A program made the translations under genes and the position numbers. Shown in pieces: positions 1 to 64,000 of a stretch of 64,000 nt of DNA. The notes beneath the pieces are model-generated. The model saw nothing but the letters and a program-made list of their open reading frames with translations. It was not told where the DNA came from and did not search any database. Source of the DNA: Schistosoma haematobium (lineage: Eukaryota; Platyhelminthes; Trematoda; Strigeidida; Schistosomatidae); assembly GCF_000699445.3 (NCBI RefSeq), contig NC_067197.1, forward strand, positions 32,223,809-32,287,808, given 5' to 3'. Each line of letters begins with the position of its first letter. Within the stretch, counting starts at the first letter, position 1.

Positions 1-750
1 CACATGTGTTGACTTACGTATACCATCAATTTTTTTATTCATAAACCATTTGACAGCAAAGAATTCCTCTGAAATGATGAAAATAAAAATGGATGTTTAA
101 ATATGTGCATAACGAATATATATCACTTTCATTAAATGAAAGATTTAACACGGACTACATGTTCATGCAAGTTATGATCTTCATTCTGAGATTCATTGAA
201 CCGATATAGTCAAATACTCAAGTACCTCTCATGAGGAAAGTTCTAGAAATATTATCACCTTCATCCGTATGATAAATGTCTCAATCCATTCAACTAAGAA
301 GAATGTTTTACTTCCGTAGCATCTGTTCTAGGAGATTTAGACTGTGGTACATACTAATAATATCTAACTGACAATACCCATATAATAACATTTTCTGGGA
401 TTCTGTTATTAACCAGTTCTGATAACTCATCAAAAACGGATGTTTTCAACCTTGTTGTTCTAGGTGTTCTAGTTCGAGTTAACCATCTTATGATAACAGA
501 ATATTACTAATCTTTCATTGCTCAGCTGTTTCAAGAAGTGCCTGTATTGAAATTTGGTAATAGTACGAATGTGATTGCAAAGATCGAGTCCAAAACTCGA
601 TTATAAACAAACAGCAAATGCAAAAGCAAACAGTAAATGCCAGAAAAGTATTGGAAGAAATGAAATATGACTTGATAGTTCATAGATTTCAATAATTCAA
701 AATGACGTCTCTCACGACATCGCTTATTCTCGCACATGTGATAAGTCCGG
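1..750. other. Unassigned flank
   Basis: AT-rich sequence with only short open frames on either strand. I see no splice-bounded exon, RNA gene or recognisable transposon. It lies downstream (3') of the predicted minus-strand gene that ends at 751 and would contain its 3' UTR. Confidence 0.4.
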
Positions 751-1995
751 TTAATTTAGTCTACAAAGACGTATCGTGTCTATGTCGATATCTACTATCT
801 TGTAGTCTTGATAGACTGTAGAGTTGGTAATTAGCACTCGTACAATAACATCACTTGTTTTGTCATTTCTACTCTTCCAATGTGTTTGTATGTTGAGGTG
901 AATCTCTGTTTTGTTTAATATTATCACATGATGGTAATCAAAAGGTGTTGTGAAACACACATGTTCTGGCACGACAATCACACAAACAAAACAATCATCG
1001 TGTGTTGATAAGCTCTTGTGTAATAGTCAAGTAAAATAGAGAATAATGTATGTAAAATGAAGTGTGGGAATAAGTAACGAAACAAATTATAACTGAATAA
1101 TACAAAAACTCACTCTTATCCAAAATCTGAAATACAGGATTTATTTTGGTTGGTATAAAAGGTTCAATATATCCGAGGTATCCGTTTCCGTGCATACCTA
1201 TGCCATCTGTATTTATTTATTGGAAACATGAAACATGATTGATTATTTAACATTGAATGTAATAAACTGAAGACTTAAATGAATTGCATGAACTGCATCT
1301 GGATTGCTATAAAGCATCACATTATCGACACAATTTGAAGAAGAAAGGATATCCAAAGAATTATTGCATGTCTCTAGGAGTATAAAACTAATTCAATAAA
1401 GAAATGGAATCAGCTTGGATTCATGGACAAAAATGTTATGAAGAAAATTAAGTTATAATTCGAGGTCAAAGAAAATTATTGACTTACCAGGAGCAATAGT
1501 GAGATATTCGACCTGACTACTGTAATATTTAAACCGCAGTTTCGGTTTTACTGTCTAAAAAACCGTAAACATAGAGACAAGTACCTTCATCACAAAATGT
1601 ATTGGACTTACGTAAGGATCAGTGCGTTCATCCGAACTTGTACTCAGAGGTAGATAAAACGGATCATTACTGATTCTCTGCAAATACATGTAATGCTGAG
1701 ACTGAGTATGTGTATAACGATCAAATTGATTACTTACATATCGATAATAATTATTTTCAAAAGTTACATTTTCCAAGGTCGTCCATTCAGGTTGTTTACA
1801 GACATCCTGGCATTCGGGGAACTCGGCAAGGCAGATGATAATTAGAAAAAATGACATCGATTGAGAAGATAAAATGTTGTGTCTAAAATGGTTCAGATGA
1901 AATAGACAACGTTATCTCATTGTATCGATTTTCAATTTGAATTAGTATGTTCAGTCAACACTCACCTCATCTTCTTGTTCAAAGTAGTAAGTCAT
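751..1995 (-). CDS. Predicted five-exon gene of unknown function
   Basis: Read on the minus strand, five open segments join with compatible phases and GT-AG introns: 1995-1966 (30 nt), 1806-1612 (195 nt), 1554-1488 (67 nt), 1206-1114 (93 nt) and 965-751 (215 nt). They total exactly 600 nt, about 199 residues plus stop. Donors are GTGAGT, GTAAGT, GTAAGT and GTGAGT. Introns are about 159, 57, 281 and 148 nt, small as in many fluke genes. An alternative acceptor for exon 2 at 1821 (after a pyrimidine tract) adds five residues in frame. A TATATAAA-like box lies at 2017-2024, unusually close to the ATG. I do not recognise the product. Residues encoded across exons 2-4 (a Tyr-rich stretch, then LTIAPDG and GYIEPF) faintly recall the extracellular region of plexin-domain-containing (TEM7-like) proteins, which is a weak guess. 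No signal peptide is visible in exon 1. The apparent leader MSFFLIIICLAE just upstream of exon 2 is better read as the intron pyrimidine tract. Confidence 0.5.
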
Positions 1996-2029
1996 ATTTG
2001 AATAAAACGTGTCAGGTTTATATAGAATT

Positions 2030-3955
2030 TTGAAGTGTAAGGTCGTTTACTACTGATTCGATGATTCAAACTGACCATTCAGACAAATATATGTGGTAAA
2101 ATCGTATGTTCATTGTCAACCAATCATAGATGTAGATGAGACCATCTTTATTCAATATTTTTCTGTCTGTTGAGAACATGAGCTGAAATTTATTCACAGT
2201 TGTTTGAAATTCCTGATACCTATTGAATTTTATTTTAATAAAAGCATTCTGTCAAACGATTGCGTAAGTCGTTTAATATGAAATGGCAAGTTGTGAACAA
2301 AACCACATCCATTCTAGTTGTCCATCATATTGCACTGCTGACTGTTAATAGATTTCGGGAATATTTACGTCTGGGTAATAAATACAAACAGTTTTCTTTT
2401 CTTGGTACAATAGGGGTGTTTCATTTTAGAAAGATCTCGACACTAAACAAAATGTCATTTTCTCAGGTATTACAGTCTGTAGTCGAACAAACAGGTGTAC
2501 TGTAATTGCGTGAATTTATCAACATCAAAATTGTGTTCAATGATACATTGCTCGTTCCATGTTGTTCATCATGATCTAATTACCAGAGGAAAACATATCA
2601 GCGTATGTTTTAGTGTCAATCAGCAATTGTTCTCAGGAAGAGTATGAGTCAGATTATAAACTGCTTAATGTGATGTCTCGTTATGCCCACATGTGTTTTT
2701 TACATACTGTTGTTATGAAGTATGTTGCAAGTACACAGTATGGCTTACTGCATGATTTTGTCGTTATGCGATGTCAACTAATACAGCTTGTCAATTCTTG
2801 CATATAGCCTAATGCTCCGTACTTTTCTCCATTATCCATTCATGAGCGTTGGAGAAAGAGACTTTGATGTATTGCGGAGAGGGCTTGAGGCAGTTAGCAA
2901 GGAGTGCGGAGAACCTTTTGAGGTCATTATCATTAGGACTGTAGATAAACATTTATGTCTAGCTAAATCGTGACAGGTGTCCTCTTATCAGGTACTAACC
3001 ACCTATTTCATTTATATGTCTCTCTTTATATATCTTTTGTTAGAACGAGACAATAATGCATTAGAATCCATGTATACAAGCAAAAGTATAAGAATCCTAC
3101 AATACCTTATCTGGATAGAATATACTCTTAGTTTTTCAATGTAATTTTGTGATGACAGCACAAATGATCGTCATGTTTTGAATGTTAAACACTACCATTC
3201 GTTTACTTAATGAATGAAGTTTTCTCAAAAGTCCTTTCAACAACTTGTCGATTACATGAGGTGTACTTCAGTGTTTTTCATTAATTCAGAAGAAGATTAT
3301 TCTTGTTTAAATGATCTCTTTCTTCCTCATTACATCTTCAACGGAGACTAATATACTCCTCCTACTTATTACCAATATGTGAATATTTCAATGTCGAACA
3401 TAAGATTGTGCTCAGCGCTTCAACGATAATCAGTTTCGACAAAAAACGAAAATGTGCAAGCTATCAAGTGTACATAAACAGGATTTCATCAGATTTATAA
3501 TGTTCATTGTAGCTTATGAATTTTACTATGGTCAGCTTTATAAAGGGAAATTCAGCTACACTTATTCATAATTTTATCATGGGGGAACAGAATTAACCAG
3601 ATAAACAAGCTGAACAAGAATAAAAACACTACTCGTTAAGTTCAAGCGTATGAATGAATTGCTTGCATATTTGCTTACCTACTTATGACATCTGAGATTG
3701 TAGAAAACAGACTGTCCAGATTATCTAAAAGCGTATTTTGAACATTTTTCCCTAGTGAGCAACTCAATCAGCGAATTTTCAACGATCAACAGATGCTTGG
3801 AACCGCCTAAATTTATATCAACCCGTATATGCACTGAAGGCACAAATGGTGATGTGCTGGAAAGAATTGATTCAAACCTATGTCAAATGACTGTGATAAA
3901 TAGTATTTGTCAGATAGAAAGCGATATATGATTTCACTTCCGTATTATCAGACGT
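2030..3955. other. Intergenic, unassigned
   Basis: Mostly AT-rich with no recognised element. One 61-codon plus-strand frame at 2788-2973 has somewhat more gene-like codons in its second half (from the internal MSVGERDFDVLRRG on) and follows a pyrimidine-rich AG. It has no good donor before its stop, so I do not call it a gene. Confidence 0.35.
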
Positions 3956-3959
3956 TGAT

Positions 3960-4550
3960 TGTTCGCTGTTTTATTTGTTTACATTTTTTGTATTCTCTCT
4001 TTTGAAATATTTAACACTCATCTCCTGCATCTCTATGTTACTCGACACCATAATCTGTTCGACGGCTGAAACATATAGCTCAGGTGGTTTACAAGGTAAC
4101 ATTGTCCATCACGATCATACTATCCTGGATGAACAGTAATAATTTGACTGGAACACAACACGTGCTTCATATGTACTCTTGAAAATCTATTGAACCTGTA
4201 CGATTCAGTGAGGAATATGTATCTGTATATCACATATCATCATCACATCTACTATTTCAGTACATTTAATCTAATGTGCCTTTACACTCAAGAAATATTT
4301 TTCTAAAAATAAAAGTGATGATGATATTATTAGTGTACACTATCGGAGAGTGTGATTTTTATATGGCGTCAGTCTGTTGACCTCAGTTGTTGTTTGTAGA
4401 AACGTCAATGTATGTACTTCTTTGTTGTTTATCACCATGTTCTATCTAAATAATCAAAATTATATGATTTTCTCTTTTGTGTAATGTGCTAAATATAAAT
4501 CTTGAATATCATAAGGAATGTCGTTTACTAATGATGCTCTTATATGACAG
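3960..4550 (+). repeat. Old diverged copy of module a
   Basis: This aligns by eye, with many substitutions and small gaps, to the plus-oriented a arm (compare 9080-9680). Shared landmarks are GTGTACACTAT next to a GATGATGAT run, TGACCTCAGTTGTTGT, and AATCTTGAATATCATAAGG. It is far more diverged than the six arms of the young palindrome. It sits about 100 bp outside the palindrome's left end in the opposite orientation to the adjacent arm, so the module family predates the palindrome. Confidence 0.75.
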
Positions 4551-4645
4551 ACCGTCATTTACGCCCACGAAACAAAGTTGAATGAAATTTCTATTTTGCA
4601 GGTGAGTACTATTTTTCTAAAGAGAGATTCAAGTGAAAACGAGTA

Positions 4646-5721
4646 GGACTGTCTTGAAGTTCAACGGTTTTTTGAAAACCAAATTCCTTACACACTCACA
4701 CACAAATCCAAGGGTGATTTCGCTAGGTATATTATAGATAATCACGTTATTTTGAGAGACAATTCACTTAGCAACTTCACCGGCGATGAAATCGATATCA
4801 GGTTGTAATTTCAAGTCCTTCAGGAACTACATCCACTAACAGTAGCATTTTGAGTGGCGATAGTGTATGTATTTCTTGGATCACACGAGGAGTTTTGGAT
4901 TCTTCAGAAGCGCGAATAAACTGAATTGACCTTCACCAAACACCAAGAAACCCGCATTCACGGATTTCTCCCGACAGACTACAAACAGCGAACACTACCT
5001 ACCCTAATCAAAATATCTACCCAATAACACCAACTAAATATGCGAATTCGGATACATCGACAGAGACAAAGGATCATTACTAAGCGACATTCCTTATGAT
5101 ATTCAAGATTTATATCAGGCTCATCATACAAAAGAGTAAACCATATCGTTTAATTAATTAGTTAAAATATTGTGGTAAACAACAATTTAGTACAATCATT
5201 AACATTTCTAAATACAACAACTGAGGTCATCAGACTGATGTTTCTCAAAATCACACTCTCACATAGTGTACACTATTGTTATCATCATCATTTGTGTTAA
5301 CCTTGAGAAATATGTTTCATATGTGAAAACGCATATTAGATTAGAAGAACACAAATAGTAAATGTGATGATTCTATGTGACATTCAAACACGTATTCCTG
5401 ACTGAATCGTCAAGTAACAGTCGTTTATGTGAACAGATTTGAGAGGACGAAAGTAGTGCATGTTGTGTTCATGTCAAAGTGATACGGTTCATCGAGAATA
5501 ACATCTTCTTGTTGAACATTATTATCTTCTAGATCACTTCAACCATACTTTCTAGCTGTGAAACTCACTATAGTCTTGAGTTAAATAGAGGTGTAAGAGC
5601 TGAGTGTCCAGTTGACCATAATAGATACGACAAAATGAAAACAATTAATGCAACGAATAACCAGTGATAATGAATGTGGTACTAAAATCACTCACCACTA
5701 TCTCACTTAGTATCACCAATT
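4646..5721 (-). repeat. Module a, left arm of C-I (about 1.08 kb)
   Basis: Near-exact reverse complement of 9031-10105. Homology to the other arms starts at GGACTGTCTTGAAG (4646) and ends at the sequence next to AATTGG (5721). This is the outer left end of the palindrome: the T module that adjoins other a copies is absent here. Variants such as the CACCGGCG site near 4783 are shared with its partner at 9031-10105. No coding potential recognised. Confidence 0.9.
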
Positions 5722-6910
5722 AGCACGTTGAAGACAATGAAGAGGCATAAAATCATAATATGTCCATTACTCAATCGAGGTTAATGAAGCCGTAGAAACT
5801 CGGCAGTAAATTATGGGCGAATTCTGAAAACTGGAATGGAGTATAATTATATGTATTCTTATTGTATAAGTGTCCAGCAATTCGATTACGTATATTCACA
5901 TCCTTCTTATTGTAAGTTTTCTTTCGATCCACAGACCATTATAATATGATTTACTTTCAAAAAGTTTTAGGTCTCGATGAGCATAATGAATGGTAACTTT
6001 GGGATCCATTCATGGACCAATACTATGAGTATATATTTTTATCGTATAATCGTTAAATAACTAAACTATTCATAATCATATTCTTCTTATTATAATCCTA
6101 ATTTTGACCTATGAACCATTATTATACGTTTTACCATTCTTGAATTATGTCCAGTCTATTAGTCACTGCCTCCCACATTCACAGCCACTTTTGGTCAGAT
6201 AATGTACAAATGTTATTTTCTATTTTATGGTACGTTGTGGTCTGCTTGATTGGTGTATATACACCTACTATGTTTGAAATACATGATTCATATTTCAGAA
6301 GCAGAGATTAGCGTCTTGGACTTTAATGGCTGGGCTAGGCGGAAAGCAGGACCAATCAGAACTCTAGGCTGCTCGCACATGTTTTATGCCACACTGTTTC
6401 GTTCGATAATTCACTGCTTCTGATTGGCGGTATCATTAGGTATACATTAACAGGGCACACAGTCCAGAAGTTATAACACAAGGTTATGCCCACAACCATG
6501 TTCTTTGTATTTTCATAGCTTATACTCATTCAGATATGTTGAAAAAGATGAAACGTATTAGGACATTTATCCAGCATTTACTCCATCTCATTCAGTAATT
6601 TGTACGTCATTCATAGTATTCTGACTTGTTTTTACATTACTGTCCTTCAATTTATCTAATCCATATTTATTTCTGATCATTAATCTTACAATTCCATTCA
6701 ATACGTAGAGCTATTAAAATTCACATGTTATTCTTTTCTCAGCGATAGGTATCGCTGTACATCTGACCGGATTTCGGATGAATAAGCTGGATAATATAAC
6801 TGTGGAAACTGAAGAGAATGACAAAACGTTCATTTATTTTGTACAGTTTGAGCTACTATAAACATATTTCTGTTAAAGTCTGTGAAAGCCACTTCATTTG
6901 GAATGCTTTA

Positions 6911-7588
6911 TGTTAGATCCATTTTGAAGATTTTTGTGTGTGAAAATCCCTCCTGTATACACTTGCAGTTTGTTCCTACTGATTCCTTTAGTTGTACATT
7001 TTGTTAGTCGTTTTGATTATATTTGACTTGTTAATATTTGTATTTCATTAGAGTTTCTATTTTTCTTACGCCTTCACTAAGTTTTCGTGTTTCTTCCTGA
7101 ATTGCATTTATGTTGTTTGACATGATACTTAGTCTTGGCAGCAGATATATTGGTTTGTTCCTCCTCTTGATTGTGTTGCTTGTATTGACTGGAATTGTGC
7201 CTTTCATTGACTGTGAATTGAGGCATTCTTTCAGAATTGGAAACACTCTGTGTTATAAAGCAACCAAATATTATCTTTTGAATGAATCTGTGCGTGATCT
7301 AGCCAGACAGGATAGAATAACACTGATTTGTTGTGATTGGTAGTTTTCTCGCATCCTTTATCAACTTCGTTATTTATTGTAATCTAGATCTGATTAATTG
7401 AACAATTATTGGTTGAATAGCTGGGTGATCATATTTGTTTAGGTAACGATGTGCATTCAACTTTATGATGAATATTAGAACCGTCATTTTACCCAATTAC
7501 TTTGTTTTTGACTTTAATCGGGCAAGGGCGCGTATCTAACCCACCTAGACAGCTATTCTTCAGTCCAAACCTTTGTTTGGATCTTTCA
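6911..7588 (+). mobile_element. Solo LTR related to the BEL/Pao element, copy I
   Basis: Begins TGTTAGATCC and ends GGATCTTTCA. It aligns throughout with the LTRs of the BEL/Pao element at 12418-18621, including TAGATACGCGCCC and the (T)TACCTAAACAAATAT block, but is clearly diverged. Flanks CTTTA and GTTTA are a 5-bp target duplication with one mismatch. Both strands carry 70-77-codon frames (7031-7246, 7110-7343) that are LTR sequence, not genes. The same insertion occurs in all three C copies, so it predates the duplication. Confidence 0.82.
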
Positions 7589-7925
7589 GTTTATATGAAA
7601 TAGCTACATTAGCTGGCATTGAGCATAAACATACGTCATTATAATAGCTACTAAAATATATGATTGTTGGTTGACATTTGCATTTTGAATTATTCTAATT
7701 CAAACATAGAATTATTCATTGAATAACATTAAGGTTGAATGAAGAAAGCTAACGTTCTATGTATGACATATTTTGCAACGTAAAACTTGTCGTCGTACTA
7801 TATTTTAGTCTTCATTCGTTCATCTTAATAGTTTCTACCTTCCAAGTTTCATTGAGAAACCATAATGTCACAAGAGAACAGTAAATTAAAAAAGTGATCT
7901 AAACGCCTTAGAATTATCAGCATTG

Positions 7926-8068
7926 GGTTGTGGAGATTTGTCAGAGTTTGATGGAGTTCACGGATCGATGAATGTTAGATCACCATTGGAAACCTGGAGG
8001 CATTTGATAGCAGTTTAGTCCTAGTATGGGACTCTTCAGCAGTGCGCATCCACGACCTGTCACTCCGT
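7926..8068 (-). mobile_element. Decayed SINE with dead hammerhead, copy in C-I
   Basis: On the minus strand this matches the 3' half of the tRNA-headed SINEs near 50-52 kb: a CTGAAGAG core, a CCCATACTAGGAC stem II, then the CCAGGTTT tail. The conserved GAAA is TAAA here and the cleavage triplet region has changed, so the ribozyme is predicted dead. The tRNA-like head is missing. Confidence 0.65.
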
Positions 8069-9030
8069 ATGTGTGCACAAATATTTCCGTAACATCCTGA
8101 AAACTCGTTTTAAGCACAGAATTCTGGTTAGTATATTCCTGAGCAGTTTCAAGTAATCTTGTACTTATAAAATACCTTGAAAAACAAACTTGGTTAATTT
8201 TATCAAGTTTCTATTATAGAAAATTGAGTTTAGTTTTAACCGACTAAACCTCCAAAATATAATCACTTGACATCTCCAGATAAACAAATTTTATTCTGTG
8301 TCACCATAGTTCACCGATAATGAGGAAGCATTTCGTGCCAACAATTTAAAACACTAAATATTATCTCACGTGGATGATGAACTCGTGTCAATGTCACTCA
8401 AGTTGTTTGCTTTATAATCACGAAAACGACTTATTTTATACACAAAACAACTTGGTAATGACAACTGTGATGGAGTACATGAATTTTCCGTTCTGACCTG
8501 TTGATAGCCGAGTTCAAATATGATAGCTTTGCTCAATTTCCACTGAAAGCTGAAAGGAAGTAGTAGTACTCTGTGGCGAAATAGAGGGTTTTTACAAAAC
8601 TATGGAAATGAAGTGAAACGGGCAAAAATGAGAAACTCAGTTTTTGATGCTCTGAGTATGGGGAGTAATTCGGTCCGTCCTCTATCCTCAGGAGACATGA
8701 GACTATGCACTGAAGAAACAACTCATGACGAGCTGAATATAATCCGACAAACCCGTCTGAAGTATGAGTTGAAATTTCACCATTCTATCTATTAATTATT
8801 ACCTCACATAATAGAATGTTATTCATTATTTCGACTCAATATCATATCAGTTCTTCCAATTGAATGAGTTCGAATATCTTTGCTATTTTTGTAAAACTTC
8901 TCTGAATAACCAGAGGCTACTAGCCGTCCAATAAATCACACATAAAACCCACTGTATAGCTTCATCTACCCATATCGTCAGGAAGGAAACTTGAGTCATT
9001 TAAACGTCGTCATTCGTTTCAGTGCTAGTG

Positions 9031-10105
9031 AATTGGTGATACTAAGTGAGATAGTGGTGAGTGATCTTAGTACCACATTCATTATCACTGGTTATTCGTT
9101 GCATTAATTGTTTTCATTTTGTCGTGTCTATTATGGTCAACTGGACACTCAGCTCTTACACCTCTATTTAACTCAAGACTATAGTGAGTTTCACAGCTAG
9201 AAAGTATGGTTGAAGTGATCTAGAAGATAATAATGTTCAACAAGAAGATGTTATTCTCGATGAACCGTATCACTTTGACATGAACACAACATGCACTACT
9301 TTCGTCCTCTCAAATCTGTTCACATAAACGACTGTTACTTGACGATTCAGTCAGGAATACGTGTTTGAATGTCACATAGAATCATCACATTTACTATTTG
9401 TGTTCTTCTAATCTAATATGCGTTTTCACATATGAAACATATTTCTCAAGGTTAACACAAATGATGATGATAACAATAGTGTACACTATGTGAGAGTGTG
9501 ATTTTGAGAAACATCAGTCTGATGACCTCAGTTGTTGTATTTAGAAATGTTAATGATTGTACTAAATTGTTGTTTACCACAATATTTTAACTAATTAATT
9601 AAACGATATGGTTTACTCTTTTGTATGATGAGCCTGATATAAATCTTGAATATCATAAGGAATGTCGCTTAGTAATGATCCTTTGTCTCTGTCGATGTAT
9701 CCGAATTCGCATATTTAGTTGGTGTTATTGGGTAGATATTTTGATTAGGGTAGGTAGTGTTCGCTGTTTGTAGTCTGTCGGGAGAAATCCGTGAATGCGG
9801 GTTTCTTGGTGTTTGGTGAAGGTCAATTCAGTTTATTCGCGCTTCTGAAGAATCCAAAACTCCTCGTGTGATCCAAGAAATACATACACTATCGCCACTC
9901 AAAATGCTACTGTTAGTGGATGTAGTTCCTGAAGGACTTGAAATTACAACCTGATATCGATTTCATCGCCGGTGAAGTTGCTAAGTGAATTGTCTCTCAA
10001 AATAACGTGATTATCTATAATATACCTAGCGAAATCACCCTTGGATTTGTGTGTGAGTGTGTAAGGAATTTGGTTTTCAAAAACCGTTGAACTTCAAGAC
10101 AGTCC
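9031..10105 (+). repeat. Module a, right arm of C-I
   Basis: A 1075-bp reverse complement of 4646-5721, continuing directly into module T. It starts AATTGGTGATACTAAG and ends CAAGACAGTCC. No coding potential recognised. Confidence 0.9.
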
Positions 10106-12126
10106 ATATGAATGTATTCGCTCTAATGTAATGCGCCATATGTAGATTTACCCTATCTTGTTTAAATTCGATTCACGTTTATTTGTTGAATAGCTGAAGG
10201 GATCCGAACGGCTATTCAGTACACTAACAAAGTTTAGGATTGGTCGTATCGTCTCGCATGAAACCGCAGTAGCGTACCTCAAACGAACATAATGCTGTTG
10301 AGATTACAACAAATCCTTCCTCATCAGCATGAGGACCCACTTATGCTGTTAAACTGTCTCATGTTCGCCAACACTCTGAATTACCAACGAAGAATGCTAA
10401 ATTGCCTCAAATGTATGTAGTGACCTCAGGCAACCAATGCATGTACAATGGCGACATTAATTCGAAATCTTTCAGCAAAACATTAGAAACTCATGCCCAA
10501 CTACCTAGTTCTAGCGTGAAAGCTCTTAAAAACAGTTAAGACTAATACGTCTATACCATGTTATAAGAAAGTATATACAGAACCTTCTGGTTCCAGACCT
10601 AATCGCAAGAATATTACAATGTCTTTAGCGTACAATAATTTGCACACCGACATCATGTTTTACCTTAATAATAATTGAGGTGGCTATATGATCAGAATTC
10701 GTTCAAACGTCGTACAAGACGGACACCATCACCGTCGTGTAAGCAGGGCTGATTTAGGAAAGACCGCAGAATACCAACGTGTCTCCAAAAGTTCGGGTAA
10801 TTTGGATGAGTTGATAGTCAATGCATTTACACATGCATCCGCTCCAAACTACAATACTTCAAGGGATTCATGTTGCCCTAGAATGAACTGGGTTGCCGGT
10901 AGTTGTCAGTCATGATGAATTTCCGCTAACCATTAACATACACTTCTGGTCGCAGTGAGAGTGATAATATACTTGATCTAATATTTAATAGAGATGTCAT
11001 CCCACTACCTGTACAATTATACAATGAGTTGAAGAACAGTGAAAAGAAAGTAGTTCTCTGTGCCCTCCCTATCCATCCCTCTCATAACCGAGCCAGACAA
11101 AACTCCGTCCATATACGTACTATAAGCATGCTGACTGGGACGTCCTCAGCCCACTGGTTAACTTCTCTGACTTGGATAACTTTTTCTCATGTATAGGTCT
11201 CTAGGATGCCATCGACACATTCTATCTGATCGTCAGCTCGCGACAGTTGAGCAAATAACAATAGTTTTTAACCAAATTAGAGAGAAGCACAGGTTAAAAG
11301 CCATTATTGAGTTGCTGTTAGCAATTAATGCCAGCTCAGAAGTGCAAAACGTAATTCTCCTTTTCAATAAACGCGTTAAAGCAACTCATCATTTTCATTT
11401 GCGATGCATCCTGTATAACAGCACCTTCATATACGCCCCTAAAATTATAGCAGACCTCTTCAGTGGTATTTATACGAATGGTAATAATTACTGAGTGGCA
11501 CTGAGTCAAGAGTTATGTGGGTGACTAGTAACTGGTAAATGGGCACAGAATACATATGTGCCACACAATTTACTTGTTTTTTGCGTGAGCTGTGATGCTG
11601 CTTGCTTGCACAAGGCAGTGGAGAAACGTCAGGTGATGCAGTCCCATGGTAGCCGTTGATCGATGATTGGTTCATACACCATTTGTTCCCTCACGACCTT
11701 GGAGCCCATGTGCACCACTTATCCTTACTGTTGAGAAACCGCATATTATTGAACCACGTTAGAGATAAGATTGACATGAACAATTATCGGCCCATAAACA
11801 TTGCTGCAATCATCTCTAGGATTATTAGAAAAATTGTTAGTGACGAACTTTCTAACTAACTACTCGCTGAGAAATTATCAATGATTCTCATAATCGATTT
11901 CTGGAAGTCGATCTTGTAATACTTGCCACTTTGACTTCTTTAATTTGGTGTTGTCTCAACGTAACCAATGATATCTTGTCTAAATGCTATACTTTGACAT
12001 TTCTAAAGTTTTCACATCGTTAGTCACCAACTTGTTGTAGATAAACGTGCTCATTACGGGGATCAAAACGTTCTGCTTTCCTAGATTGCTAAATTGTATC
12101 AGTATGAAGCTTAATAAAGTTGCACA
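10106..12126 (+). pseudogene. Module T copy 1: decayed CR1-like LINE
   Basis: Conceptual translation across frames shows the order of a CR1-type ORF2. First come endonuclease remnants (a MNWVAG tract at 10688-10915, then SDNILDLIFNRD near 10950). Next is the linker before the reverse transcriptase (frame 11189-11494, with HLRCILYNSTFIYAPKIIAD). Then RT start motif NYRPIN (about 11795), and a decayed LDFSKAFD-like FDISKV segment near 11995. Stops and frameshifts throughout mean it cannot be functional. A stretch at about 11583-11722 matches the 5' part of the LINE at 56290-57661 and looks like a nested fragment. T lies between arm a and segment Y and forms part of the inverted-repeat arms. Confidence 0.75.
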
Positions 12127-12412
12127 CATTTCACAGTACGATAGTACATACATCCTTTCCTCACCACAAATGTCACAATTTTTTCATACCCTGGACACAA
12201 TTTTATCCAAATTCTGATGGTTACACTGAGCCCTTCCCTCTCCCAACGTCAGACTGCTATTCACTAAGCTTCCGAGTTTAGGCTTGTTCAACTTTTTTAA
12301 TAGGTAGCAAAAAGCCTAGAATGTACAAATGTTATTAGAGACTGATCAACAATGTGCATTAACAACAACGACAGAATGATAGAAACGTTTGCAGACATTG
12401 ATTTATTCAGTT

Positions 12413-12417
12413 GTAAC
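12413..12417. repeat. Left target-site duplication of BEL/Pao element
   Basis: GTAAC directly precedes the LTR and recurs at 18622-18626. The uninterrupted site is visible in the mirror copy near 38185, which reads TTGTAACAACGAACC on the complement and proves the insertion. Confidence 0.93.
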
Positions 12418-12823
12418 TGTAAGATCCAAACTACGTTTGGACTGCTGGACAGCTGTCTGGATGAGTTAGATACGCGCCCTCGCCCGATTGAAACCAAAAC
12501 AAAGTAATTAGGTAAGATAGCGGTTCTATAATTTATCATAAATTTAAGTGTACATTATTACCTAAACAAATATAACCACTCAGCTATCCAACCAATAATT
12601 GTTCAATTGATCAAATCTAATTACAATAAATAAGAAAGTTGATAAAGGATGCAAGAAATTTACCAATCACAACAAAAACTATAATAAAAAATACAAGTAT
12701 TAACAACTCAAATGTAATCAAAATACAACAATGTACAACTAAAGGAATCAATAGGAACAAAGTACAAGTATATACATGGAGGGATTTTCACAAACACACA
12801 AAACATTCAAAATGGATCTTACA
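12418..12823 (-). mobile_element. 3' LTR of BEL/Pao element (147-bp deletion)
   Basis: A 406-bp LTR running TGTAAGATCC to GGATCTTACA. It differs from the 553-bp right LTR by two substitutions (around 12506-12511) and one 147-bp deletion bounded by the short repeat CAACAAA. The three related solo LTRs keep the deleted part, so this is a loss here. The element is transcribed on the minus strand, making this the downstream LTR. Confidence 0.9.
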
Positions 12824-12843
12824 CCGGCCCCCAAAATCCCTCC
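12824..12843 (-). other. Polypurine tract of BEL/Pao element
   Basis: On the minus strand a purine-rich run (GGAGGGATTTTGGGGGCCGG) directly abuts the 3' LTR, the normal place for the plus-strand primer of LTR retrotransposons. The matching primer-binding site beside the 5' LTR (just below 18069) could not be assigned to a tRNA. Confidence 0.65.
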
Positions 12844-12966
12844 ATACCACACAAGCTACCTTGATGTCTACGGTCATGGTTCATTATATAATATATCGCA
12901 CTACAGGAACGAGTAGGACTTACAACAGTACGCCTACTCGACCTACTTACATTGATACGCGAGGAA

Positions 12967-15900
12967 TTAATTCGTGCCTTCCAGGAGGCATAATCTACGT
13001 ATATCTCTTCTGACTAACCCACCGTTCGTACGAACAACCACTGTTCTAACTCTTCCGTCGTCATCTATTTTACAATCTTCAACTACTCCTAAGGGCCACT
13101 TTCCACGGGTCGATATGTCCGAAGCCACGATCACTACATCACCTTTCTGAAAATTGCGATGTTCAACTAACCATTTTTGACGCTTCTGTAAAGACGGTAA
13201 ATACTCTCTTAACCACCTTTTCCAAAACACATTAGCAAGATGATTAACCTGTTTCCATCGTTTGTCATATTTATCTCTGATGCTACCTTCTTCGACTATT
13301 CCGTCACATTCTCTCAATAATAACAGACTGTTTGGCGACAAGGCTAGTTGATCGTTAGCATCTTGGACGACTGGAGTTAAGGGTCGATCGTTCAATATCC
13401 TTTCAACTTCAATCAAATAAGTGCTTAAGGTCTCATCAGTTAAAGTCTGTTCTCTAGTTATCAACAATAACAGTCTACGTATAGACCTAATCATCCTTTC
13501 CCAGACCCCACCCGTGTGGCTGGATGAGGGCGGGTTAAAATGCCACTGAATCTGTCTAGCTGACAGTTCCTTGTCTATCCTTTGCTGATTCAACTGTTGC
13601 ACAAATCTCTTTAGTTCAGAGACCGCACCCACGAAATTCGACCCATTGTCACTGTAAATTTCTGCAGGTTTCCCTCTTCTTCCAATGAAACGTAGCAAGG
13701 CCATTGTAAACGAATCAGTATTCAAACTATGTGTCATTTCAATATGTACTGCTCGGGTTTGCAAGCAAGTAAATACACACCCATATCTTTTTTCTAGTGA
13801 TCTTCCTCTTTTGACAAAAAGGGGTCCAAAGTAGTCTACTCCCACGGCTGAGAAGCAATACCATCCTTGTTGCACTCTACAAGCTGGAAGTGGTGCCATC
13901 AATTGTTGCCCTGTAACCATCGTATACCGCCGGCATGTCACACACTTTCCTATCACTCTCTTAACCGTGCTGGTCCCCTTTATTATCCAATACCTTTTTC
14001 GAATCGTGGCCAGTACTTGTGACGTTCCTGTGTGCCCTTGTTCCTTATGATAATGTCTAATTATCATTTCTGTCACTAAGTGTCGACTGGGCAATATTAT
14101 CGGATGTTTAAAGGCATTTGAGAAATCTGAATAGCTTAGTCGGCCTCCAACACAGAGTAACCCATCAAGCATTATCGGTGATAAGCCCTTCAGATCATTG
14201 TGACTAACTACCTTACCATTGGTTTTAAATCCACTAAGTATTTCTCCATACACTTCTTTCTGAACCATCAACAAAATTTTACGCTTGGCGACGTCAAGTT
14301 CTTTGACCTTTAAACACCCTAGATGAACGGATCCTTCATGACTCGGTGAACGAAGCACCATCAGAAATTCTATGAACCTTCTAAGCCAGGCTACGGCCCT
14401 GACTAATTTCAACCACTCAGAATAATAAGCGAGAATAGGTGACATGTTGTACTTTATACTACTCAAGTTAACCACGGCAGTTTTTCTAAACTCAATATCG
14501 TCAGGAGTAGGTTCCGGACAGTCAGTGATTGCTGTACAAAATTCGCCATGCAGTAAGATAGGACATTTGAACCAAAGCTCAAGATCTGACATTTTTTGTA
14601 TACCTCTCGAGGTCCAATCCGCTGGATTCTGTGACGACCTTACATAACTCCATTGTTCAATCTTCGTATACTGATGCACAATGGCGAGACGGTTAGCTAT
14701 ATAGGTGCTATAGCGATTCTCGATATTCTTGATGTAGTACAATACTACCATGGAATCTGTATGGAAGTTTACCTTACAGAAAAAATTAGGCAGACTTCTC
14801 CGTAAGACTTCGCTAAGCCTCACACTTAACACTGCCGCTGCCATCTCTAGCCTCGGTATAGTGATCTGTTTGATAGGTGCTACCCTAGACTTGCTGTATA
14901 ACAAAATACAGTAGGGTTGTTCCTTCAAATAACTGACTCGAGCGTACGCGACTGCTCCGTAACCGATCTCTGAAGCGTCACTGAACAGGTGCAATTCTAC
15001 TTCCGCGTCGGGTTCGTCAATTCTCTTCTTGATACCCCTATCTACCGTAACATGACCTATTTGACGCATAAAGTTTACCCAATTTAGCCACGCCGACACG
15101 TATGGCTCGTTGAGAGGCTGATCCCAGCCTAATTGAGACTTACATAGTTTTTGCAAGAGAACCTTGGCAGTAAGACAGACTGGAGCAATTAAACCCAAAG
15201 GATCGGACAGAGAAGAAACTATAGATAGAATCCCTCTCCTAGTCAGAGGCCTTTCAGGCGCATCGAAGTAAAATTTGAATACATCTCGTTTAAAATCCCA
15301 CTCTACTCCTAGAGTTCGATGTGTAGTGTCATAACTCGCTGACATTTCTATCAAGGACTCTTCTTTACATACATCGGGCAAGATGGTCCTTACCTCCTCC
15401 GAGTTAGTAACCCATTTCTTTAGTTTAAAACCTCCCCTACATAATAACTCACTTATCTGCTTAACGAAACTCTTTGCTTGATCACAAGTGGGAAAGGATA
15501 CCAAGCAGTCATCAACATAGAAATTATTCTTAACAGCATCTACGACATAACCATCATAACCGTCAGAGAATAATTGTGCCGTCTTATTCAAGGCGAAGTT
15601 CGCGCAAAACGGCGATGATGTGGCACCAAATGGATGAGATGTCATTTGAAACTCGGATGGTTCCCTCGCCATGTCTCCCTCTTGCCACCACAGAAATCTT
15701 AAGGCTCCTCGATCAGACTCAGGGACCTTTACTTGCATGAACATTTCTTCCACATCCGCAGAGATTGCGACTGCTTCCTTGCGAAAACGCAATAGTATAC
15801 ACACTAACTCCGCAGTTGTGTCGGGACCCTGATAAATCATATCGTTTAGAGAAACGCCTGCAAACTTGGCGGCACAGTCAAATACCACTCTCAGTTTTTC

Positions 15901-17079
15901 CGGTTTTTTCGGGTTTAAAACTGCATGGTGAGGTAAATACCACCGGGGTCGATAACTAGGTTGCACTTGTATTTCAGGGACTTTCTCCGCGTAGCCCTTA
16001 ATAAAATTACTTTCAATACCTTTTGTATACTTGATATACAGAATGTCATCTTTCAACAATCTACGCTTCAAACTCCGTAGTCTACTGTTTGCCACTTCAT
16101 AATTCCCCCCTTTCATATCTGGGTTCCCCTTCCATGGTATAGGGACTACAAAATGACCATTTTCGAAGCGTGTGCCCCCTTCTACAATACTTATAGCCGC
16201 CTTATCTTCTATTGATACTGATTTATCATTTGAATAAACATCAGAGAACTCTACATCATAAAGTTTACGTATTTCGTTCTCCAAAGCCTGTATCTTACTG
16301 GTATGATTGACAACTCTTTTCCTGTATTCCGGATATGACGCAGGTCCGAAGACCGTCCACCCCAACAACGTCTTCACAGCGTACGGGCCTTTTCTTCCAC
16401 CCAACCGCTGGTCTAACACCCAGTGTGCCTCTGGTACATCGCAACCAATCAACAGCAGAACTTCTTCAGAGTCTAGGTTGCCTATTGGTACATCCCTTAG
16501 ATGCGGCCATTTAACTAGGTTGTTCATTGCTGATTTTGTTGGCTTATGACCTGGTATACTCGCTACAACCAGAGCTCCTTCAATAGTAACATGTTCAGAT
16601 TGATCTAAAGAATATACCTCAAAAGGCGCACTCGTGACCTTCATTGTTCTATTACCGCCCACAGTCTCAACTACCACTGATGCTTCGTCTTCGCTCAGCC
16701 CGAGAGACCTCAAACAGTTTGATCTTATCAGTGTCACATCAGAACCGTTGTCCAACAGAGCATAACCCACAATCTCGGCTTTTCGCGATTTCAACCGTAC
16801 GGGAATCATGCCTAAACACACTTGACTGATTAGTGATTTAGTATATCCGCAACAACTCGAGGTACCAGGTTTCTCACTCTCGCTGTGTAACAAAGAATGG
16901 TGTTTCCTTTCACAACCCTCAACGTTACAACGTCTTGCCAGCTTACATTCACTAACTTTATGCCCTTGCCTGAGGCAGACAAAACAGATGCCATTAACCT
17001 TCGCGTGAGACCATCTCTCTTGAACGGTAAGCGCTAAAAAATTTGGACATTTATAAATAGCATGGTCCAGGGAACACAC
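12967..17079 (-). CDS. pol: BEL/Pao Pol polyprotein (protease, RT, RNase H, integrase)
   Basis: An uninterrupted 1370-codon frame. By residue: a zinc-knuckle CFVCLRQGHKVSEC (about 32-45), an A17-type aspartic protease motif LLDNGSD (108-114), a reverse transcriptase with YVDD (521-524), RNase H starting HLFSDAS (about 697-703), then integrase with an H2C2 zinc finger (HH about 1011-1015, CVTC 1046-1049) and DDE residues D1082, D1144, E1194. The C-terminal integrase tail ends near the 3' LTR. Domain order PR-RT-RH-IN and the A17 protease are typical of BEL/Pao. The frame is +1 relative to gag and overlaps it by 29 bp. The listed start is a GTG within the region that should be continuous with Gag, so it is not a genuine initiator: Pol would be made by frameshifting or the join is broken. 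Two-substitution LTR divergence and the open frame indicate recent activity. Confidence 0.93.
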   Translation of the reverse strand: MCSLDHAIYKCPNFLALTVQERWSHAKVNGICFVCLRQGHKVSECKLARRCNVEGCERKHHSLLHSESEKPGTSSCCGYTKSLISQVCLGMIPVRLKSRKAEIVGYALLDNGSDVTLIRSNCLRSLGLSEDEASVVVETVGGNRTMKVTSAPFEVYSLDQSEHVTIEGALVVASIPGHKPTKSAMNNLVKWPHLRDVPIGNLDSEEVLLLIGCDVPEAHWVLDQRLGGRKGPYAVKTLLGWTVFGPASYPEYRKRVVNHTSKIQALENEIRKLYDVEFSDVYSNDKSVSIEDKAAISIVEGGTRFENGHFVVPIPWKGNPDMKGGNYEVANSRLRSLKRRLLKDDILYIKYTKGIESNFIKGYAEKVPEIQVQPSYRPRWYLPHHAVLNPKKPEKLRVVFDCAAKFAGVSLNDMIYQGPDTTAELVCILLRFRKEAVAISADVEEMFMQVKVPESDRGALRFLWWQEGDMAREPSEFQMTSHPFGATSSPFCANFALNKTAQLFSDGYDGYVVDAVKNNFYVDDCLVSFPTCDQAKSFVKQISELLCRGGFKLKKWVTNSEEVRTILPDVCKEESLIEMSASYDTTHRTLGVEWDFKRDVFKFYFDAPERPLTRRGILSIVSSLSDPLGLIAPVCLTAKVLLQKLCKSQLGWDQPLNEPYVSAWLNWVNFMRQIGHVTVDRGIKKRIDEPDAEVELHLFSDASEIGYGAVAYARVSYLKEQPYCILLYSKSRVAPIKQITIPRLEMAAAVLSVRLSEVLRRSLPNFFCKVNFHTDSMVVLYYIKNIENRYSTYIANRLAIVHQYTKIEQWSYVRSSQNPADWTSRGIQKMSDLELWFKCPILLHGEFCTAITDCPEPTPDDIEFRKTAVVNLSSIKYNMSPILAYYSEWLKLVRAVAWLRRFIEFLMVLRSPSHEGSVHLGCLKVKELDVAKRKILLMVQKEVYGEILSGFKTNGKVVSHNDLKGLSPIMLDGLLCVGGRLSYSDFSNAFKHPIILPSRHLVTEMIIRHYHKEQGHTGTSQVLATIRKRYWIIKGTSTVKRVIGKCVTCRRYTMVTGQQLMAPLPACRVQQGWYCFSAVGVDYFGPLFVKRGRSLEKRYGCVFTCLQTRAVHIEMTHSLNTDSFTMALLRFIGRRGKPAEIYSDNGSNFVGAVSELKRFVQQLNQQRIDKELSARQIQWHFNPPSSSHTGGVWERMIRSIRRLLLLITREQTLTDETLSTYLIEVERILNDRPLTPVVQDANDQLALSPNSLLLLRECDGIVEEGSIRDKYDKRWKQVNHLANVFWKRWLREYLPSLQKRQKWLVEHRNFQKGDVVIVASDISTRGKWPLGVVEDCKIDDDGRVRTVVVRTNGGLVRRDIRRLCLLEGTN

Positions 17080-17935
17080 TGCATTTAGCTTTCTCTTTCG
17101 AATTATTCGCCTGCTCCAATTGCAAGTGACAATTTGTCTTTAAGTTGTGTCCCTTTCTCGGACGATTCGCTAACCGTCCAAACCTACTATTAGCTACCCT
17201 CGCGCGGGATGCTATAAATTGGGTAAGCTCATCAAAGGTTGGTTCTCTATTATCTTCAGTCAATTCATCTACCCAGTCCGCCCACTGGGCTTGCATAACT
17301 TGAGGTAAGAGTCCTACTATTCTCTCTAAGGTAATTAAAGAGTTTAAGTCGGCAGTATACTTCATCTGTTTCAAAACCATAGAACAATTTTCCATCCTAA
17401 TAGCTAGATTTGTTAGTTGCTCAGGATCACTGTAATCAACATTTGTAGTTTTGAATAAGTCCTCTAAAGTCTCCCGAGCGATTACATGCGCCTGTCCGAA
17501 CAACCGTTTTAGAATTTCTTTGGCCTTCTTGTAACCAAAAGAGGCTTCCAACATAACACAACCCTCAATGGCTGTTTTCGCTTTACCCTTACAATAATGT
17601 ATCAAATAAAGCAAGCGTTGACCATCATCCTTGACCCTTGATTCCACATAGGTCTCAAACTCCCTCAAAAACTTCCAGTAACCTCTTGGTTGACCGTCGA
17701 AATAACTTAACTCAACCTTTGGTAACTCTGGACCTATGAAAAACGCTGTAGGCCTTACGCCTTTTGCTTGCTTCACGTCTAAATTAAGGTTTTCTATGCC
17801 ACCTGCCATTATATCACAACTAGATTCACTATAATTACAATCGTCCCTATTAGAATATGAACCATGACACATAGAAGCATCAGAAGGCACTTGCCTTGAT
17901 TGAGGGGATCCATCCTTTTGTTCATCTTTTAACAT
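17051..17935 (-). CDS. gag: BEL/Pao Gag-like protein
   Basis: A 294-codon frame starting at an ATG about 130 bp inside the 5' LTR. The middle part (ELSYFDGQPRGYWKFLREFE, then a capsid-like helical region) is the conserved Gag segment (DUF1759-like) of BEL/Pao elements. It stops within what should be the first Cys-His zinc knuckle: the first Cys lies in the Gag frame (near 17084) and the rest in the Pol frame. In most BEL/Pao elements Gag and Pol form one frame, so this looks like a one-base loss in this copy. A programmed frameshift is the alternative, but I see no classic slippery heptamer there. Confidence 0.85.
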   Translation of the reverse strand: MLKDEQKDGSPQSRQVPSDASMCHGSYSNRDDCNYSESSCDIMAGGIENLNLDVKQAKGVRPTAFFIGPELPKVELSYFDGQPRGYWKFLREFETYVESRVKDDGQRLLYLIHYCKGKAKTAIEGCVMLEASFGYKKAKEILKRLFGQAHVIARETLEDLFKTTNVDYSDPEQLTNLAIRMENCSMVLKQMKYTADLNSLITLERIVGLLPQVMQAQWADWVDELTEDNREPTFDELTQFIASRARVANSRFGRLANRPRKGHNLKTNCHLQLEQANNSKEKAKCSVFPGPCYL

Positions 17936-18068
17936 TCACGAGCCTTGGACTTAATTTCCTTCGACGATTGTTTGGCATCGGAAGCGAACGACCAGATATT
18001 CCCAGAGACGATGATTGGAATCAACGAAACGAAAGCCAAACGAATTCGACCAAATATTTGTTTAGAAC

Positions 18069-18621
18069 TGTAAGATCCAAACTACGTTTGGACTGCTGGA
18101 CAGCTGTCTGGATGAGTTAGATACGCGCCCTCGCCCGATTGAAACCAAAACAAAGGAATTGGGTAAGATAGCGGTTCTATAATTTATCATAAATTTAAGT
18201 GTACATTATTACCTAAACAAATATAACCACTCAGCTATCCAACCAATAATTGTTCAATTGATCAAATCTAATTACAATAAATAAGAAAGTTGATAAAGGA
18301 TGCAAGAAATTTACCAATCACAACAAATCGACGTTATTCTATCCTGGCTGGATAGATCACACACAACATGAGGAACAAATCAATAGGGCTACCGCCAAGA
18401 ACAAGTGTCAAGTAAAACAACACAGATGCAGTTCAGGAAGAAACACAAACTTAGTGAATGCGTAAGAAAACAAAAACTATAATAAAAAATACAAGTATTA
18501 ACAACTCAAATGTAATCAAAATACAACAATGTACAACTAAAGGAATCAATAGGAACAAAGTACAAGTATATACATGGAGGGATTTTCACAAACACACAAA
18601 ACATTCAAAATGGATCTTACA
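18069..18621 (-). mobile_element. 5' LTR of BEL/Pao element (full length, 553 bp)
   Basis: Runs TGTAAGATCC to GGATCTTACA and is followed by the target duplication GTAAC at 18622-18626. For the minus-strand element this is the promoter-bearing upstream LTR. It retains the 147 bp lost from the other LTR. Confidence 0.92.
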
Positions 18622-19828
18622 GTAACAACGAACCAAGATTAGAGTAGGTCATATATTTGATAAATTGATTATTCTCACATGAGACGATCTCAAAAATACT
18701 TTTATTTACATGATAAAATCGCTGATAATGTCAAATATGTGAGAGAGATGTGGCTACAAAGCAGTAAATTAAACGGTTCATTAGATGAGGTTTGTGAAAG
18801 ATGCGCTACACGTAAAACGAAACTCAATGCACCATTCTCAATTCACAAAACGTTGAAACAACTCATCTCATATCTCTCCTGTATCAGAATGTCTACTAGC
18901 ACAAACTCATCGGAAAGCATTAAGGGAATAAACAAACCATCAAAACATCAACAGGCTGAAACCATATCTTCCTTCATCATATGAAATAGGTTCCAGAATT
19001 CACCATCAGAATTTCATAACACTTTGGAATCAACATTACTCAAAGCCAAAATGATCACTCTATTCCAAGTTCTGCAAGCCGAAAGACACAACAGCGAATA
19101 AATACAAAACAATTTACGTAAACCTCAATAAGTACCACAGTGATGGAGGGGGGCACTTTCCTAATGTAAAAATACATAAACGATGGTTAGCAGTGAATAT
19201 CGATAATATAATATCAAAAATATGAATAGATGGTGACAACTACGGACAGGGATTTCGATTCGGAAAACATCATAACTGTGGGTTGAATGAATTCTTAGAA
19301 TTTCGGATAATTTCGATAACCATAGCACATCAACGTATTTCCAGATTATCAATCAACTAGGTAAATGTCAAACAGTTATATAGTCAGACGTCAACAAGAT
19401 GGTTGACGGGCATAATAGTAAACGTAAAGATAATGACATTACAGAAGATAACCAGTTAGAAATAAAGTTGTCGGAATGGATTGACGGGATATCTGTTGAT
19501 TGATAGGATAGCCTATTCAAATTTATGTTAGATAGATCACCAGAGGAGTTAGTGAGGAAATCACCTCTGAACTAGTGTTGTACTACTGAAAAGCACTTTC
19601 CAGTATGTGTGTTGTATTCTGAGATGAAATTTGTATACGATAAGTGCTTTCCATGGTATGCCAAACAAGGAAGACTGGAATAAATAAAAATGTTTAATTA
19701 ACAAACCGAGTTACAATGCACAAGTTGTTGTGGTATGAAGTAGCCAATAGGAATATGATCAACTTACTTCGGTAAAATGCTGCTAGAATAATATCTCAGT
19801 TATCATTGTCTAGATGCTTTTGCATACA

Positions 19829-19840
19829 TTCAGGCTAGAC
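19829..19840. repeat. Left 12-bp target duplication of RTE-like LINE
   Basis: TTCAGGCTAGAC recurs at 23047-23058, just beyond the other end of the LINE. The empty site in the mirror copy (near 36970) has the sequence once. Confidence 0.93.
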
Positions 19841-22800
19841 TTACTTACTTACTTACTTACGCCTGTTACTCCCAATGGATCATAGGCCGCCGACCAGAAT
19901 TCTCCAACCCACTCTGTCCTGGGCCTTCTTTTCTAGTTCCGTCCAATTCTTGTTCATTTTTCTCATGTCTATTTGCATTTCTCGGCGTAAAGTGTTCTTT
20001 GGTCTTCCTCTTTTCCTTTGTCCTTGAGGATTCCATGTGAGGGCTTGTCTTGTGACGCAGTTGGGTGTTTTCCTCAATGTGTGTCCTATCCACTTCCAGC
20101 GCTTCTTCCTGATTTCTTCCTCCGCTGGGATCTGGTTTGTTCTCTCCCACAGTAGATTGTTGCTAATAGTGTCCGGCCAATGGATCTGAAGTATTTTGCG
20201 TAGACAGTTGTTAATAAACACCTGTATTTTCTGGATGATGGCTTTTGTAGTTCTCCAGGTTTCTGCCCCATATAGTAGAACTGTCTTGACATTTGTATTG
20301 AAAATCCTGACCTTGGTGTTGGTTGACAGTTGCTTTGAGTTCCAGATGTTCCTCAGTTGTAAATATGCTGCTCTTGCTTTGCCGATCCGCGCCTTCACAT
20401 CTGCATCAGATCCACCCTGTTCATCAATGATGCTGCCCAAATACGTAAAGGTTTTTACATCTTCCAAATCTTCTCCGTCAATTGTGATTGGATTGGTGCA
20501 TTCTGTGTTGTATCGTAGAATCCTGCTTTTCCCTTTGTGTATATTGAGACCTACTGGTGCTGAGGCTGCTGCCACACTGTTCGTCTTCTCCTGTATCTGT
20601 TGTTGCGTTTAGGATAGAAGGGCCAGATCGTCTGCGAAGTCTAGATCATCCAACTGCATCTTAGATGTCCATTGTATCCCGCGCTTCCCTTCAGACGTTG
20701 ACGTCTTCATGATCCAGTCGATCACCAGGAGAAAGAGAAAGGGTGAGAGTAAGCAACCTTGCCTAACACCGGTCTTCACTTCGAACGACTTTGTCAACTG
20801 TCCTCCATGCACAATTTTGCAGTTTAATCCATCATATGAGTTCTGTATGATATTGACTATCTTCTGAGGCACGCCGTAGTGTCGAAGAAGTTTCCATAGT
20901 GTTGTTCTGTCCACGTTATCGAATGCCTTTTCGTAATCAATGAAGTTGATGTAGAGTGGTGAATTCCATTCAATTGATTGTTCCACAATGATCCGCAGAG
21001 TTGCGATTTGGTCTGTACACGATCTATCCTTACGGAATCCTGCCTGTTGGTCTCGAAGTTGGGCGTCTACGCAGTCCTTCATCCTGTTTAACAATACCCT
21101 GTTGAAGACTTTTCCCGGTATTGAGAGAAGAGTGATGCCCCTGTAGTTATCACACTTGCTGAGATCGCCTTTCTTCGGTATTTTGATCAAAAGTCCTTCT
21201 TTTCAGTCTTTTGGTACTTGTTCCTCATCCCAAATCTTATTGAAGAGAATGTGGAGTATCCTTGCAGTTGCCGCTACGTCTGCTTTTAGTGCCTCTGCTG
21301 GGATGCTGTCCGGTCCTGCTGCTTTGCCACTCTTGATTTGTCTGATGGCCATGCTGATTTCTTCAATTGTTGGTGGGCCAACATAGATTGGGAGGTCCGT
21401 GGGTGCTGCTTCGATGTTGGGTGGGTTCAGTGGAGCTGGTCGATTCAAGAGTTCTTTGAAGTGTTCTACCCACCTGTTTCCTTGCTCTTCAATGTTGGTG
21501 ATTACCTCGCCTTCCTTGCTTTTCACTGGTCGTTCTGGTTTGCGGCGATTTCCAGAGAGTTTCTTTGTCGTGTCATACAATTGTCTCATGTTTCCTTCTC
21601 TTGCAGCCTTTTCCGCCGTCGTTGCTAAATTTTCCACATATTTACGTTTGTCGGTTTTGATGCTCCTCTTCACCTGTTTGTTTACTTCTGTGTATTCAGC
21701 TTGTGCCTTGGCTTTTTCTGCTCTTGTTCGGCTGGTATTGATTATTGCCTTCTTGTTCCTCCTTTCTTGAATCTTATCCAGTGTATCAACAGTGATCCAT
21801 TCCTTGTGATGGTGCTTCTTGTGACCCAGGACCTCATGACATGTTGAAGTGATTGCCTCTTTGATCCCCTTCCAGTTGCTCTCCACAGTAGTTCCTTCTC
21901 CATTGAGTAGATCATGAAAGGCCTGGAACTTATTGCTGAGGACTATCTTGAATTTGTTGAGTTTGTTAGTATCCTGAAGAAAGGCCGTATTGAACTTTTG
22001 TGATATTGTCCGCCCCGTTGTCCAGTGCTTCTTGAGTTTCAATTTCATCTTGGCGATCAGCAAGTGATGATCTGATGCTATATCAGCTCCTCTCTTGGTT
22101 CTTACGTCCTCTATAGTCCTCCTGAACGTTTTGTTGATGCAAATATGGTCGATTTGGTTTTGTGTATAGTGATCCGGTGAAGTCCATGTGGTTTTGTGTA
22201 TGCGTTTATGTGGGAATATGGTGCCGCCTATGACCAGCTTATTGAAGGCACATAGATTTGCAAATCTCTCACCATTTTCGTTCCTTTCTCCCAGTCCGTG
22301 TCGTCCCATGATGTCTTCATATCCAGTGTTGTCCGTTCCAACCTTGGCGTTGAAATCTCCCATCAGAATGGTCAGGTCCTTTGTTGGGCACTTCTCGATG
22401 ATTGATAACAGCCTATCGTGGAATTGATCTCTAGCGTCTTCATTGTAGTCGTATGTATGCGCATAGCATTGGATGATGTTCATTAAAATACCCTCTTTCT
22501 TTGTTTTGAAGGAGGCTTTGATGATCCTTGATCCATGAGATTCCCATCCTATAAGTGTATTTTGTGCTTGTTTGGACAGCATCAATGCAACTCCTTGTGT
22601 ATGTGGTGCATTTTCTTCTTCATGTCCGGAGTATAACAGGAGCTCTCCTGTAGTTAGTCGTTGTTGTCCAACTTGTGTCCAATGTGTTTCACTGATCCCA
22701 AGTACCTCTAGGTTGTATCTTCTCATTTCGGCAGCAATTTGGAAGGCTCTCCCGGTATCCCACAATGTACGAACATTCCATGTACCTAAATAAATAGTCG

Positions 22801-23046
22801 CTCTGGTTGTCAGAAGGGGCATCGGCCTCGTAACTTCCGAAGGAATTCGGCTTTCATCATGAGGCGTCATTATTCTTCTAAATGAAGACCTTCTGACTCC
22901 CAGGGCAGAGTTTAAAAGGTTTGAATAATTTTTTCTGGTTAGCGTTTTTTTAGCGAGTTAGTTTTCTACGGGATGGGGACGCTAACCCCATGCCCAACCC
23001 TCCTCCTTTACCCGGGCTTGGGACAGGCAGTAGCCCCCGGAGGGAC
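19841..23046 (-). mobile_element. Full-length RTE-like LINE (3.2 kb)
   Basis: Inserted into module Y only in the left arm of the palindrome. The 3' end carries the (TAAG)n tail typical of a schistosome RTE family, which appears as (CTTA)n at 19841-19860 on the plus strand. The 5' end is GC-richer leader sequence to 23046. A perfect 12-bp target duplication and an empty site in the mirror copy define the ends exactly. The same family's 3' ends recur at 47665-47790, 49433-49768 and 63005-63285. Confidence 0.93.
19880..22870 (-). pseudogene. RTE-like ORF: APE endonuclease plus reverse transcriptase, three in-frame stops
   Basis: One continuous reading frame from ATG at 22870, broken only by stop codons. 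They are a TGA at 21203-21205 (after VPKD, where the family usually has Trp), a TAA at 20609-20611 (just after the RT active site) and a TGA at 19880-19882 close to the natural end. The endonuclease domain shows LGTWNVRTL, GISETHW, MGDFNAKVG and SDHHLLI. The reverse transcriptase shows QAGFRKDRSCTDQI, DYEKAFDNVD, GVRQGCLLSPFLF and catalytic FADDLALLS. The C-terminal region has [10 protein letters not shown] and [11 protein letters not shown]. There is no frameshift, so decay is limited to a few substitutions. In this state it would not encode a full protein, though the endonuclease part alone is open. Confidence 0.9.
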
Positions 23047-24365
23047 TTCAGGCTAGACTACATGAACTTAAACTTTTATATTGTTCCTGGTTTCTTTCAT
23101 AGATTCCCTATTCTGAAATCATTTCAAAAGCTATTTCATTTCATGTTCACGTGTTTGATCGATTTCCCAAACATGATCAGGTTGGACAATTCAAGGCACC
23201 GTGAACTCATGTAATGTAATTGTAGAATGGCGTGAATAAATTCCCACAGAAAAGAAGGTAAAAAATGTGTATTTGAGTGATGGTATCGTGTTTCAATCAA
23301 ATAATTAAAAGGAACTCTTCAGAGTAAATTTTTGTTCTTACGATTAACCAATGTGTACTTTTTCTAATTAATTACTTAGAGGAAACACAAAATCCATAAA
23401 TGAGATTGTCAGACTGTTGCAGTTGGTTTGAAGAATGCTCCTGTAGGCTTACAGATCTGTCTGAGGAAATTTGTGTTGCAACAGCAAAGCTAGATGGTCT
23501 GACTTAGTGATGTAGGATAGTTAGTTCAAAACTCTCTGTCTATATTTTACTTTTGACTAACTCCAACCACCTATCATTTGGAAATCACACACATGTTATA
23601 AAGTAGGTAATATTACAGATCAACCTGTGAGATATAATCAGAGGTATAAATTATCAGATAAGTATGATATTCGTCATTGCTCCGAAATGAGTTAATCGCC
23701 AATACATATCACAACATTTACCCACAAGTTACAAACGTTTCTGTATTTTATGCAAGTTGACCAAGTTGCTGATTGATTCATACCGACAGGTTGTTTCATA
23801 ATAAACTTTGTCAGTTTACGACTAAACAACAGTCATGAACTGGATAACTCTGTGTAAGCTTGTGTGCCAAGGGAGCATCATTTTCATATACATCTCGATA
23901 AGCAAACCATAGGAGTTTTCCCGTCAAATAATTGGAATACGTTGTATCACCTCAAATTAGGAAATCACTTGATAATTTATAGTAATTACAGAGTTCATGC
24001 CAGTAGTTCAAAAATTGATTAGGCAGCACATTTAGGACATTTATTACAGCAATGAAATACATCGGCCGCTAACTTTTAATTCTTCTTAAGTGGACATCTT
24101 GTTGATTCATGCACAGTGCATTGAAAGGAATTTTCATGCGCCACCACGAACTTATTGTAACTATCTATATCCAGAGAAAATAAAACAGGGGCACAGAAGT
24201 CGGGACAACAGAGAAATAACTACTAAAATATGTCAGCAAGGTATACCATAATGCATATGTCATTTGACTCATTGATGTAATGTTCATGTTGGATATATTC
24301 AAATTAGTTAGTGTTGACTGGAACAGTTACTATAATCTAACTTGTGCAATAAGATACACTTGCAG

Positions 24366-24480
24366 GTGCTACAACATTAAACGCATTTTTAGAAGAGCCG
24401 TACGGTGAACGAAGACTGGGAGTTATCACAGCTGGCATATGGATTGTGGTAGATTATTCCACAGTCCGGAGAATTCACAG
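24366..24480 (+). other. Exon-like segment in module Y (115 bp)
   Basis: Only one of three frames is open across the segment. It is bordered by a convincing acceptor (ACTTGCAG before 24366) and a donor (CACAG/GTAAAA at 24481). The translation contains FLEEPYGERRLGVITAGIWI followed by VVDYSTVRRIHR, a composition unlike the surrounding debris. It might be a captured host exon. A faint resemblance to the region before the kinase domain of ADCK1-type ABC1 proteins is only a guess. No partner exons found nearby. Confidence 0.4.
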
Positions 24481-24981
24481 GTAAAATAATTCATCAAAAG
24501 AGATGAGTTAGCATAAGTTTGTTTTACTAGTGAAAAGGACTTACGAGTGTTTTGATTAAAGTTTCTGCATATTGAATTACTTGACTGGATGTAGAGGATA
24601 GTTTATTAAGTATCTTGAAGAAGAGAATTAGATTTGGAGTCTCTTCTATAAAGAGCCAAACTCAAGTTCGGGTACATCTGGAATTATAATTCAAGGTACA
24701 ATCAGTTCCAAGTATCGGGAGAGTAAACTATCTGTTCTGATTCCCACTATAACTCATTCTTCGTGCGCACATTACTAAGAATAAGCGCGTAATATGCTAT
24801 GAGTGGTTGCACATAAAGTTTGATAGAAATGTTATAAAGATTTTGAGTTATGCAACACATAAGACGTTCAGACTATGAGATCTGTTCTAATGCCTGTCCA
24901 GAAACGACAAATCGTAGGAATACCTAAGTTTAAATTCTAATACTGTATGTTTAAAGCTCCAGCTGTATTTTCATCACTAAT

Positions 24982-27000
24982 GTGCAACATTATTAAGCTC
25001 CATTCTGAAACAATTCAGCAATCTAGGAAAGCAGAACGTTTTGATCCCCGTAATGAGCACGTTTATCTACAACAAGTTGGTGACTAACGATGTCAAAACT
25101 TTAGAAATGTCAAAGTATAGCATTTAGACAAGATATCATTGGTTACGTTGAGACAACACCAAATTAAAGAAGTCAAAGTGGCAAGTATTACAAGATCGAC
25201 TTCCAGAAATCGATTATGAGAATCATTGATAATTTCTCAGCGAGTAGTTAGTTAGAAAGTTCGTCACTAACAATTTTTCTAATAATCCTAGAGATGATTG
25301 CAGCAATGTTTATGGGCCGATAATTGTTCATGTCAATCTTATCTCTAACGTGGTTCAATAATATGCGGTTTCTCAACAGTAAGGATAAGTGGTGCACATG
25401 GGCCCCAAGGTCGTGAGGGAACAAATGGTGTATGAACCAATCATCGATCAACGGCTACCATGGGACTGCATCACCTGACGTTTCTCCACTGCCTTGTGCA
25501 AGCAAGCAGCATCACAGCTCACGCAAAAACAAGTAAATTGTGTGGCACATATGTATTCTGTGCCCATTTACCAGTTACTAGTCACCCACATAACTCTTGA
25601 CTCAGTGCCACTCAGTAATTATTACCATTCGTATAAATACCACTGAAGAGGTCTGCTATAATTTTAGGGGCGTATATGAAGGTGCTGTTATACAGGATGC
25701 ATCGCAAATGAAAATGTTGAGTTGCTTTAACGCGTTTATTGAAAAGGAGAATTACGTTTTGCACTTCTGAGCTGGCATTAATTGCTAACAGCAACTCAAT
25801 AATGGCTTTTAACCTGTGCTTCTCTCTAATTTGGTTAAACACTATTGTTATTCGCTCAACTGTCGCGAGCTGACGATCAGATAGAATGTGTCGATGGCAT
25901 CCTAGAGACCTATACATGAGAAAAAGTTATCCAAGTCAGAGAAGTTAACCAGTGGGCTGAGGACGTCCCAGTCAGCATGCTTATAGTACGTATATGGACG
26001 GAGTTTTGTCTGGCTCGGTTATGAGAGGGATGGATAGGGAGGGCACAGAGAACTACTTTCTTTTCACTGTTCTTCAACTCATTGTATAATTGTACAGGTA
26101 GTGGGATGACATCTCTATTAAATATTAGATCAAGTATATTATCACTCTCACTGCGACCAGAAGTGTATGTTAATGGTTAGCGGAAATTCGTCATGACTGA
26201 CAACTACCGGCAACCCAGTTCATTCCAGGGCAACATGAATCCCTTGAAGTATTGTAGTTTGGAGCGGATGCATGTGTAAATGCATTGACTATCAACTCAT
26301 CCAAATTACCCGAACTTTTGGAGACACGTTGGTATTCTGCGGTCTTTCCTAAATCAGCCCTGCTTACACGACGGTGATGGTGTCCGTCTTGTACGACGTT
26401 TGAACGAATTCTGATCATATAGCCACCTCAATTATTATTAAGGTAAAACATGATGTCGGTGTGCAAATTATTGTACGCTAAAGACATTGTAATATTCTTG
26501 CGATTAGGTCTGGAACCAGAAGGTTCTGTATATACTTTCTTATAACATGGTATAGACGTATTAGTATTAACTGTTTTTAAGAGCTTTCACGCTAGAACTA
26601 GGTAGTTGGGCATGAGTTTCTAATGTTTTGCTGAAAGATTTCGAATTAATGTCGCCATTGTACATGCATTGGTTGCCTGAGGTCACTACATACATTTGAG
26701 GCAATTTAGCATTCTTCGTTGGTAATTCAGAGTGTTGGCGAACATGAGACAGTTTAACAGCATAAGTGGGTCCTCATGCTGATGAGGAAGGATTTGTTGT
26801 AATCTCAACAGCATTATGTTCGTTTGAGGTACGCTACTGCGGTTTCATGCGAGACGATACGACCAATCCTAAACTTTGTTAGTGTACTGAATAGCCGTTC
26901 GGATCCCTTCAGCTATTCAACAAATAAACGTGAATCGAATTTAAACAAGATAGGGTAAATCTACATATGGCGCATTACATTAGAGCGAATACATTCATAT
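24982..27000 (-). pseudogene. Module T copy 2: decayed CR1-like LINE (inverted)
   Basis: Reverse complement of 10106-12126 with few differences. The same endonuclease remnant (26191-26418), linker (25612-25917) and RT-start (25248-25451) frames appear on the minus strand. It shares CCTGGAATG (Gly codon) and CATGACGAA variants with its mirror partner at 33020-35040 rather than with copy 1. Confidence 0.75.
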
Positions 27001-28075
27001 GGACTGTCTTGAAGTTCAACGGTTTTTGAAAACCAAATTCCTAACACACTCACACACAAATCCAAGGGTGATTTCGCTAGGTATATTATAGATAATCACG
27101 TTATTTTGAGAAACAATTCACTTAGCAACTTCGCCGGCGATGAAATCGATATCAGGTTGTAATTTCAAGTCCTTCAGGAACTACATCCACTAACAGTAGC
27201 ATTTTGAGTGGCAATAGTGTATGTATTTCTTGGATCACACGAGGAGTTTTGGATTCTTCAGAAGCGCGAATAAACTGAATTGACCTTCACCAAACACCAA
27301 GAAACCCGCATTCACGGATTTCTCCCGACAGACTACAAACAGCGAACACTACCTACCCTAATCAAAATATCTACCCAATAACACCAACTAAATATGCGAA
27401 TTCGGATACATCGACAGAGACAAAGGATCATTACTAAGCGACATTCCTTATGATATTCAAGATTTATATCAGGCTCATCATACAAAAGAGTAAACCATAT
27501 CGTTTAATTAATTAGTTAAAATATTGTGGTAAACAACAATTTAGTACAATCATTAACATTTCTAAATGCAACAACTGAGGTCATCAGACTGATGTTTCTC
27601 AAAATCACACTCTCACATAGTGTACACTATTGTTATCATCATCATTTGTGTTAACCTTGAGAAATATGTTTCATATGTGAAAACGCATATTAGATTAGAA
27701 GAACACAAATAGTAAATGTGATGATTCTATGTGACATTCAAACACGTATTCCTGACTGAATCGTCAAGTAACAGTCGTTTATGTGAACAGATTTGAGAGG
27801 ACGAAAGTAGTGCATGTTGTGTTCATGTCAAAGTGATACGGTTCATCGAGAATAACATCTTCTTGTTGAACATTATTATCTTCTAGATCACTTCAACCAT
27901 ACTTTCTAGCTGTGAAACTCACTATAGTCTTGAGTTAAATAGAGGTGTAAGAGCTGAGTGCCCAGTTGACCATAATAGATACGACAAAATGAAAACAATT
28001 AATGCAACGAATAACCAGTGATAATGAATGTGGTACTAAAATCACTCACCACTATCTCACTTAGTATCACCAATT
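27001..28075 (-). repeat. Module a, left arm of C-II
   Basis: A 1075-bp inverted partner of 31945-33019. It carries CCTAACAC near 27040, shared only with that partner. Confidence 0.9.
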
Positions 28076-28677
28076 CATTAGCACTGAAACGAATGACGAC
28101 GTTTAAATGACTCAAGTTTCCTTCCTGACGATATGGGTAGATGAAGCTATACAGTGGGTTTTATGTGTGATTTATTGGACGGCTAGTAGCCTCTGGTTAT
28201 TCAGAGAAGTTTTACAAAAATAGCAAAGATATTCGAACTCATTCAATTGGAAGAACTGATATGATATTGAGTCGAAATAATGAATAACATTCTATTATGT
28301 GAGGTAATAATTAATAGATAGAATGGTGAAATTTCAACTCATACTTCAGACGGGTTTGTCGGATTATATTCAGCTCGTCATGAGTTGTTTCTTCAGTGCA
28401 TAGTCTCATGTCTCCTGAGGATAGAGGACGGACCGAATTACTCCCCATACTCAGAGCATCAAAAACTGAGTTTCTCATTTTTGCCCGTTTCACTTCATTT
28501 CCATAGTTTTGTAAAAACCCTCTATTTCGCCACAGAGTACTACTACTTCCTTTCAGCTTTCAGTGGAAATTGAGCAAAGCTATCATATTTGAACTCGGCT
28601 ATCAACAGGTCAGAACGGAAAATTCATGTACTCCATCACAGTTGTCATTACCAAGTTGTTTTGTGTATAAAATAAGT

Positions 28678-29237
28678 TGACCGGAATGTCAACGATAAAA
28701 TTGAAGACAATTAAGGGGCAGAAAATCGGAATATGTTTCGTAAACACACTGTTCAAACGCGACGGTATATCAAAACTTCAACGTCAATTGCATGTTTACA
28801 CTTCTTGCAGCGAAGTTGTAAGGCCATACCTGCTTAGGAACGTCAGTTCAACCCATTCCAATCCTGCTGAATGTTAGTGATGAGATTTATCAAACGCTGT
28901 CGTTTTGAAACGAACTGGATCAAAATCAGTGTCTGCATCATCACTTCAATATTTGTGACAATTATTTACAAAATTACTATGCACTACTGCCGAATCAGTG
29001 CGAAGTTGTGTGTAAAGATGAGGTTTAGTTGAAATCTAATCCACTAGAGATTATAAACTTCAGACTCATTGCATGTACATTGTTAGTTTAAGGTGGGTAA
29101 TCAATTCATGGAATGTAGAGTGTAAATTGTTATTGCACGGATTCCAACATCAAGTTAATCCTTTAAAACAAAACACTATTCCAAATAAATGCACATTAGT
29201 CTAGATGACATTGGATATACTCAATTATGTAACAAGT
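28678..29237. repeat. 560-bp segment missing from C-I
   Basis: Present in C-II and C-III (there at about 42561-43120) but absent at the matching point of C-I (near 8430). AAGT flanks both edges, once in C-I. It has a 66-codon frame of no recognised family. The direct AAGT could be a 4-bp target duplication of an insertion, or microhomology used in a deletion. It has no clear terminal repeats. Confidence 0.7.
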
Positions 29238-29602
29238 CGTTTTCGTGATTATAAAGCAAACAACTTGAGTGACATTGACACGAGTTCATCATCCACGTGA
29301 GATAATATTTAGTGTTTTAAATTGTTGGCACGAAATGCTTCCTCATTATCGGTGAACTATGGTGACACAGAATAAAATTTGTTTATCTGGAGATGTCAAG
29401 TGATTATATTTTGGAGGTTTAGTCGGTTAAAACTAAACTCAATTTTCTATAATAGAAACTTGATAAAATTAACCAAGTTTGTTTTTCAAGGTATTTTATA
29501 AGTACAAGATTACTTGAAACTGCTCAGGAATATACTAACCAGAATTCTGTGCTTAAAACGAGTTTTCAGGATGTTACGGAAATATTTGTGCACACATACG
29601 GA

Positions 29603-29745
29603 GTGACAGGTCGTGGATGCGCACTGCTGAAGAGTCCCATACTAGGACTAAACTGCTATCAAATGCCTCCAGGTTTCCAATGGTGATCTAACATTCATCG
29701 ATCCGTGAACTCCATCAAACTCTGACAAATCTCCACAACCCAATG
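29603..29745 (+). mobile_element. Decayed SINE with dead hammerhead, copy in C-II
   Basis: Same element as 7926-8068, in inverted position. CTGAAGAG core and stem II are retained but TAAA replaces the conserved GAAA. Confidence 0.65.
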
Positions 29746-30077
29746 CTGATAATTCTAAGGCGTTTAGATCACTTTTTTAATTTACTGTTCTCTTGTGACA
29801 TTATGGTTTCTCAATGAAACTTAGAAGGTAGAAACTATTAAGATGAACGAATGAAGACTAAAATATAGTACGACGACAAGTTTTACGTTGCAAAATATGT
29901 CATACATAGAACGTTAGCTTTCTTCATTCAACCTTAATGTTATTCAATGAATAATTCTATGTTTGAATTAGAATAATTCAAAATGCAAATGTCAACCAAC
30001 AATCATATATTTTAGTAGCTATTATAATGACGTATGTTTATGCTCAATGCCAGCTAATGTAGCTATTTCATATAAAC

Positions 30078-30755
30078 TGAAAGATCCAAACAAAGGTTTG
30101 GACTGAAGAATAGCTGTCTAGGTGGGTTAGATACGCGCCCTTGCCCGATTAAAGTCAAAAACAAAGTAATTGGGTAAAATGACGGTTCTAATATTCATCA
30201 TAAAGTTGAATGCACATCGTTACCTAAACAAATATGATCACCCAGCTATTCAACCAATAATTGTTCAATTAATCAGATCTAGATTACAATAAATAACGAA
30301 GTTGATAAAGGATGCGAGAAAACTACCAATCACAACAAATCAGTGTTATTCTATCCTGTCTGGCTAGATCACGCACAGATTCATTCAAAAGATAATATTT
30401 GGTTGCTTTATAACACAGAGTGTTTCCAATTCTGGAAGAATGTCTCAATTCACAGTCAATGAAAGGCACAATTCCAGTCAATACAAGCAACACAATCAAG
30501 AGGAGGAACAAACCAATATATCTGCTGCCAAGACTAAGTATCATGTCAAACAACATAAATGCAATTCAGGAAGAAACACGAAAACTTAGTGAAGGCGTAA
30601 GAAAAATAGAAACTCTAATGAAATACAAATATTAACAAGTCAAATATAATCAAAACGACTAACAAAATGTACAACTAAAGGAATCAGTAGGAACAAACTG
30701 CAAGTGTATACAGGAGGGATTTTCACACACAAAAATCTTCAAAATGGATCTAACA
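30078..30755 (-). mobile_element. Solo LTR related to BEL/Pao element, copy II
   Basis: Same insertion as 6911-7588 seen on the opposite strand. It starts TGAAAGATCC and ends GGATCTAACA on the plus strand. Frames at 30323-30556 and 30420-30635 lie within the LTR. Confidence 0.82.
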
Positions 30756-31944
30756 TAAAGCATTCCAAATGAAGTGGCTTTCACAGACTTTAACAGAAAT
30801 ATGTTTATAGTAGGTCAAACTGTACAAAATAAATGAACGTTTTGTCATTCCCTTAAGTTTCCACAGTTATATTATCCAGCTTATTCATCCGAAATCCGGT
30901 CAGATGTACAGCGATACCTTTCGCTGAGAAAAGAATAACATGTGAATTTTAATAGCTCTACGTATTGAATGGAATTGTAAGATTAATGATCAGAAATAAA
31001 TATGGATTAGATAAATTGAAGGACAGTAATGTAAAAACAAGTCAGAATACTATGAATGACGTACAAATTACTGAATGAGATGGAGTAAATGCTGGATAAA
31101 TGTCCTAATACGTTTCATCTTTTTCAACATATCTGAATGAGTATAAGCTATGAAAATACAAAGAACATGGTTGTGGGCATAACCTTGTGTTATAACTTCT
31201 GGACTGTGTGCCCTGTTAATGTATACCTAATGATACCGCCAATCAGAAGCAGTGAATTATCGAACGAAACAGTGTGGCATAAAACATGTGCGAGCAGCCT
31301 AGAGTTCTGATTGGTCCTGCTTTCCGCCTAGCCCAGCCATTAAAGTCCAAGACGCTAATCTCTGCTTCTGAAATATGAATCATGTATTTCAAACATAGTA
31401 GGTGTATATACACCAATCAAGCAGACCACAACGTACCATAAAATAGAAAATAACATTTGTACATTATCTGACCAAAAGTGGCTGTGAATGTGGGAGGCAG
31501 TGACTAATAGACTGGACATAATTCAAGAATGGTAAAACGTATAATAATGGTTCATAGGTCAAAATTAGGATTATAATAAGAAGAATATGATTATGAATAG
31601 TTTAGTTATTTAACGATTATACGATAAAAATATATACTCATAGTATTGGTCCATGAATGGATCCCAAAGTTACCATTCATTATGCTCATCGAGACCTAAC
31701 ACTTTTTGAAAGTAAATCATATTATAATGGTCTGTGGATCGAAAGAAAACTTACAATAAGAAGGATGTGAATATACGTAATCGAATTGCTGGACACTTAT
31801 ACAATAAGAATACATATAATTATACTCCATTCCAGTTTTCAGAATTCGCCCATAATTTACTGCCGAGTTTCTACGGCTTCATTAACCTCGATTGAGTAAT
31901 GGACATATTATGATTTTATGCCTCTTCATTGTCTTCAACGTGCT

Positions 31945-33019
31945 AATTGGTGATACTAAGTGAGATAGTGGTGAGTGATTTTAGTACCACATTCATTATC
32001 ACTGGTTATTCGTTGCATTAATTGTTTTCATTTTGTCGTGTCTATTATGGTCAACTGGACACTCAGCTCTTACACCTCTATTTAACTCAAGACTATAGTG
32101 AGTTTCACAGCTAGAAAGTATGGTTGAAGTGATCTAGAAGATAATAATGTTCAACAAGAAGATGTTATTCTCGATGAACCGTATCACTTTGACATGAACA
32201 CAACATGCACTACTTTCGTCCTCTCAAATCTGTTCACATAAACGACTGTTACTTGACGATTCAGTCAGGAATACGTGTTTGAATGTCACATAGAATCATC
32301 ACATTTACTATTTGTGTTCTTCTAATCTAATATGCGTTTTCACATATGAAACATATTTCTCAAGGTTAACACAAATGATGATGATAATAATAGTGTACAC
32401 TATGTGAGAGTGTGATTTTGAGAAACATCAGTCTGATGACCTCAGTTGTTGTATTTAGAAATGTTAATGATTGTACTAAATTGTTGTTTACCACAATATT
32501 TTAACTAATTGATTAAACGATATGGTTTACTCTTTTGTATGATGAGCCTGATATAAATCTTGAATATCATAAGGAATGTCGCTTAGTAATGATCCTTTGT
32601 CTCTGTCGATGTATCCGAATTCGCATATTTAGTTGGTGTTATTGGGTAGATATTTTGATTAGGGTAGGTAGTGTTCGCTGTTTGTAGTCTGTCGGGAGAA
32701 ATCCGTGAATGTGGGTTTCTTGGTGTTTGGTGAAGGTCAATTCAGTTTATTCGCGCTTCTGAAGAATCCAAAACTCCTCGTGTGATCCAAGAAATACATA
32801 CACTATCGCCACTCAAAATGCTACTGTTAGTGGATGTAGTTCCTGAAGGACTTGAAATTACAACCTGATATCGATTTCATCGCCGGCGAAGTTGCTAAGT
32901 GAATTGTCTCTCAAAATAACGTGATTATCTATAATATACCTAGCGAAATCACCCTTGGATTTGTGTGTGAGTGTGTTAGGAATTTGGTTTTCAAAAACCG
33001 TTGAACTTCAAGACAGTCC
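31945..33019 (+). repeat. Module a, right arm of C-II
   Basis: A 1075-bp inverted partner of 27001-28075. A private change (AATTGATTAAACG near 32507) marks this copy. Confidence 0.9.
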
Positions 33020-35040
33020 ATATGAATGTATTCGCTCTAATGTAATGCGCCATATGTAGATTTACCCTATCTTGTTTAAATTCGATTCACGTTTATTTGT
33101 TGAATAGCTGAAGGGATCCGAACGGCTATTCAGTACACTAACAAAGTTTAGGATTGGTCGTATCGTCTCGCATGAAACCGCAGTAGCGTACCTCAAACGA
33201 ACATAATGCTGTTGAGATTACAACAAATCCTTCCTCATCAGCATGAGGACCCACTTATGCTGTTAAACTGTCTCATGTTCGCCAACACTCTGAATTACCA
33301 ACGAAGAATGCTAAATTGCCTCAAATGTATGTAGTGACCTCAGGCAACCAATGCATGTACAATGGCGACATTAATTCGAAATCTTTCAGCAAAACATTAG
33401 AAACTCATGCCCAACTACCTAGTTCTAGCGTGAAAGCTCTTAAAAACAGTTAATACTAATACGTCTATACCATGTTATAAGAAAGTATATACAGAACCTT
33501 CTGGTTCCAGACCTAATCGCAAGAATATTACAATGTCTTTAGCGTACAATAATTTGCACACCGACATCATGTTTTACCTTAATAATAATTGAGGTGGCTA
33601 TATGATCAGAATTCGTTCAAACGTCGTACAAGACGGACACCATCACCGTCGTGTAAGCAGGGCTGATTTAGGAAAGACCGCAGAATACCAACGTGTCTCC
33701 AAAAGTTCGGGTAATTTGGATGAGTTGATAGTCAATGCATTTACACATGCATCCGCTCCAAACTACAATACTTCAAGGGATTCATGTTGCCCTGGAATGA
33801 ACTGGGTTGCCGGTAGTTGTCAGTCATGACGAATTTCCGCTAACCATTAACATACACTTCTGGTCGCAGTGAGAGTGATAATATACTTGATCTAATATTT
33901 AATAGAGATGTCATCCCACTACCTGTACAATTATACAATGAGTTGAAGAACAGTGAAAAGAAAGTAGTTCTCTGTGCCCTCCCTATCCATCCCTCTCATA
34001 ACCGAGCCAGACAAAACTCCGTCCATATACGTACTATAAGCATGCTGACTGGGACGTCCTCAGCCCACTGGTTAACTTCTCTGACTTGGATAACTTTTTC
34101 TCATGTATAGGTCTCTAGGATGCCATCGACACATTCTATCTGATCGTCAGCTCGCGACAGTTGAGCAAATAACAATAGTGTTTAACCAAATTAGAGAGAA
34201 GCACAGGTTAAAAGCCATTATTGAGTTGCTGTTAGCAATTAATGCCAGCTCAGAAGTGCAAAACGTAATTCTCCTTTTCAATAAACGCGTTAAAGCAACT
34301 CAACATTTTCATTTGCGATGCATCCTGTATAACAGCACCTTCATATACGCCCCTAAAATTATAGCAGACCTCTTCAGTGGTATTTATACGAATGGTAATA
34401 ATTACTGAGTGGCACTGAGTCAAGAGTTATGTGGGTGACTAGTAACTGGTAAATGGGCACAGAATACATATGTGCCACACAATTTACTTGTTTTTTGCGT
34501 GAGCTGTGATGCTGCTTGCTTGCACAAGGCAGTGGAGAAACGTCAGGTGATGCAGTCCCATGGTAGCCGTTGATCGATGATTGGTTCATACACCATTTGT
34601 TCCCTCACGACCTTGGAGCCCATGTGCACCACTTATGCTTACTGTTGAGAAACCGCATATTATTGAACCACGTTAGAGATAAGATTGACATGAACAATTA
34701 TCGGCCCATAAACATTGCTGCAATCATCTCTAGGATTATTAGAAAAATTGTTAGTGACGAACTTTCTAACTAACTACTCGCTGAGAAATTATCAATGATT
34801 CTCATAATCGATTTCTGGAAGTCGATCTTGTAATACTTGCCACTTTGACTTCTTTAATTTGGTGTTGTCTCAACGTAACCAATGATATCTTGTCTAAATG
34901 CTATACTTTGACATTTCTAAAGTTTTGACATCGTTAGTCACCAACTTGTTGTAGATAAACGTGCTCATTACGGGGATCAAAACGTTCTGCTTTCCTAGAT
35001 TGCTGAATTGTTTCAGAATGGAGCTTAATAATGTTGCACA
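33020..35040 (+). pseudogene. Module T copy 3: decayed CR1-like LINE
   Basis: Collinear with 10106-12126. It holds the same three open stretches (33602-33829, 34103-34408, 34570-34773). Variants are shared with its mirror copy 24982-27000. Confidence 0.75.
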
Positions 35041-38000
35041 TTAGTGATGAAAATACAGCTGGAGCTTTAAACATACAGTATTAGAATTTAAACTTAGGTA
35101 TTCCTACGATTTGTCGTTTCTGGACAGGCATTAGAACAGATCTCATAGTCTGAACGTCTTATGTGTTGCATAACTCAAAATCTTTATAACATTTCTATCA
35201 AACTTTATGTGCAACCACTCATAGCATATTACGCGCTTATTCTTAGTAATGTGCGCACGAAGAATGAGTTATAGTGGGAATCAGAACAGATAGTTTACTC
35301 TCCCGATACTTGGAACTGATTGTACCTTGAATTATAATTCCAGATGTACCCGAACTTGAGTTTGGCTCTTTATAGAAGAGACTCCAAATCTAATTCTCTT
35401 CTTCAAGATACTTAATAAACTATCCTCTACATCCAGTCAAGTAATTCAATATGCAGAAACTTTAATCAAAACACTCGTAAGTCCTTTTCACTAGTAAAAC
35501 AAACTTATGCTAACTCATCTCTTTTGATGAATTATTTTACCTGTGAATTCTCCGGACTGTGGAATAATCTACCACAATCCATATGCCAGCTGTGATAACT
35601 CCCAGTCTTCGTTCACCGTACGGCTCTTCTAAAAATGCGTTTAATGTTGTAGCACCTGCAAGTGTATCTTATTGCACAAGTTAGATTATAGTAACTGTTC
35701 CAGTCAACACTAACTAATTTGAATATATCCAACATGAACATTACATCAATGAGTCAAATGACATATGCATTATGGTATACCTTGCTGACATATTTTAGTA
35801 GTTATTTCTCTGTTGTCCCGACTTCTGTGCCCCTGTTTTATTTTCTCTGGATATAGATAGTTACAGTAAGTTCATGGTGGCGCATGAAAATTCCTTTCAA
35901 TGCACTGTGCATGAATCAACAAGATGTCCACTTAAGAAGAATTAAAAGTTAGCGGCCGATGTATTTCATTGCTGTAATAAATGTCCTAAATGTGCTGCCT
36001 AATCAATTTTTGAACTACTGGCATGAACTCTGTAATTACTATAAATTATCAAGTGATTTCCTAATTTGAGGTGATACAACGTATTCCAATTATTTGACGG
36101 GAAAAACTCCTATGGTTTGCTTATCGAGATGTATATGAAAATGATGCTCCCTTGGCACACAAGCTTACACAGAGTTATCCAGTTCATGACTGTTGTTTAG
36201 TCGTAAACTGACAAAGTTTATTATGAAACAACCTGTCGGTATGAATCAATCAGCAACTTGGTCAACTTGCATAAAATACAGAAACGTTTGTAACTTGTGG
36301 GTAAATGTTGTGATATGTATTGGCGATTAACTCATTTCGGAGAAATGACGAATATCATACTTATCTGATAATTTATACCTCTGATTATATCTCACAGGTT
36401 GATCTGTAATATTACCTACTTTATAACATGTGTGTGATTTCCAAATGATAGGTGGTGGGAGTTAGTCAAAAGTAAAATATAGACAGAGAGTTTTGAACTA
36501 ACTATCCTACATCACTAAGTCAGACCATCTAGCTTTGCTGTTGCAACACAAATTTCGTCAGACAGATCTGTAAGCCTACAGGAGCATTCTTCAAACCAAC
36601 TGCAACAGTCTGACAATCTCATTTATGGATTTTGTGTTTCCTCTAAGTAATTAATTAGAAAAAGTACACATTGGTTAATCGTAAGAACAAAAATTTACTC
36701 TGAAGAGTTCCTTTTAATTATTTGATTGAAACACGATACCATCACTCAAATACACATTTTTTTACCTTCTTTTTCTGTGGGAATTTATTCACGCCATTCT
36801 ACAATTACATTACATGAGTTCACGGTGCCTTGAATTGTCCAACCTGATCATGTTTGGGAAATCGATCAAACACGTGAACATGAAATGAAATAGCTTTTGA
36901 AATGATTTCAGAATAGGGAATCTATGAAAGAAACCAGGAACAATATAAAAGTTTAAGTTCATGTAGTCTAGCCTGAATGTATGCAGAAGCATCTAGACAA
37001 TGATAACTGAGATATTATTCTAGCAGCATTTTACCGAAGTAAGTTGATCATATTCCTATTGGCTACTTCATACCACAACAACTTGTGCATTGTAACTCGG
37101 TTTGTTAATTAAACATTTTTATTTATTCCAGTCTTCCTTGTTTGGCATACCATGGAAAGCACTTATCGTATACAAATTTCATCTCAGAATACAACACACA
37201 TATACTGGAAAGTGCTTTTCAGTAGTACAACACTAGTTCAGAGGTGATTTCCTCACTAACTCCTCTGGTGATCTATCTAACATAAATTTGAATAGGCTAT
37301 CCTATCAATCAACAGATATCCCGTCAATCCATTCCGACAACTTTATTTCTAACTGGTTATCTTCTGTAATGTCATTATCTTTACGTTTACTGTTATACCC
37401 GTCAACCATCTTGTTGACGTCTGACTATATAACTGTTTGACATTTACCTAGTTGATTGATAATCTGGAAATACGTTGATGTGCTATGGTTATCGAAATTA
37501 TCCGAAATTCTAAGAATTCATTCAACCCACAGTTATGATGTTTTCCGAATCGAAATCCCTGTCCGTAGTTGTCACCATCTATTCATATTTTTGATATTAT
37601 ATTATCGATATTCACTGCTAACCATCGTTTATGTATTTTTACATTAGGAAAGTGTCCCCCTCCATCACTGTGGTACTTATTGAGGTTTACGTAAATTGTT
37701 TTGTATTTATTCGCTGTTGTGTCTTTCGGCTTGCAGAACTTGGAATAGAGTGATCATTTTGGCTTTGAGTAATGTTGATTCCAAAGTGTTATGAAATTCT
37801 GATGGTGAATTCTGGAACCTATTTCATATGATGAAGGAAGATATGGTTTCAGCCTGTTGATGTTTTGATGGTTTGTTTATTCCCTTAATGCTTTCCGATG
37901 AGTTTGTGCTAGTAGACATTCTGATACAGGAGAGATATGAGATGAGTTGTTTCAACGTTTTGTGAATTGAGAATGGTGCATTGAGTTTCGTTTTACGTGT

Positions 38001-38473
38001 AGCGCATCTTTCACAAACCTCATCTAATGAACCGTTTAATTTACTGCTTTGTAGCCACATCTCTCTCACATATTTGACATTATCAGCGATTTTATCATGT
38101 AAATAAAAGTATTTTTGAGATCGTCTCACGTGAGAATAATCAATTTATCAAATATATGACCTATTCTAATCTTGGTTCGTTGTTACAACTGAATAAATCA
38201 ATGTCTGCAAACGTTTCTATCATTCTGTCGTTGTTGTTAATGCACATTGTTGATCAGTCTCTAATAACATTTGTACATTCTAGGCTTTTTGCTACCTATT
38301 AAAAAAGTTGAACAAGCCTAAACTCGGAAGCTTAGTGAATAGCGGTCTGACGTTGGGAGAGGGAAGGGCTCAGTGTAACCATCAGAATTTGGATAAAATT
38401 GTGTCCAGGGTATGAAAAAATTGTGACATTTGTGGTGAGGAAAGGATGTATGTACTATCGTACTGTGAAATGT
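35041..38473 (-). repeat. Module Y, copy II-III (minus orientation, uninterrupted)
   Basis: A 3433-bp reverse complement of the Y pieces in 12127-24981. It serves as the empty-site reference for both left-arm insertions: the BEL/Pao site is near 38185 and the RTE site near 36970. The frames 37824-38129 (minus) and 37456-37647 (plus) match those of the other Y. Confidence 0.9.
35541..35655 (-). other. Exon-like segment in module Y, second copy
   Basis: Identical by eye to 24366-24480 on the opposite strand, with the same acceptor and donor. Only the frame containing YGERRLG is open. Confidence 0.4.
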
Positions 38474-40490
38474 GTGCAACTTTATTAAGCTTCATACTGA
38501 TACAATTTAGCAATCTAGGAAAGCAGAACGTTTTGATCCCCGTAATGAGCACGTTTATCTACAACAAGTTGGTGACTAACGATGTCAAAACTTTAGAAAT
38601 GTCAAAGTATAGCATTTAGACAAGATATCATTGGTTACGTTGAGACAACACCAAATTAAAGAAGTCAAAGTGGCAAGTATTACAAGATCGACTTCCAGAA
38701 ATCGATTATGAGAATCATTGATAATTTCTCAGCGAGTAGTTAGTTAGAAAGTTCGTCACTAACAATTTTTCTAATAATCCTAGAGATGATTGCAGCAATG
38801 TTTATGGGCCGATAATTGTTCATGTCAATCTTATCTCTAACGTGGTTCAATAATATGCGGTTTCTCAACAGTAAGGATAAGTGGTGCACATGGGCTCCAA
38901 GGTCGTGAGGGAACAAATGGTGTATGAACCAATCATCGATCAACGGCTACCATGGGACTGCATCACCTGACGTTTCTCCACTGCCTTGTGCAAGCAAGCA
39001 GCATCACAGCTCACGCAAAAACAAGTAAATTGTGTGGCACATATGTATTCTGTGCCCATTTACCAGTTACTAGTCACCCACATAACTCTTGACTCAGTGC
39101 CACTCAGTAATTATTACCATTCGTATAAATACCACTGAAGAGGTCTGCTATAATTTTAGGGGCGTATATGAAGGTGCTGTTATACAGGATGCATCGCAAA
39201 TGAAAATGTTGAGTTGCTTTAACGCGTTTATTGAAAAGGAGAATTACGTTTTGCACTTCTGAGCTGGCATTAATTGCTAACAGCAACTCAATAATGGCTT
39301 TTAACCTGTGCTTCTCTCTAATTTGGTTAAAACTATTGTTATTTGCTCAACTGTCGCGAGCTGACGATCAGATAGAATGTGTCGATGGCATCCTAGAGAC
39401 CTATACATGAGAAAAAGTTATCCAAGTCAGAGAAGTTAACCAGTGGGCTGAGGACGTCCCAGTCAGCATGCTTATAGTACGTATATAGACGGAGTTTTGT
39501 CTGGCTCGGTTATGAGAGGGATGGATAGGGAGGGCACAGAGAACTACTTTCTTTTCACTGTTCTTCAACTCATTGTATACTTGTACAGGTAGTGGGATGA
39601 CATCTCTATTAAATATTAGATCAAGTATATTATCACTCTCACTGCGACCAGAAGTGTATGTTAATGGTTAGCGGAAATTCATCATGACTGACAACTACCG
39701 GCAACCCAGTTCATTCTAGGGCAACATGAATCCCTTGAAGTATTGTAGTTTGGAGCGGATGCATGTGTAAATGCATTGACTATCAACTCATCCAAATTAC
39801 CCGAACTTTTGGAGACACGTTGGTATTCTGCGGTCTTTCCTAAATCAGCCCTGCTTACACGACGGTGATGGTGTCCGTCTTGTACGACGTTTGAACGAAT
39901 TCTGATCATATAGCCACCTCAATTATTATTAAGGTAAAACATGATGTCGGTGTGCAAATTATTGTACGCTAAAGACATTGTAATATTCTTGCGATTAGGT
40001 CTGGAACCAGAAGGTTCTGTATATACTTTCTTATAACATGGTATAGACGTATTAGTATTAACTGTTTTAAGAGCTCTCACGCTAGAACTAGGTAGTTGGG
40101 CATGAGTTTCTAATGTTTTGCTGAAAGATTTCGAATTAATGTCGCCATTGTACATGCATTGGTTGCCTGAGGTCACTACATACATTTGAGGCAATTTAGC
40201 ATTCTTCGTTGGTAATTCAGAGTGTTGGCGAACATGAGACAGTTTAACAGCATAAGTGGGTCCTCATGCTGATGAGGAAGGATTTGTTGTAATCTCAACA
40301 GCATTATGTTCGTTTGAGGTACGCTACTGCGGTTTCATGCGAGACGATACGACCAATCCTAAACTTTGTTAGTGTACTGAATAGCCGTTCGGATCCCTTC
40401 AGCTATTCAACAAATAAACGTGAATCGAATTTAAACAAGATAGGGTAAATCTACATATGGCGCATTACATTAGAGCGAATACATTCATAT
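38474..40490 (-). pseudogene. Module T copy 4: decayed CR1-like LINE (inverted)
   Basis: Reverse complement of 10106-12126. It shares CCTAGAATG (Arg codon) and CATGATGAA variants with copy 1, its mirror partner, rather than with copies 2 and 3. A private A/G change near 39486 and a small deletion in the A-run near 39333 mark this copy. Confidence 0.75.
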
Positions 40491-41548
40491 GAACTGTCTT
40501 GAAGTTCAACTGTTTTTGAAAACCAAATTCCTTACACACTCACACACAAATCCAAGGGTGATTTCGCTAGGTATATTATAGATAATCACGTTATTTTGAG
40601 AAACAATTCACTTAGCAACTTCGCCGGCGATGAAATCGATATCAGGTTGTAATTTCAAGTCCTTCAGGAACTACATCCGAGTGGCAATAGTGTATGTATT
40701 TCTTGGATCACACGAGGAGTTTTGGATTCTTCAGAAGCGCGAATAAACTGAATTGACCTTCACCAAACACCAAGAAACCCACATTCACGGATTTCTCCCG
40801 ACAGACTACAAACAGCGAACACTACCTACCCTAATCAAAATATCTACCCAATAACACCAACTAAATATGCGAATTCGGATACATCGACAGAGACAAAGGA
40901 TCATTACTAAGCGACATTCCTTATGATATTCAAGATTTATATCAGGCTCATCATACAAAAGAGTAAACCATATCGTTTAATTAATTAGTTAAAATATTGT
41001 GGTAAACAACAATTTAGTACAATCATTAACATTTCTAAATACAACAACTGAGGTCATCAGACTGATGTTTCTCAAAATCACACTCTCACATAGTGTACAC
41101 TATTATTATCATCATCATTTGTGTTAACCTTGAGAAATATGTTTCATATGTGAAAACGCATATTAGATTAGAAGAACACAAATAGTAAATGTGATGATTC
41201 TATGTGACATTCAAACACGTATTCCTGACTGAATCGTCAAGTAACAGTCGTTTATGTGAACAGATTTGAGAGGACGAAAGTAGTGCATGTTGTGTTCATG
41301 TCAAAGTGATACGGTTCATCGAGAATAACATCTTCTTGTTGAACATTATTATCTTCTAGATCACTTCAACCATACTTTCTAGCTGTGAAACTCACTATAG
41401 TCTTGAGTTAAATAGAGGTGTAAGAGCTGAGTGTCCAGTTGACCATAATAGATACGACAAAATGAAAACAATTAATGCAACGAATAACCAGTGATAATGA
41501 ATGTGGTACTAAAATCACTCACCACTATCTCACTTAGTATCACCAATT
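40491..41548 (-). repeat. Module a, left arm of C-III (18-bp deletion)
   Basis: 1058 bp. Otherwise matches the other arms but lacks 18 bp at about 40678 (CTACATCCGAGTGG, where others have an extra CACTAACAG... stretch). Confidence 0.9.
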
Positions 41549-41879
41549 CATTAGCACTGAAACGAATGACGACGTTTAAATGACTCAAGTTTCCTTCCTG
41601 ACGATATGGGTAGATGAAGCTATACAGTGGGTTTTATGTGTGATTTATTGGACGGCTAGTAGCCTCTGGTTATTCAGAGAAGTTTTACAAAAATAGCAAA
41701 GATATTCGAACTCATTCAATTGGAAGAACTGATATGATATTGAGTCGAAATAATGAATAACATTCTATTATGTGAGGTAATAATTAATAGATAGAATGGT
41801 GAAATTTCAACTCATACTTCAGACGGGTTTGTCGGATTATATTCAGCTCGTCATGAGTTGTTTCTTCAGTGCATAGTCT

Positions 41880-42285
41880 TGTAGCGTGGCGTCGAGTCGA
41901 AATTGACTATGAACACCGCTACAAAGAAACACGTGCCAAATAGATCAGAAGGCGTAAGAAGCTCGTTCCAAATGACTCCATAAAATCCCCGAGAAGCCGA
42001 ATACCAGAAGGCAATTAATGGACCAAGTCGAGGTTTATTAGCTGGCGATCTCGTGGCATCGAAAGGATACCGAGATCGTGCCAGGATACAACCTTGGTTA
42101 CAGAAGGTAACCGAATTCGCGCGAAGTTACAATCAAAGTGTAAGTATAAGAATGGAAGCACAAAATAGCTGTCATTAGCACAGTCAAACAAAAGCACGTT
42201 AAAACAAACACTGGTACAGTTGGTTATAATAATAATTGTTTTTATTAAACCAGTCGTGTTCTCGTGATAAATGTGAGTCACTACA
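41880..42285. mobile_element. Solo LTR, probably Ty3/Gypsy-like
   Basis: A 406-bp insertion beginning TGTAGCG and ending CACTACA (inverted 5-bp termini TGTAG/CTACA), flanked by GTCT at 41876-41879 and 42286-42289. The empty site CATAGTCTCATG is seen in C-I and C-II. A 4-bp duplication and TG..CA ends favour Ty3/Gypsy over BEL/Pao, but no internal region remains to prove the family. The 88-codon minus frame inside (42015-42281) is not a gene. Confidence 0.82.
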
Positions 42286-43486
42286 GTCTCATGTCTCCTG
42301 AGGATAGAGGACGGACCGAATTACTCCCCATACTCAGAGCATCAAAAACTGAGTTTCTCATTTTTGCCCGTTTCACTTCATTTCCATAGTTTTGTAAAAA
42401 CCCTCTATTTCGCCACAGAGTACTACTACTTCCTTTCAGCTTTCAGTGGAAATTGAGCAAAGCTATCATATTTGAACTCGGCTATCAACAGGTCAGAACG
42501 GAAAATTCATGTACTCCATCACAGTTGTCATTACCAAGTTGTTTTGTGTATAAAATAAGTTGACCGGAATGTCAACGATAAAATTGAAGACAATTAAGGG
42601 GCAGAAAATCGGAATATGTTTCGTAAACACACTGTTCAAACGCGACGGTATATCAAAACTTCAACGTCAATTGCATGTTTACACTTCTTGCAGCGAAGTT
42701 GTAAGGCCATACCTGCTTAGGAACGTCAGTTCAACCCATTCCAATCCTGCTGAATGTTAGTGATGAGATTTATCAAACGCTGTCGTTTTGAAACGAACTG
42801 GATCAAAATCAGTGTCTGCATCATCACTTCAATATTTGTGACAATTATTTACAAAATTACTATGCACTACTGCTGAATCAGTGCGAAGTTGTGTGTAAAG
42901 ATGAGGTTTAGTTGAAATCTAATCCACTAGAGATTATAAACTTCAGACTCATTGCATGTACATTGTTAGTTTAAGGTGGGTAATCAATTCATGGAATGTA
43001 GAGTGTAAATTGTTATTGCACGGATTCCAACATCAAGTTAATCCTTTAAAACAAAACACTATTCCAAATAAATGCACATTAGTCTAGATGACATTGGATA
43101 TACTCAATTATGTAACAAGTCGTTTTCGTGATTATAAAGCAAACAACTTGAGTGACATTGACACGAGTTCATCATCCACGTGAGATAATATTTAGTGTTT
43201 TAAATTGTTGGCACGAAATGCTTCCTCATTATCGGTGAACTATGGTGACACAGAATAAAATTTGTTTATCTGGAGATGTCAAGTGATTATATTTTGGAGG
43301 TTTAGTCGGTTAAAACTAAACTCAATTTTCTATAATAGAAACTTGATAAAATTAACCAAGTTTGTTTTTCAAGGTATTTTATAAGTACAAGATTACTTGA
43401 AACTGCTCAGGAATATACTAACCAGAATTCTGTGCTTAAAACGAGTTTTCAGGATGTTACGGAAATATTTGTGCACACATACGGAG

Positions 43487-43625
43487 TGACAGGTCGTGGA
43501 TGCGCACTGCTGAAGAGTCCCATACTAGGACTAAACTGCTATCAAATGCCTCCAGGTTTCCAATGGTGATCTAACATTCATCGATCCGTGAACTCCATCA
43601 AACTCTGACAAATCTCCACAACCCA
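43487..43625 (+). mobile_element. Decayed SINE with dead hammerhead, copy in C-III
   Basis: Same element as 29603-29745, collinear, with the same TAAA core change. Confidence 0.65.
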
Positions 43626-43960
43626 GTGCTGATAATTCTAAGGCGTTTAGATCACTTTTTTAATTTACTGTTCTCTTGTGACATTATGGTTTCTCAATGA
43701 AACTTGGAAGGTAGAAACTATTAAGATGAACGAATGAAGACTAAAATATAGTACGACGACAAGTTTTACGTTGCAAAATATGTCATACATAGAACGTTAG
43801 CTTTCTTCATTCAACCTTAATGTTATTCAATGAATAATTCTATGTTTGAATTAGAATAATTCAAAATGCAAATGTCAACCAACAATCATATATTTTAGTA
43901 GATATTATAATGACGTATGTTTATGCTCAATGCCAGCTAATGTAGCTATTTCATATAAAC

Positions 43961-44639
43961 TGAAAGATCCAAACAAAGGTTTGGACTGAAGAATAGCTGT
44001 CTAGGTGGGTTAGATACGCGCCCTTGCCCGATTAAAGTCAAAAACAAAGTAATTGGGTAAAATGACGGTTCTAATATTCATCATAAAGTTGAATGCACAT
44101 CGTTACCTAAACAAATATGACCACCTAGCTATTCAACCAATAATTGTTCAATTAATCAGATCTAGATTACAATAAATAACGAAGTTGATAAAGGATGCGA
44201 GAAAATTACCAATCACAACAAATCAGTGTTATTCTATCCTGTCTGGCTAGATCACGCACAGATTCATTCAAAAGATAATATTTGGTTGCTTTATAACACA
44301 GAGTGTTTCCAATTCTGGAAGAATGCCTCAATTCACAGTCAATGAAAGGCACAATTCCAGTCAATACAAGCAACACAATCAAGAGGAGGAACAAACCAAT
44401 ATATCTGCTGCCAAGACTAAGTATCATGTCAAACAACATAAATGCAATTCAGGAAGAAACACGAAAACTTAGTGAAGGCGTAAGAAAAATAGAAACTCTA
44501 ATGAAATACAAATATTAACAAGTCAAATATAATCAAAACGACTAACAAAATGTACAACTAAAAGAATCAGTAGGAACAAACTGCAAGTGTATACAGGAGG
44601 GATTTTCACACACAAAAAACCTTCAAAATGGATCTAACA
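43961..44639 (-). mobile_element. Solo LTR related to BEL/Pao element, copy III
   Basis: Collinear with 30078-30755. The frames 44206-44439 and 44303-44518 lie within the LTR and are not genes. Confidence 0.82.
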
Positions 44640-45828
44640 TAAAGCATTCCAAATGAAGTGGCTTCCACAGACTTTAACAGAAATATGTTTATAGTAGCTC
44701 AAACTGTACAAAATAAATGATCGTTGTGTCATTCTCTTCAGTTTCCACAGTTATATTATCCAGCTTATTCATCCGAAATCCGGTCAGATGTACAGCGATA
44801 CCTTTCGCTGAGAAAAGAATAACATGTGAATTTTAATAGCTCTACGTATTGAATGGAATTGTAAGATTAATGATCAGAAATAAATATGGATTAGATAAAT
44901 TGAAGGACAGTAATGTAAAAACAAGTCAGAATACTATGAATGACGTACAAATTACTGAATGAGATGGAGTAAATGCTGGATAAATGTCCTAATACGTTTC
45001 ATCTTTTTCAACATATCTGAATGAGTATAAGCTATGAAAATACAAAGAACATGGTTGTGGGCATAACCTTGTGTTATAACTTCTGGACTGTGTGCCCTGT
45101 TAATGTATACCTAATGATACCGCCAATCAGAAGCAGTGAATTATCGAACGAAACAGTGTGGCATAAAACATGTGCGAGCAGCCTAGAGTTCTGATTGGTC
45201 CTGCTTTCCGCCTAGCCCAGCCATTAAAGTCCAAGACGCTAATCTCTGCTTCTGAAATATGAATCATGTATTTCAAACATAGTAGGTGTATATACACCAA
45301 TCAAGCAGACCACAACGTACCATAAAATAGAAAATAACATTTGTACATTATCTGACCAAAAGTGGCTGTGAATGTGGGAGGCAGTGACTAATAGACTGGA
45401 CATAATTCAAGAATGGTAAAACGTATAATAATGGTTCATAGGTCAAAATTAGGCTTATAATAAGAAGAATATGATTATGAATAGTTTAGTTATTTAACGA
45501 TTATACGATAAAAATATATACTCATAGTATTGGTCCATGAATGGATCCCAAAGTTACCATTCATTATGCTCATCGAGACCTAACACTTTTTGAAAGTAAA
45601 TCATATTATAATGGTCTGTGGATCGAAAGAAAACTTACAATAAGAAGGATGTGAATATACGTAATCGAATTGCTGGACACTTATACAATAAGAATACATA
45701 TAATTATACTCCATTCCAGTTTTCAGAATTCGCCCATAATTTACTGCCGAGTTTCTACGTCTTCATTTATCTCGATTGAGTAATGGACATATTATGCTTT
45801 TATGCCTCTTCATTGTCTTCAACGTGCT

Positions 45829-46904
45829 AATTGGTGATACTAAGTGAGATAGTGGTGAGTGATTTTAGTACCACATTCATTATCACTGGTTATTCGTTGC
45901 ATTAATTGTTTTCATTTTGTCGTATCTATTATGGTCAACTGGACACTCAGCTCTTACACCTCTATTTAACTCAAGACTATAGTGAGTTTCACAGCTAGAA
46001 AGTATGGTTGAAGTGATCTAGAAGATAATAATGTTCAACAAGAAGATGTTATTCTCGATGAACCGTATCACTTTGACATGAACACAACATGCACTACTTT
46101 CGTCCTCTCAAATCTGTTCACATAAACGACTGTTACTTGACGATTCAGTCAGGAATACGTGTTTGAATGTCACATAGAATCATCACATTTACTATTTGTG
46201 TTCTTCTAATCTAATATGCGTTTTCACATATGAAACATATTTCTCAAGGTTAACACAAATGATGATGATAATAATAGTGTACACTATGTGAGAGTGTGAT
46301 TTTGAGAAACATCAGTCTGATGACCTCAGTTGTTGTATTTAGAAATGTTAATGATTGTACTAAATTGTTGTTTACCACAATATTTTAACTAATTAATTAA
46401 ACGATATGGTTTACTCTTTTGTATGATGAGCCTGATATAAATCTTGAATATCATAAGGAATGTCGCTTAGTAATGATCCTTTGTCTCTGTCGATGTATCC
46501 GAATTCGCATATTTAGTTGGTGTTATTGGGTAGATATTTTGATTAGGGTAGGTAGTGTTCGCTGTTTGTAGTCTGTCGGGAGAAATCCGTGAATGTGGGT
46601 TTCTTGGTGTTTGGTGAAGGTCAATTCAGTTTATTCGCGCTTCTGAAGAATCCAAAACTCCTCGTGTGATCCAAGAAATACATACACTATTGCCACTCAA
46701 AATGCTACTGTTAGTGGATGTAGTTCCTGAAGGACTTGAAATTACAACCTGATATCGATTTCATCGCCGGCGAAGTTGCTAAGTGAATTGTTTCTCAAAA
46801 TAACGTGATTATCTATAATATACCTAGCGAAATCACCCTTGGATTTGTGTGTGAGTGTGTAAGGAATTTGGTTTTCAAAAAACAGTTGAACTTCAAGACA
46901 GTTC
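45829..46904 (+). repeat. Module a, right arm of C-III
   Basis: 1076-bp inverted partner of 40491-41548. Shares CACTATTGCCACTC and TTTCTCAAAA variants with the left arms of C-II and C-III. Confidence 0.9.
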
Positions 46905-47203
46905 ATATGAATGTATTCGCTCTAATGTAATGCGCCATATGTAGATTTACCCTATCTTGTTTAAATTCGATTCACGTTTATTTGTTGAATAGCTGAAGGG
47001 ATCCGAACGGCTATTCAGTACACTAACAAAGTTTAGGATTGGTCGTATCGTCTCGCATGAAACCGCAGTAGCGTACCTCAAACGAACATAATGCTGTTGA
47101 GATTACAACAAATCCTTCCTCATCAGCATGAGGACCCACTTATGCTGTTAAACTGTCTCATGTTCGCCAACACTCTGAATTGCCAATGAAGAATGCTAAA
47201 TTG
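46905..47203 (+). repeat. Module T, truncated fifth copy
   Basis: Matches the first 300 bp of T (compare 10106-10405). Similarity ends abruptly near GAAGAATGCTAAATTG. This is the right boundary of the young palindrome. Confidence 0.85.
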
Positions 47204-47264
47204 TCTCTTGGGCATGTAGTAAAGCCACCCACTTGCTGTCACTTTATGGTTTCACCGCCCTTAG

Positions 47265-47665
47265 CAATTTTAACTAATTCGAATAACATTGACGGTATAT
47301 CACTGTCACATGACACACGCATTTCGGTAGACCTGATTGATATATTTAGGTTATTATTGCTTTGTTGTTCCGTGCTCTGTTTTCGTTTTAATTTCTCTAG
47401 TTGTATATAATTATCATTATTTCGATCTGGCACACGAATGGACCTTAATTACACCGTTCATAAATCAACAGGCTGTCCATTTAAGAAATATTAAAAATTC
47501 CCGGCTGATGCATTGGATCACTGTAATATGAGTACTACTTAAACAACTACTGAACTAGTATACTTAAAACTTTCTTTTATCACATGTTTGTTCTGCACGT
47601 CTAACGTTATTATTTATATCAAATTGATCATGCCTGTAAACTGGCGTGAATTCTGTAATTATGAA
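47265..47665 (+). repeat. Old diverged fragment of module Y
   Basis: Aligns with frequent mismatches to 35700-36035 of Y. Shared landmarks are CTAATT.GAATA, TTATTTCTCT/TTAATTTCTCT, ATAAATCAACA.G.TGTCCA.TTAAGAA, and the ACTGGC.TGAA.TCTGTAATTA stretch. It is much older than the two Y copies in the palindrome. The short frames 47180-47410, 47239-47433 and 47337-47531 lie in it and are not convincing genes. Confidence 0.65.
47608..47662 (+). repeat. 55-bp direct repeat (first copy)
   Basis: Recurs at 48161-48215 with one mismatch (ATGCCTG versus ATGCTTG). It is part of the diverged Y sequence. The interval between copies contains an RTE 3' fragment. It is too long for a LINE target duplication, so it more likely reflects a local tandem duplication. 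Confidence 0.75.
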
Positions 47666-47790
47666 AACGATGAACTGCAACTGGACGGAGCTATAAAGGA
47701 TTGCCAGTGCAGGGTTGGATGGAGAATGCTGGTGAGCGGCCTATGCTCCTTCACGAGGAGTAACAGGCGTAAGTAAGTAAGTAAGTTGAT
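47665..47790 (+). mobile_element. RTE-like LINE, 3' end fragment
   Basis: Encodes the C-terminus [20 protein letters not shown] followed by the family's (TAAG)n tail. Only about 120 bp remain, a typical 5'-truncated insertion. Confidence 0.8.
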
Positions 47791-48160
47791 GACTAGTATT
47801 GCTGGTTAGATATTTACTGAAGATGTGAAGCTTGTTCAAAGGACTTTTGTGTTATATCAAATCAAATGCATGTTATACATATCTATGTGATCCTGATGTA
47901 ACCCATTCTGACAGATAACATATTCGGAACTTAATGAACTATTGGTGTGTGGTGACCAAGAATGAAACACTTTGAAATATGGAAGTAATCCAAATGAGTG
48001 TTCTGTAACTCGACCGGATGATGTGGACGGATGAAATGGTTCAGATAGCGAAAACTGATCAAAATTTGCAAATATCATCTATAAGTGCCTAATCAACGCA
48101 CATCACTGATGTTTACATGTGAAAAGCATGTTCAACAATCATTGGAATACTTATTACTTA

Positions 48161-48215
48161 TATTATTTATATCAAATTGATCATGCTTGTAAACTGGCGT
48201 GAATTCTGTAATTAT
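48161..48215 (+). repeat. 55-bp direct repeat (second copy)
   Basis: Partner of 47608-47662. Confidence 0.75.
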
Positions 48216-48241
48216 TATTTTTCAGAACATAAAATTATAAA

Positions 48242-48916
48242 TGTTGTAATTCAGCTATAAATTCCACAATTAACCACTTTTAAGACTGGCACCTTTATGT
48301 CGCTGAATAATTACTGTTGATTAACTTGTATTCTCCGTATTAATAGTTACCTAAGTAAGTATAAATATCTGTTGATATAATCTGAACTTGTTAATTTATT
48401 TTTAGGGCTTAAATTGACGCTGTTATTGTCATTACTGATTTCTTTACTACTTATAGAAATATCAGTAGCTTCAAGCAGTGCATCAAAACACCATCTTATC
48501 TGAATGGTCATGAAGATAATATTAGAGTGATTTTGAGGAAATCCACACCTGACGTGGTCAGTAAAGAAAGCCCCTTATCAAAACCCTATTTGAATGGGGA
48601 CATAACAGGTGGAATATTAACAGGTCGAATCAAAAGATCTATTGAAAGGACATTTCCCACCGTCAGGTTGCATATAATCTCAGCCAAACCAGTACTTATA
48701 CAACAAATCAAGGATAGGTTATCGATGATTTGCTCCTTTATGTGTGCATACAAATTCAAATGCTCCATTTGACCTAGTTACATAGGCCGTACTACGGACG
48801 CTTTATCCTTGTGTGCTTGTGAACGTGTACTAGGTTGGTCGTGAAAATAATTCACTAAGTCTGTTAACAGCCACATTCTTTCTCACTTAATACATAGTGA
48901 ACATCATATTTGTAGC
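48242..48916 (+). repeat. Left arm of a 0.67-kb inverted repeat (PLE-derived)
   Basis: Reverse complement of 54703-55370 at high identity over the central 500 bp and with more changes at the outer end. It encloses a PLE coding remnant (listed separately). The two arms flank about 5.8 kb of other repeats. Confidence 0.85.
48527..48890 (+). pseudogene. PLE remnant: end of RT region and degenerate GIY-YIG
   Basis: Frame 48527-48772 ends CSFMCAYKFKCSI, the usual lead-in to the GIY-YIG endonuclease of Penelope-like elements. After the TGA the same frame reads SYIGRTTDA, matching the YIG half-motif. The endonuclease is interrupted by the stop and quickly loses similarity. Confidence 0.6.
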
Positions 48917-48934
48917 TCAGGTGAATGATTTGGA

Positions 48935-49290
48935 TGAAGTTTTGTTCTCTGAGATGGATGTCTTGATCGTGAGGCTTTCGTAGTTATTCTGAACGACATC
49001 AGCACAAGCTTCAGGTAGGTGTGAAGTGTTCGAATTTCTCCACATATAACTCACAACTTGTCAAGTAGACCCATTTGGACCAAAAATCAAACAACCAAAA
49101 CAAAGAAGTACACAATGATGTGTTTATAGTCAACAGGAACCAATCAACATCGAAGTGTACAGGACAAGCTATGAACCATATGTGGAGAAATTCGAACACA
49201 TCACTTCCACCTGAATTTTATGCTTAGGATCTCATACAAAAGAATGATGAGAGCTCCACGACCAAACCATCCATCTCAGAGAACAAAATT
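48935..49290. mobile_element. Fold-back element with about 120-bp imperfect terminal inverted repeats
   Basis: GTTCTCTGAGATGGATG at 48942 pairs with CATCCATCTCAGAGAAC near 49270. Further in, TTCAGGTAGGTGTGAAGTG/TTCGAATTTCTCCACAT (49012-49045) pairs with ATGTGGAGAAATTCGAACAC...CACCTGAA (49172-49215). The loop is about 125 bp. No transposase. It resembles a non-autonomous DNA or fold-back element. I could not define a target duplication. Confidence 0.65.
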
Positions 49291-49432
49291 ACATCGAAAT
49301 ACATCTATCTATTTATTTGTACACTTCTTACTGTAGCCATAGTCTTAACATTTTTTTAAAAAATTGATCATAATCTTTGATGACCAAATAATAAGTATGA
49401 GAATTATGGTCACACATGATCACATTGATAAC

Positions 49433-49768
49433 TTACTTCCTTACTTAAGCCTTTTATCCATTGTCGAGGAGGATAGGCTGCCCACCAGCACTTTCCATCC
49501 AACCTTGGCTCGAGCAATGCTTTCCAGTTGTTATTCAGCCTTTTCATATCTGCCTCTATTTCCCGATGTAATGTGTTCTTTGGTCTTCCTCTTTTCCGCT
49601 TCCCTTCAGGATTCCAAGTTAAAGCTTGCAACATGATGCAGTTTGGTGATTTCCGTAATACATGTACTATTCACTTCTATCATCTTTTTCTAATTTCATC
49701 TTCAGTTGGAAGCTGGGTTTTTCTCTCCTACAATAGGCTGTTGCTGATGATATCCGGTCAGAGAAAGT
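49433..49768 (-). mobile_element. RTE-like LINE, 3' fragment
   Basis: Translates (minus) to [20 protein letters not shown] and downstream C-terminal sequence, with the degenerate (TAAG)n end at 49433-49450. Similar to 19841-20190 of the full element but older, with frame damage near the C-terminus. Confidence 0.8.
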
Positions 49769-49911
49769 TAATTCAGCCTGTCTTTCTACTTAGATATTAT
49801 TACATATTTCAAAAGCTAATCTTACGTAATCTCTTTAGTGATCTTATTATCTAATTTTCATTTGCACCCGGTACATTGTTAATTTTAGGGAAAACCAAAA
49901 AAGCATTAATT

Positions 49912-50105
49912 AAAGTTAGACATTAACATCGTTGAATGTCGGCTGGCTCAGTGGTCTAGAGGTTAAGTGCTCGCATGCGAGACTGATAGGCACTGGGTTC
50001 AAATCTCGTGGATCCACATTGTTGAGGAGTCGCATACCACTGCTTCCAGGTTTTCCATGATGGTATAGCTTCAATTGACTCATGATCTCAACTATTAAGA
50101 CTTAT
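49912..50105 (+). mobile_element. tRNA-headed SINE (hammerhead deleted)
   Basis: After the leader GTTAGACATTAAC it has a tRNA-like head with box A TGGCTCAGTGGTCTAGAGG and box B GGTTCAAATCTC, then the shared GTTGAGGAGTCGCATACC and CCAGGTTTTCCATGATGG tail. The part carrying GGACGAAAC is deleted, so no ribozyme remains. Confidence 0.8.
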
Positions 50106-50744
50106 ATTTATACTTAATTCCTATTCCCACTCTTATGCAACTACTTGTAATAATTAACTGATTATGAAAATTCACTTTAGTTTTAATTTTTCTAACACTG
50201 TGTAACTAACAAATTATTATATTATTACATTTTTAGTTGCCGTGGCATATCTGACTCCAATTAAATCGTATGATTGCCGTCATTCCTTGTATAGAATTAT
50301 CGAGAATGAAGTATTGAATACGTAGATTTTGTACTGTCGTTGATCAGAACAAACAATCAAGAAGACAGAGCAATAGAAACGAAGAGGAGAGAGAGAAAAA
50401 GAGAAAAGAGAAACTAAATGATACTCAATGGAGGAGGCGTGTGAGTCAGCCGACTTTAACCATTCTTTAATCGATATTTATAGTCACACAAAAATGAGCT
50501 ACAAACGTGTGATGAGTAAGATAAGAAATGCACAGACACACACACACTCATATAAATACAGTCAGATTAATAAGTGAACAATTGACAAGGTCAAAATGCG
50601 ACTCATTAAGAATGCAAAAATTGATCTGTCGGAAAGTTAGAATAACCTATGTAGGCTTAACATAGCAACCGACACTAAACGTTGACCCACCACCACTTAA
50701 TTGGTTTCAACCTTCTACACCTTTGTAAAATAAATATATTATTA
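50106..50744. other. Unassigned spacer with short microsatellites
   Basis: Purine-rich run around 50385-50415 and a (CA)n stretch near 50528-50550. No gene or mobile element recognised. Confidence 0.4.
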
Positions 50745-50930
50745 TAGAAATTTCACAAGTTGAAATCATGAGTCAATTAAAGCTAGACCATCATGGAAAA
50801 CCTGGATGCACTGGACGGCCGTTTCGTCCTGGTATGGGACTCCTCAGCAGTGCGCATCCACGATCCAGCACCTCACGAGATTCGAACCCAGGACCTATCG
50901 GTCTTGCTCCAAGCAAGTCATTTGAAATAA
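50745..50930 (-). mobile_element. tRNA-headed SINE with intact-looking hammerhead
   Basis: On the minus strand: tRNA-like head with box B GGTTCGAATCTC, GGATCGTGGATGCG linker, hammerhead motif (listed separately), then CCAGGTTTTCCATGATGG and the ACTCATGATTTCAACTTG tail. The 75-codon frame over it is not a gene. Confidence 0.82.
50808..50853 (-). ncRNA. Hammerhead ribozyme in SINE
   Basis: Minus-strand order: stem I GCACTG, core CTGAGGA, stem II GTCC-loop-GGAC, core GAAA, stem III ACGGCCGT (self-complementary, no loop), cleavage triplet GTC, stem I partner CAGTGC. Stem I pairs 6 of 6 and stem II 4 of 4, and all catalytic core bases are present. A loopless stem III is known from schistosome hammerheads and favours action as a dimer. 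Confidence 0.82.
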
Positions 50931-50935
50931 TCTAT

Positions 50936-51130
50936 TTCAACTCAGTGGTCTGGAGATTAAGCGTTCGCGCTCGACACCGGAGGTCCTTGGTTTGAGTCCC
51001 ACATACAGGATCATAGATGAGTATTGTTAAGGGGTCCAATACTAGGTCAAAACGGCCGTTCAGTGCTTACAGATTACCAATGGTGGTCTAGCTTACATCG
51101 ATTCATGAATTCAACTACTGAAATAATAAT
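50936..51130 (+). mobile_element. tRNA-headed SINE, diverged
   Basis: Head CTCAGTGGTCTGGAGATTAAG with box B GGTTTGAGTCCC, followed by GTTAAGGGGTCCAATACTAGG and CAAAACGGCCGTTCAGTGC. The hammerhead core is mutated (TTAAGGG for CTGANGA and CAAAA for GAAA), so no activity is expected. It lies head to head with the preceding SINE. Confidence 0.72.
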
Positions 51131-51389
51131 ATTTGATAAGAAGGAATCACAATGTAATGAAAAATAAATAATGGAAGTGAGAGCTGATTAATTAAAAGTA
51201 CATACATATCACCGCAAAATAATGAGTAATAACCACTACAACCTACTTACTGATGTAACTCGGCTTTAAAGCAGTTTATCGTAAGGTAAATGAATTAGTA
51301 TCGATCCAATTCATATTCAGTGACTTTGATGCTGGCATATTCGGGCAACAGAATTAAAAAACTAATACTTCAACCAATCCACGGGATTG

Positions 51390-51505
51390 TGGATGCACAC
51401 TGCTGAGGAGTCCCATATTAGGACGGAACGGCCGTCCAGTGCTTCCAGGTTTTCCATGGTGGTCTAACTTCAATTGACTCATCATTACAATCTGTGAAAT
51501 TTCTA
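51390..51505 (+). mobile_element. Truncated SINE with mutated hammerhead
   Basis: Lacks the tRNA head. CTGAGGAG (51403-51410), GTCC/GGAC stem II and ACGGCCGTC are kept, but the core reads GGAA instead of GAAA and is predicted inactive. The tail CCAGGTTTTCCATGGTGG is present. Confidence 0.75.
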
Positions 51506-51777
51506 AAATCTCTACAAACCCCTTCTGAGAATTCATATATGTAAATGTTTATCGATTCAATGTTTGTTTGTTTATTTAGTTCTTCTATTAAAACGATCCA
51601 TTCACTTATGACCTTTAAGGTTGAAAATTGATCGAGGATATTTTAATTAAACGACCAAAATAGATGTTTACTATTTTAAAAAACAAAAGCTCATTCCTGT
51701 ATTTCGTGTGTCCATGGTACTTGACCTAAAAGATTCAATAAAAACTATATTGATTTATATATGAAATTGGATTGGTT

Positions 51778-51995
51778 GAAGTTAGACATTAACCCCGTTG
51801 GATGCCGGTTCAGTGGTCTAATGGTTAAGTGCTCACGCGCGAAACTAGTAGATCCTGGGTTCGAGTCCCGCGCGGTGCGGGGTCGTGGATGCACACTACT
51901 GAGGAGTCACATACCAGGACGAAACGGCTGTCCAGTGCTTCCAGGTTTTCCATGGTGGTCTAGTTTCAATGGACTCATGATTCCAACTTGTGAAA
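51778..51995 (+). mobile_element. tRNA-headed SINE with weakened hammerhead
   Basis: Complete layout: leader GTTAGACATTAAC, box A CAGTGGTCTAATGG, box B GGTTCGAGTCCC, linker GGTCGTGGATGC, hammerhead region 51894-51940 and the CCATGGTGG tail. CTGAGGA and GAAA cores and the GTC triplet are intact. However, stem I closes on an A.C mismatch, stem II has one mismatch, and stem III contains a G.T pair. Confidence 0.82.
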
Positions 51996-52130
51996 TATGT
52001 GAAATTGTTTAAGAGAAAAGAACTGCCAGCAGTTATGTAATCATTATTTCATTGAAATAAGGTCGATTAAACAGTTTGTTTATTTTCTGGCTGAAACAAC
52101 TGAAAGAATATGAAATTGCTTGTTAATATA

Positions 52131-52610
52131 TAGTGACAATAAAAAAAATTGGCTACACTATAATTTATGAACGAACCAATCAGATTGAAGATAACAGGTG
52201 TCGGATTTTGTGCATCTATCAATTTACCTACTCATGTGGAGCTAGGTATATAGGTTGTTCGATGCGTACTTTATCCAAAAGAATTCAAGAACATTGTCCG
52301 GCATGGCTAAAAAGAGGAGGAAGCGGCTCAATAAGAAGCTCAGTAATTCAATCCCTTGTGAACACAGGTCACCCAGTCAAGACAAGCTCTGCGTTCAAGG
52401 TCATCTACAAGGTAAGCAGAAGTCTCCCAAAGGCAATTATACTGCATCATCTTTGCATTGCCGAAGCATTAGCCATACATCTGGAAAAACCAGAATTGTG
52501 TGTACAAAAACGACTGGTACAACCTATTCTTCTACCATGGTCCTGATGTCTTATAATTTTTTTTATTTTTAATTTTCTCTTTCTTCATACTCTTCTTCCC
52601 TTATAGCCAT
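52131..52610 (+). pseudogene. PLE 3' fragment with GIY-YIG endonuclease
   Basis: Frame 52133-52546 (137 codons) contains YSCGARYIGCSMRTLSKRIQ, the GIY-YIG core of Penelope-like elements, then NTGHPVKTSSAFKVIYK and a C-terminal LCVQKRL typical of PLE tails. The reverse transcriptase upstream is missing. Its first 80 bp are repeated, inverted, at 53325-53405. Confidence 0.75.
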
Positions 52611-52907
52611 CTGCTTCATCTTCCATCTTCCCATCAAATTTTCTACCCTCAACTGGTTCATTTTCTTTCCACGATCATCCTCATTACATTTAATCTCAAT
52701 TTCAACACTTTATCTTATCATGCTGAGCTATCAGATTATTTAACTAGTTGTTATTAATTAAAACAGTTAAAAAAGATGGATTTTATTGTGAGTATTGTAG
52801 TGTTAGTCATCAGTTTTAGCCCATAATATATATCTTATTCTAGTTTCCGGACATTCCATTCTATTCGTTCTACTTGAGTCATGTTTTGACCTTGTTAATT
52901 ATTCGCT

Positions 52908-53205
52908 TGTCAGTCTTGACTGTTTTCATATGAGCGTATATGTGTGTACACTTCATGTCCCATGACTCATCACATGTCTGTAGTTTATTTTGTCTGCCTA
53001 TAAATATTGAGTAATGCCCGGCTTGAAATGGAGTTGGCTTCCCAGCCATCTTCCATACGTGTCATTTTTGCTTTGCTGTGCTTCATTCGCTTCATGTACG
53101 AAATATATGTATTCTCAAGTCAATTCTCGTTATTCGACTTATTTAATTTCGTTATTGGATAACGCGATTTAAGTCGACGACGATATACGAGAATAGGTGA
53201 TAGCA
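52908..53205 (+). mobile_element. Candidate solo LTR
   Basis: Has LTR-like order: TGTCAG start, TATAAATA box at 53000, a possible poly(A) region (AAATATATGT near 53100) and an ATAGCA end. ATTCG occurs just outside both ends but not immediately at TG/CA. No empty site is available here, so limits and family are uncertain. Confidence 0.35.
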
Positions 53206-53324
53206 AACATTCGTACGCTCTAAATGGAGTCAGATCACTGGGCAACTAAAGTATCGATATTATTTCATTAGTAAACAACGATATAGTGGAGATAGTGGAG
53301 ATCTATAGCTCAGGTGGTTGCGCC

Positions 53325-53405
53325 AAAATCCGACACCTGTTATCTTAAGTCTGATTGGTTCCTCCATAAATTATAGTTTCGTCAAATTTTTTTGTTGTCA
53401 CTGTA
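53325..53405 (-). repeat. Inverted copy of PLE 5' flank sequence
   Basis: The minus strand reads GTGACAACAAAAAAATTTG...CCAATCAGACTTAAGATAAC, matching 52131-52210. It may be a pseudo-LTR piece of the same PLE family. Confidence 0.6.
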
Positions 53406-53422
53406 TTAACAACCGATTTCAT

Positions 53423-53920
53423 ATTCACTTGGTATTGTTTGGCTTGTATCTTCCCATTGAGGTTTAACACTGCAATTGATCAGTCTGTTATTGGCATATA
53501 TGCGTACTGTGCGTATGCCTCGATATTACCTTAGTTCGCAAGTTATTTCTAAGCAATGATGGAAAGTGGCTAGTAGTGGAATCCAGGACGCGCGTTTCGT
53601 CCTATTTGAGACTCGTCAGCTGAGTGTACCTGCACCTCAGAGTTGATGTTCACTCTGGGACTCGAACCCAGTAATGTTGGCTTCAAACGCCATCGCGTTA
53701 TCCACTCAGCTACTGAGTCCTGATAGCCACTTGCTTATGCAATGGAGTGAATTTAAATTCATTTGGTATTATTTGGCTTATATCCTCCCATTGAGGTTTA
53801 AGACTGCAATCGATCAGTCTGTTATTGGCATATGTGCATGCTGTGCGTATGCCTCGATATTGCCTTAATTCGCAAGTTATTTGTAAGCAATGATGGATAG
53901 TGGCTAGCAGTGGAATCCAG
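53423..53920 (-). mobile_element. Sm-alpha-type element, head-to-tail partial dimer
   Basis: Two direct copies of a 164-bp block (53423-53586 and 53757-53920) repeat at a period of 334 bp. In minus-strand order the element runs CTGGATTCCAC, body, tRNA-like head (box B GGGTTCGAGTCCC near 53665), hammerhead, then CTGGATTCCAC and body again. This is the layout of schistosome Sm-alpha/retrozyme-like repeats. Frame 53674-53868 is not a gene. Confidence 0.82.
53578..53626 (-). ncRNA. Hammerhead ribozyme of Sm-alpha type
   Basis: Minus-strand core CTGACGA (rc of 53613-53619), stem II GTCT-loop-GGAC (one U.G pair), GAAA, self-complementary stem III ACGCGCGT, and cleavage triplet GTC followed by CTGGATTCCAC. 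It matches the well-known schistosome hammerhead. Stem I is shortened compared with the published consensus (three Watson-Crick pairs plus one wobble), so activity may be reduced. Confidence 0.85.
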
Positions 53921-53995
53921 CAAGATACAAGCTAAACAATACTAGATGAACTTATTCTTATATGATCAAAGAAGTGTCGATATTAACATGAAATT

Positions 53996-54016
53996 CACAC
54001 ACACACACACACACAG
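53996..54016. repeat. (AC)n microsatellite
   Basis: About ten CA/AC units. A shorter (ATA)n run follows at about 54128-54150. Confidence 0.85.
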
Positions 54017-54702
54017 AGAAATATAATTAAAACAATACAAATGTAATTATGAATCGATGTATTCATATTAACCATGGCTAAGTCATGTATTTTTATCAAT
54101 ATTATTGTCAAACCTATTATCGATTAAAAATATAATAATAATAATAATAATCAATTATTGCACTACTTCACTTAGTAACTTGATAGATCAGAAAAGTTGA
54201 AGTACTTTATAATCATTCTCATTGGGTTGTTCTTTGCTGTTGTTGGTTATCCTGTACGACCGTCCAGTGCTTCACGGTCACTTCTTGAAGGTCAAAATGA
54301 TTTGTAGTAAGGTGCCAAGTTTTCATCAATATAATCATAATAATAAAACTGATGAACCTAACTTTGTGTGGATATAATATGCGATAAAATGAGTATGACC
54401 AAGGTAATTACGATAAAAAGGAATGAATGTGACATAGGAAAAATGGATGGGTGGATTAAGAAAGATGTAAACATTAAAGGAATTTGGTTTAGAGGTCTAT
54501 AATATCTAGTTCAGGTGTCTGATGATCCAGTCGTTGAACACCGTAAACATCGATGTTGGATATACCTCTTCTGGATACTTCAATTCGGTTTTCAGGAGTT
54601 CATCCAGATGACTTAAGCTATGTAGAGTGACCGTAGTCTAGCTTCTTGAGATAGGTCATTTGGAACTTGACACAATCAATAGAAAGCTCTATGGAATTGA
54701 AT
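54017..54702. other. Unassigned spacer
   Basis: No coding frame of note. A CGTCCAGTGCTTCACGG fragment near 54260 recalls the SINE stem III/tail, but is too short to call. Confidence 0.35.
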
Positions 54703-55370
54703 ATGATGTTCACTATGTATTAAGTGAGAAAGAATGTGACTGTTAACAGACTTAGTGAATTATTTTCACGACCATCCTAGTACACGTTCACGAGCACACA
54801 AGGATAAAGCGTCCGTAGTACGGCCTATGTAACTAGGTCAAATGGAGCATTTGAATTTGTATGCACACATAAAGGAGCAAATCATCGATAACCTATCCTT
54901 GGTTTGTTGTATAAGTACTGGTTTGGCTGAGATTATATGCAACCTGACGGTGGGAAATGTCCTTTCAATAGATCTTTTGATTCGACCTGTTAATATTCCA
55001 CCTGTTATGTCCCCATTCAAATAGGGTTTTGATAAGGGGCTTTCTTTACTGACCACGTCAGGTGTGGATTTCCTCAAAATCACTCTAATATTATCTTCAT
55101 GACCATTCAGATAAGATGGTGTTTTGATGCACTGCTTGAAGCTACTGATATTTCTATAAGTAGTAAAGAAATCAGTAATGACAATAACAGCGTCAATTTA
55201 AGCCCTAAAAATAAATTAACAAGTTCAGATTATATCAACAGATATTTATACTTACTTAGGTAACTATTAATACGGAGAATACAAGTTAATCAACATGGAT
55301 TATTTAGTGACATAAAGGTGTCAGTCTTAAAAGAGGTTAATCGTCGAATTTATAGATGAATTACAACATT
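54703..55370 (-). repeat. Right arm of 0.67-kb inverted repeat (PLE-derived)
   Basis: Reverse complement of 48242-48916. It contains the same PLE coding remnant on the minus strand (frame 55083-54838, with SFMCAYKFKCSI), one residue different. Confidence 0.85.
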
Positions 55371-56277
55371 CAAGGCTTATGACTAAATCTCCTATTCATA
55401 CACACTGAAAATCTAGTATTACATAACCTCATTGATCTGAATCAGAGATCGTTCATTTATAAAGTCAATTTCAGAATGCTTCTCACAGTTATACATAGCT
55501 TTATTGACAATTCATCAATACAAACTCAATATGTATTAACATATCCATTGGAAAGCAGACGACATAGAGTAATAAAACAAAATACTACAAAAAAATCATG
55601 CATGGAATTAGTTAACTATCTTAGCATTCCTATGTTACTATCTCAATCATTATTTATTTAACAGTAGTTAAAGTAGCTCTTTGAAGTTAATGGTCGTTCA
55701 GCATGTACAGTAATCAATGTTAACAGACCTATTGTTAGCAAATATGGATGAGACTAGCAGGAAAAGATGGAAAGGGAGAGAGTAGATGTTGTAAATATGA
55801 ATTTCACCATTTTAACCAGGGTAAACTCCGATTTAATCATTTTAAGTATTCTGAACAATCAGAATCGTGTCGTGATTCATCTGTGGAGCAATTCTTTTAC
55901 TCTACATTAGATTTACATAATGCATGTTTCAATAATCCAATCATAAAATGAAGAGCATGTAAATGTGTATTGAAATGGTTTATAAATAAGAAAAGACGAA
56001 TCATGAAATGAAGTTAGGCTCCTTCAATAAATGAAGTTTCACACTGAGCTTTGTATCCGTCAAAAGATGTACTAGTTTATAAACAAAATTTAAAAAAACA
56101 ATCTGAAAAGTTTCGCTTCATCATCGAAACATCTAGTTTTTAAGGATCTCTGGAAATGTTTTCCGTTTACATTGAATCTTCATGAACAAAATCTTCTTTA
56201 GAAAGTCAGAGTTTCGTATTGTTTGATATTCTGGTTTTAGAGTACTGTCACTACATCTGGACGAACGAGATGGTCCT
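55371..56277. other. Unassigned
   Basis: Two modest plus-strand frames (55476-55661 and 55748-55951) resemble no family I know and lack clear splice context. Otherwise AT-rich. Confidence 0.35.
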
Positions 56278-56289
56278 TAAGTATCTGTG
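56278..56289. repeat. 12-bp target duplication of LINE (left)
   Basis: TAAGTATCTGTG recurs at 57662-57673 right after the element's (AAAT)n tail. Confidence 0.88.
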
Positions 56290-57661
56290 ATTAAGGTAAT
56301 TTCCATAGTCATAAAGAGTTCATCAATTTGTGTGTGGGCTGTGATACTGCCCGGGTGCCCAAACCGAAGCAGGTGGTTATCTTAGGGAGCCACTCCCCGA
56401 GCCTTTGACCTAAAGGTCTAACCCACAAGGCAGTGGAGCATCGTAAGGAGATGCAGTCCCATGGTAGCCGGTGACCAACGATTGGTTCATACGCCATTCG
56501 TTCCCGCAGGATACTGGAGCCCATATGCACCATTGATTTGGAATCCGGTTAAAGCGCCGGACATTCGCTTTTCGTCCACTCATTTTCGTAAACAACACCC
56601 CCGCCACGAGAAGGCAATGAGTAGGACTTCCCTGGCAGAGGCTGTTGGCAATCAGTGTCCGTAGGTATGGTATGTGCTTTGCACCTTCGAAGTGCAAAGT
56701 ACTTCTACAAGACTGGCAGGATTCTAATCCTGTACTCACCCTGGACGGTGAGCAGATAGACGTAGTTGAGAAGTTCGTGTATCTGGGTAGCTGCATAAGT
56801 GCTGGTGGGGGTGTGAGTGATGAGATCAATGCACGAATAGTGAAAGCCAGAGCGGCTTATGCCAATCTGGGCCACCTTTGGCGCCTTCGTGATGTTAGTC
56901 TGGCTGTAAAAGGCCGGATCTACAACGCGTCGGTGAGAGCAGTTCTGCTGTATGCTTGTGAAACCTGGCCTCTCCGAGTTGAGGACGTTAGACGACTCTC
57001 TGTGTTCGATCATCGCTGTCTCCGAAGGATTGCTGACATTCAGTGGCAACACCATGTCAGTAATGCAGAGGTTCGGCATCGTGTGTTCGGGCACAGAGAT
57101 GATAATTCAATTGGTGTCACCATCTTGAAACACCGACTTCGGTGGCTTGGACATGTTCTCCGAATGTCGTCCCAGAGAATTCCACGTCGTGCATTATTTG
57201 CCGACTCTGGGACTGGTTGGAAGAAGCGGAGAGGTGGTCAGTGCATGACATGGTGTCGTGGCATGAAAGAAAGCTGCAAAGGACTGGCTTGTGTTGGTCC
57301 TTCACGACTCCCTGGTTGGGGTCCGAGAGATGGTGCTACACAGTGGCTAGAGACGTTATCAGATATGGCTCAGAATAGAAGCCAGTGGCGATCCTGCTGT
57401 AACCTTCTTTTACTTTCTTCATAAAAAGTGGTTATGTCTCCCTTACCTGAAAGATTTCTTCCGATTGTACCTTTTCGTTCCCTGATTACTAGCACACTAC
57501 CTTACTCCAATCTCTTCGTCATTGTTCTCTTTTTCTTTTGCGTTCCTTAGTTTTTTTTTCTCTTTCTACTTCTCCTCGAATTCCCATTGTTTTGTGTGGC
57601 GCATATATATTGGCGCTCTCTTGTACCAATATTTATGTGTTCAAATAAATAAATAAATAAA
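56290..57661 (+). mobile_element. Internally deleted non-LTR retrotransposon (1.37 kb)
   Basis: Bounded by a perfect 12-bp duplication. The first about 350 bp are element 5' leader (GGCTGTGATACTGCCCGGG and CCATGGTAGCCGGTGACC), also found as a fragment inside module T. The rest is the C-terminal part of the RT-bearing ORF, and the element ends in (AAAT)n. Endonuclease and the RT core are missing, so the central several kb were lost in one event near 56630. Confidence 0.85.
56645..57424 (+). pseudogene. C-terminal region of LINE ORF2
   Basis: 259 open codons. APSKCKVLLQDW follows where the RT active site should lie upstream. Then come EKFVYLGSCISAGGG, VRAVLLYACETWPLR, FDHRCLRRIADI and RLRWLGHVLRM, the standard post-RT region of RTE-like schistosome LINEs. 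No FADD catalytic motif is present. Open through the stop, but it cannot act alone. Confidence 0.85.
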
Positions 57662-57673
57662 TAAGTATCTGTG

Positions 57674-59700
57674 TTCTTCATTCATATTCATGTAAGACGA
57701 AAGGCGAGAGAATTGATTTTATGTTTTGCAATAGTTAATGGCAATCAACTGTGGTGGTTGGTAAAACCCATGTTCCACATTACTGTTCTCTGGTTTTCGT
57801 TTCAATAGAAGATTATTAAAAGAATTCCTGAGTTCAGTATTTCAATTGACTCTGACTTGATCAATTGTATTCTTTTAAATGGCTTCTTTGGGAATCTCGG
57901 TCCCATCTTCAATTAGGATGGAAAATTTAGATTCGTCAAGGCCATAATAAGATAAACATAAGACACACTACAGTTCATCAATAGTGAAAAGAACGTAAAT
58001 ATGAAGAAATCTTGGTACTTCAATAGCCACTGAAAACCTACAAGTATTGGACTGATATTTCATCCAAGTATGCAACTAGTCTGTAGTGAGCAATCATCAT
58101 CCTGCCAATGATCACCGGTAGCAATCAAACACAACTTCATAATAACACCAATTGAATGAATTCAACAATATTAATCACTGAAAATAACATTAATGATCAT
58201 AAAATCGACTTTTGTTGAAGTCTTAGGTGTTCAGTCGTTAAGAGTTCCACACCACTATGAAACATCTATTCAACACCTAATACTTGCCAATGTTTAGTTA
58301 ACTGAATGTCACTCAATGATGTTGGTTAATAATAAACTTCATTCAAATAGGCAACTTGATTATGATATTCGACTGTTTCCGAAAAACACGTTCTCTCTTA
58401 TAACAATTCAGTACTTCCATTTCTATTCACCATTTCAGTGAATAACGCGTCGATGTTTGAAGTGATTATGTAACGAATTCAGTTCTCTGTATGAACATCA
58501 ATATTAGGACGATTGTTCATCCTCCTGACGCGTCCTACATGCAACATAACGTACAACATACAGTCGATTGTATGTCATTACTCAACTTTAAGAATCATTT
58601 GTGACCACGTGCCAATATTGAGATAAATCACTGAGAATTTATAAATGACAATTGAGATTACTTGAATCCAGTGGTCTAACAAATAAGATGGACTACAGAA
58701 GTTGTATAAGCGAATCATAATGAATAATCTTATACACAAAATTTAGTTACAAACCTCAACTTGTGAGGTGTCTGGGACATAAATAATAATTATAACATGC
58801 GATAGTACAAAAGACAGCTGATAGCTGTGTCGATATTTGACAACAGTTTATGAACAACCGAAAACCGAATCAACAGCAAAACAATATGGAAACTGTTGCG
58901 TTTAGACAAATGCATGAAACTGTGGATAACCGCTGCAGTGACTAGGGTATAGTAATTAAAATGATAAATACAATGATAAGTACAATAAACGTCATAAATA
59001 TATGTGAACATTTCAGTGTTACACCACAACTTGCATGACAACATAAATGTGAAAATTGTTGCGAATACAATTGCTTACTGAATGTAAATAAGTAGTACAA
59101 AACCATATACAAGAGAGTGGAACAATTTAAGACAAATTTAACAGTTATGAAATATAAAAACAACAACAACAGCAATGTGGATTTGATAATGAATTCTATA
59201 CATAGAGAGAAATATTACCTGTGTCACCTTTATGCATAGAGACTAAGATTGAAAGTATATGGATTACTAATGCCTATGTCGTTTATGAATTATTCATTGA
59301 ATCTCCTTCCAAATAAACAAACAATGTCTGATTGTATAAATGAGTTTCAAGTGATGTATCCCTTGGAGCCATGTATCCGGAGTTCACAAAGTAGTTTTAA
59401 TATTGAATTGTTCATTGATTTCCATGAATTAATGATCATGGTTCAGTGTAATCAATCCAAATTATTCCCATAATTGACTTGTTGAAAGTGAATTTCAATT
59501 AGTTACTTTGTTTCATGCAATTGGTTCCCTTTATGAATTTAAATAGAGCCAGAACAAACATTGATGCAGAATAGTATGAATTCATATTATTTCGAGGTTT
59601 CTCGTCAGCGGCTTACAAACCAAAATTGTGATTGAATTTTTACATGGAGATAGTGTGAAAACAATTGACATAAATGAGTGTAAATCACTGGATTACAATA
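57674..59700. other. Unassigned intergenic stretch
   Basis: AT-rich DNA with short frames only (for example 58790-59044 minus and 59249-59473 plus), none with recognisable motifs or convincing splice sites. Confidence 0.4.
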
Positions 59701-59949
59701 AGAACTATAAATATATGCCAGAAACAGGTCAGAGGTCAAAAGAGGGGGTGGTGTAATAATTTAGTGAAGTTCATAAATTGTGTGATAATTGTAGAGATTA
59801 ATGGAATTGAATAATGATAAGGTAGATTACGTAATAATAATTAAATAGGGTTTGGAAAGTTAAGATAATTTAAGAGGATCAGGTGGTGGAAATGTGTGAA
59901 TAAAACTTATTTTAAGAATTAGGTAATAGGGGGGAGTATAAAATATCTT

Positions 59950-60235
59950 AGAATAAGTAAATGAATAAAATAACCAGAACACAAAACAAACAGAAACAAA
60001 AAGATTACCAGGGTGGTGATAAGTTTATTAAAGTCTCTTTTTGGATGCATAAGTCCGGTTTCAGTTTCTTAATTGCAATGGCATCAGCAAAGCGGAGAGT
60101 GGTAGTAGTTCTTTGTCTATTGATAATTTTAAAGGCGTGCCGAATATCGACTGTATGCCCGGTGTCAAGTAGATGCCGAGCTATTGCACTGTTACTTTGT
60201 TGTCGATCGCCATCTAAAACTCCATACACTCATAG
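59950..60235 (-). pseudogene. PLE 3' fragment (C-terminus after GIY-YIG)
   Basis: Minus-strand frame 60229-60005 reads SNSAIARHLLDTGH, HAFKIINRQ and KLKPDLCIQKE, the conserved tail following the GIY-YIG domain in PLEs (compare the tail of the copy at 52131-52610). The YIG motif itself is lost. The minus-strand downstream sequence to about 59700 may be its 3' region. Confidence 0.7.
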
Positions 60236-60348
60236 AGGTAAAGTGTCTAAAACTATTGTACAACTTTGTGTTTCCGTATTCTTCCATTATTGATATGCAA
60301 GAGTGTTGACAGTTATGTGAATTAAACAATGAATACCTAAGTATAATT

Positions 60349-60510
60349 GTTATAAATAAAAATAATATATTTGTAATATCCCAATGAGTAGAAAATTGGA
60401 TTTTCTGACGTTTCGTGATTTAGTGTAAGTCACTTCTTCAGAGTATAAATAACCAAATTAAAATTAATCCAAGTTTAAATAGTACAACGGAACAATGCAA
60501 GAATAATATT
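60349..60510 (+). repeat. Left terminal inverted repeat of PLE-like element
   Basis: About 162 bp, nearly identical to the reverse complement of 61469-61630. It contains a hammerhead-like core on the minus strand (60407-60441). Confidence 0.85.
60407..60441 (-). ncRNA. Hammerhead-like core in left PLE repeat
   Basis: Minus strand: CTGAAGA, stem II GTGA-loop-TCAC, GAAA, ACGT stem III, GTC. The core residues are all present, but stem I has only two continuous pairs, so activity is doubtful. Confidence 0.5.
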
Positions 60511-61300
60511 TGATAACCAAAAAACCAACACATTCAAATCGTTATATTGACTTCCATTCAGGACATCCTTTCAGTGCAAAGATCTCGCTAGCCTTAAATC
60601 TTTTTTTAGAAGAGCTAACAAGATCATCACATCAGAAGAAGACAAACAAAAAGAACAAATAAATGTAATTAGCATCTTACAATTTAATAATTTTCCTATG
60701 AAGATTAGTAGAAGCATATTATAACAAAACAGTTTATTACATTATAGTAATGATTCGAATGAAATGCCATGGATTGGTACTGCAGTTCTACCATACTGTC
60801 ATGGCACAAAAGAAGAAATCCAAAGAATCTTAAAACATCACAGAATCAAAGTGTATTTCAAAACAACGAACACACTACGTAATACTTTAGTTCGCCTGAA
60901 AAAAAATCCCTTTCATGTCCACACAGAACTGCGTCTACAAATTAGGTTGTATTGATTGTGATGCTTATTATATTGAAGAGTCATCCCGCGAAATCTTGAC
61001 TAGAGCCAAAGAACATATTAGGTACACAAAGAAACCTCCTAATAATCCTGTAGAATTGAACCAACTTCAAATTAAATTGGCAATAGCAGTTCATGACATT
61101 TTCAACAACCACAAAATCGATTTTAAAAATATCAAAACATTGCTAAAAGGCTTTTCCAACTACAAAGAATGGAGGGTAGCTGAGGCTTGCCATATAATGC
61201 TTAATCCTATATCTCTCAATAGAAAAGAAGGCCTTACCATCTGTCCTACTTGGAACATCTATCCTAACCATTCAGTCTGATCGTATTTACAATTTCACAC
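60511..61300 (+). pseudogene. Degenerate PLE coding region (RT C-terminus and GIY-YIG)
   Basis: Plus strand between two inverted repeats. The upstream frame (60764-60955) has TAVLPYCHGTKEEIQRILK, VYFKTTNTLRNTLVRL: the end of the PLE RT. Frame 60915-61280 has NCVYKLGCIDCDAYYIEESS, REILTRAKEHIRYTKK and FSNYKEWRVAEACHI: the GIY-YIG domain and tail. The two are separated by a frameshift at an A8 run (60899-60906). The second half-motif reads YIE instead of YIG, and stops occur near 60720, so it is inactive. Confidence 0.8.
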
Positions 61301-61468
61301 TATCATATTACAAATTTAAACTTTATCCTTTCTTACCATAAAGGTCACACAAGATTTCATTCTTAAACAATGCACACATACATACACACACAAATTTACA
61401 TACATATGAATCACCTTGACAGAAATCACATGACATCAACTTGTTCAGACCTGTTTTTTAGTTGATCC

Positions 61469-61630
61469 AATATTATTCTTGCATTGTTCCGTTGTACTAT
61501 TTAAACTTGGATTAATTTTAATTTGGTTATTTATACTCTGAAGAAGTGACTTACACTAAATCACGAAACGTCAGAAAATCCAATTTTCTACTCATTGGGA
61601 TATTACAAATATATTATTTTTATTTATAAT
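61469..61630 (-). repeat. Right terminal inverted repeat of PLE-like element
   Basis: Inverted partner of 60349-60510. PLEs are known to carry terminal repeats in either direct or inverted orientation. Confidence 0.85.
61538..61572 (+). ncRNA. Hammerhead-like core in right PLE repeat
   Basis: CTGAAGA, GTGA-loop-TCAC, GAAA, ACGT, GTC, as in the left repeat. Hammerhead motifs in PLE terminal repeats are an established observation. Here stem I is weak. Confidence 0.5.
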
Positions 61631-63000
61631 AACAAAGAAGTTTATATGAATGTGTCCCAGTCTAATTTACCACGTTGAGCATCAAGATGAGATGAATATA
61701 CGGGACAACAAAGTGATAAAAAAGCCAACATGAGCACGAGTAGATATAAAGCGAAGCTGTAGTAACTGTCCACCATCAAGTGACGACGGTTTGTCATGTA
61801 TTAAATCACGATACTGCAAAGATGTCCAGACCTAATTAGAAAAGACGATATTCTCGGACCATAACCTATAAAATAGTAATATGGTTTGATGCAATTGACG
61901 TGCTTCCTCTAATTAATTAGTGTAGTATGGAACTGAATGTAAACACCGATTGAGCCCAATAAACCTAGTAAACATTCATATATTCCGCTTTGAGTCACAA
62001 TTTCTGTGTTAGAAATGGTAATACTATTCGACTACCTTTATGAGTAGGTATGGATAAAGTTAGAACCACGGATCCAATATTTGAAGATCCAGTGGATTAC
62101 CTATCAAGCTATCGATATAAAACGAACTATTATGGAATACTCATAAAATCGGCTGCTGTTTGGTATCTTTATGAATATTTCAAAACAACAAATGAGTCTT
62201 ATTACAAAATTAGGACATAATTTATCAGCCATTTAAGACGAAAAGTTAACCTGTTTGAAAGAGATAGTGAGCTGTTGGGGAGGTTTCAAGAAGCAGTAGC
62301 TGGACAGATCGCCGAAACCTCAAACATGGTCTATGATGAGACTGAACAAACTAAACTTATTCATTCCGTTAGAGATGGTAATCATGGTCTTCAAACTAAT
62401 CAACCATAATTCCACATCAGACGTGGCATCATTTTTCTTGTAGATCAAAATTTACGATACTCTAAACAATTAATGTTCCTGGGTCTAAATACTAGTCACT
62501 TTAGTTCAAACTTACCCATTAAACCATCAAGCGGTAGAAACCAGTTTATGATGTGATGGAAGCATCATCTATCAACGCATTCGAAATAAAATCGGACCAG
62601 AGGGTCCCAATCTTCAGGACTAGAAAAAGGCATCTAACCTCCTAACCCATCCGAATTCTCACTGAATGTTATCTAATCTTAGTGATATTTTTGCTGTACC
62701 CAACCTGCTGATTTTGAGGTTTGCCCTCAAAGTTTTTGGGGAATTTCTCAAGACTTGGTGAAATTCTTAGGGGTTTTGTGTCATTCCCCCAAATTGTCTA
62801 TAACGGCTTTACCAAAATTTCCCTAGGACAGACAAATTTTCTCCCAAAATTTGGAAGTCACAACCCCCTATAAGTAATGTGCGGAGATTTGCTTTTGTGA
62901 AAAAATCAACCTGTTAGTTTATTTTCGGTTTAATTCTACTATGCCTAAGATAGACAGAGCCTGGTAGTACAGTTTCTCGAGCAGTGTTATCGATTATTCG
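61631..63000. other. Unassigned, G/C-run-rich part at 62700-62880
   Basis: Nothing recognised up to 62700. At 62700-62880 and again 63345-63500 the sequence is full of short runs such as TTTCCCC, TTTGGGG and AAATTT. These two blocks flank the RTE fragment at 63005 and may be one older element split by it. Confidence 0.35.
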
Positions 63001-63004
63001 TATG

Positions 63005-63285
63005 TTACGCCTGTTACTCCTCGTGAAGGAGCATAGGTCGCTCACCAGCATTCTCCATCCAACCCTGTACTGGGCAATCCTTTCCAGCTCCTTCCAGTTG
63101 TAATTCATCCTTTTCATATCTGCTTCTATTATCCGACGTAATGTGTTCTTTGGCCTTCCTCTTTTCCGCTTCCCTTCAGGATTCCAAGTTAGGGCTTGCC
63201 TCGTGATGCAGTTTGACGATTTGCGTAATGTATGTCCTATCCATCTCCATCGTCTTTTCCTAATTTCTTCTTCAGCTGGATTATT
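63005..63285 (-). mobile_element. RTE-like LINE, 3' fragment
   Basis: Minus-strand frame (within 63306-62914) shows [30 protein letters not shown] and [20 protein letters not shown]. It is 5'-truncated and lacks the (TAAG)n tail: the end sequence stops at GTTACGCC near 63005. Confidence 0.82.
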
Positions 63286-63500
63286 CGTAGATAGAGGACA
63301 TTTCACGATCTCCCAATTTTTAGATACTCCCGATCCGTTTTGCGGAAGCCGTTATAGAACATTCTGGGGAAATAGCACTAAAATCCCGAAATTTATCCAG
63401 AACAGGAGAACTTCCCTAACAATTTAAGTTTTTCCTCAATTTCCCCCGAAATTTAAGGAAAGGCCATTGGACTTTGTGGATTTCCCCAAACTGGAGATTA

Positions 63501-64000
63501 ATCTCCCAAGTGTCCCTACTTCATAAAAGCTTCCATGAAGTACGACATGAGTGATTTGAGTGTTTTTGGTAGGTTTAAGCCATTTTTCCTGCTATGAACA
63601 TAGTGAATGCATTTCGCTGATTCCTCCATAAATCATAGCACTGCAATACTAACCTATTGGGTATAGACATGAAAGAGAAGTATCGTATTCCGGAATTGAC
63701 TTCTAGCACGGTATGTTGTGTAATGCATTCACCTGTACTTCCTTCGAAGCCACTGGACGTAGACCCGACTAACGGCCTTCAGCGGCCCTCAGTTACGAAA
63801 CTAAACGACGAAAATTAAATAGTTTGGACATAATTGGAGGACAGTTAAATGGCAACGCTTCAGGGCTATCGTTGCGAGCATTTGAAGGTCAAACTGTCGC
63901 AAGATGATTGATACGTCATATCGACAATTCGTGAAGTTTTTCAGAAGCGGTCAGATCAAGATATTTTTAGATTTGGATTGAGTTCATATGCACGATGTGT
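63501..64000. other. Unassigned right end
   Basis: No feature recognised. A short CTGATTCCTCCATAAATCATAG at 63619 resembles the PLE flank at 53370-53395. Confidence 0.3.

Follow-up and report, generated by a model that had tools for sequence, protein, structure and literature searches.

A ~42-kb nested palindrome on Schistosoma haematobium contig C3, one member of a multi-locus family, has arms that are likely kept alike by gene conversion

Architecture of the locus

The window analysed here is a 64,000-nucleotide stretch of the S. haematobium assembly GCF_000699445.3 (contig NC_067197.1, called C3 below; positions 32,223,809 to 32,287,808 of the forward strand). Alignment of the window with itself (blastn) places a nested inverted repeat of ~42 kb at 4646-47207, built from modules that we call a, C, T and Y and centred on C-II (28076-31944). 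The features are as follows.

4646-5721, plus strand: a, outer arm of C-I, truncated to 1076 of 1378 bp; the palindrome starts here (self-alignment)
5722-9030, minus strand: C-I, reversed (self-alignment)
9031-10408, plus strand: a, inner arm of C-I (self-alignment)
10106-12126, plus strand: T, outer left, sharing its first 303 bp with the end of the full-length a
12127-24980, plus strand: Y, left copy, ~3.4 kb net of two insertions
12418-18621, minus strand: LTR retrotransposon, in the left Y only; 5-bp target duplication
19842-23046, minus strand: presumed LINE, in the left Y only, with long minus-strand open reading frames; 13-bp target duplication
24981-27000, minus strand: T, inner left, reversed (self-alignment)
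26698-28075, minus strand: a, left of C-II (self-alignment)
28076-31944, plus strand: C-II, spacer of the 42-kb palindrome (self-alignment)
31945-33322, plus strand: a, right of C-II, where any false assembly turn would have to fall
33020-35040, plus strand: T, inner right, its first 303 bp likewise shared with the end of the full-length a
35041-38472, plus strand: Y, right copy, without the LTR element and LINE (self-alignment)
38473-40492, minus strand: T, outer right, reversed (self-alignment)
40188-41548, minus strand: a, inner arm of C-III; 17-bp deletion
41549-45828, plus strand: C-III with a 406-bp solo-LTR-like insert (41880-42285; 4-bp target duplication)
45829-47207, plus strand: a, outer arm of C-III, where the palindrome ends on the right

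The innermost arm piece, in which 23047-28075 mirrors 36977-31945 at 99.6% identity over 5033 bp, adjoins the 3869-bp spacer, so that inverted arms of kilobase length and at least 99% identity lie on either side of C-II. Further out, 18622-19841 mirrors 38186-36965 (99.3%), 8700-12417 mirrors 41879-38182 (99.0%), 8429-8704 mirrors 42560-42285 (100% over 276 bp) and 4648-8435 mirrors 46902-43114 (99.3%), giving a piecewise arm identity of 99.0-99.6% apart from the single 276-bp piece at 100%. The length and identity of these matches exclude a mirror by chance. Net of insertions the left arm measures 14,003 bp and the right arm 14,548 bp, and the left arm additionally carries a 560-bp deletion private to C-I, which is absent from C-II, C-III, both C modules of the upstream tandem copy and B2R. 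The original prediction, a ~42-kb nested palindrome centred on C-II with arms of about 14-15 kb, is thus borne out by the self-alignment; its left boundary at 4646 holds, while its right boundary shifts from 47203 to 47207.

Mirror partners had also been expected to share private variants, and all seven sites at which the four T copies of the window split two against two pair outer with outer and inner with inner partners, the remaining nine variable sites being singletons. The outer T partners share CCTAGAATG and CATGATGAA at 10877 and 10911 (mirrored at 39712 and 39678), the inner partners share CCTGGAATG and CATGACGAA at 33791 and 33825 (mirrored at 26221 and 26187), and the a arms of C-II share CCTAACAC at 27040 (mirrored at 32973), against CCTTACAC in other a arms at 4686 and 40530 (mirrored at 10059 and 46857). 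Each motif lies where it was predicted, and four of the six occur at further positions of the window too.

The arms are set apart by one-sided insertions. The LTR element at 12418-18621, presumably a BEL/Pao element as originally labelled, is flanked by a 5-bp target duplication (GTAAC) and its LTRs differ at two of 415 compared sites; the element at 19842-23046, which we take to be a LINE, is flanked by a 13-bp target duplication (TTCAGGCTAGACT). The mirror site of each is empty. On the right, the solo-LTR-like insert at 41880-42285 has a 4-bp target duplication (GTCT) and an empty sister site in C-II. These target duplications and empty sites uphold the earlier argument that two LINE/LTR insertions on the left and a solo LTR on the right speak against a chimera, and, taking the arms as a whole, we therefore reject a chimeric read or missed adapter as their source.

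The palindrome contains no recognised host gene in the parts tested. A synonymous/nonsynonymous scan of 28076-38472 in 724 overlapping blocks, which genes with very short exons could escape, returned no coding signal, its lowest-p block being 35360-35491 (p 0.003 before correction for 724 tests); by eye, this block lies in or beside a LINE-like relic. None of the ten open reading frames compared with Pfam, out of 51 listed in 26698-38500, reached a cut-off, and an interleukin-10 match at 34094-34405 (E 0.0037) fell under its own and was set aside. A hidden gene in C or T-Y was likewise unconvincing on the open reading frame lists, Pfam (10 of 51 frames), stop counts and the scan, and a single PDB search for such a gene gave a best E of 0.86. 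By eye, T at 10106-12126 resembles an old LINE reverse-transcriptase relic, with no Pfam match. An old LTR-like piece lies inside C-II at 30075-30758.

A tandem copy and a dispersed family

The window lies in a tandem duplication. In window coordinates, the interval -83216..-34906 aligns with -10811..55351, and the flank left of the palindrome is that of the upstream copy (copy 1) up to window position 4647. The palindrome of copy 1 is smaller and has two C modules; its arms differ at 24 of 8333 sites, against 181 of 17,090 for four flank pieces compared between the copies (Fisher p = 4e-12 with sites taken as independent, a count that leaves out a fifth flank piece with 47 of 1144 sites differing). 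Its C pair differs at three of 3868 sites, versus 24 and 27 differences to C-II, and its T pair at one of 1474, where comparisons with the T copies of the window give 7-18 of 1472-2016. The 1.4-kb a repeat displays a more mixed pattern. Window and copy 1 together have five a-C-a units. In three of them each a arm has its partner as nearest relative (2/1075, 3/1361 and 3/1378 differences over the whole a), which is not so in the other two (C-II, 8/1378; the right C of copy 1, 6/1378); over 846 bp the a arms of window and copy 1 are not separated by copy, some being nearest an arm of the other copy. All ten a copies at 32.2 Mb, one of them truncated, are 98-100% identical, and because the tandem duplication holds so many near-identical repeats, users of the reference genome are likely to find read mapping and variant calls unreliable there.

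An alternative is that assembly, or the joining of haplotypes, produced the 42-kb form with three C modules by setting two versions of a true two-C palindrome head to head through the 1.4-kb a right of C-II (31945-33322). We consider this unlikely, though not negligible. Only at that a does the C end at nucleotide 3869 run through a into T, the corresponding side in copy 1 leading into flank instead, and the available text of the assembly description reports that scaffold gaps were closed with long reads and that the Hi-C library came from 100 adults (PMC8846543). Each half nevertheless has private features (on the left the LTR element and LINE; on the right the solo LTR, together with 12 private sites in C), the 167-kb stretch is free of any N, and Purge Haplotigs is among the references of the Shae.V3 paper. 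The family described below is, moreover, independent of such a join, with copy 1, B1a, B2 and C2y as separate mirrors.

Complete or partial versions of the layout C'-a-T-Y-T'-a'-C are present at C3:2.64-2.79 Mb, C2:0.7-1.2 Mb and C5. Among the matches listed outside 32.2 Mb, all 44 of a (40 of 308 candidates scored) are no further than 2.8 Mb from the end of a contig, and 40 of 43 of C are no further than 3.2 Mb; the three C exceptions fall on C6, C4 and C8, the total lengths of C4 and C8 standing outside this comparison. Among the matches listed, copies are therefore concentrated near chromosome ends, in the manner of a subtelomeric segmental-duplication family. A fold-back-type transposable element with long inverted ends, having a as terminal repeat and C or T-Y as body, could also scatter a-C-a and a-T-Y-T'-a' with inverted ends over many places. 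That reading is very improbable in our estimation, as homology to the window ends at differing points at B1, B2, C2 and C5 with no common ends seen, the copies listed (40 of 308 candidates scored) sit near contig ends, and no transposase was recognised by eye among the 51 open reading frames of 26698-38500, ten of which were also checked against Pfam.

Members of the family differ widely in state. B1b (C3:2,652,333-2,659,281) is a damaged relative in which both T/Y junctions lie at exactly the base where the window has them, its sequence running unbroken across the right-Y junctions 35040/35041 and 38472/38473. Its Y differs from the window Y by 4.3% and 6.1% in two pieces. Over 203 bp the two T ends of B1b are 13% apart (86.7% identity), versus 0.1-0.6% for T pairs here and in copy 1 (those of the window differ at 3-13 of ~2020 sites, i.e. 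are 99.4-99.9% identical). The a arms are identical within B1a (851 bp), the inner pair of B2 (852 bp) and C2y (805 bp), while differing from those of the window by 3.4%, 4.7% and 12.6%, respectively. C2y is a self-mirror of at least 8.3 kb without spacer, with half-arms of ~4.1 kb at 99.1% identity; it reaches the end of the sequence examined, and its centre is unlike that of the window. C2x keeps the order a-T-Y-T'-a' with a arms 8.7% apart. In B1b and C2x the two a arms are not mutually closest, or by a tie only, the right arm of B1b being 0.8% from B1a and that of C2x 2.1% from C2y. Near-identical and decayed loci do not form a clean contrast of intact and broken, because B1a and B2 have lost much of T on one side yet keep identical a arms. 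In a tree, the a arms cluster as 32.2 Mb, 2.64-2.66 Mb, 2.78-2.79 Mb and C2 with C5.

Origin and upkeep of the mirror

We propose that the nested repeat, a member of this multi-locus family, has probably had its own arms kept alike by arm-to-arm gene conversion. The palindrome seems to be older than the divergence of its arms, because B1b shares both T/Y junction bases while its T ends are 13% apart, and such an age would point to conversion between arms; the age argument draws on one relative only, with a left T remnant of ~206 bp. Arms of one locus are closer to each other than to those of other loci where C and T are compared in copy 1, T pairs across C-II, and a in B1a, B2 and C2y; the same is not true of a in B1b or C2x, or in the window versus copy 1. 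Among 38 polarised sites in C no GC-biased change appeared (16 AT-to-GC, 16 GC-to-AT).

If each locus had instead made its palindrome anew and recently by inverted duplication, conversion would be unneeded; the grouping of a arms within clusters and the dissimilar C2y centre speak for this. We disfavor this account and give it a low probability. Recent formation sits poorly with a B1b that crosses both junctions at the window bases with T ends so far apart, with a C2x that retains its order despite diverged a arms, and with tandem copies that share a layout while the copy-1 arms are closer than the flanks.

Under the conversion model, an ancestral two-C palindrome of the subtelomeric duplication family would have arrived at 32.2 Mb, and the block containing it would then have been duplicated in tandem. 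Part of the centre (Y) would have been lost from the upstream copy. In the window copy the third C, as seen in the assembly, probably arose by a template switch (replication U-turn) between the a repeats that lie inverted on either side of C-II, which would have mirrored T-Y-T'-a-C rightward. With the inverted arms so near each other, either could then serve as template for mending a break in its partner. Such maintenance would be passive, as neither a host gene nor constraint on coding turned up in the parts tested.

Transposon-derived siRNAs have been reported in schistosomes. As a long shot, to which we attach very little probability, the family could be a reservoir of mirrored transposon relics that are read into hairpin double-stranded RNA feeding such siRNAs, with conversion keeping the hairpins near-perfect, so that selection and not nearness alone would maintain the mirror.

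Known palindromes and chromosomal location

Long-lived palindromes kept by conversion are best known on sex chromosomes, where gene rescue is a usual explanation. As in the portions drawn on of two accounts of mammalian X/Y gene-conversion palindromes (PMC3723533, PMC8981503), the present repeat has large inverted arms above 99% identity and a structure that apparently predates arm divergence; unlike them, it lies on a non-sex chromosome, has no gene recognised in its arms and shows three nested levels, with no GC bias seen. A nested family in which no genes are recognised, sited at an autosomal locus and near other chromosome ends, would suggest that mirrored arms homogenise through nearness, with or without genes.

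The actively maintained inverted repeats of Caenorhabditis, in the part of the report used here (Zhao et al. 2007, PMC1803023), similarly conserve layout while sequence drifts, with one lineage decayed. There the mirrored units are pairs of paralogous genes together with the intervening sequence, with intergenic arms of 160 and 124 bp in two examples, whereas the arms here are kilobases long and without recognised genes. That study also compares across species, whereas the loci compared here are of one genome, and the occurrence of near-identical and decayed members together means that the cause of arm likeness could be tested directly.

The subtelomeric segmental duplications of S. mansoni, as presented in the sections consulted of Brann et al. 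2024 (PMC10900676), are likewise related duplications shared between chromosome ends; here, in contrast, the family is made up of mirrors and has an interstitial cluster. The terms 'inverted', 'palindrom' and 'gene conversion' are absent from the main text of that paper. Among the best-ranked literature matches we found no report of large palindromes in schistosomes, which is not proof of absence.

A sex-chromosome location, one of the options originally offered for the palindrome, is not supported. C3 measures 47,367,863 bp, the cluster being interstitial at 32.2 of 47.4 Mb, and the Shae.V3 paper, in its available text, puts one gene at 87.94-87.95 Mb of chromosome ZW; ZW thus reaches at least 87.95 Mb, and C3 is too short to be it. 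The 167-kb region around the window contains no run of two or more TTAGGG units. The N50 and L90 given in that paper would allow another contig about as long as C2, so that C2, which carries other members of the family and is the longest contig at 93.3 Mb, may be chromosome 1 or ZW.

Architecture of the palindrome and its tandem copy

Self-alignment of the window yielded the module order a-C-I-a-T-Y-T'-a'-C-II-a-T-Y-T'-a'-C-III-a (C-I to C-III, copies of module C; primes, reversed copies), bearing out the predicted nested palindrome centred on C-II. Mirror pieces about C-II are 99.0-99.6% identical, one 276-bp piece being 100% identical, and the nesting has three levels because each a-C-a unit (1.38 kb for a, 3.9 kb for C) forms a small mirror of its own and every a-T-Y-T'-a' unit a further one. 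The private variants that the original prediction ascribed to mirror partners were found at the positions it gave, and among the four T copies all seven two-against-two sites (7/7) unite mirror partners. Likewise, the insertions described on one arm only (n = 3: an LTR element, a LINE and a solo-LTR-like insert) carry target duplications, GTAAC, TTCAGGCTAGACT and GTCT, and their mirror or sister sites are empty. C-I lacks 560 bp kept by the four other C modules of the 32.2-Mb region and by B2R, from the related C3 locus B2. The left edge, 4646, joins a shared left flank to the interior of an a module; upstream, in the tandem copy of the window (copy 1), the same flank continues into other sequence. 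The edge therefore probably marks a deletion break.

Comparison of 167 kb around the window revealed this tandem duplication, pairing window coordinates -83216 to -34906 piecewise with -10811 to 55351, at an offset that varies from 72 to 95 kb because larger insertions or losses separate the matching pieces. In copy 1 a palindrome with two C modules has 8.3-kb arms of 99.7% identity (24/8333 sites differ) around a 2.5-kb spacer. Compared with the window, part of its Y is missing, as are 545 bp from one T. Counting gaps, 27 columns differ between its arms, and 12 of them fall in the outermost 500 bp. The flanks of the tandem copies differ at 181/17,090 sites over four pieces (0.7-1.35% by piece), a count that excludes a fifth piece (47/1144 differing). 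As a side observation, the tandem copies differ in their left flank by 133 substitutions and zero small indels over 10.6 kb (three pieces split at larger gaps), and in a right-flank piece of 6.5 kb by 48 substitutions plus 12 indels.

C-II ends exactly at its inverted a arms, the sequence outside those arms is mirrored, and the three C modules are oriented minus, plus, plus. A two-C palindrome like that of copy 1 would gain its third C by a copying U-turn between the a arms of C-II; module orientation is that expected from such a U-turn, by which the third C may have arisen, and a false assembler turn at the same a arms could be the source instead. The T pairs differ at 3 and 6 sites across C-II and at 11 and 13 across each Y, so that, compared with the mirrors centred on Y, the large one is either of younger age or under more active conversion.

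Chromosomal site and relatives across the genome

Genome search placed the window at C3:32,223,809-32,287,808. The sex-chromosome option entertained in the original prediction falls away: C3 has 47,367,863 bases, too few for chromosome ZW, on which a passage of PMC8846543 locates a gene at 87.94-87.95 Mb in Shae.V3 of Schistosoma haematobium. C2 could be either ZW or chromosome 1.

The genome was searched with C and a, and 40 of 308 a candidates were scored, so that counts are lower bounds. Besides 32.15-32.27 Mb, the a matches listed fall at C3:0.55, C3:2.63-2.80, C2:0.27-1.22 and C5:46.51-46.63 Mb; at least 44 lie outside 32.2 Mb, and every one of the 44 listed is no farther than 2.8 Mb from a contig end. 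Among the C matches listed outside 32.2 Mb, 40 of 43 fall no more than 3.2 Mb from a contig end, the remaining three being on C6 (8.0 Mb), C4 (4.0 Mb) and C8 (19.0 Mb).

Related loci
C3:2.636-2.643 Mb (B1a), inverted arms 99.6% identical, containing C
C3:2.652-2.659 Mb (B1b), key locus for the age argument
C3:2.778-2.795 Mb (B2), inverted arms 99.8% identical, containing C
C2:0.949-0.956 Mb (C2x), a-T-Y-T'-a', left arm damaged
C2:1.18-1.19 Mb (C2y; L040 = C2:1181501-1191500, local 1745-10000), self-mirror of 8.3 kb, no spacer
C5 relative, single arm within the 6 kb examined
C2:744014-750934, 835978-842899, 948768-955686 and 1183930-1190816, inverted a pairs (n = 4)

The C in the B1a and B2 arms is about 92-94% identical to that of the window. 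The C2y halves are 99.1% identical in a mirror that reaches the end of the examined stretch; its centre lies within Y and differs from that of the window, to which C2y is mostly 84-87% identical by piece, with some pieces near 80%. The four C2 a pairs have near-equal spans (6.89-6.92 kb) and all lie within 0.45 Mb close to the C2 start, which suggests a repeated palindrome unit; sequence was examined at two of them.

Age of the palindrome and probable arm-to-arm conversion

At B1b the sequence runs unbroken through both T/Y junctions, which fall at exactly the base where they lie in the window. The Y of B1b is 6.1% and 4.3% away from the window Y in two pieces, and the T ends of this locus are 86.7% identical to each other over 203 bp. 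On these shared junctions and diverged T ends, the palindrome seems older than the B1b T-end divergence. Of about 2020 sites, 3 to 13 differ between the T copies of a window pair, and 1/1474 between those of copy 1. The copy-1 arms (24/8333) also differ less than do the flanks of the two tandem copies (181/17,090). The inner a arms at B1a, B2 and C2y are identical over 805-852 bp and differ from those of the window by 3.4-12.6%. We consider it likely that the palindrome arms are kept alike by arm-to-arm gene conversion. Recent independent formation of a palindrome at each locus, without conversion, we regard as improbable given the junctions that B1b, with its diverged T ends, shares with the window.

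Several results complicate this reading. The a arms are 2.4% apart at B1b and 8.7% apart at C2x, and at both loci the arms are not mutually closest, or are so by a tie only. A contrast between intact and broken loci is not clean, as in B1a and B2, with identical a arms, one of the two sides has also lost much of its T. Spacers of 0, 1.5 and 3.2 kb accompany near-identical arms and those of 4.0 and 5.2 kb decayed arms; spacer length was rejected as a rule, since window arms (T and a) remain 99.3-99.9% alike across C-II (3.9 kb) and across both Y copies (3.4 kb, and 12.9 kb with insertions). When a arms of the window are compared with those of copy 1, they do not sort according to copy. Arms are not mutually closest in two of five a-C-a units, and there is no sign of GC bias.

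Sequence content, precedents and flanking elements

Outside inserted elements, 4646-47207 contains no ORF of at least 120 aa. Of 51 ORFs (at least 50 aa, 26698-38500), 10 were compared with Pfam and none of these matched a family above its cut-off, and synonymous change across 28076-38472 shows no excess beyond chance for 724 overlapping blocks. Thus ORF listing, Pfam and the synonymous-change scan recognised no host gene; schistosomes have genes built of very short exons, which could escape them. By eye, T resembles a LINE reverse transcriptase in broken form. C contains old LTR-like sequence, whose relatives in the genome are numerous. For a 377-bp piece of C (28641-29017), relatives of about 70-75% identity were found on C6 and close to the C3 end; a six-sequence alignment of it holds two one-base gaps only, with stops in all six frames of each sequence, reflecting either constrained non-coding sequence or a low indel rate.

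This kind of structure is already known from mammalian sex-chromosome palindromes and from Caenorhabditis, for which PMC1803023 describes maintained inverted repeats. PMC10900676 reports segmental duplications exchanged among S. mansoni subtelomeres; a search of its main text for the terms palindrom, inverted and gene conversion gave no hits. As far as the literature was searched, the novelty lies in the nesting, in arms where no gene was recognised, in a subtelomeric family that has an interstitial autosomal site, and in one genome containing both near-identical and decayed members. Function is not required by the conversion explanation. Since PMC2820009 describes S. japonicum siRNAs as mainly transposable-element derived, transposon relics arranged as near-perfect mirrors could be a putative source of hairpin RNA.

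To the right of the palindrome lie three hammerhead ribozymes of type I (Rfam RF00163):

50808-50853, minus strand
51397-51442, plus strand
53581-53625, minus strand

In their neighbourhood are ORFs 52133-52546 and 60915-61280, which we take to resemble GIY-YIG endonucleases of Penelope-like elements.
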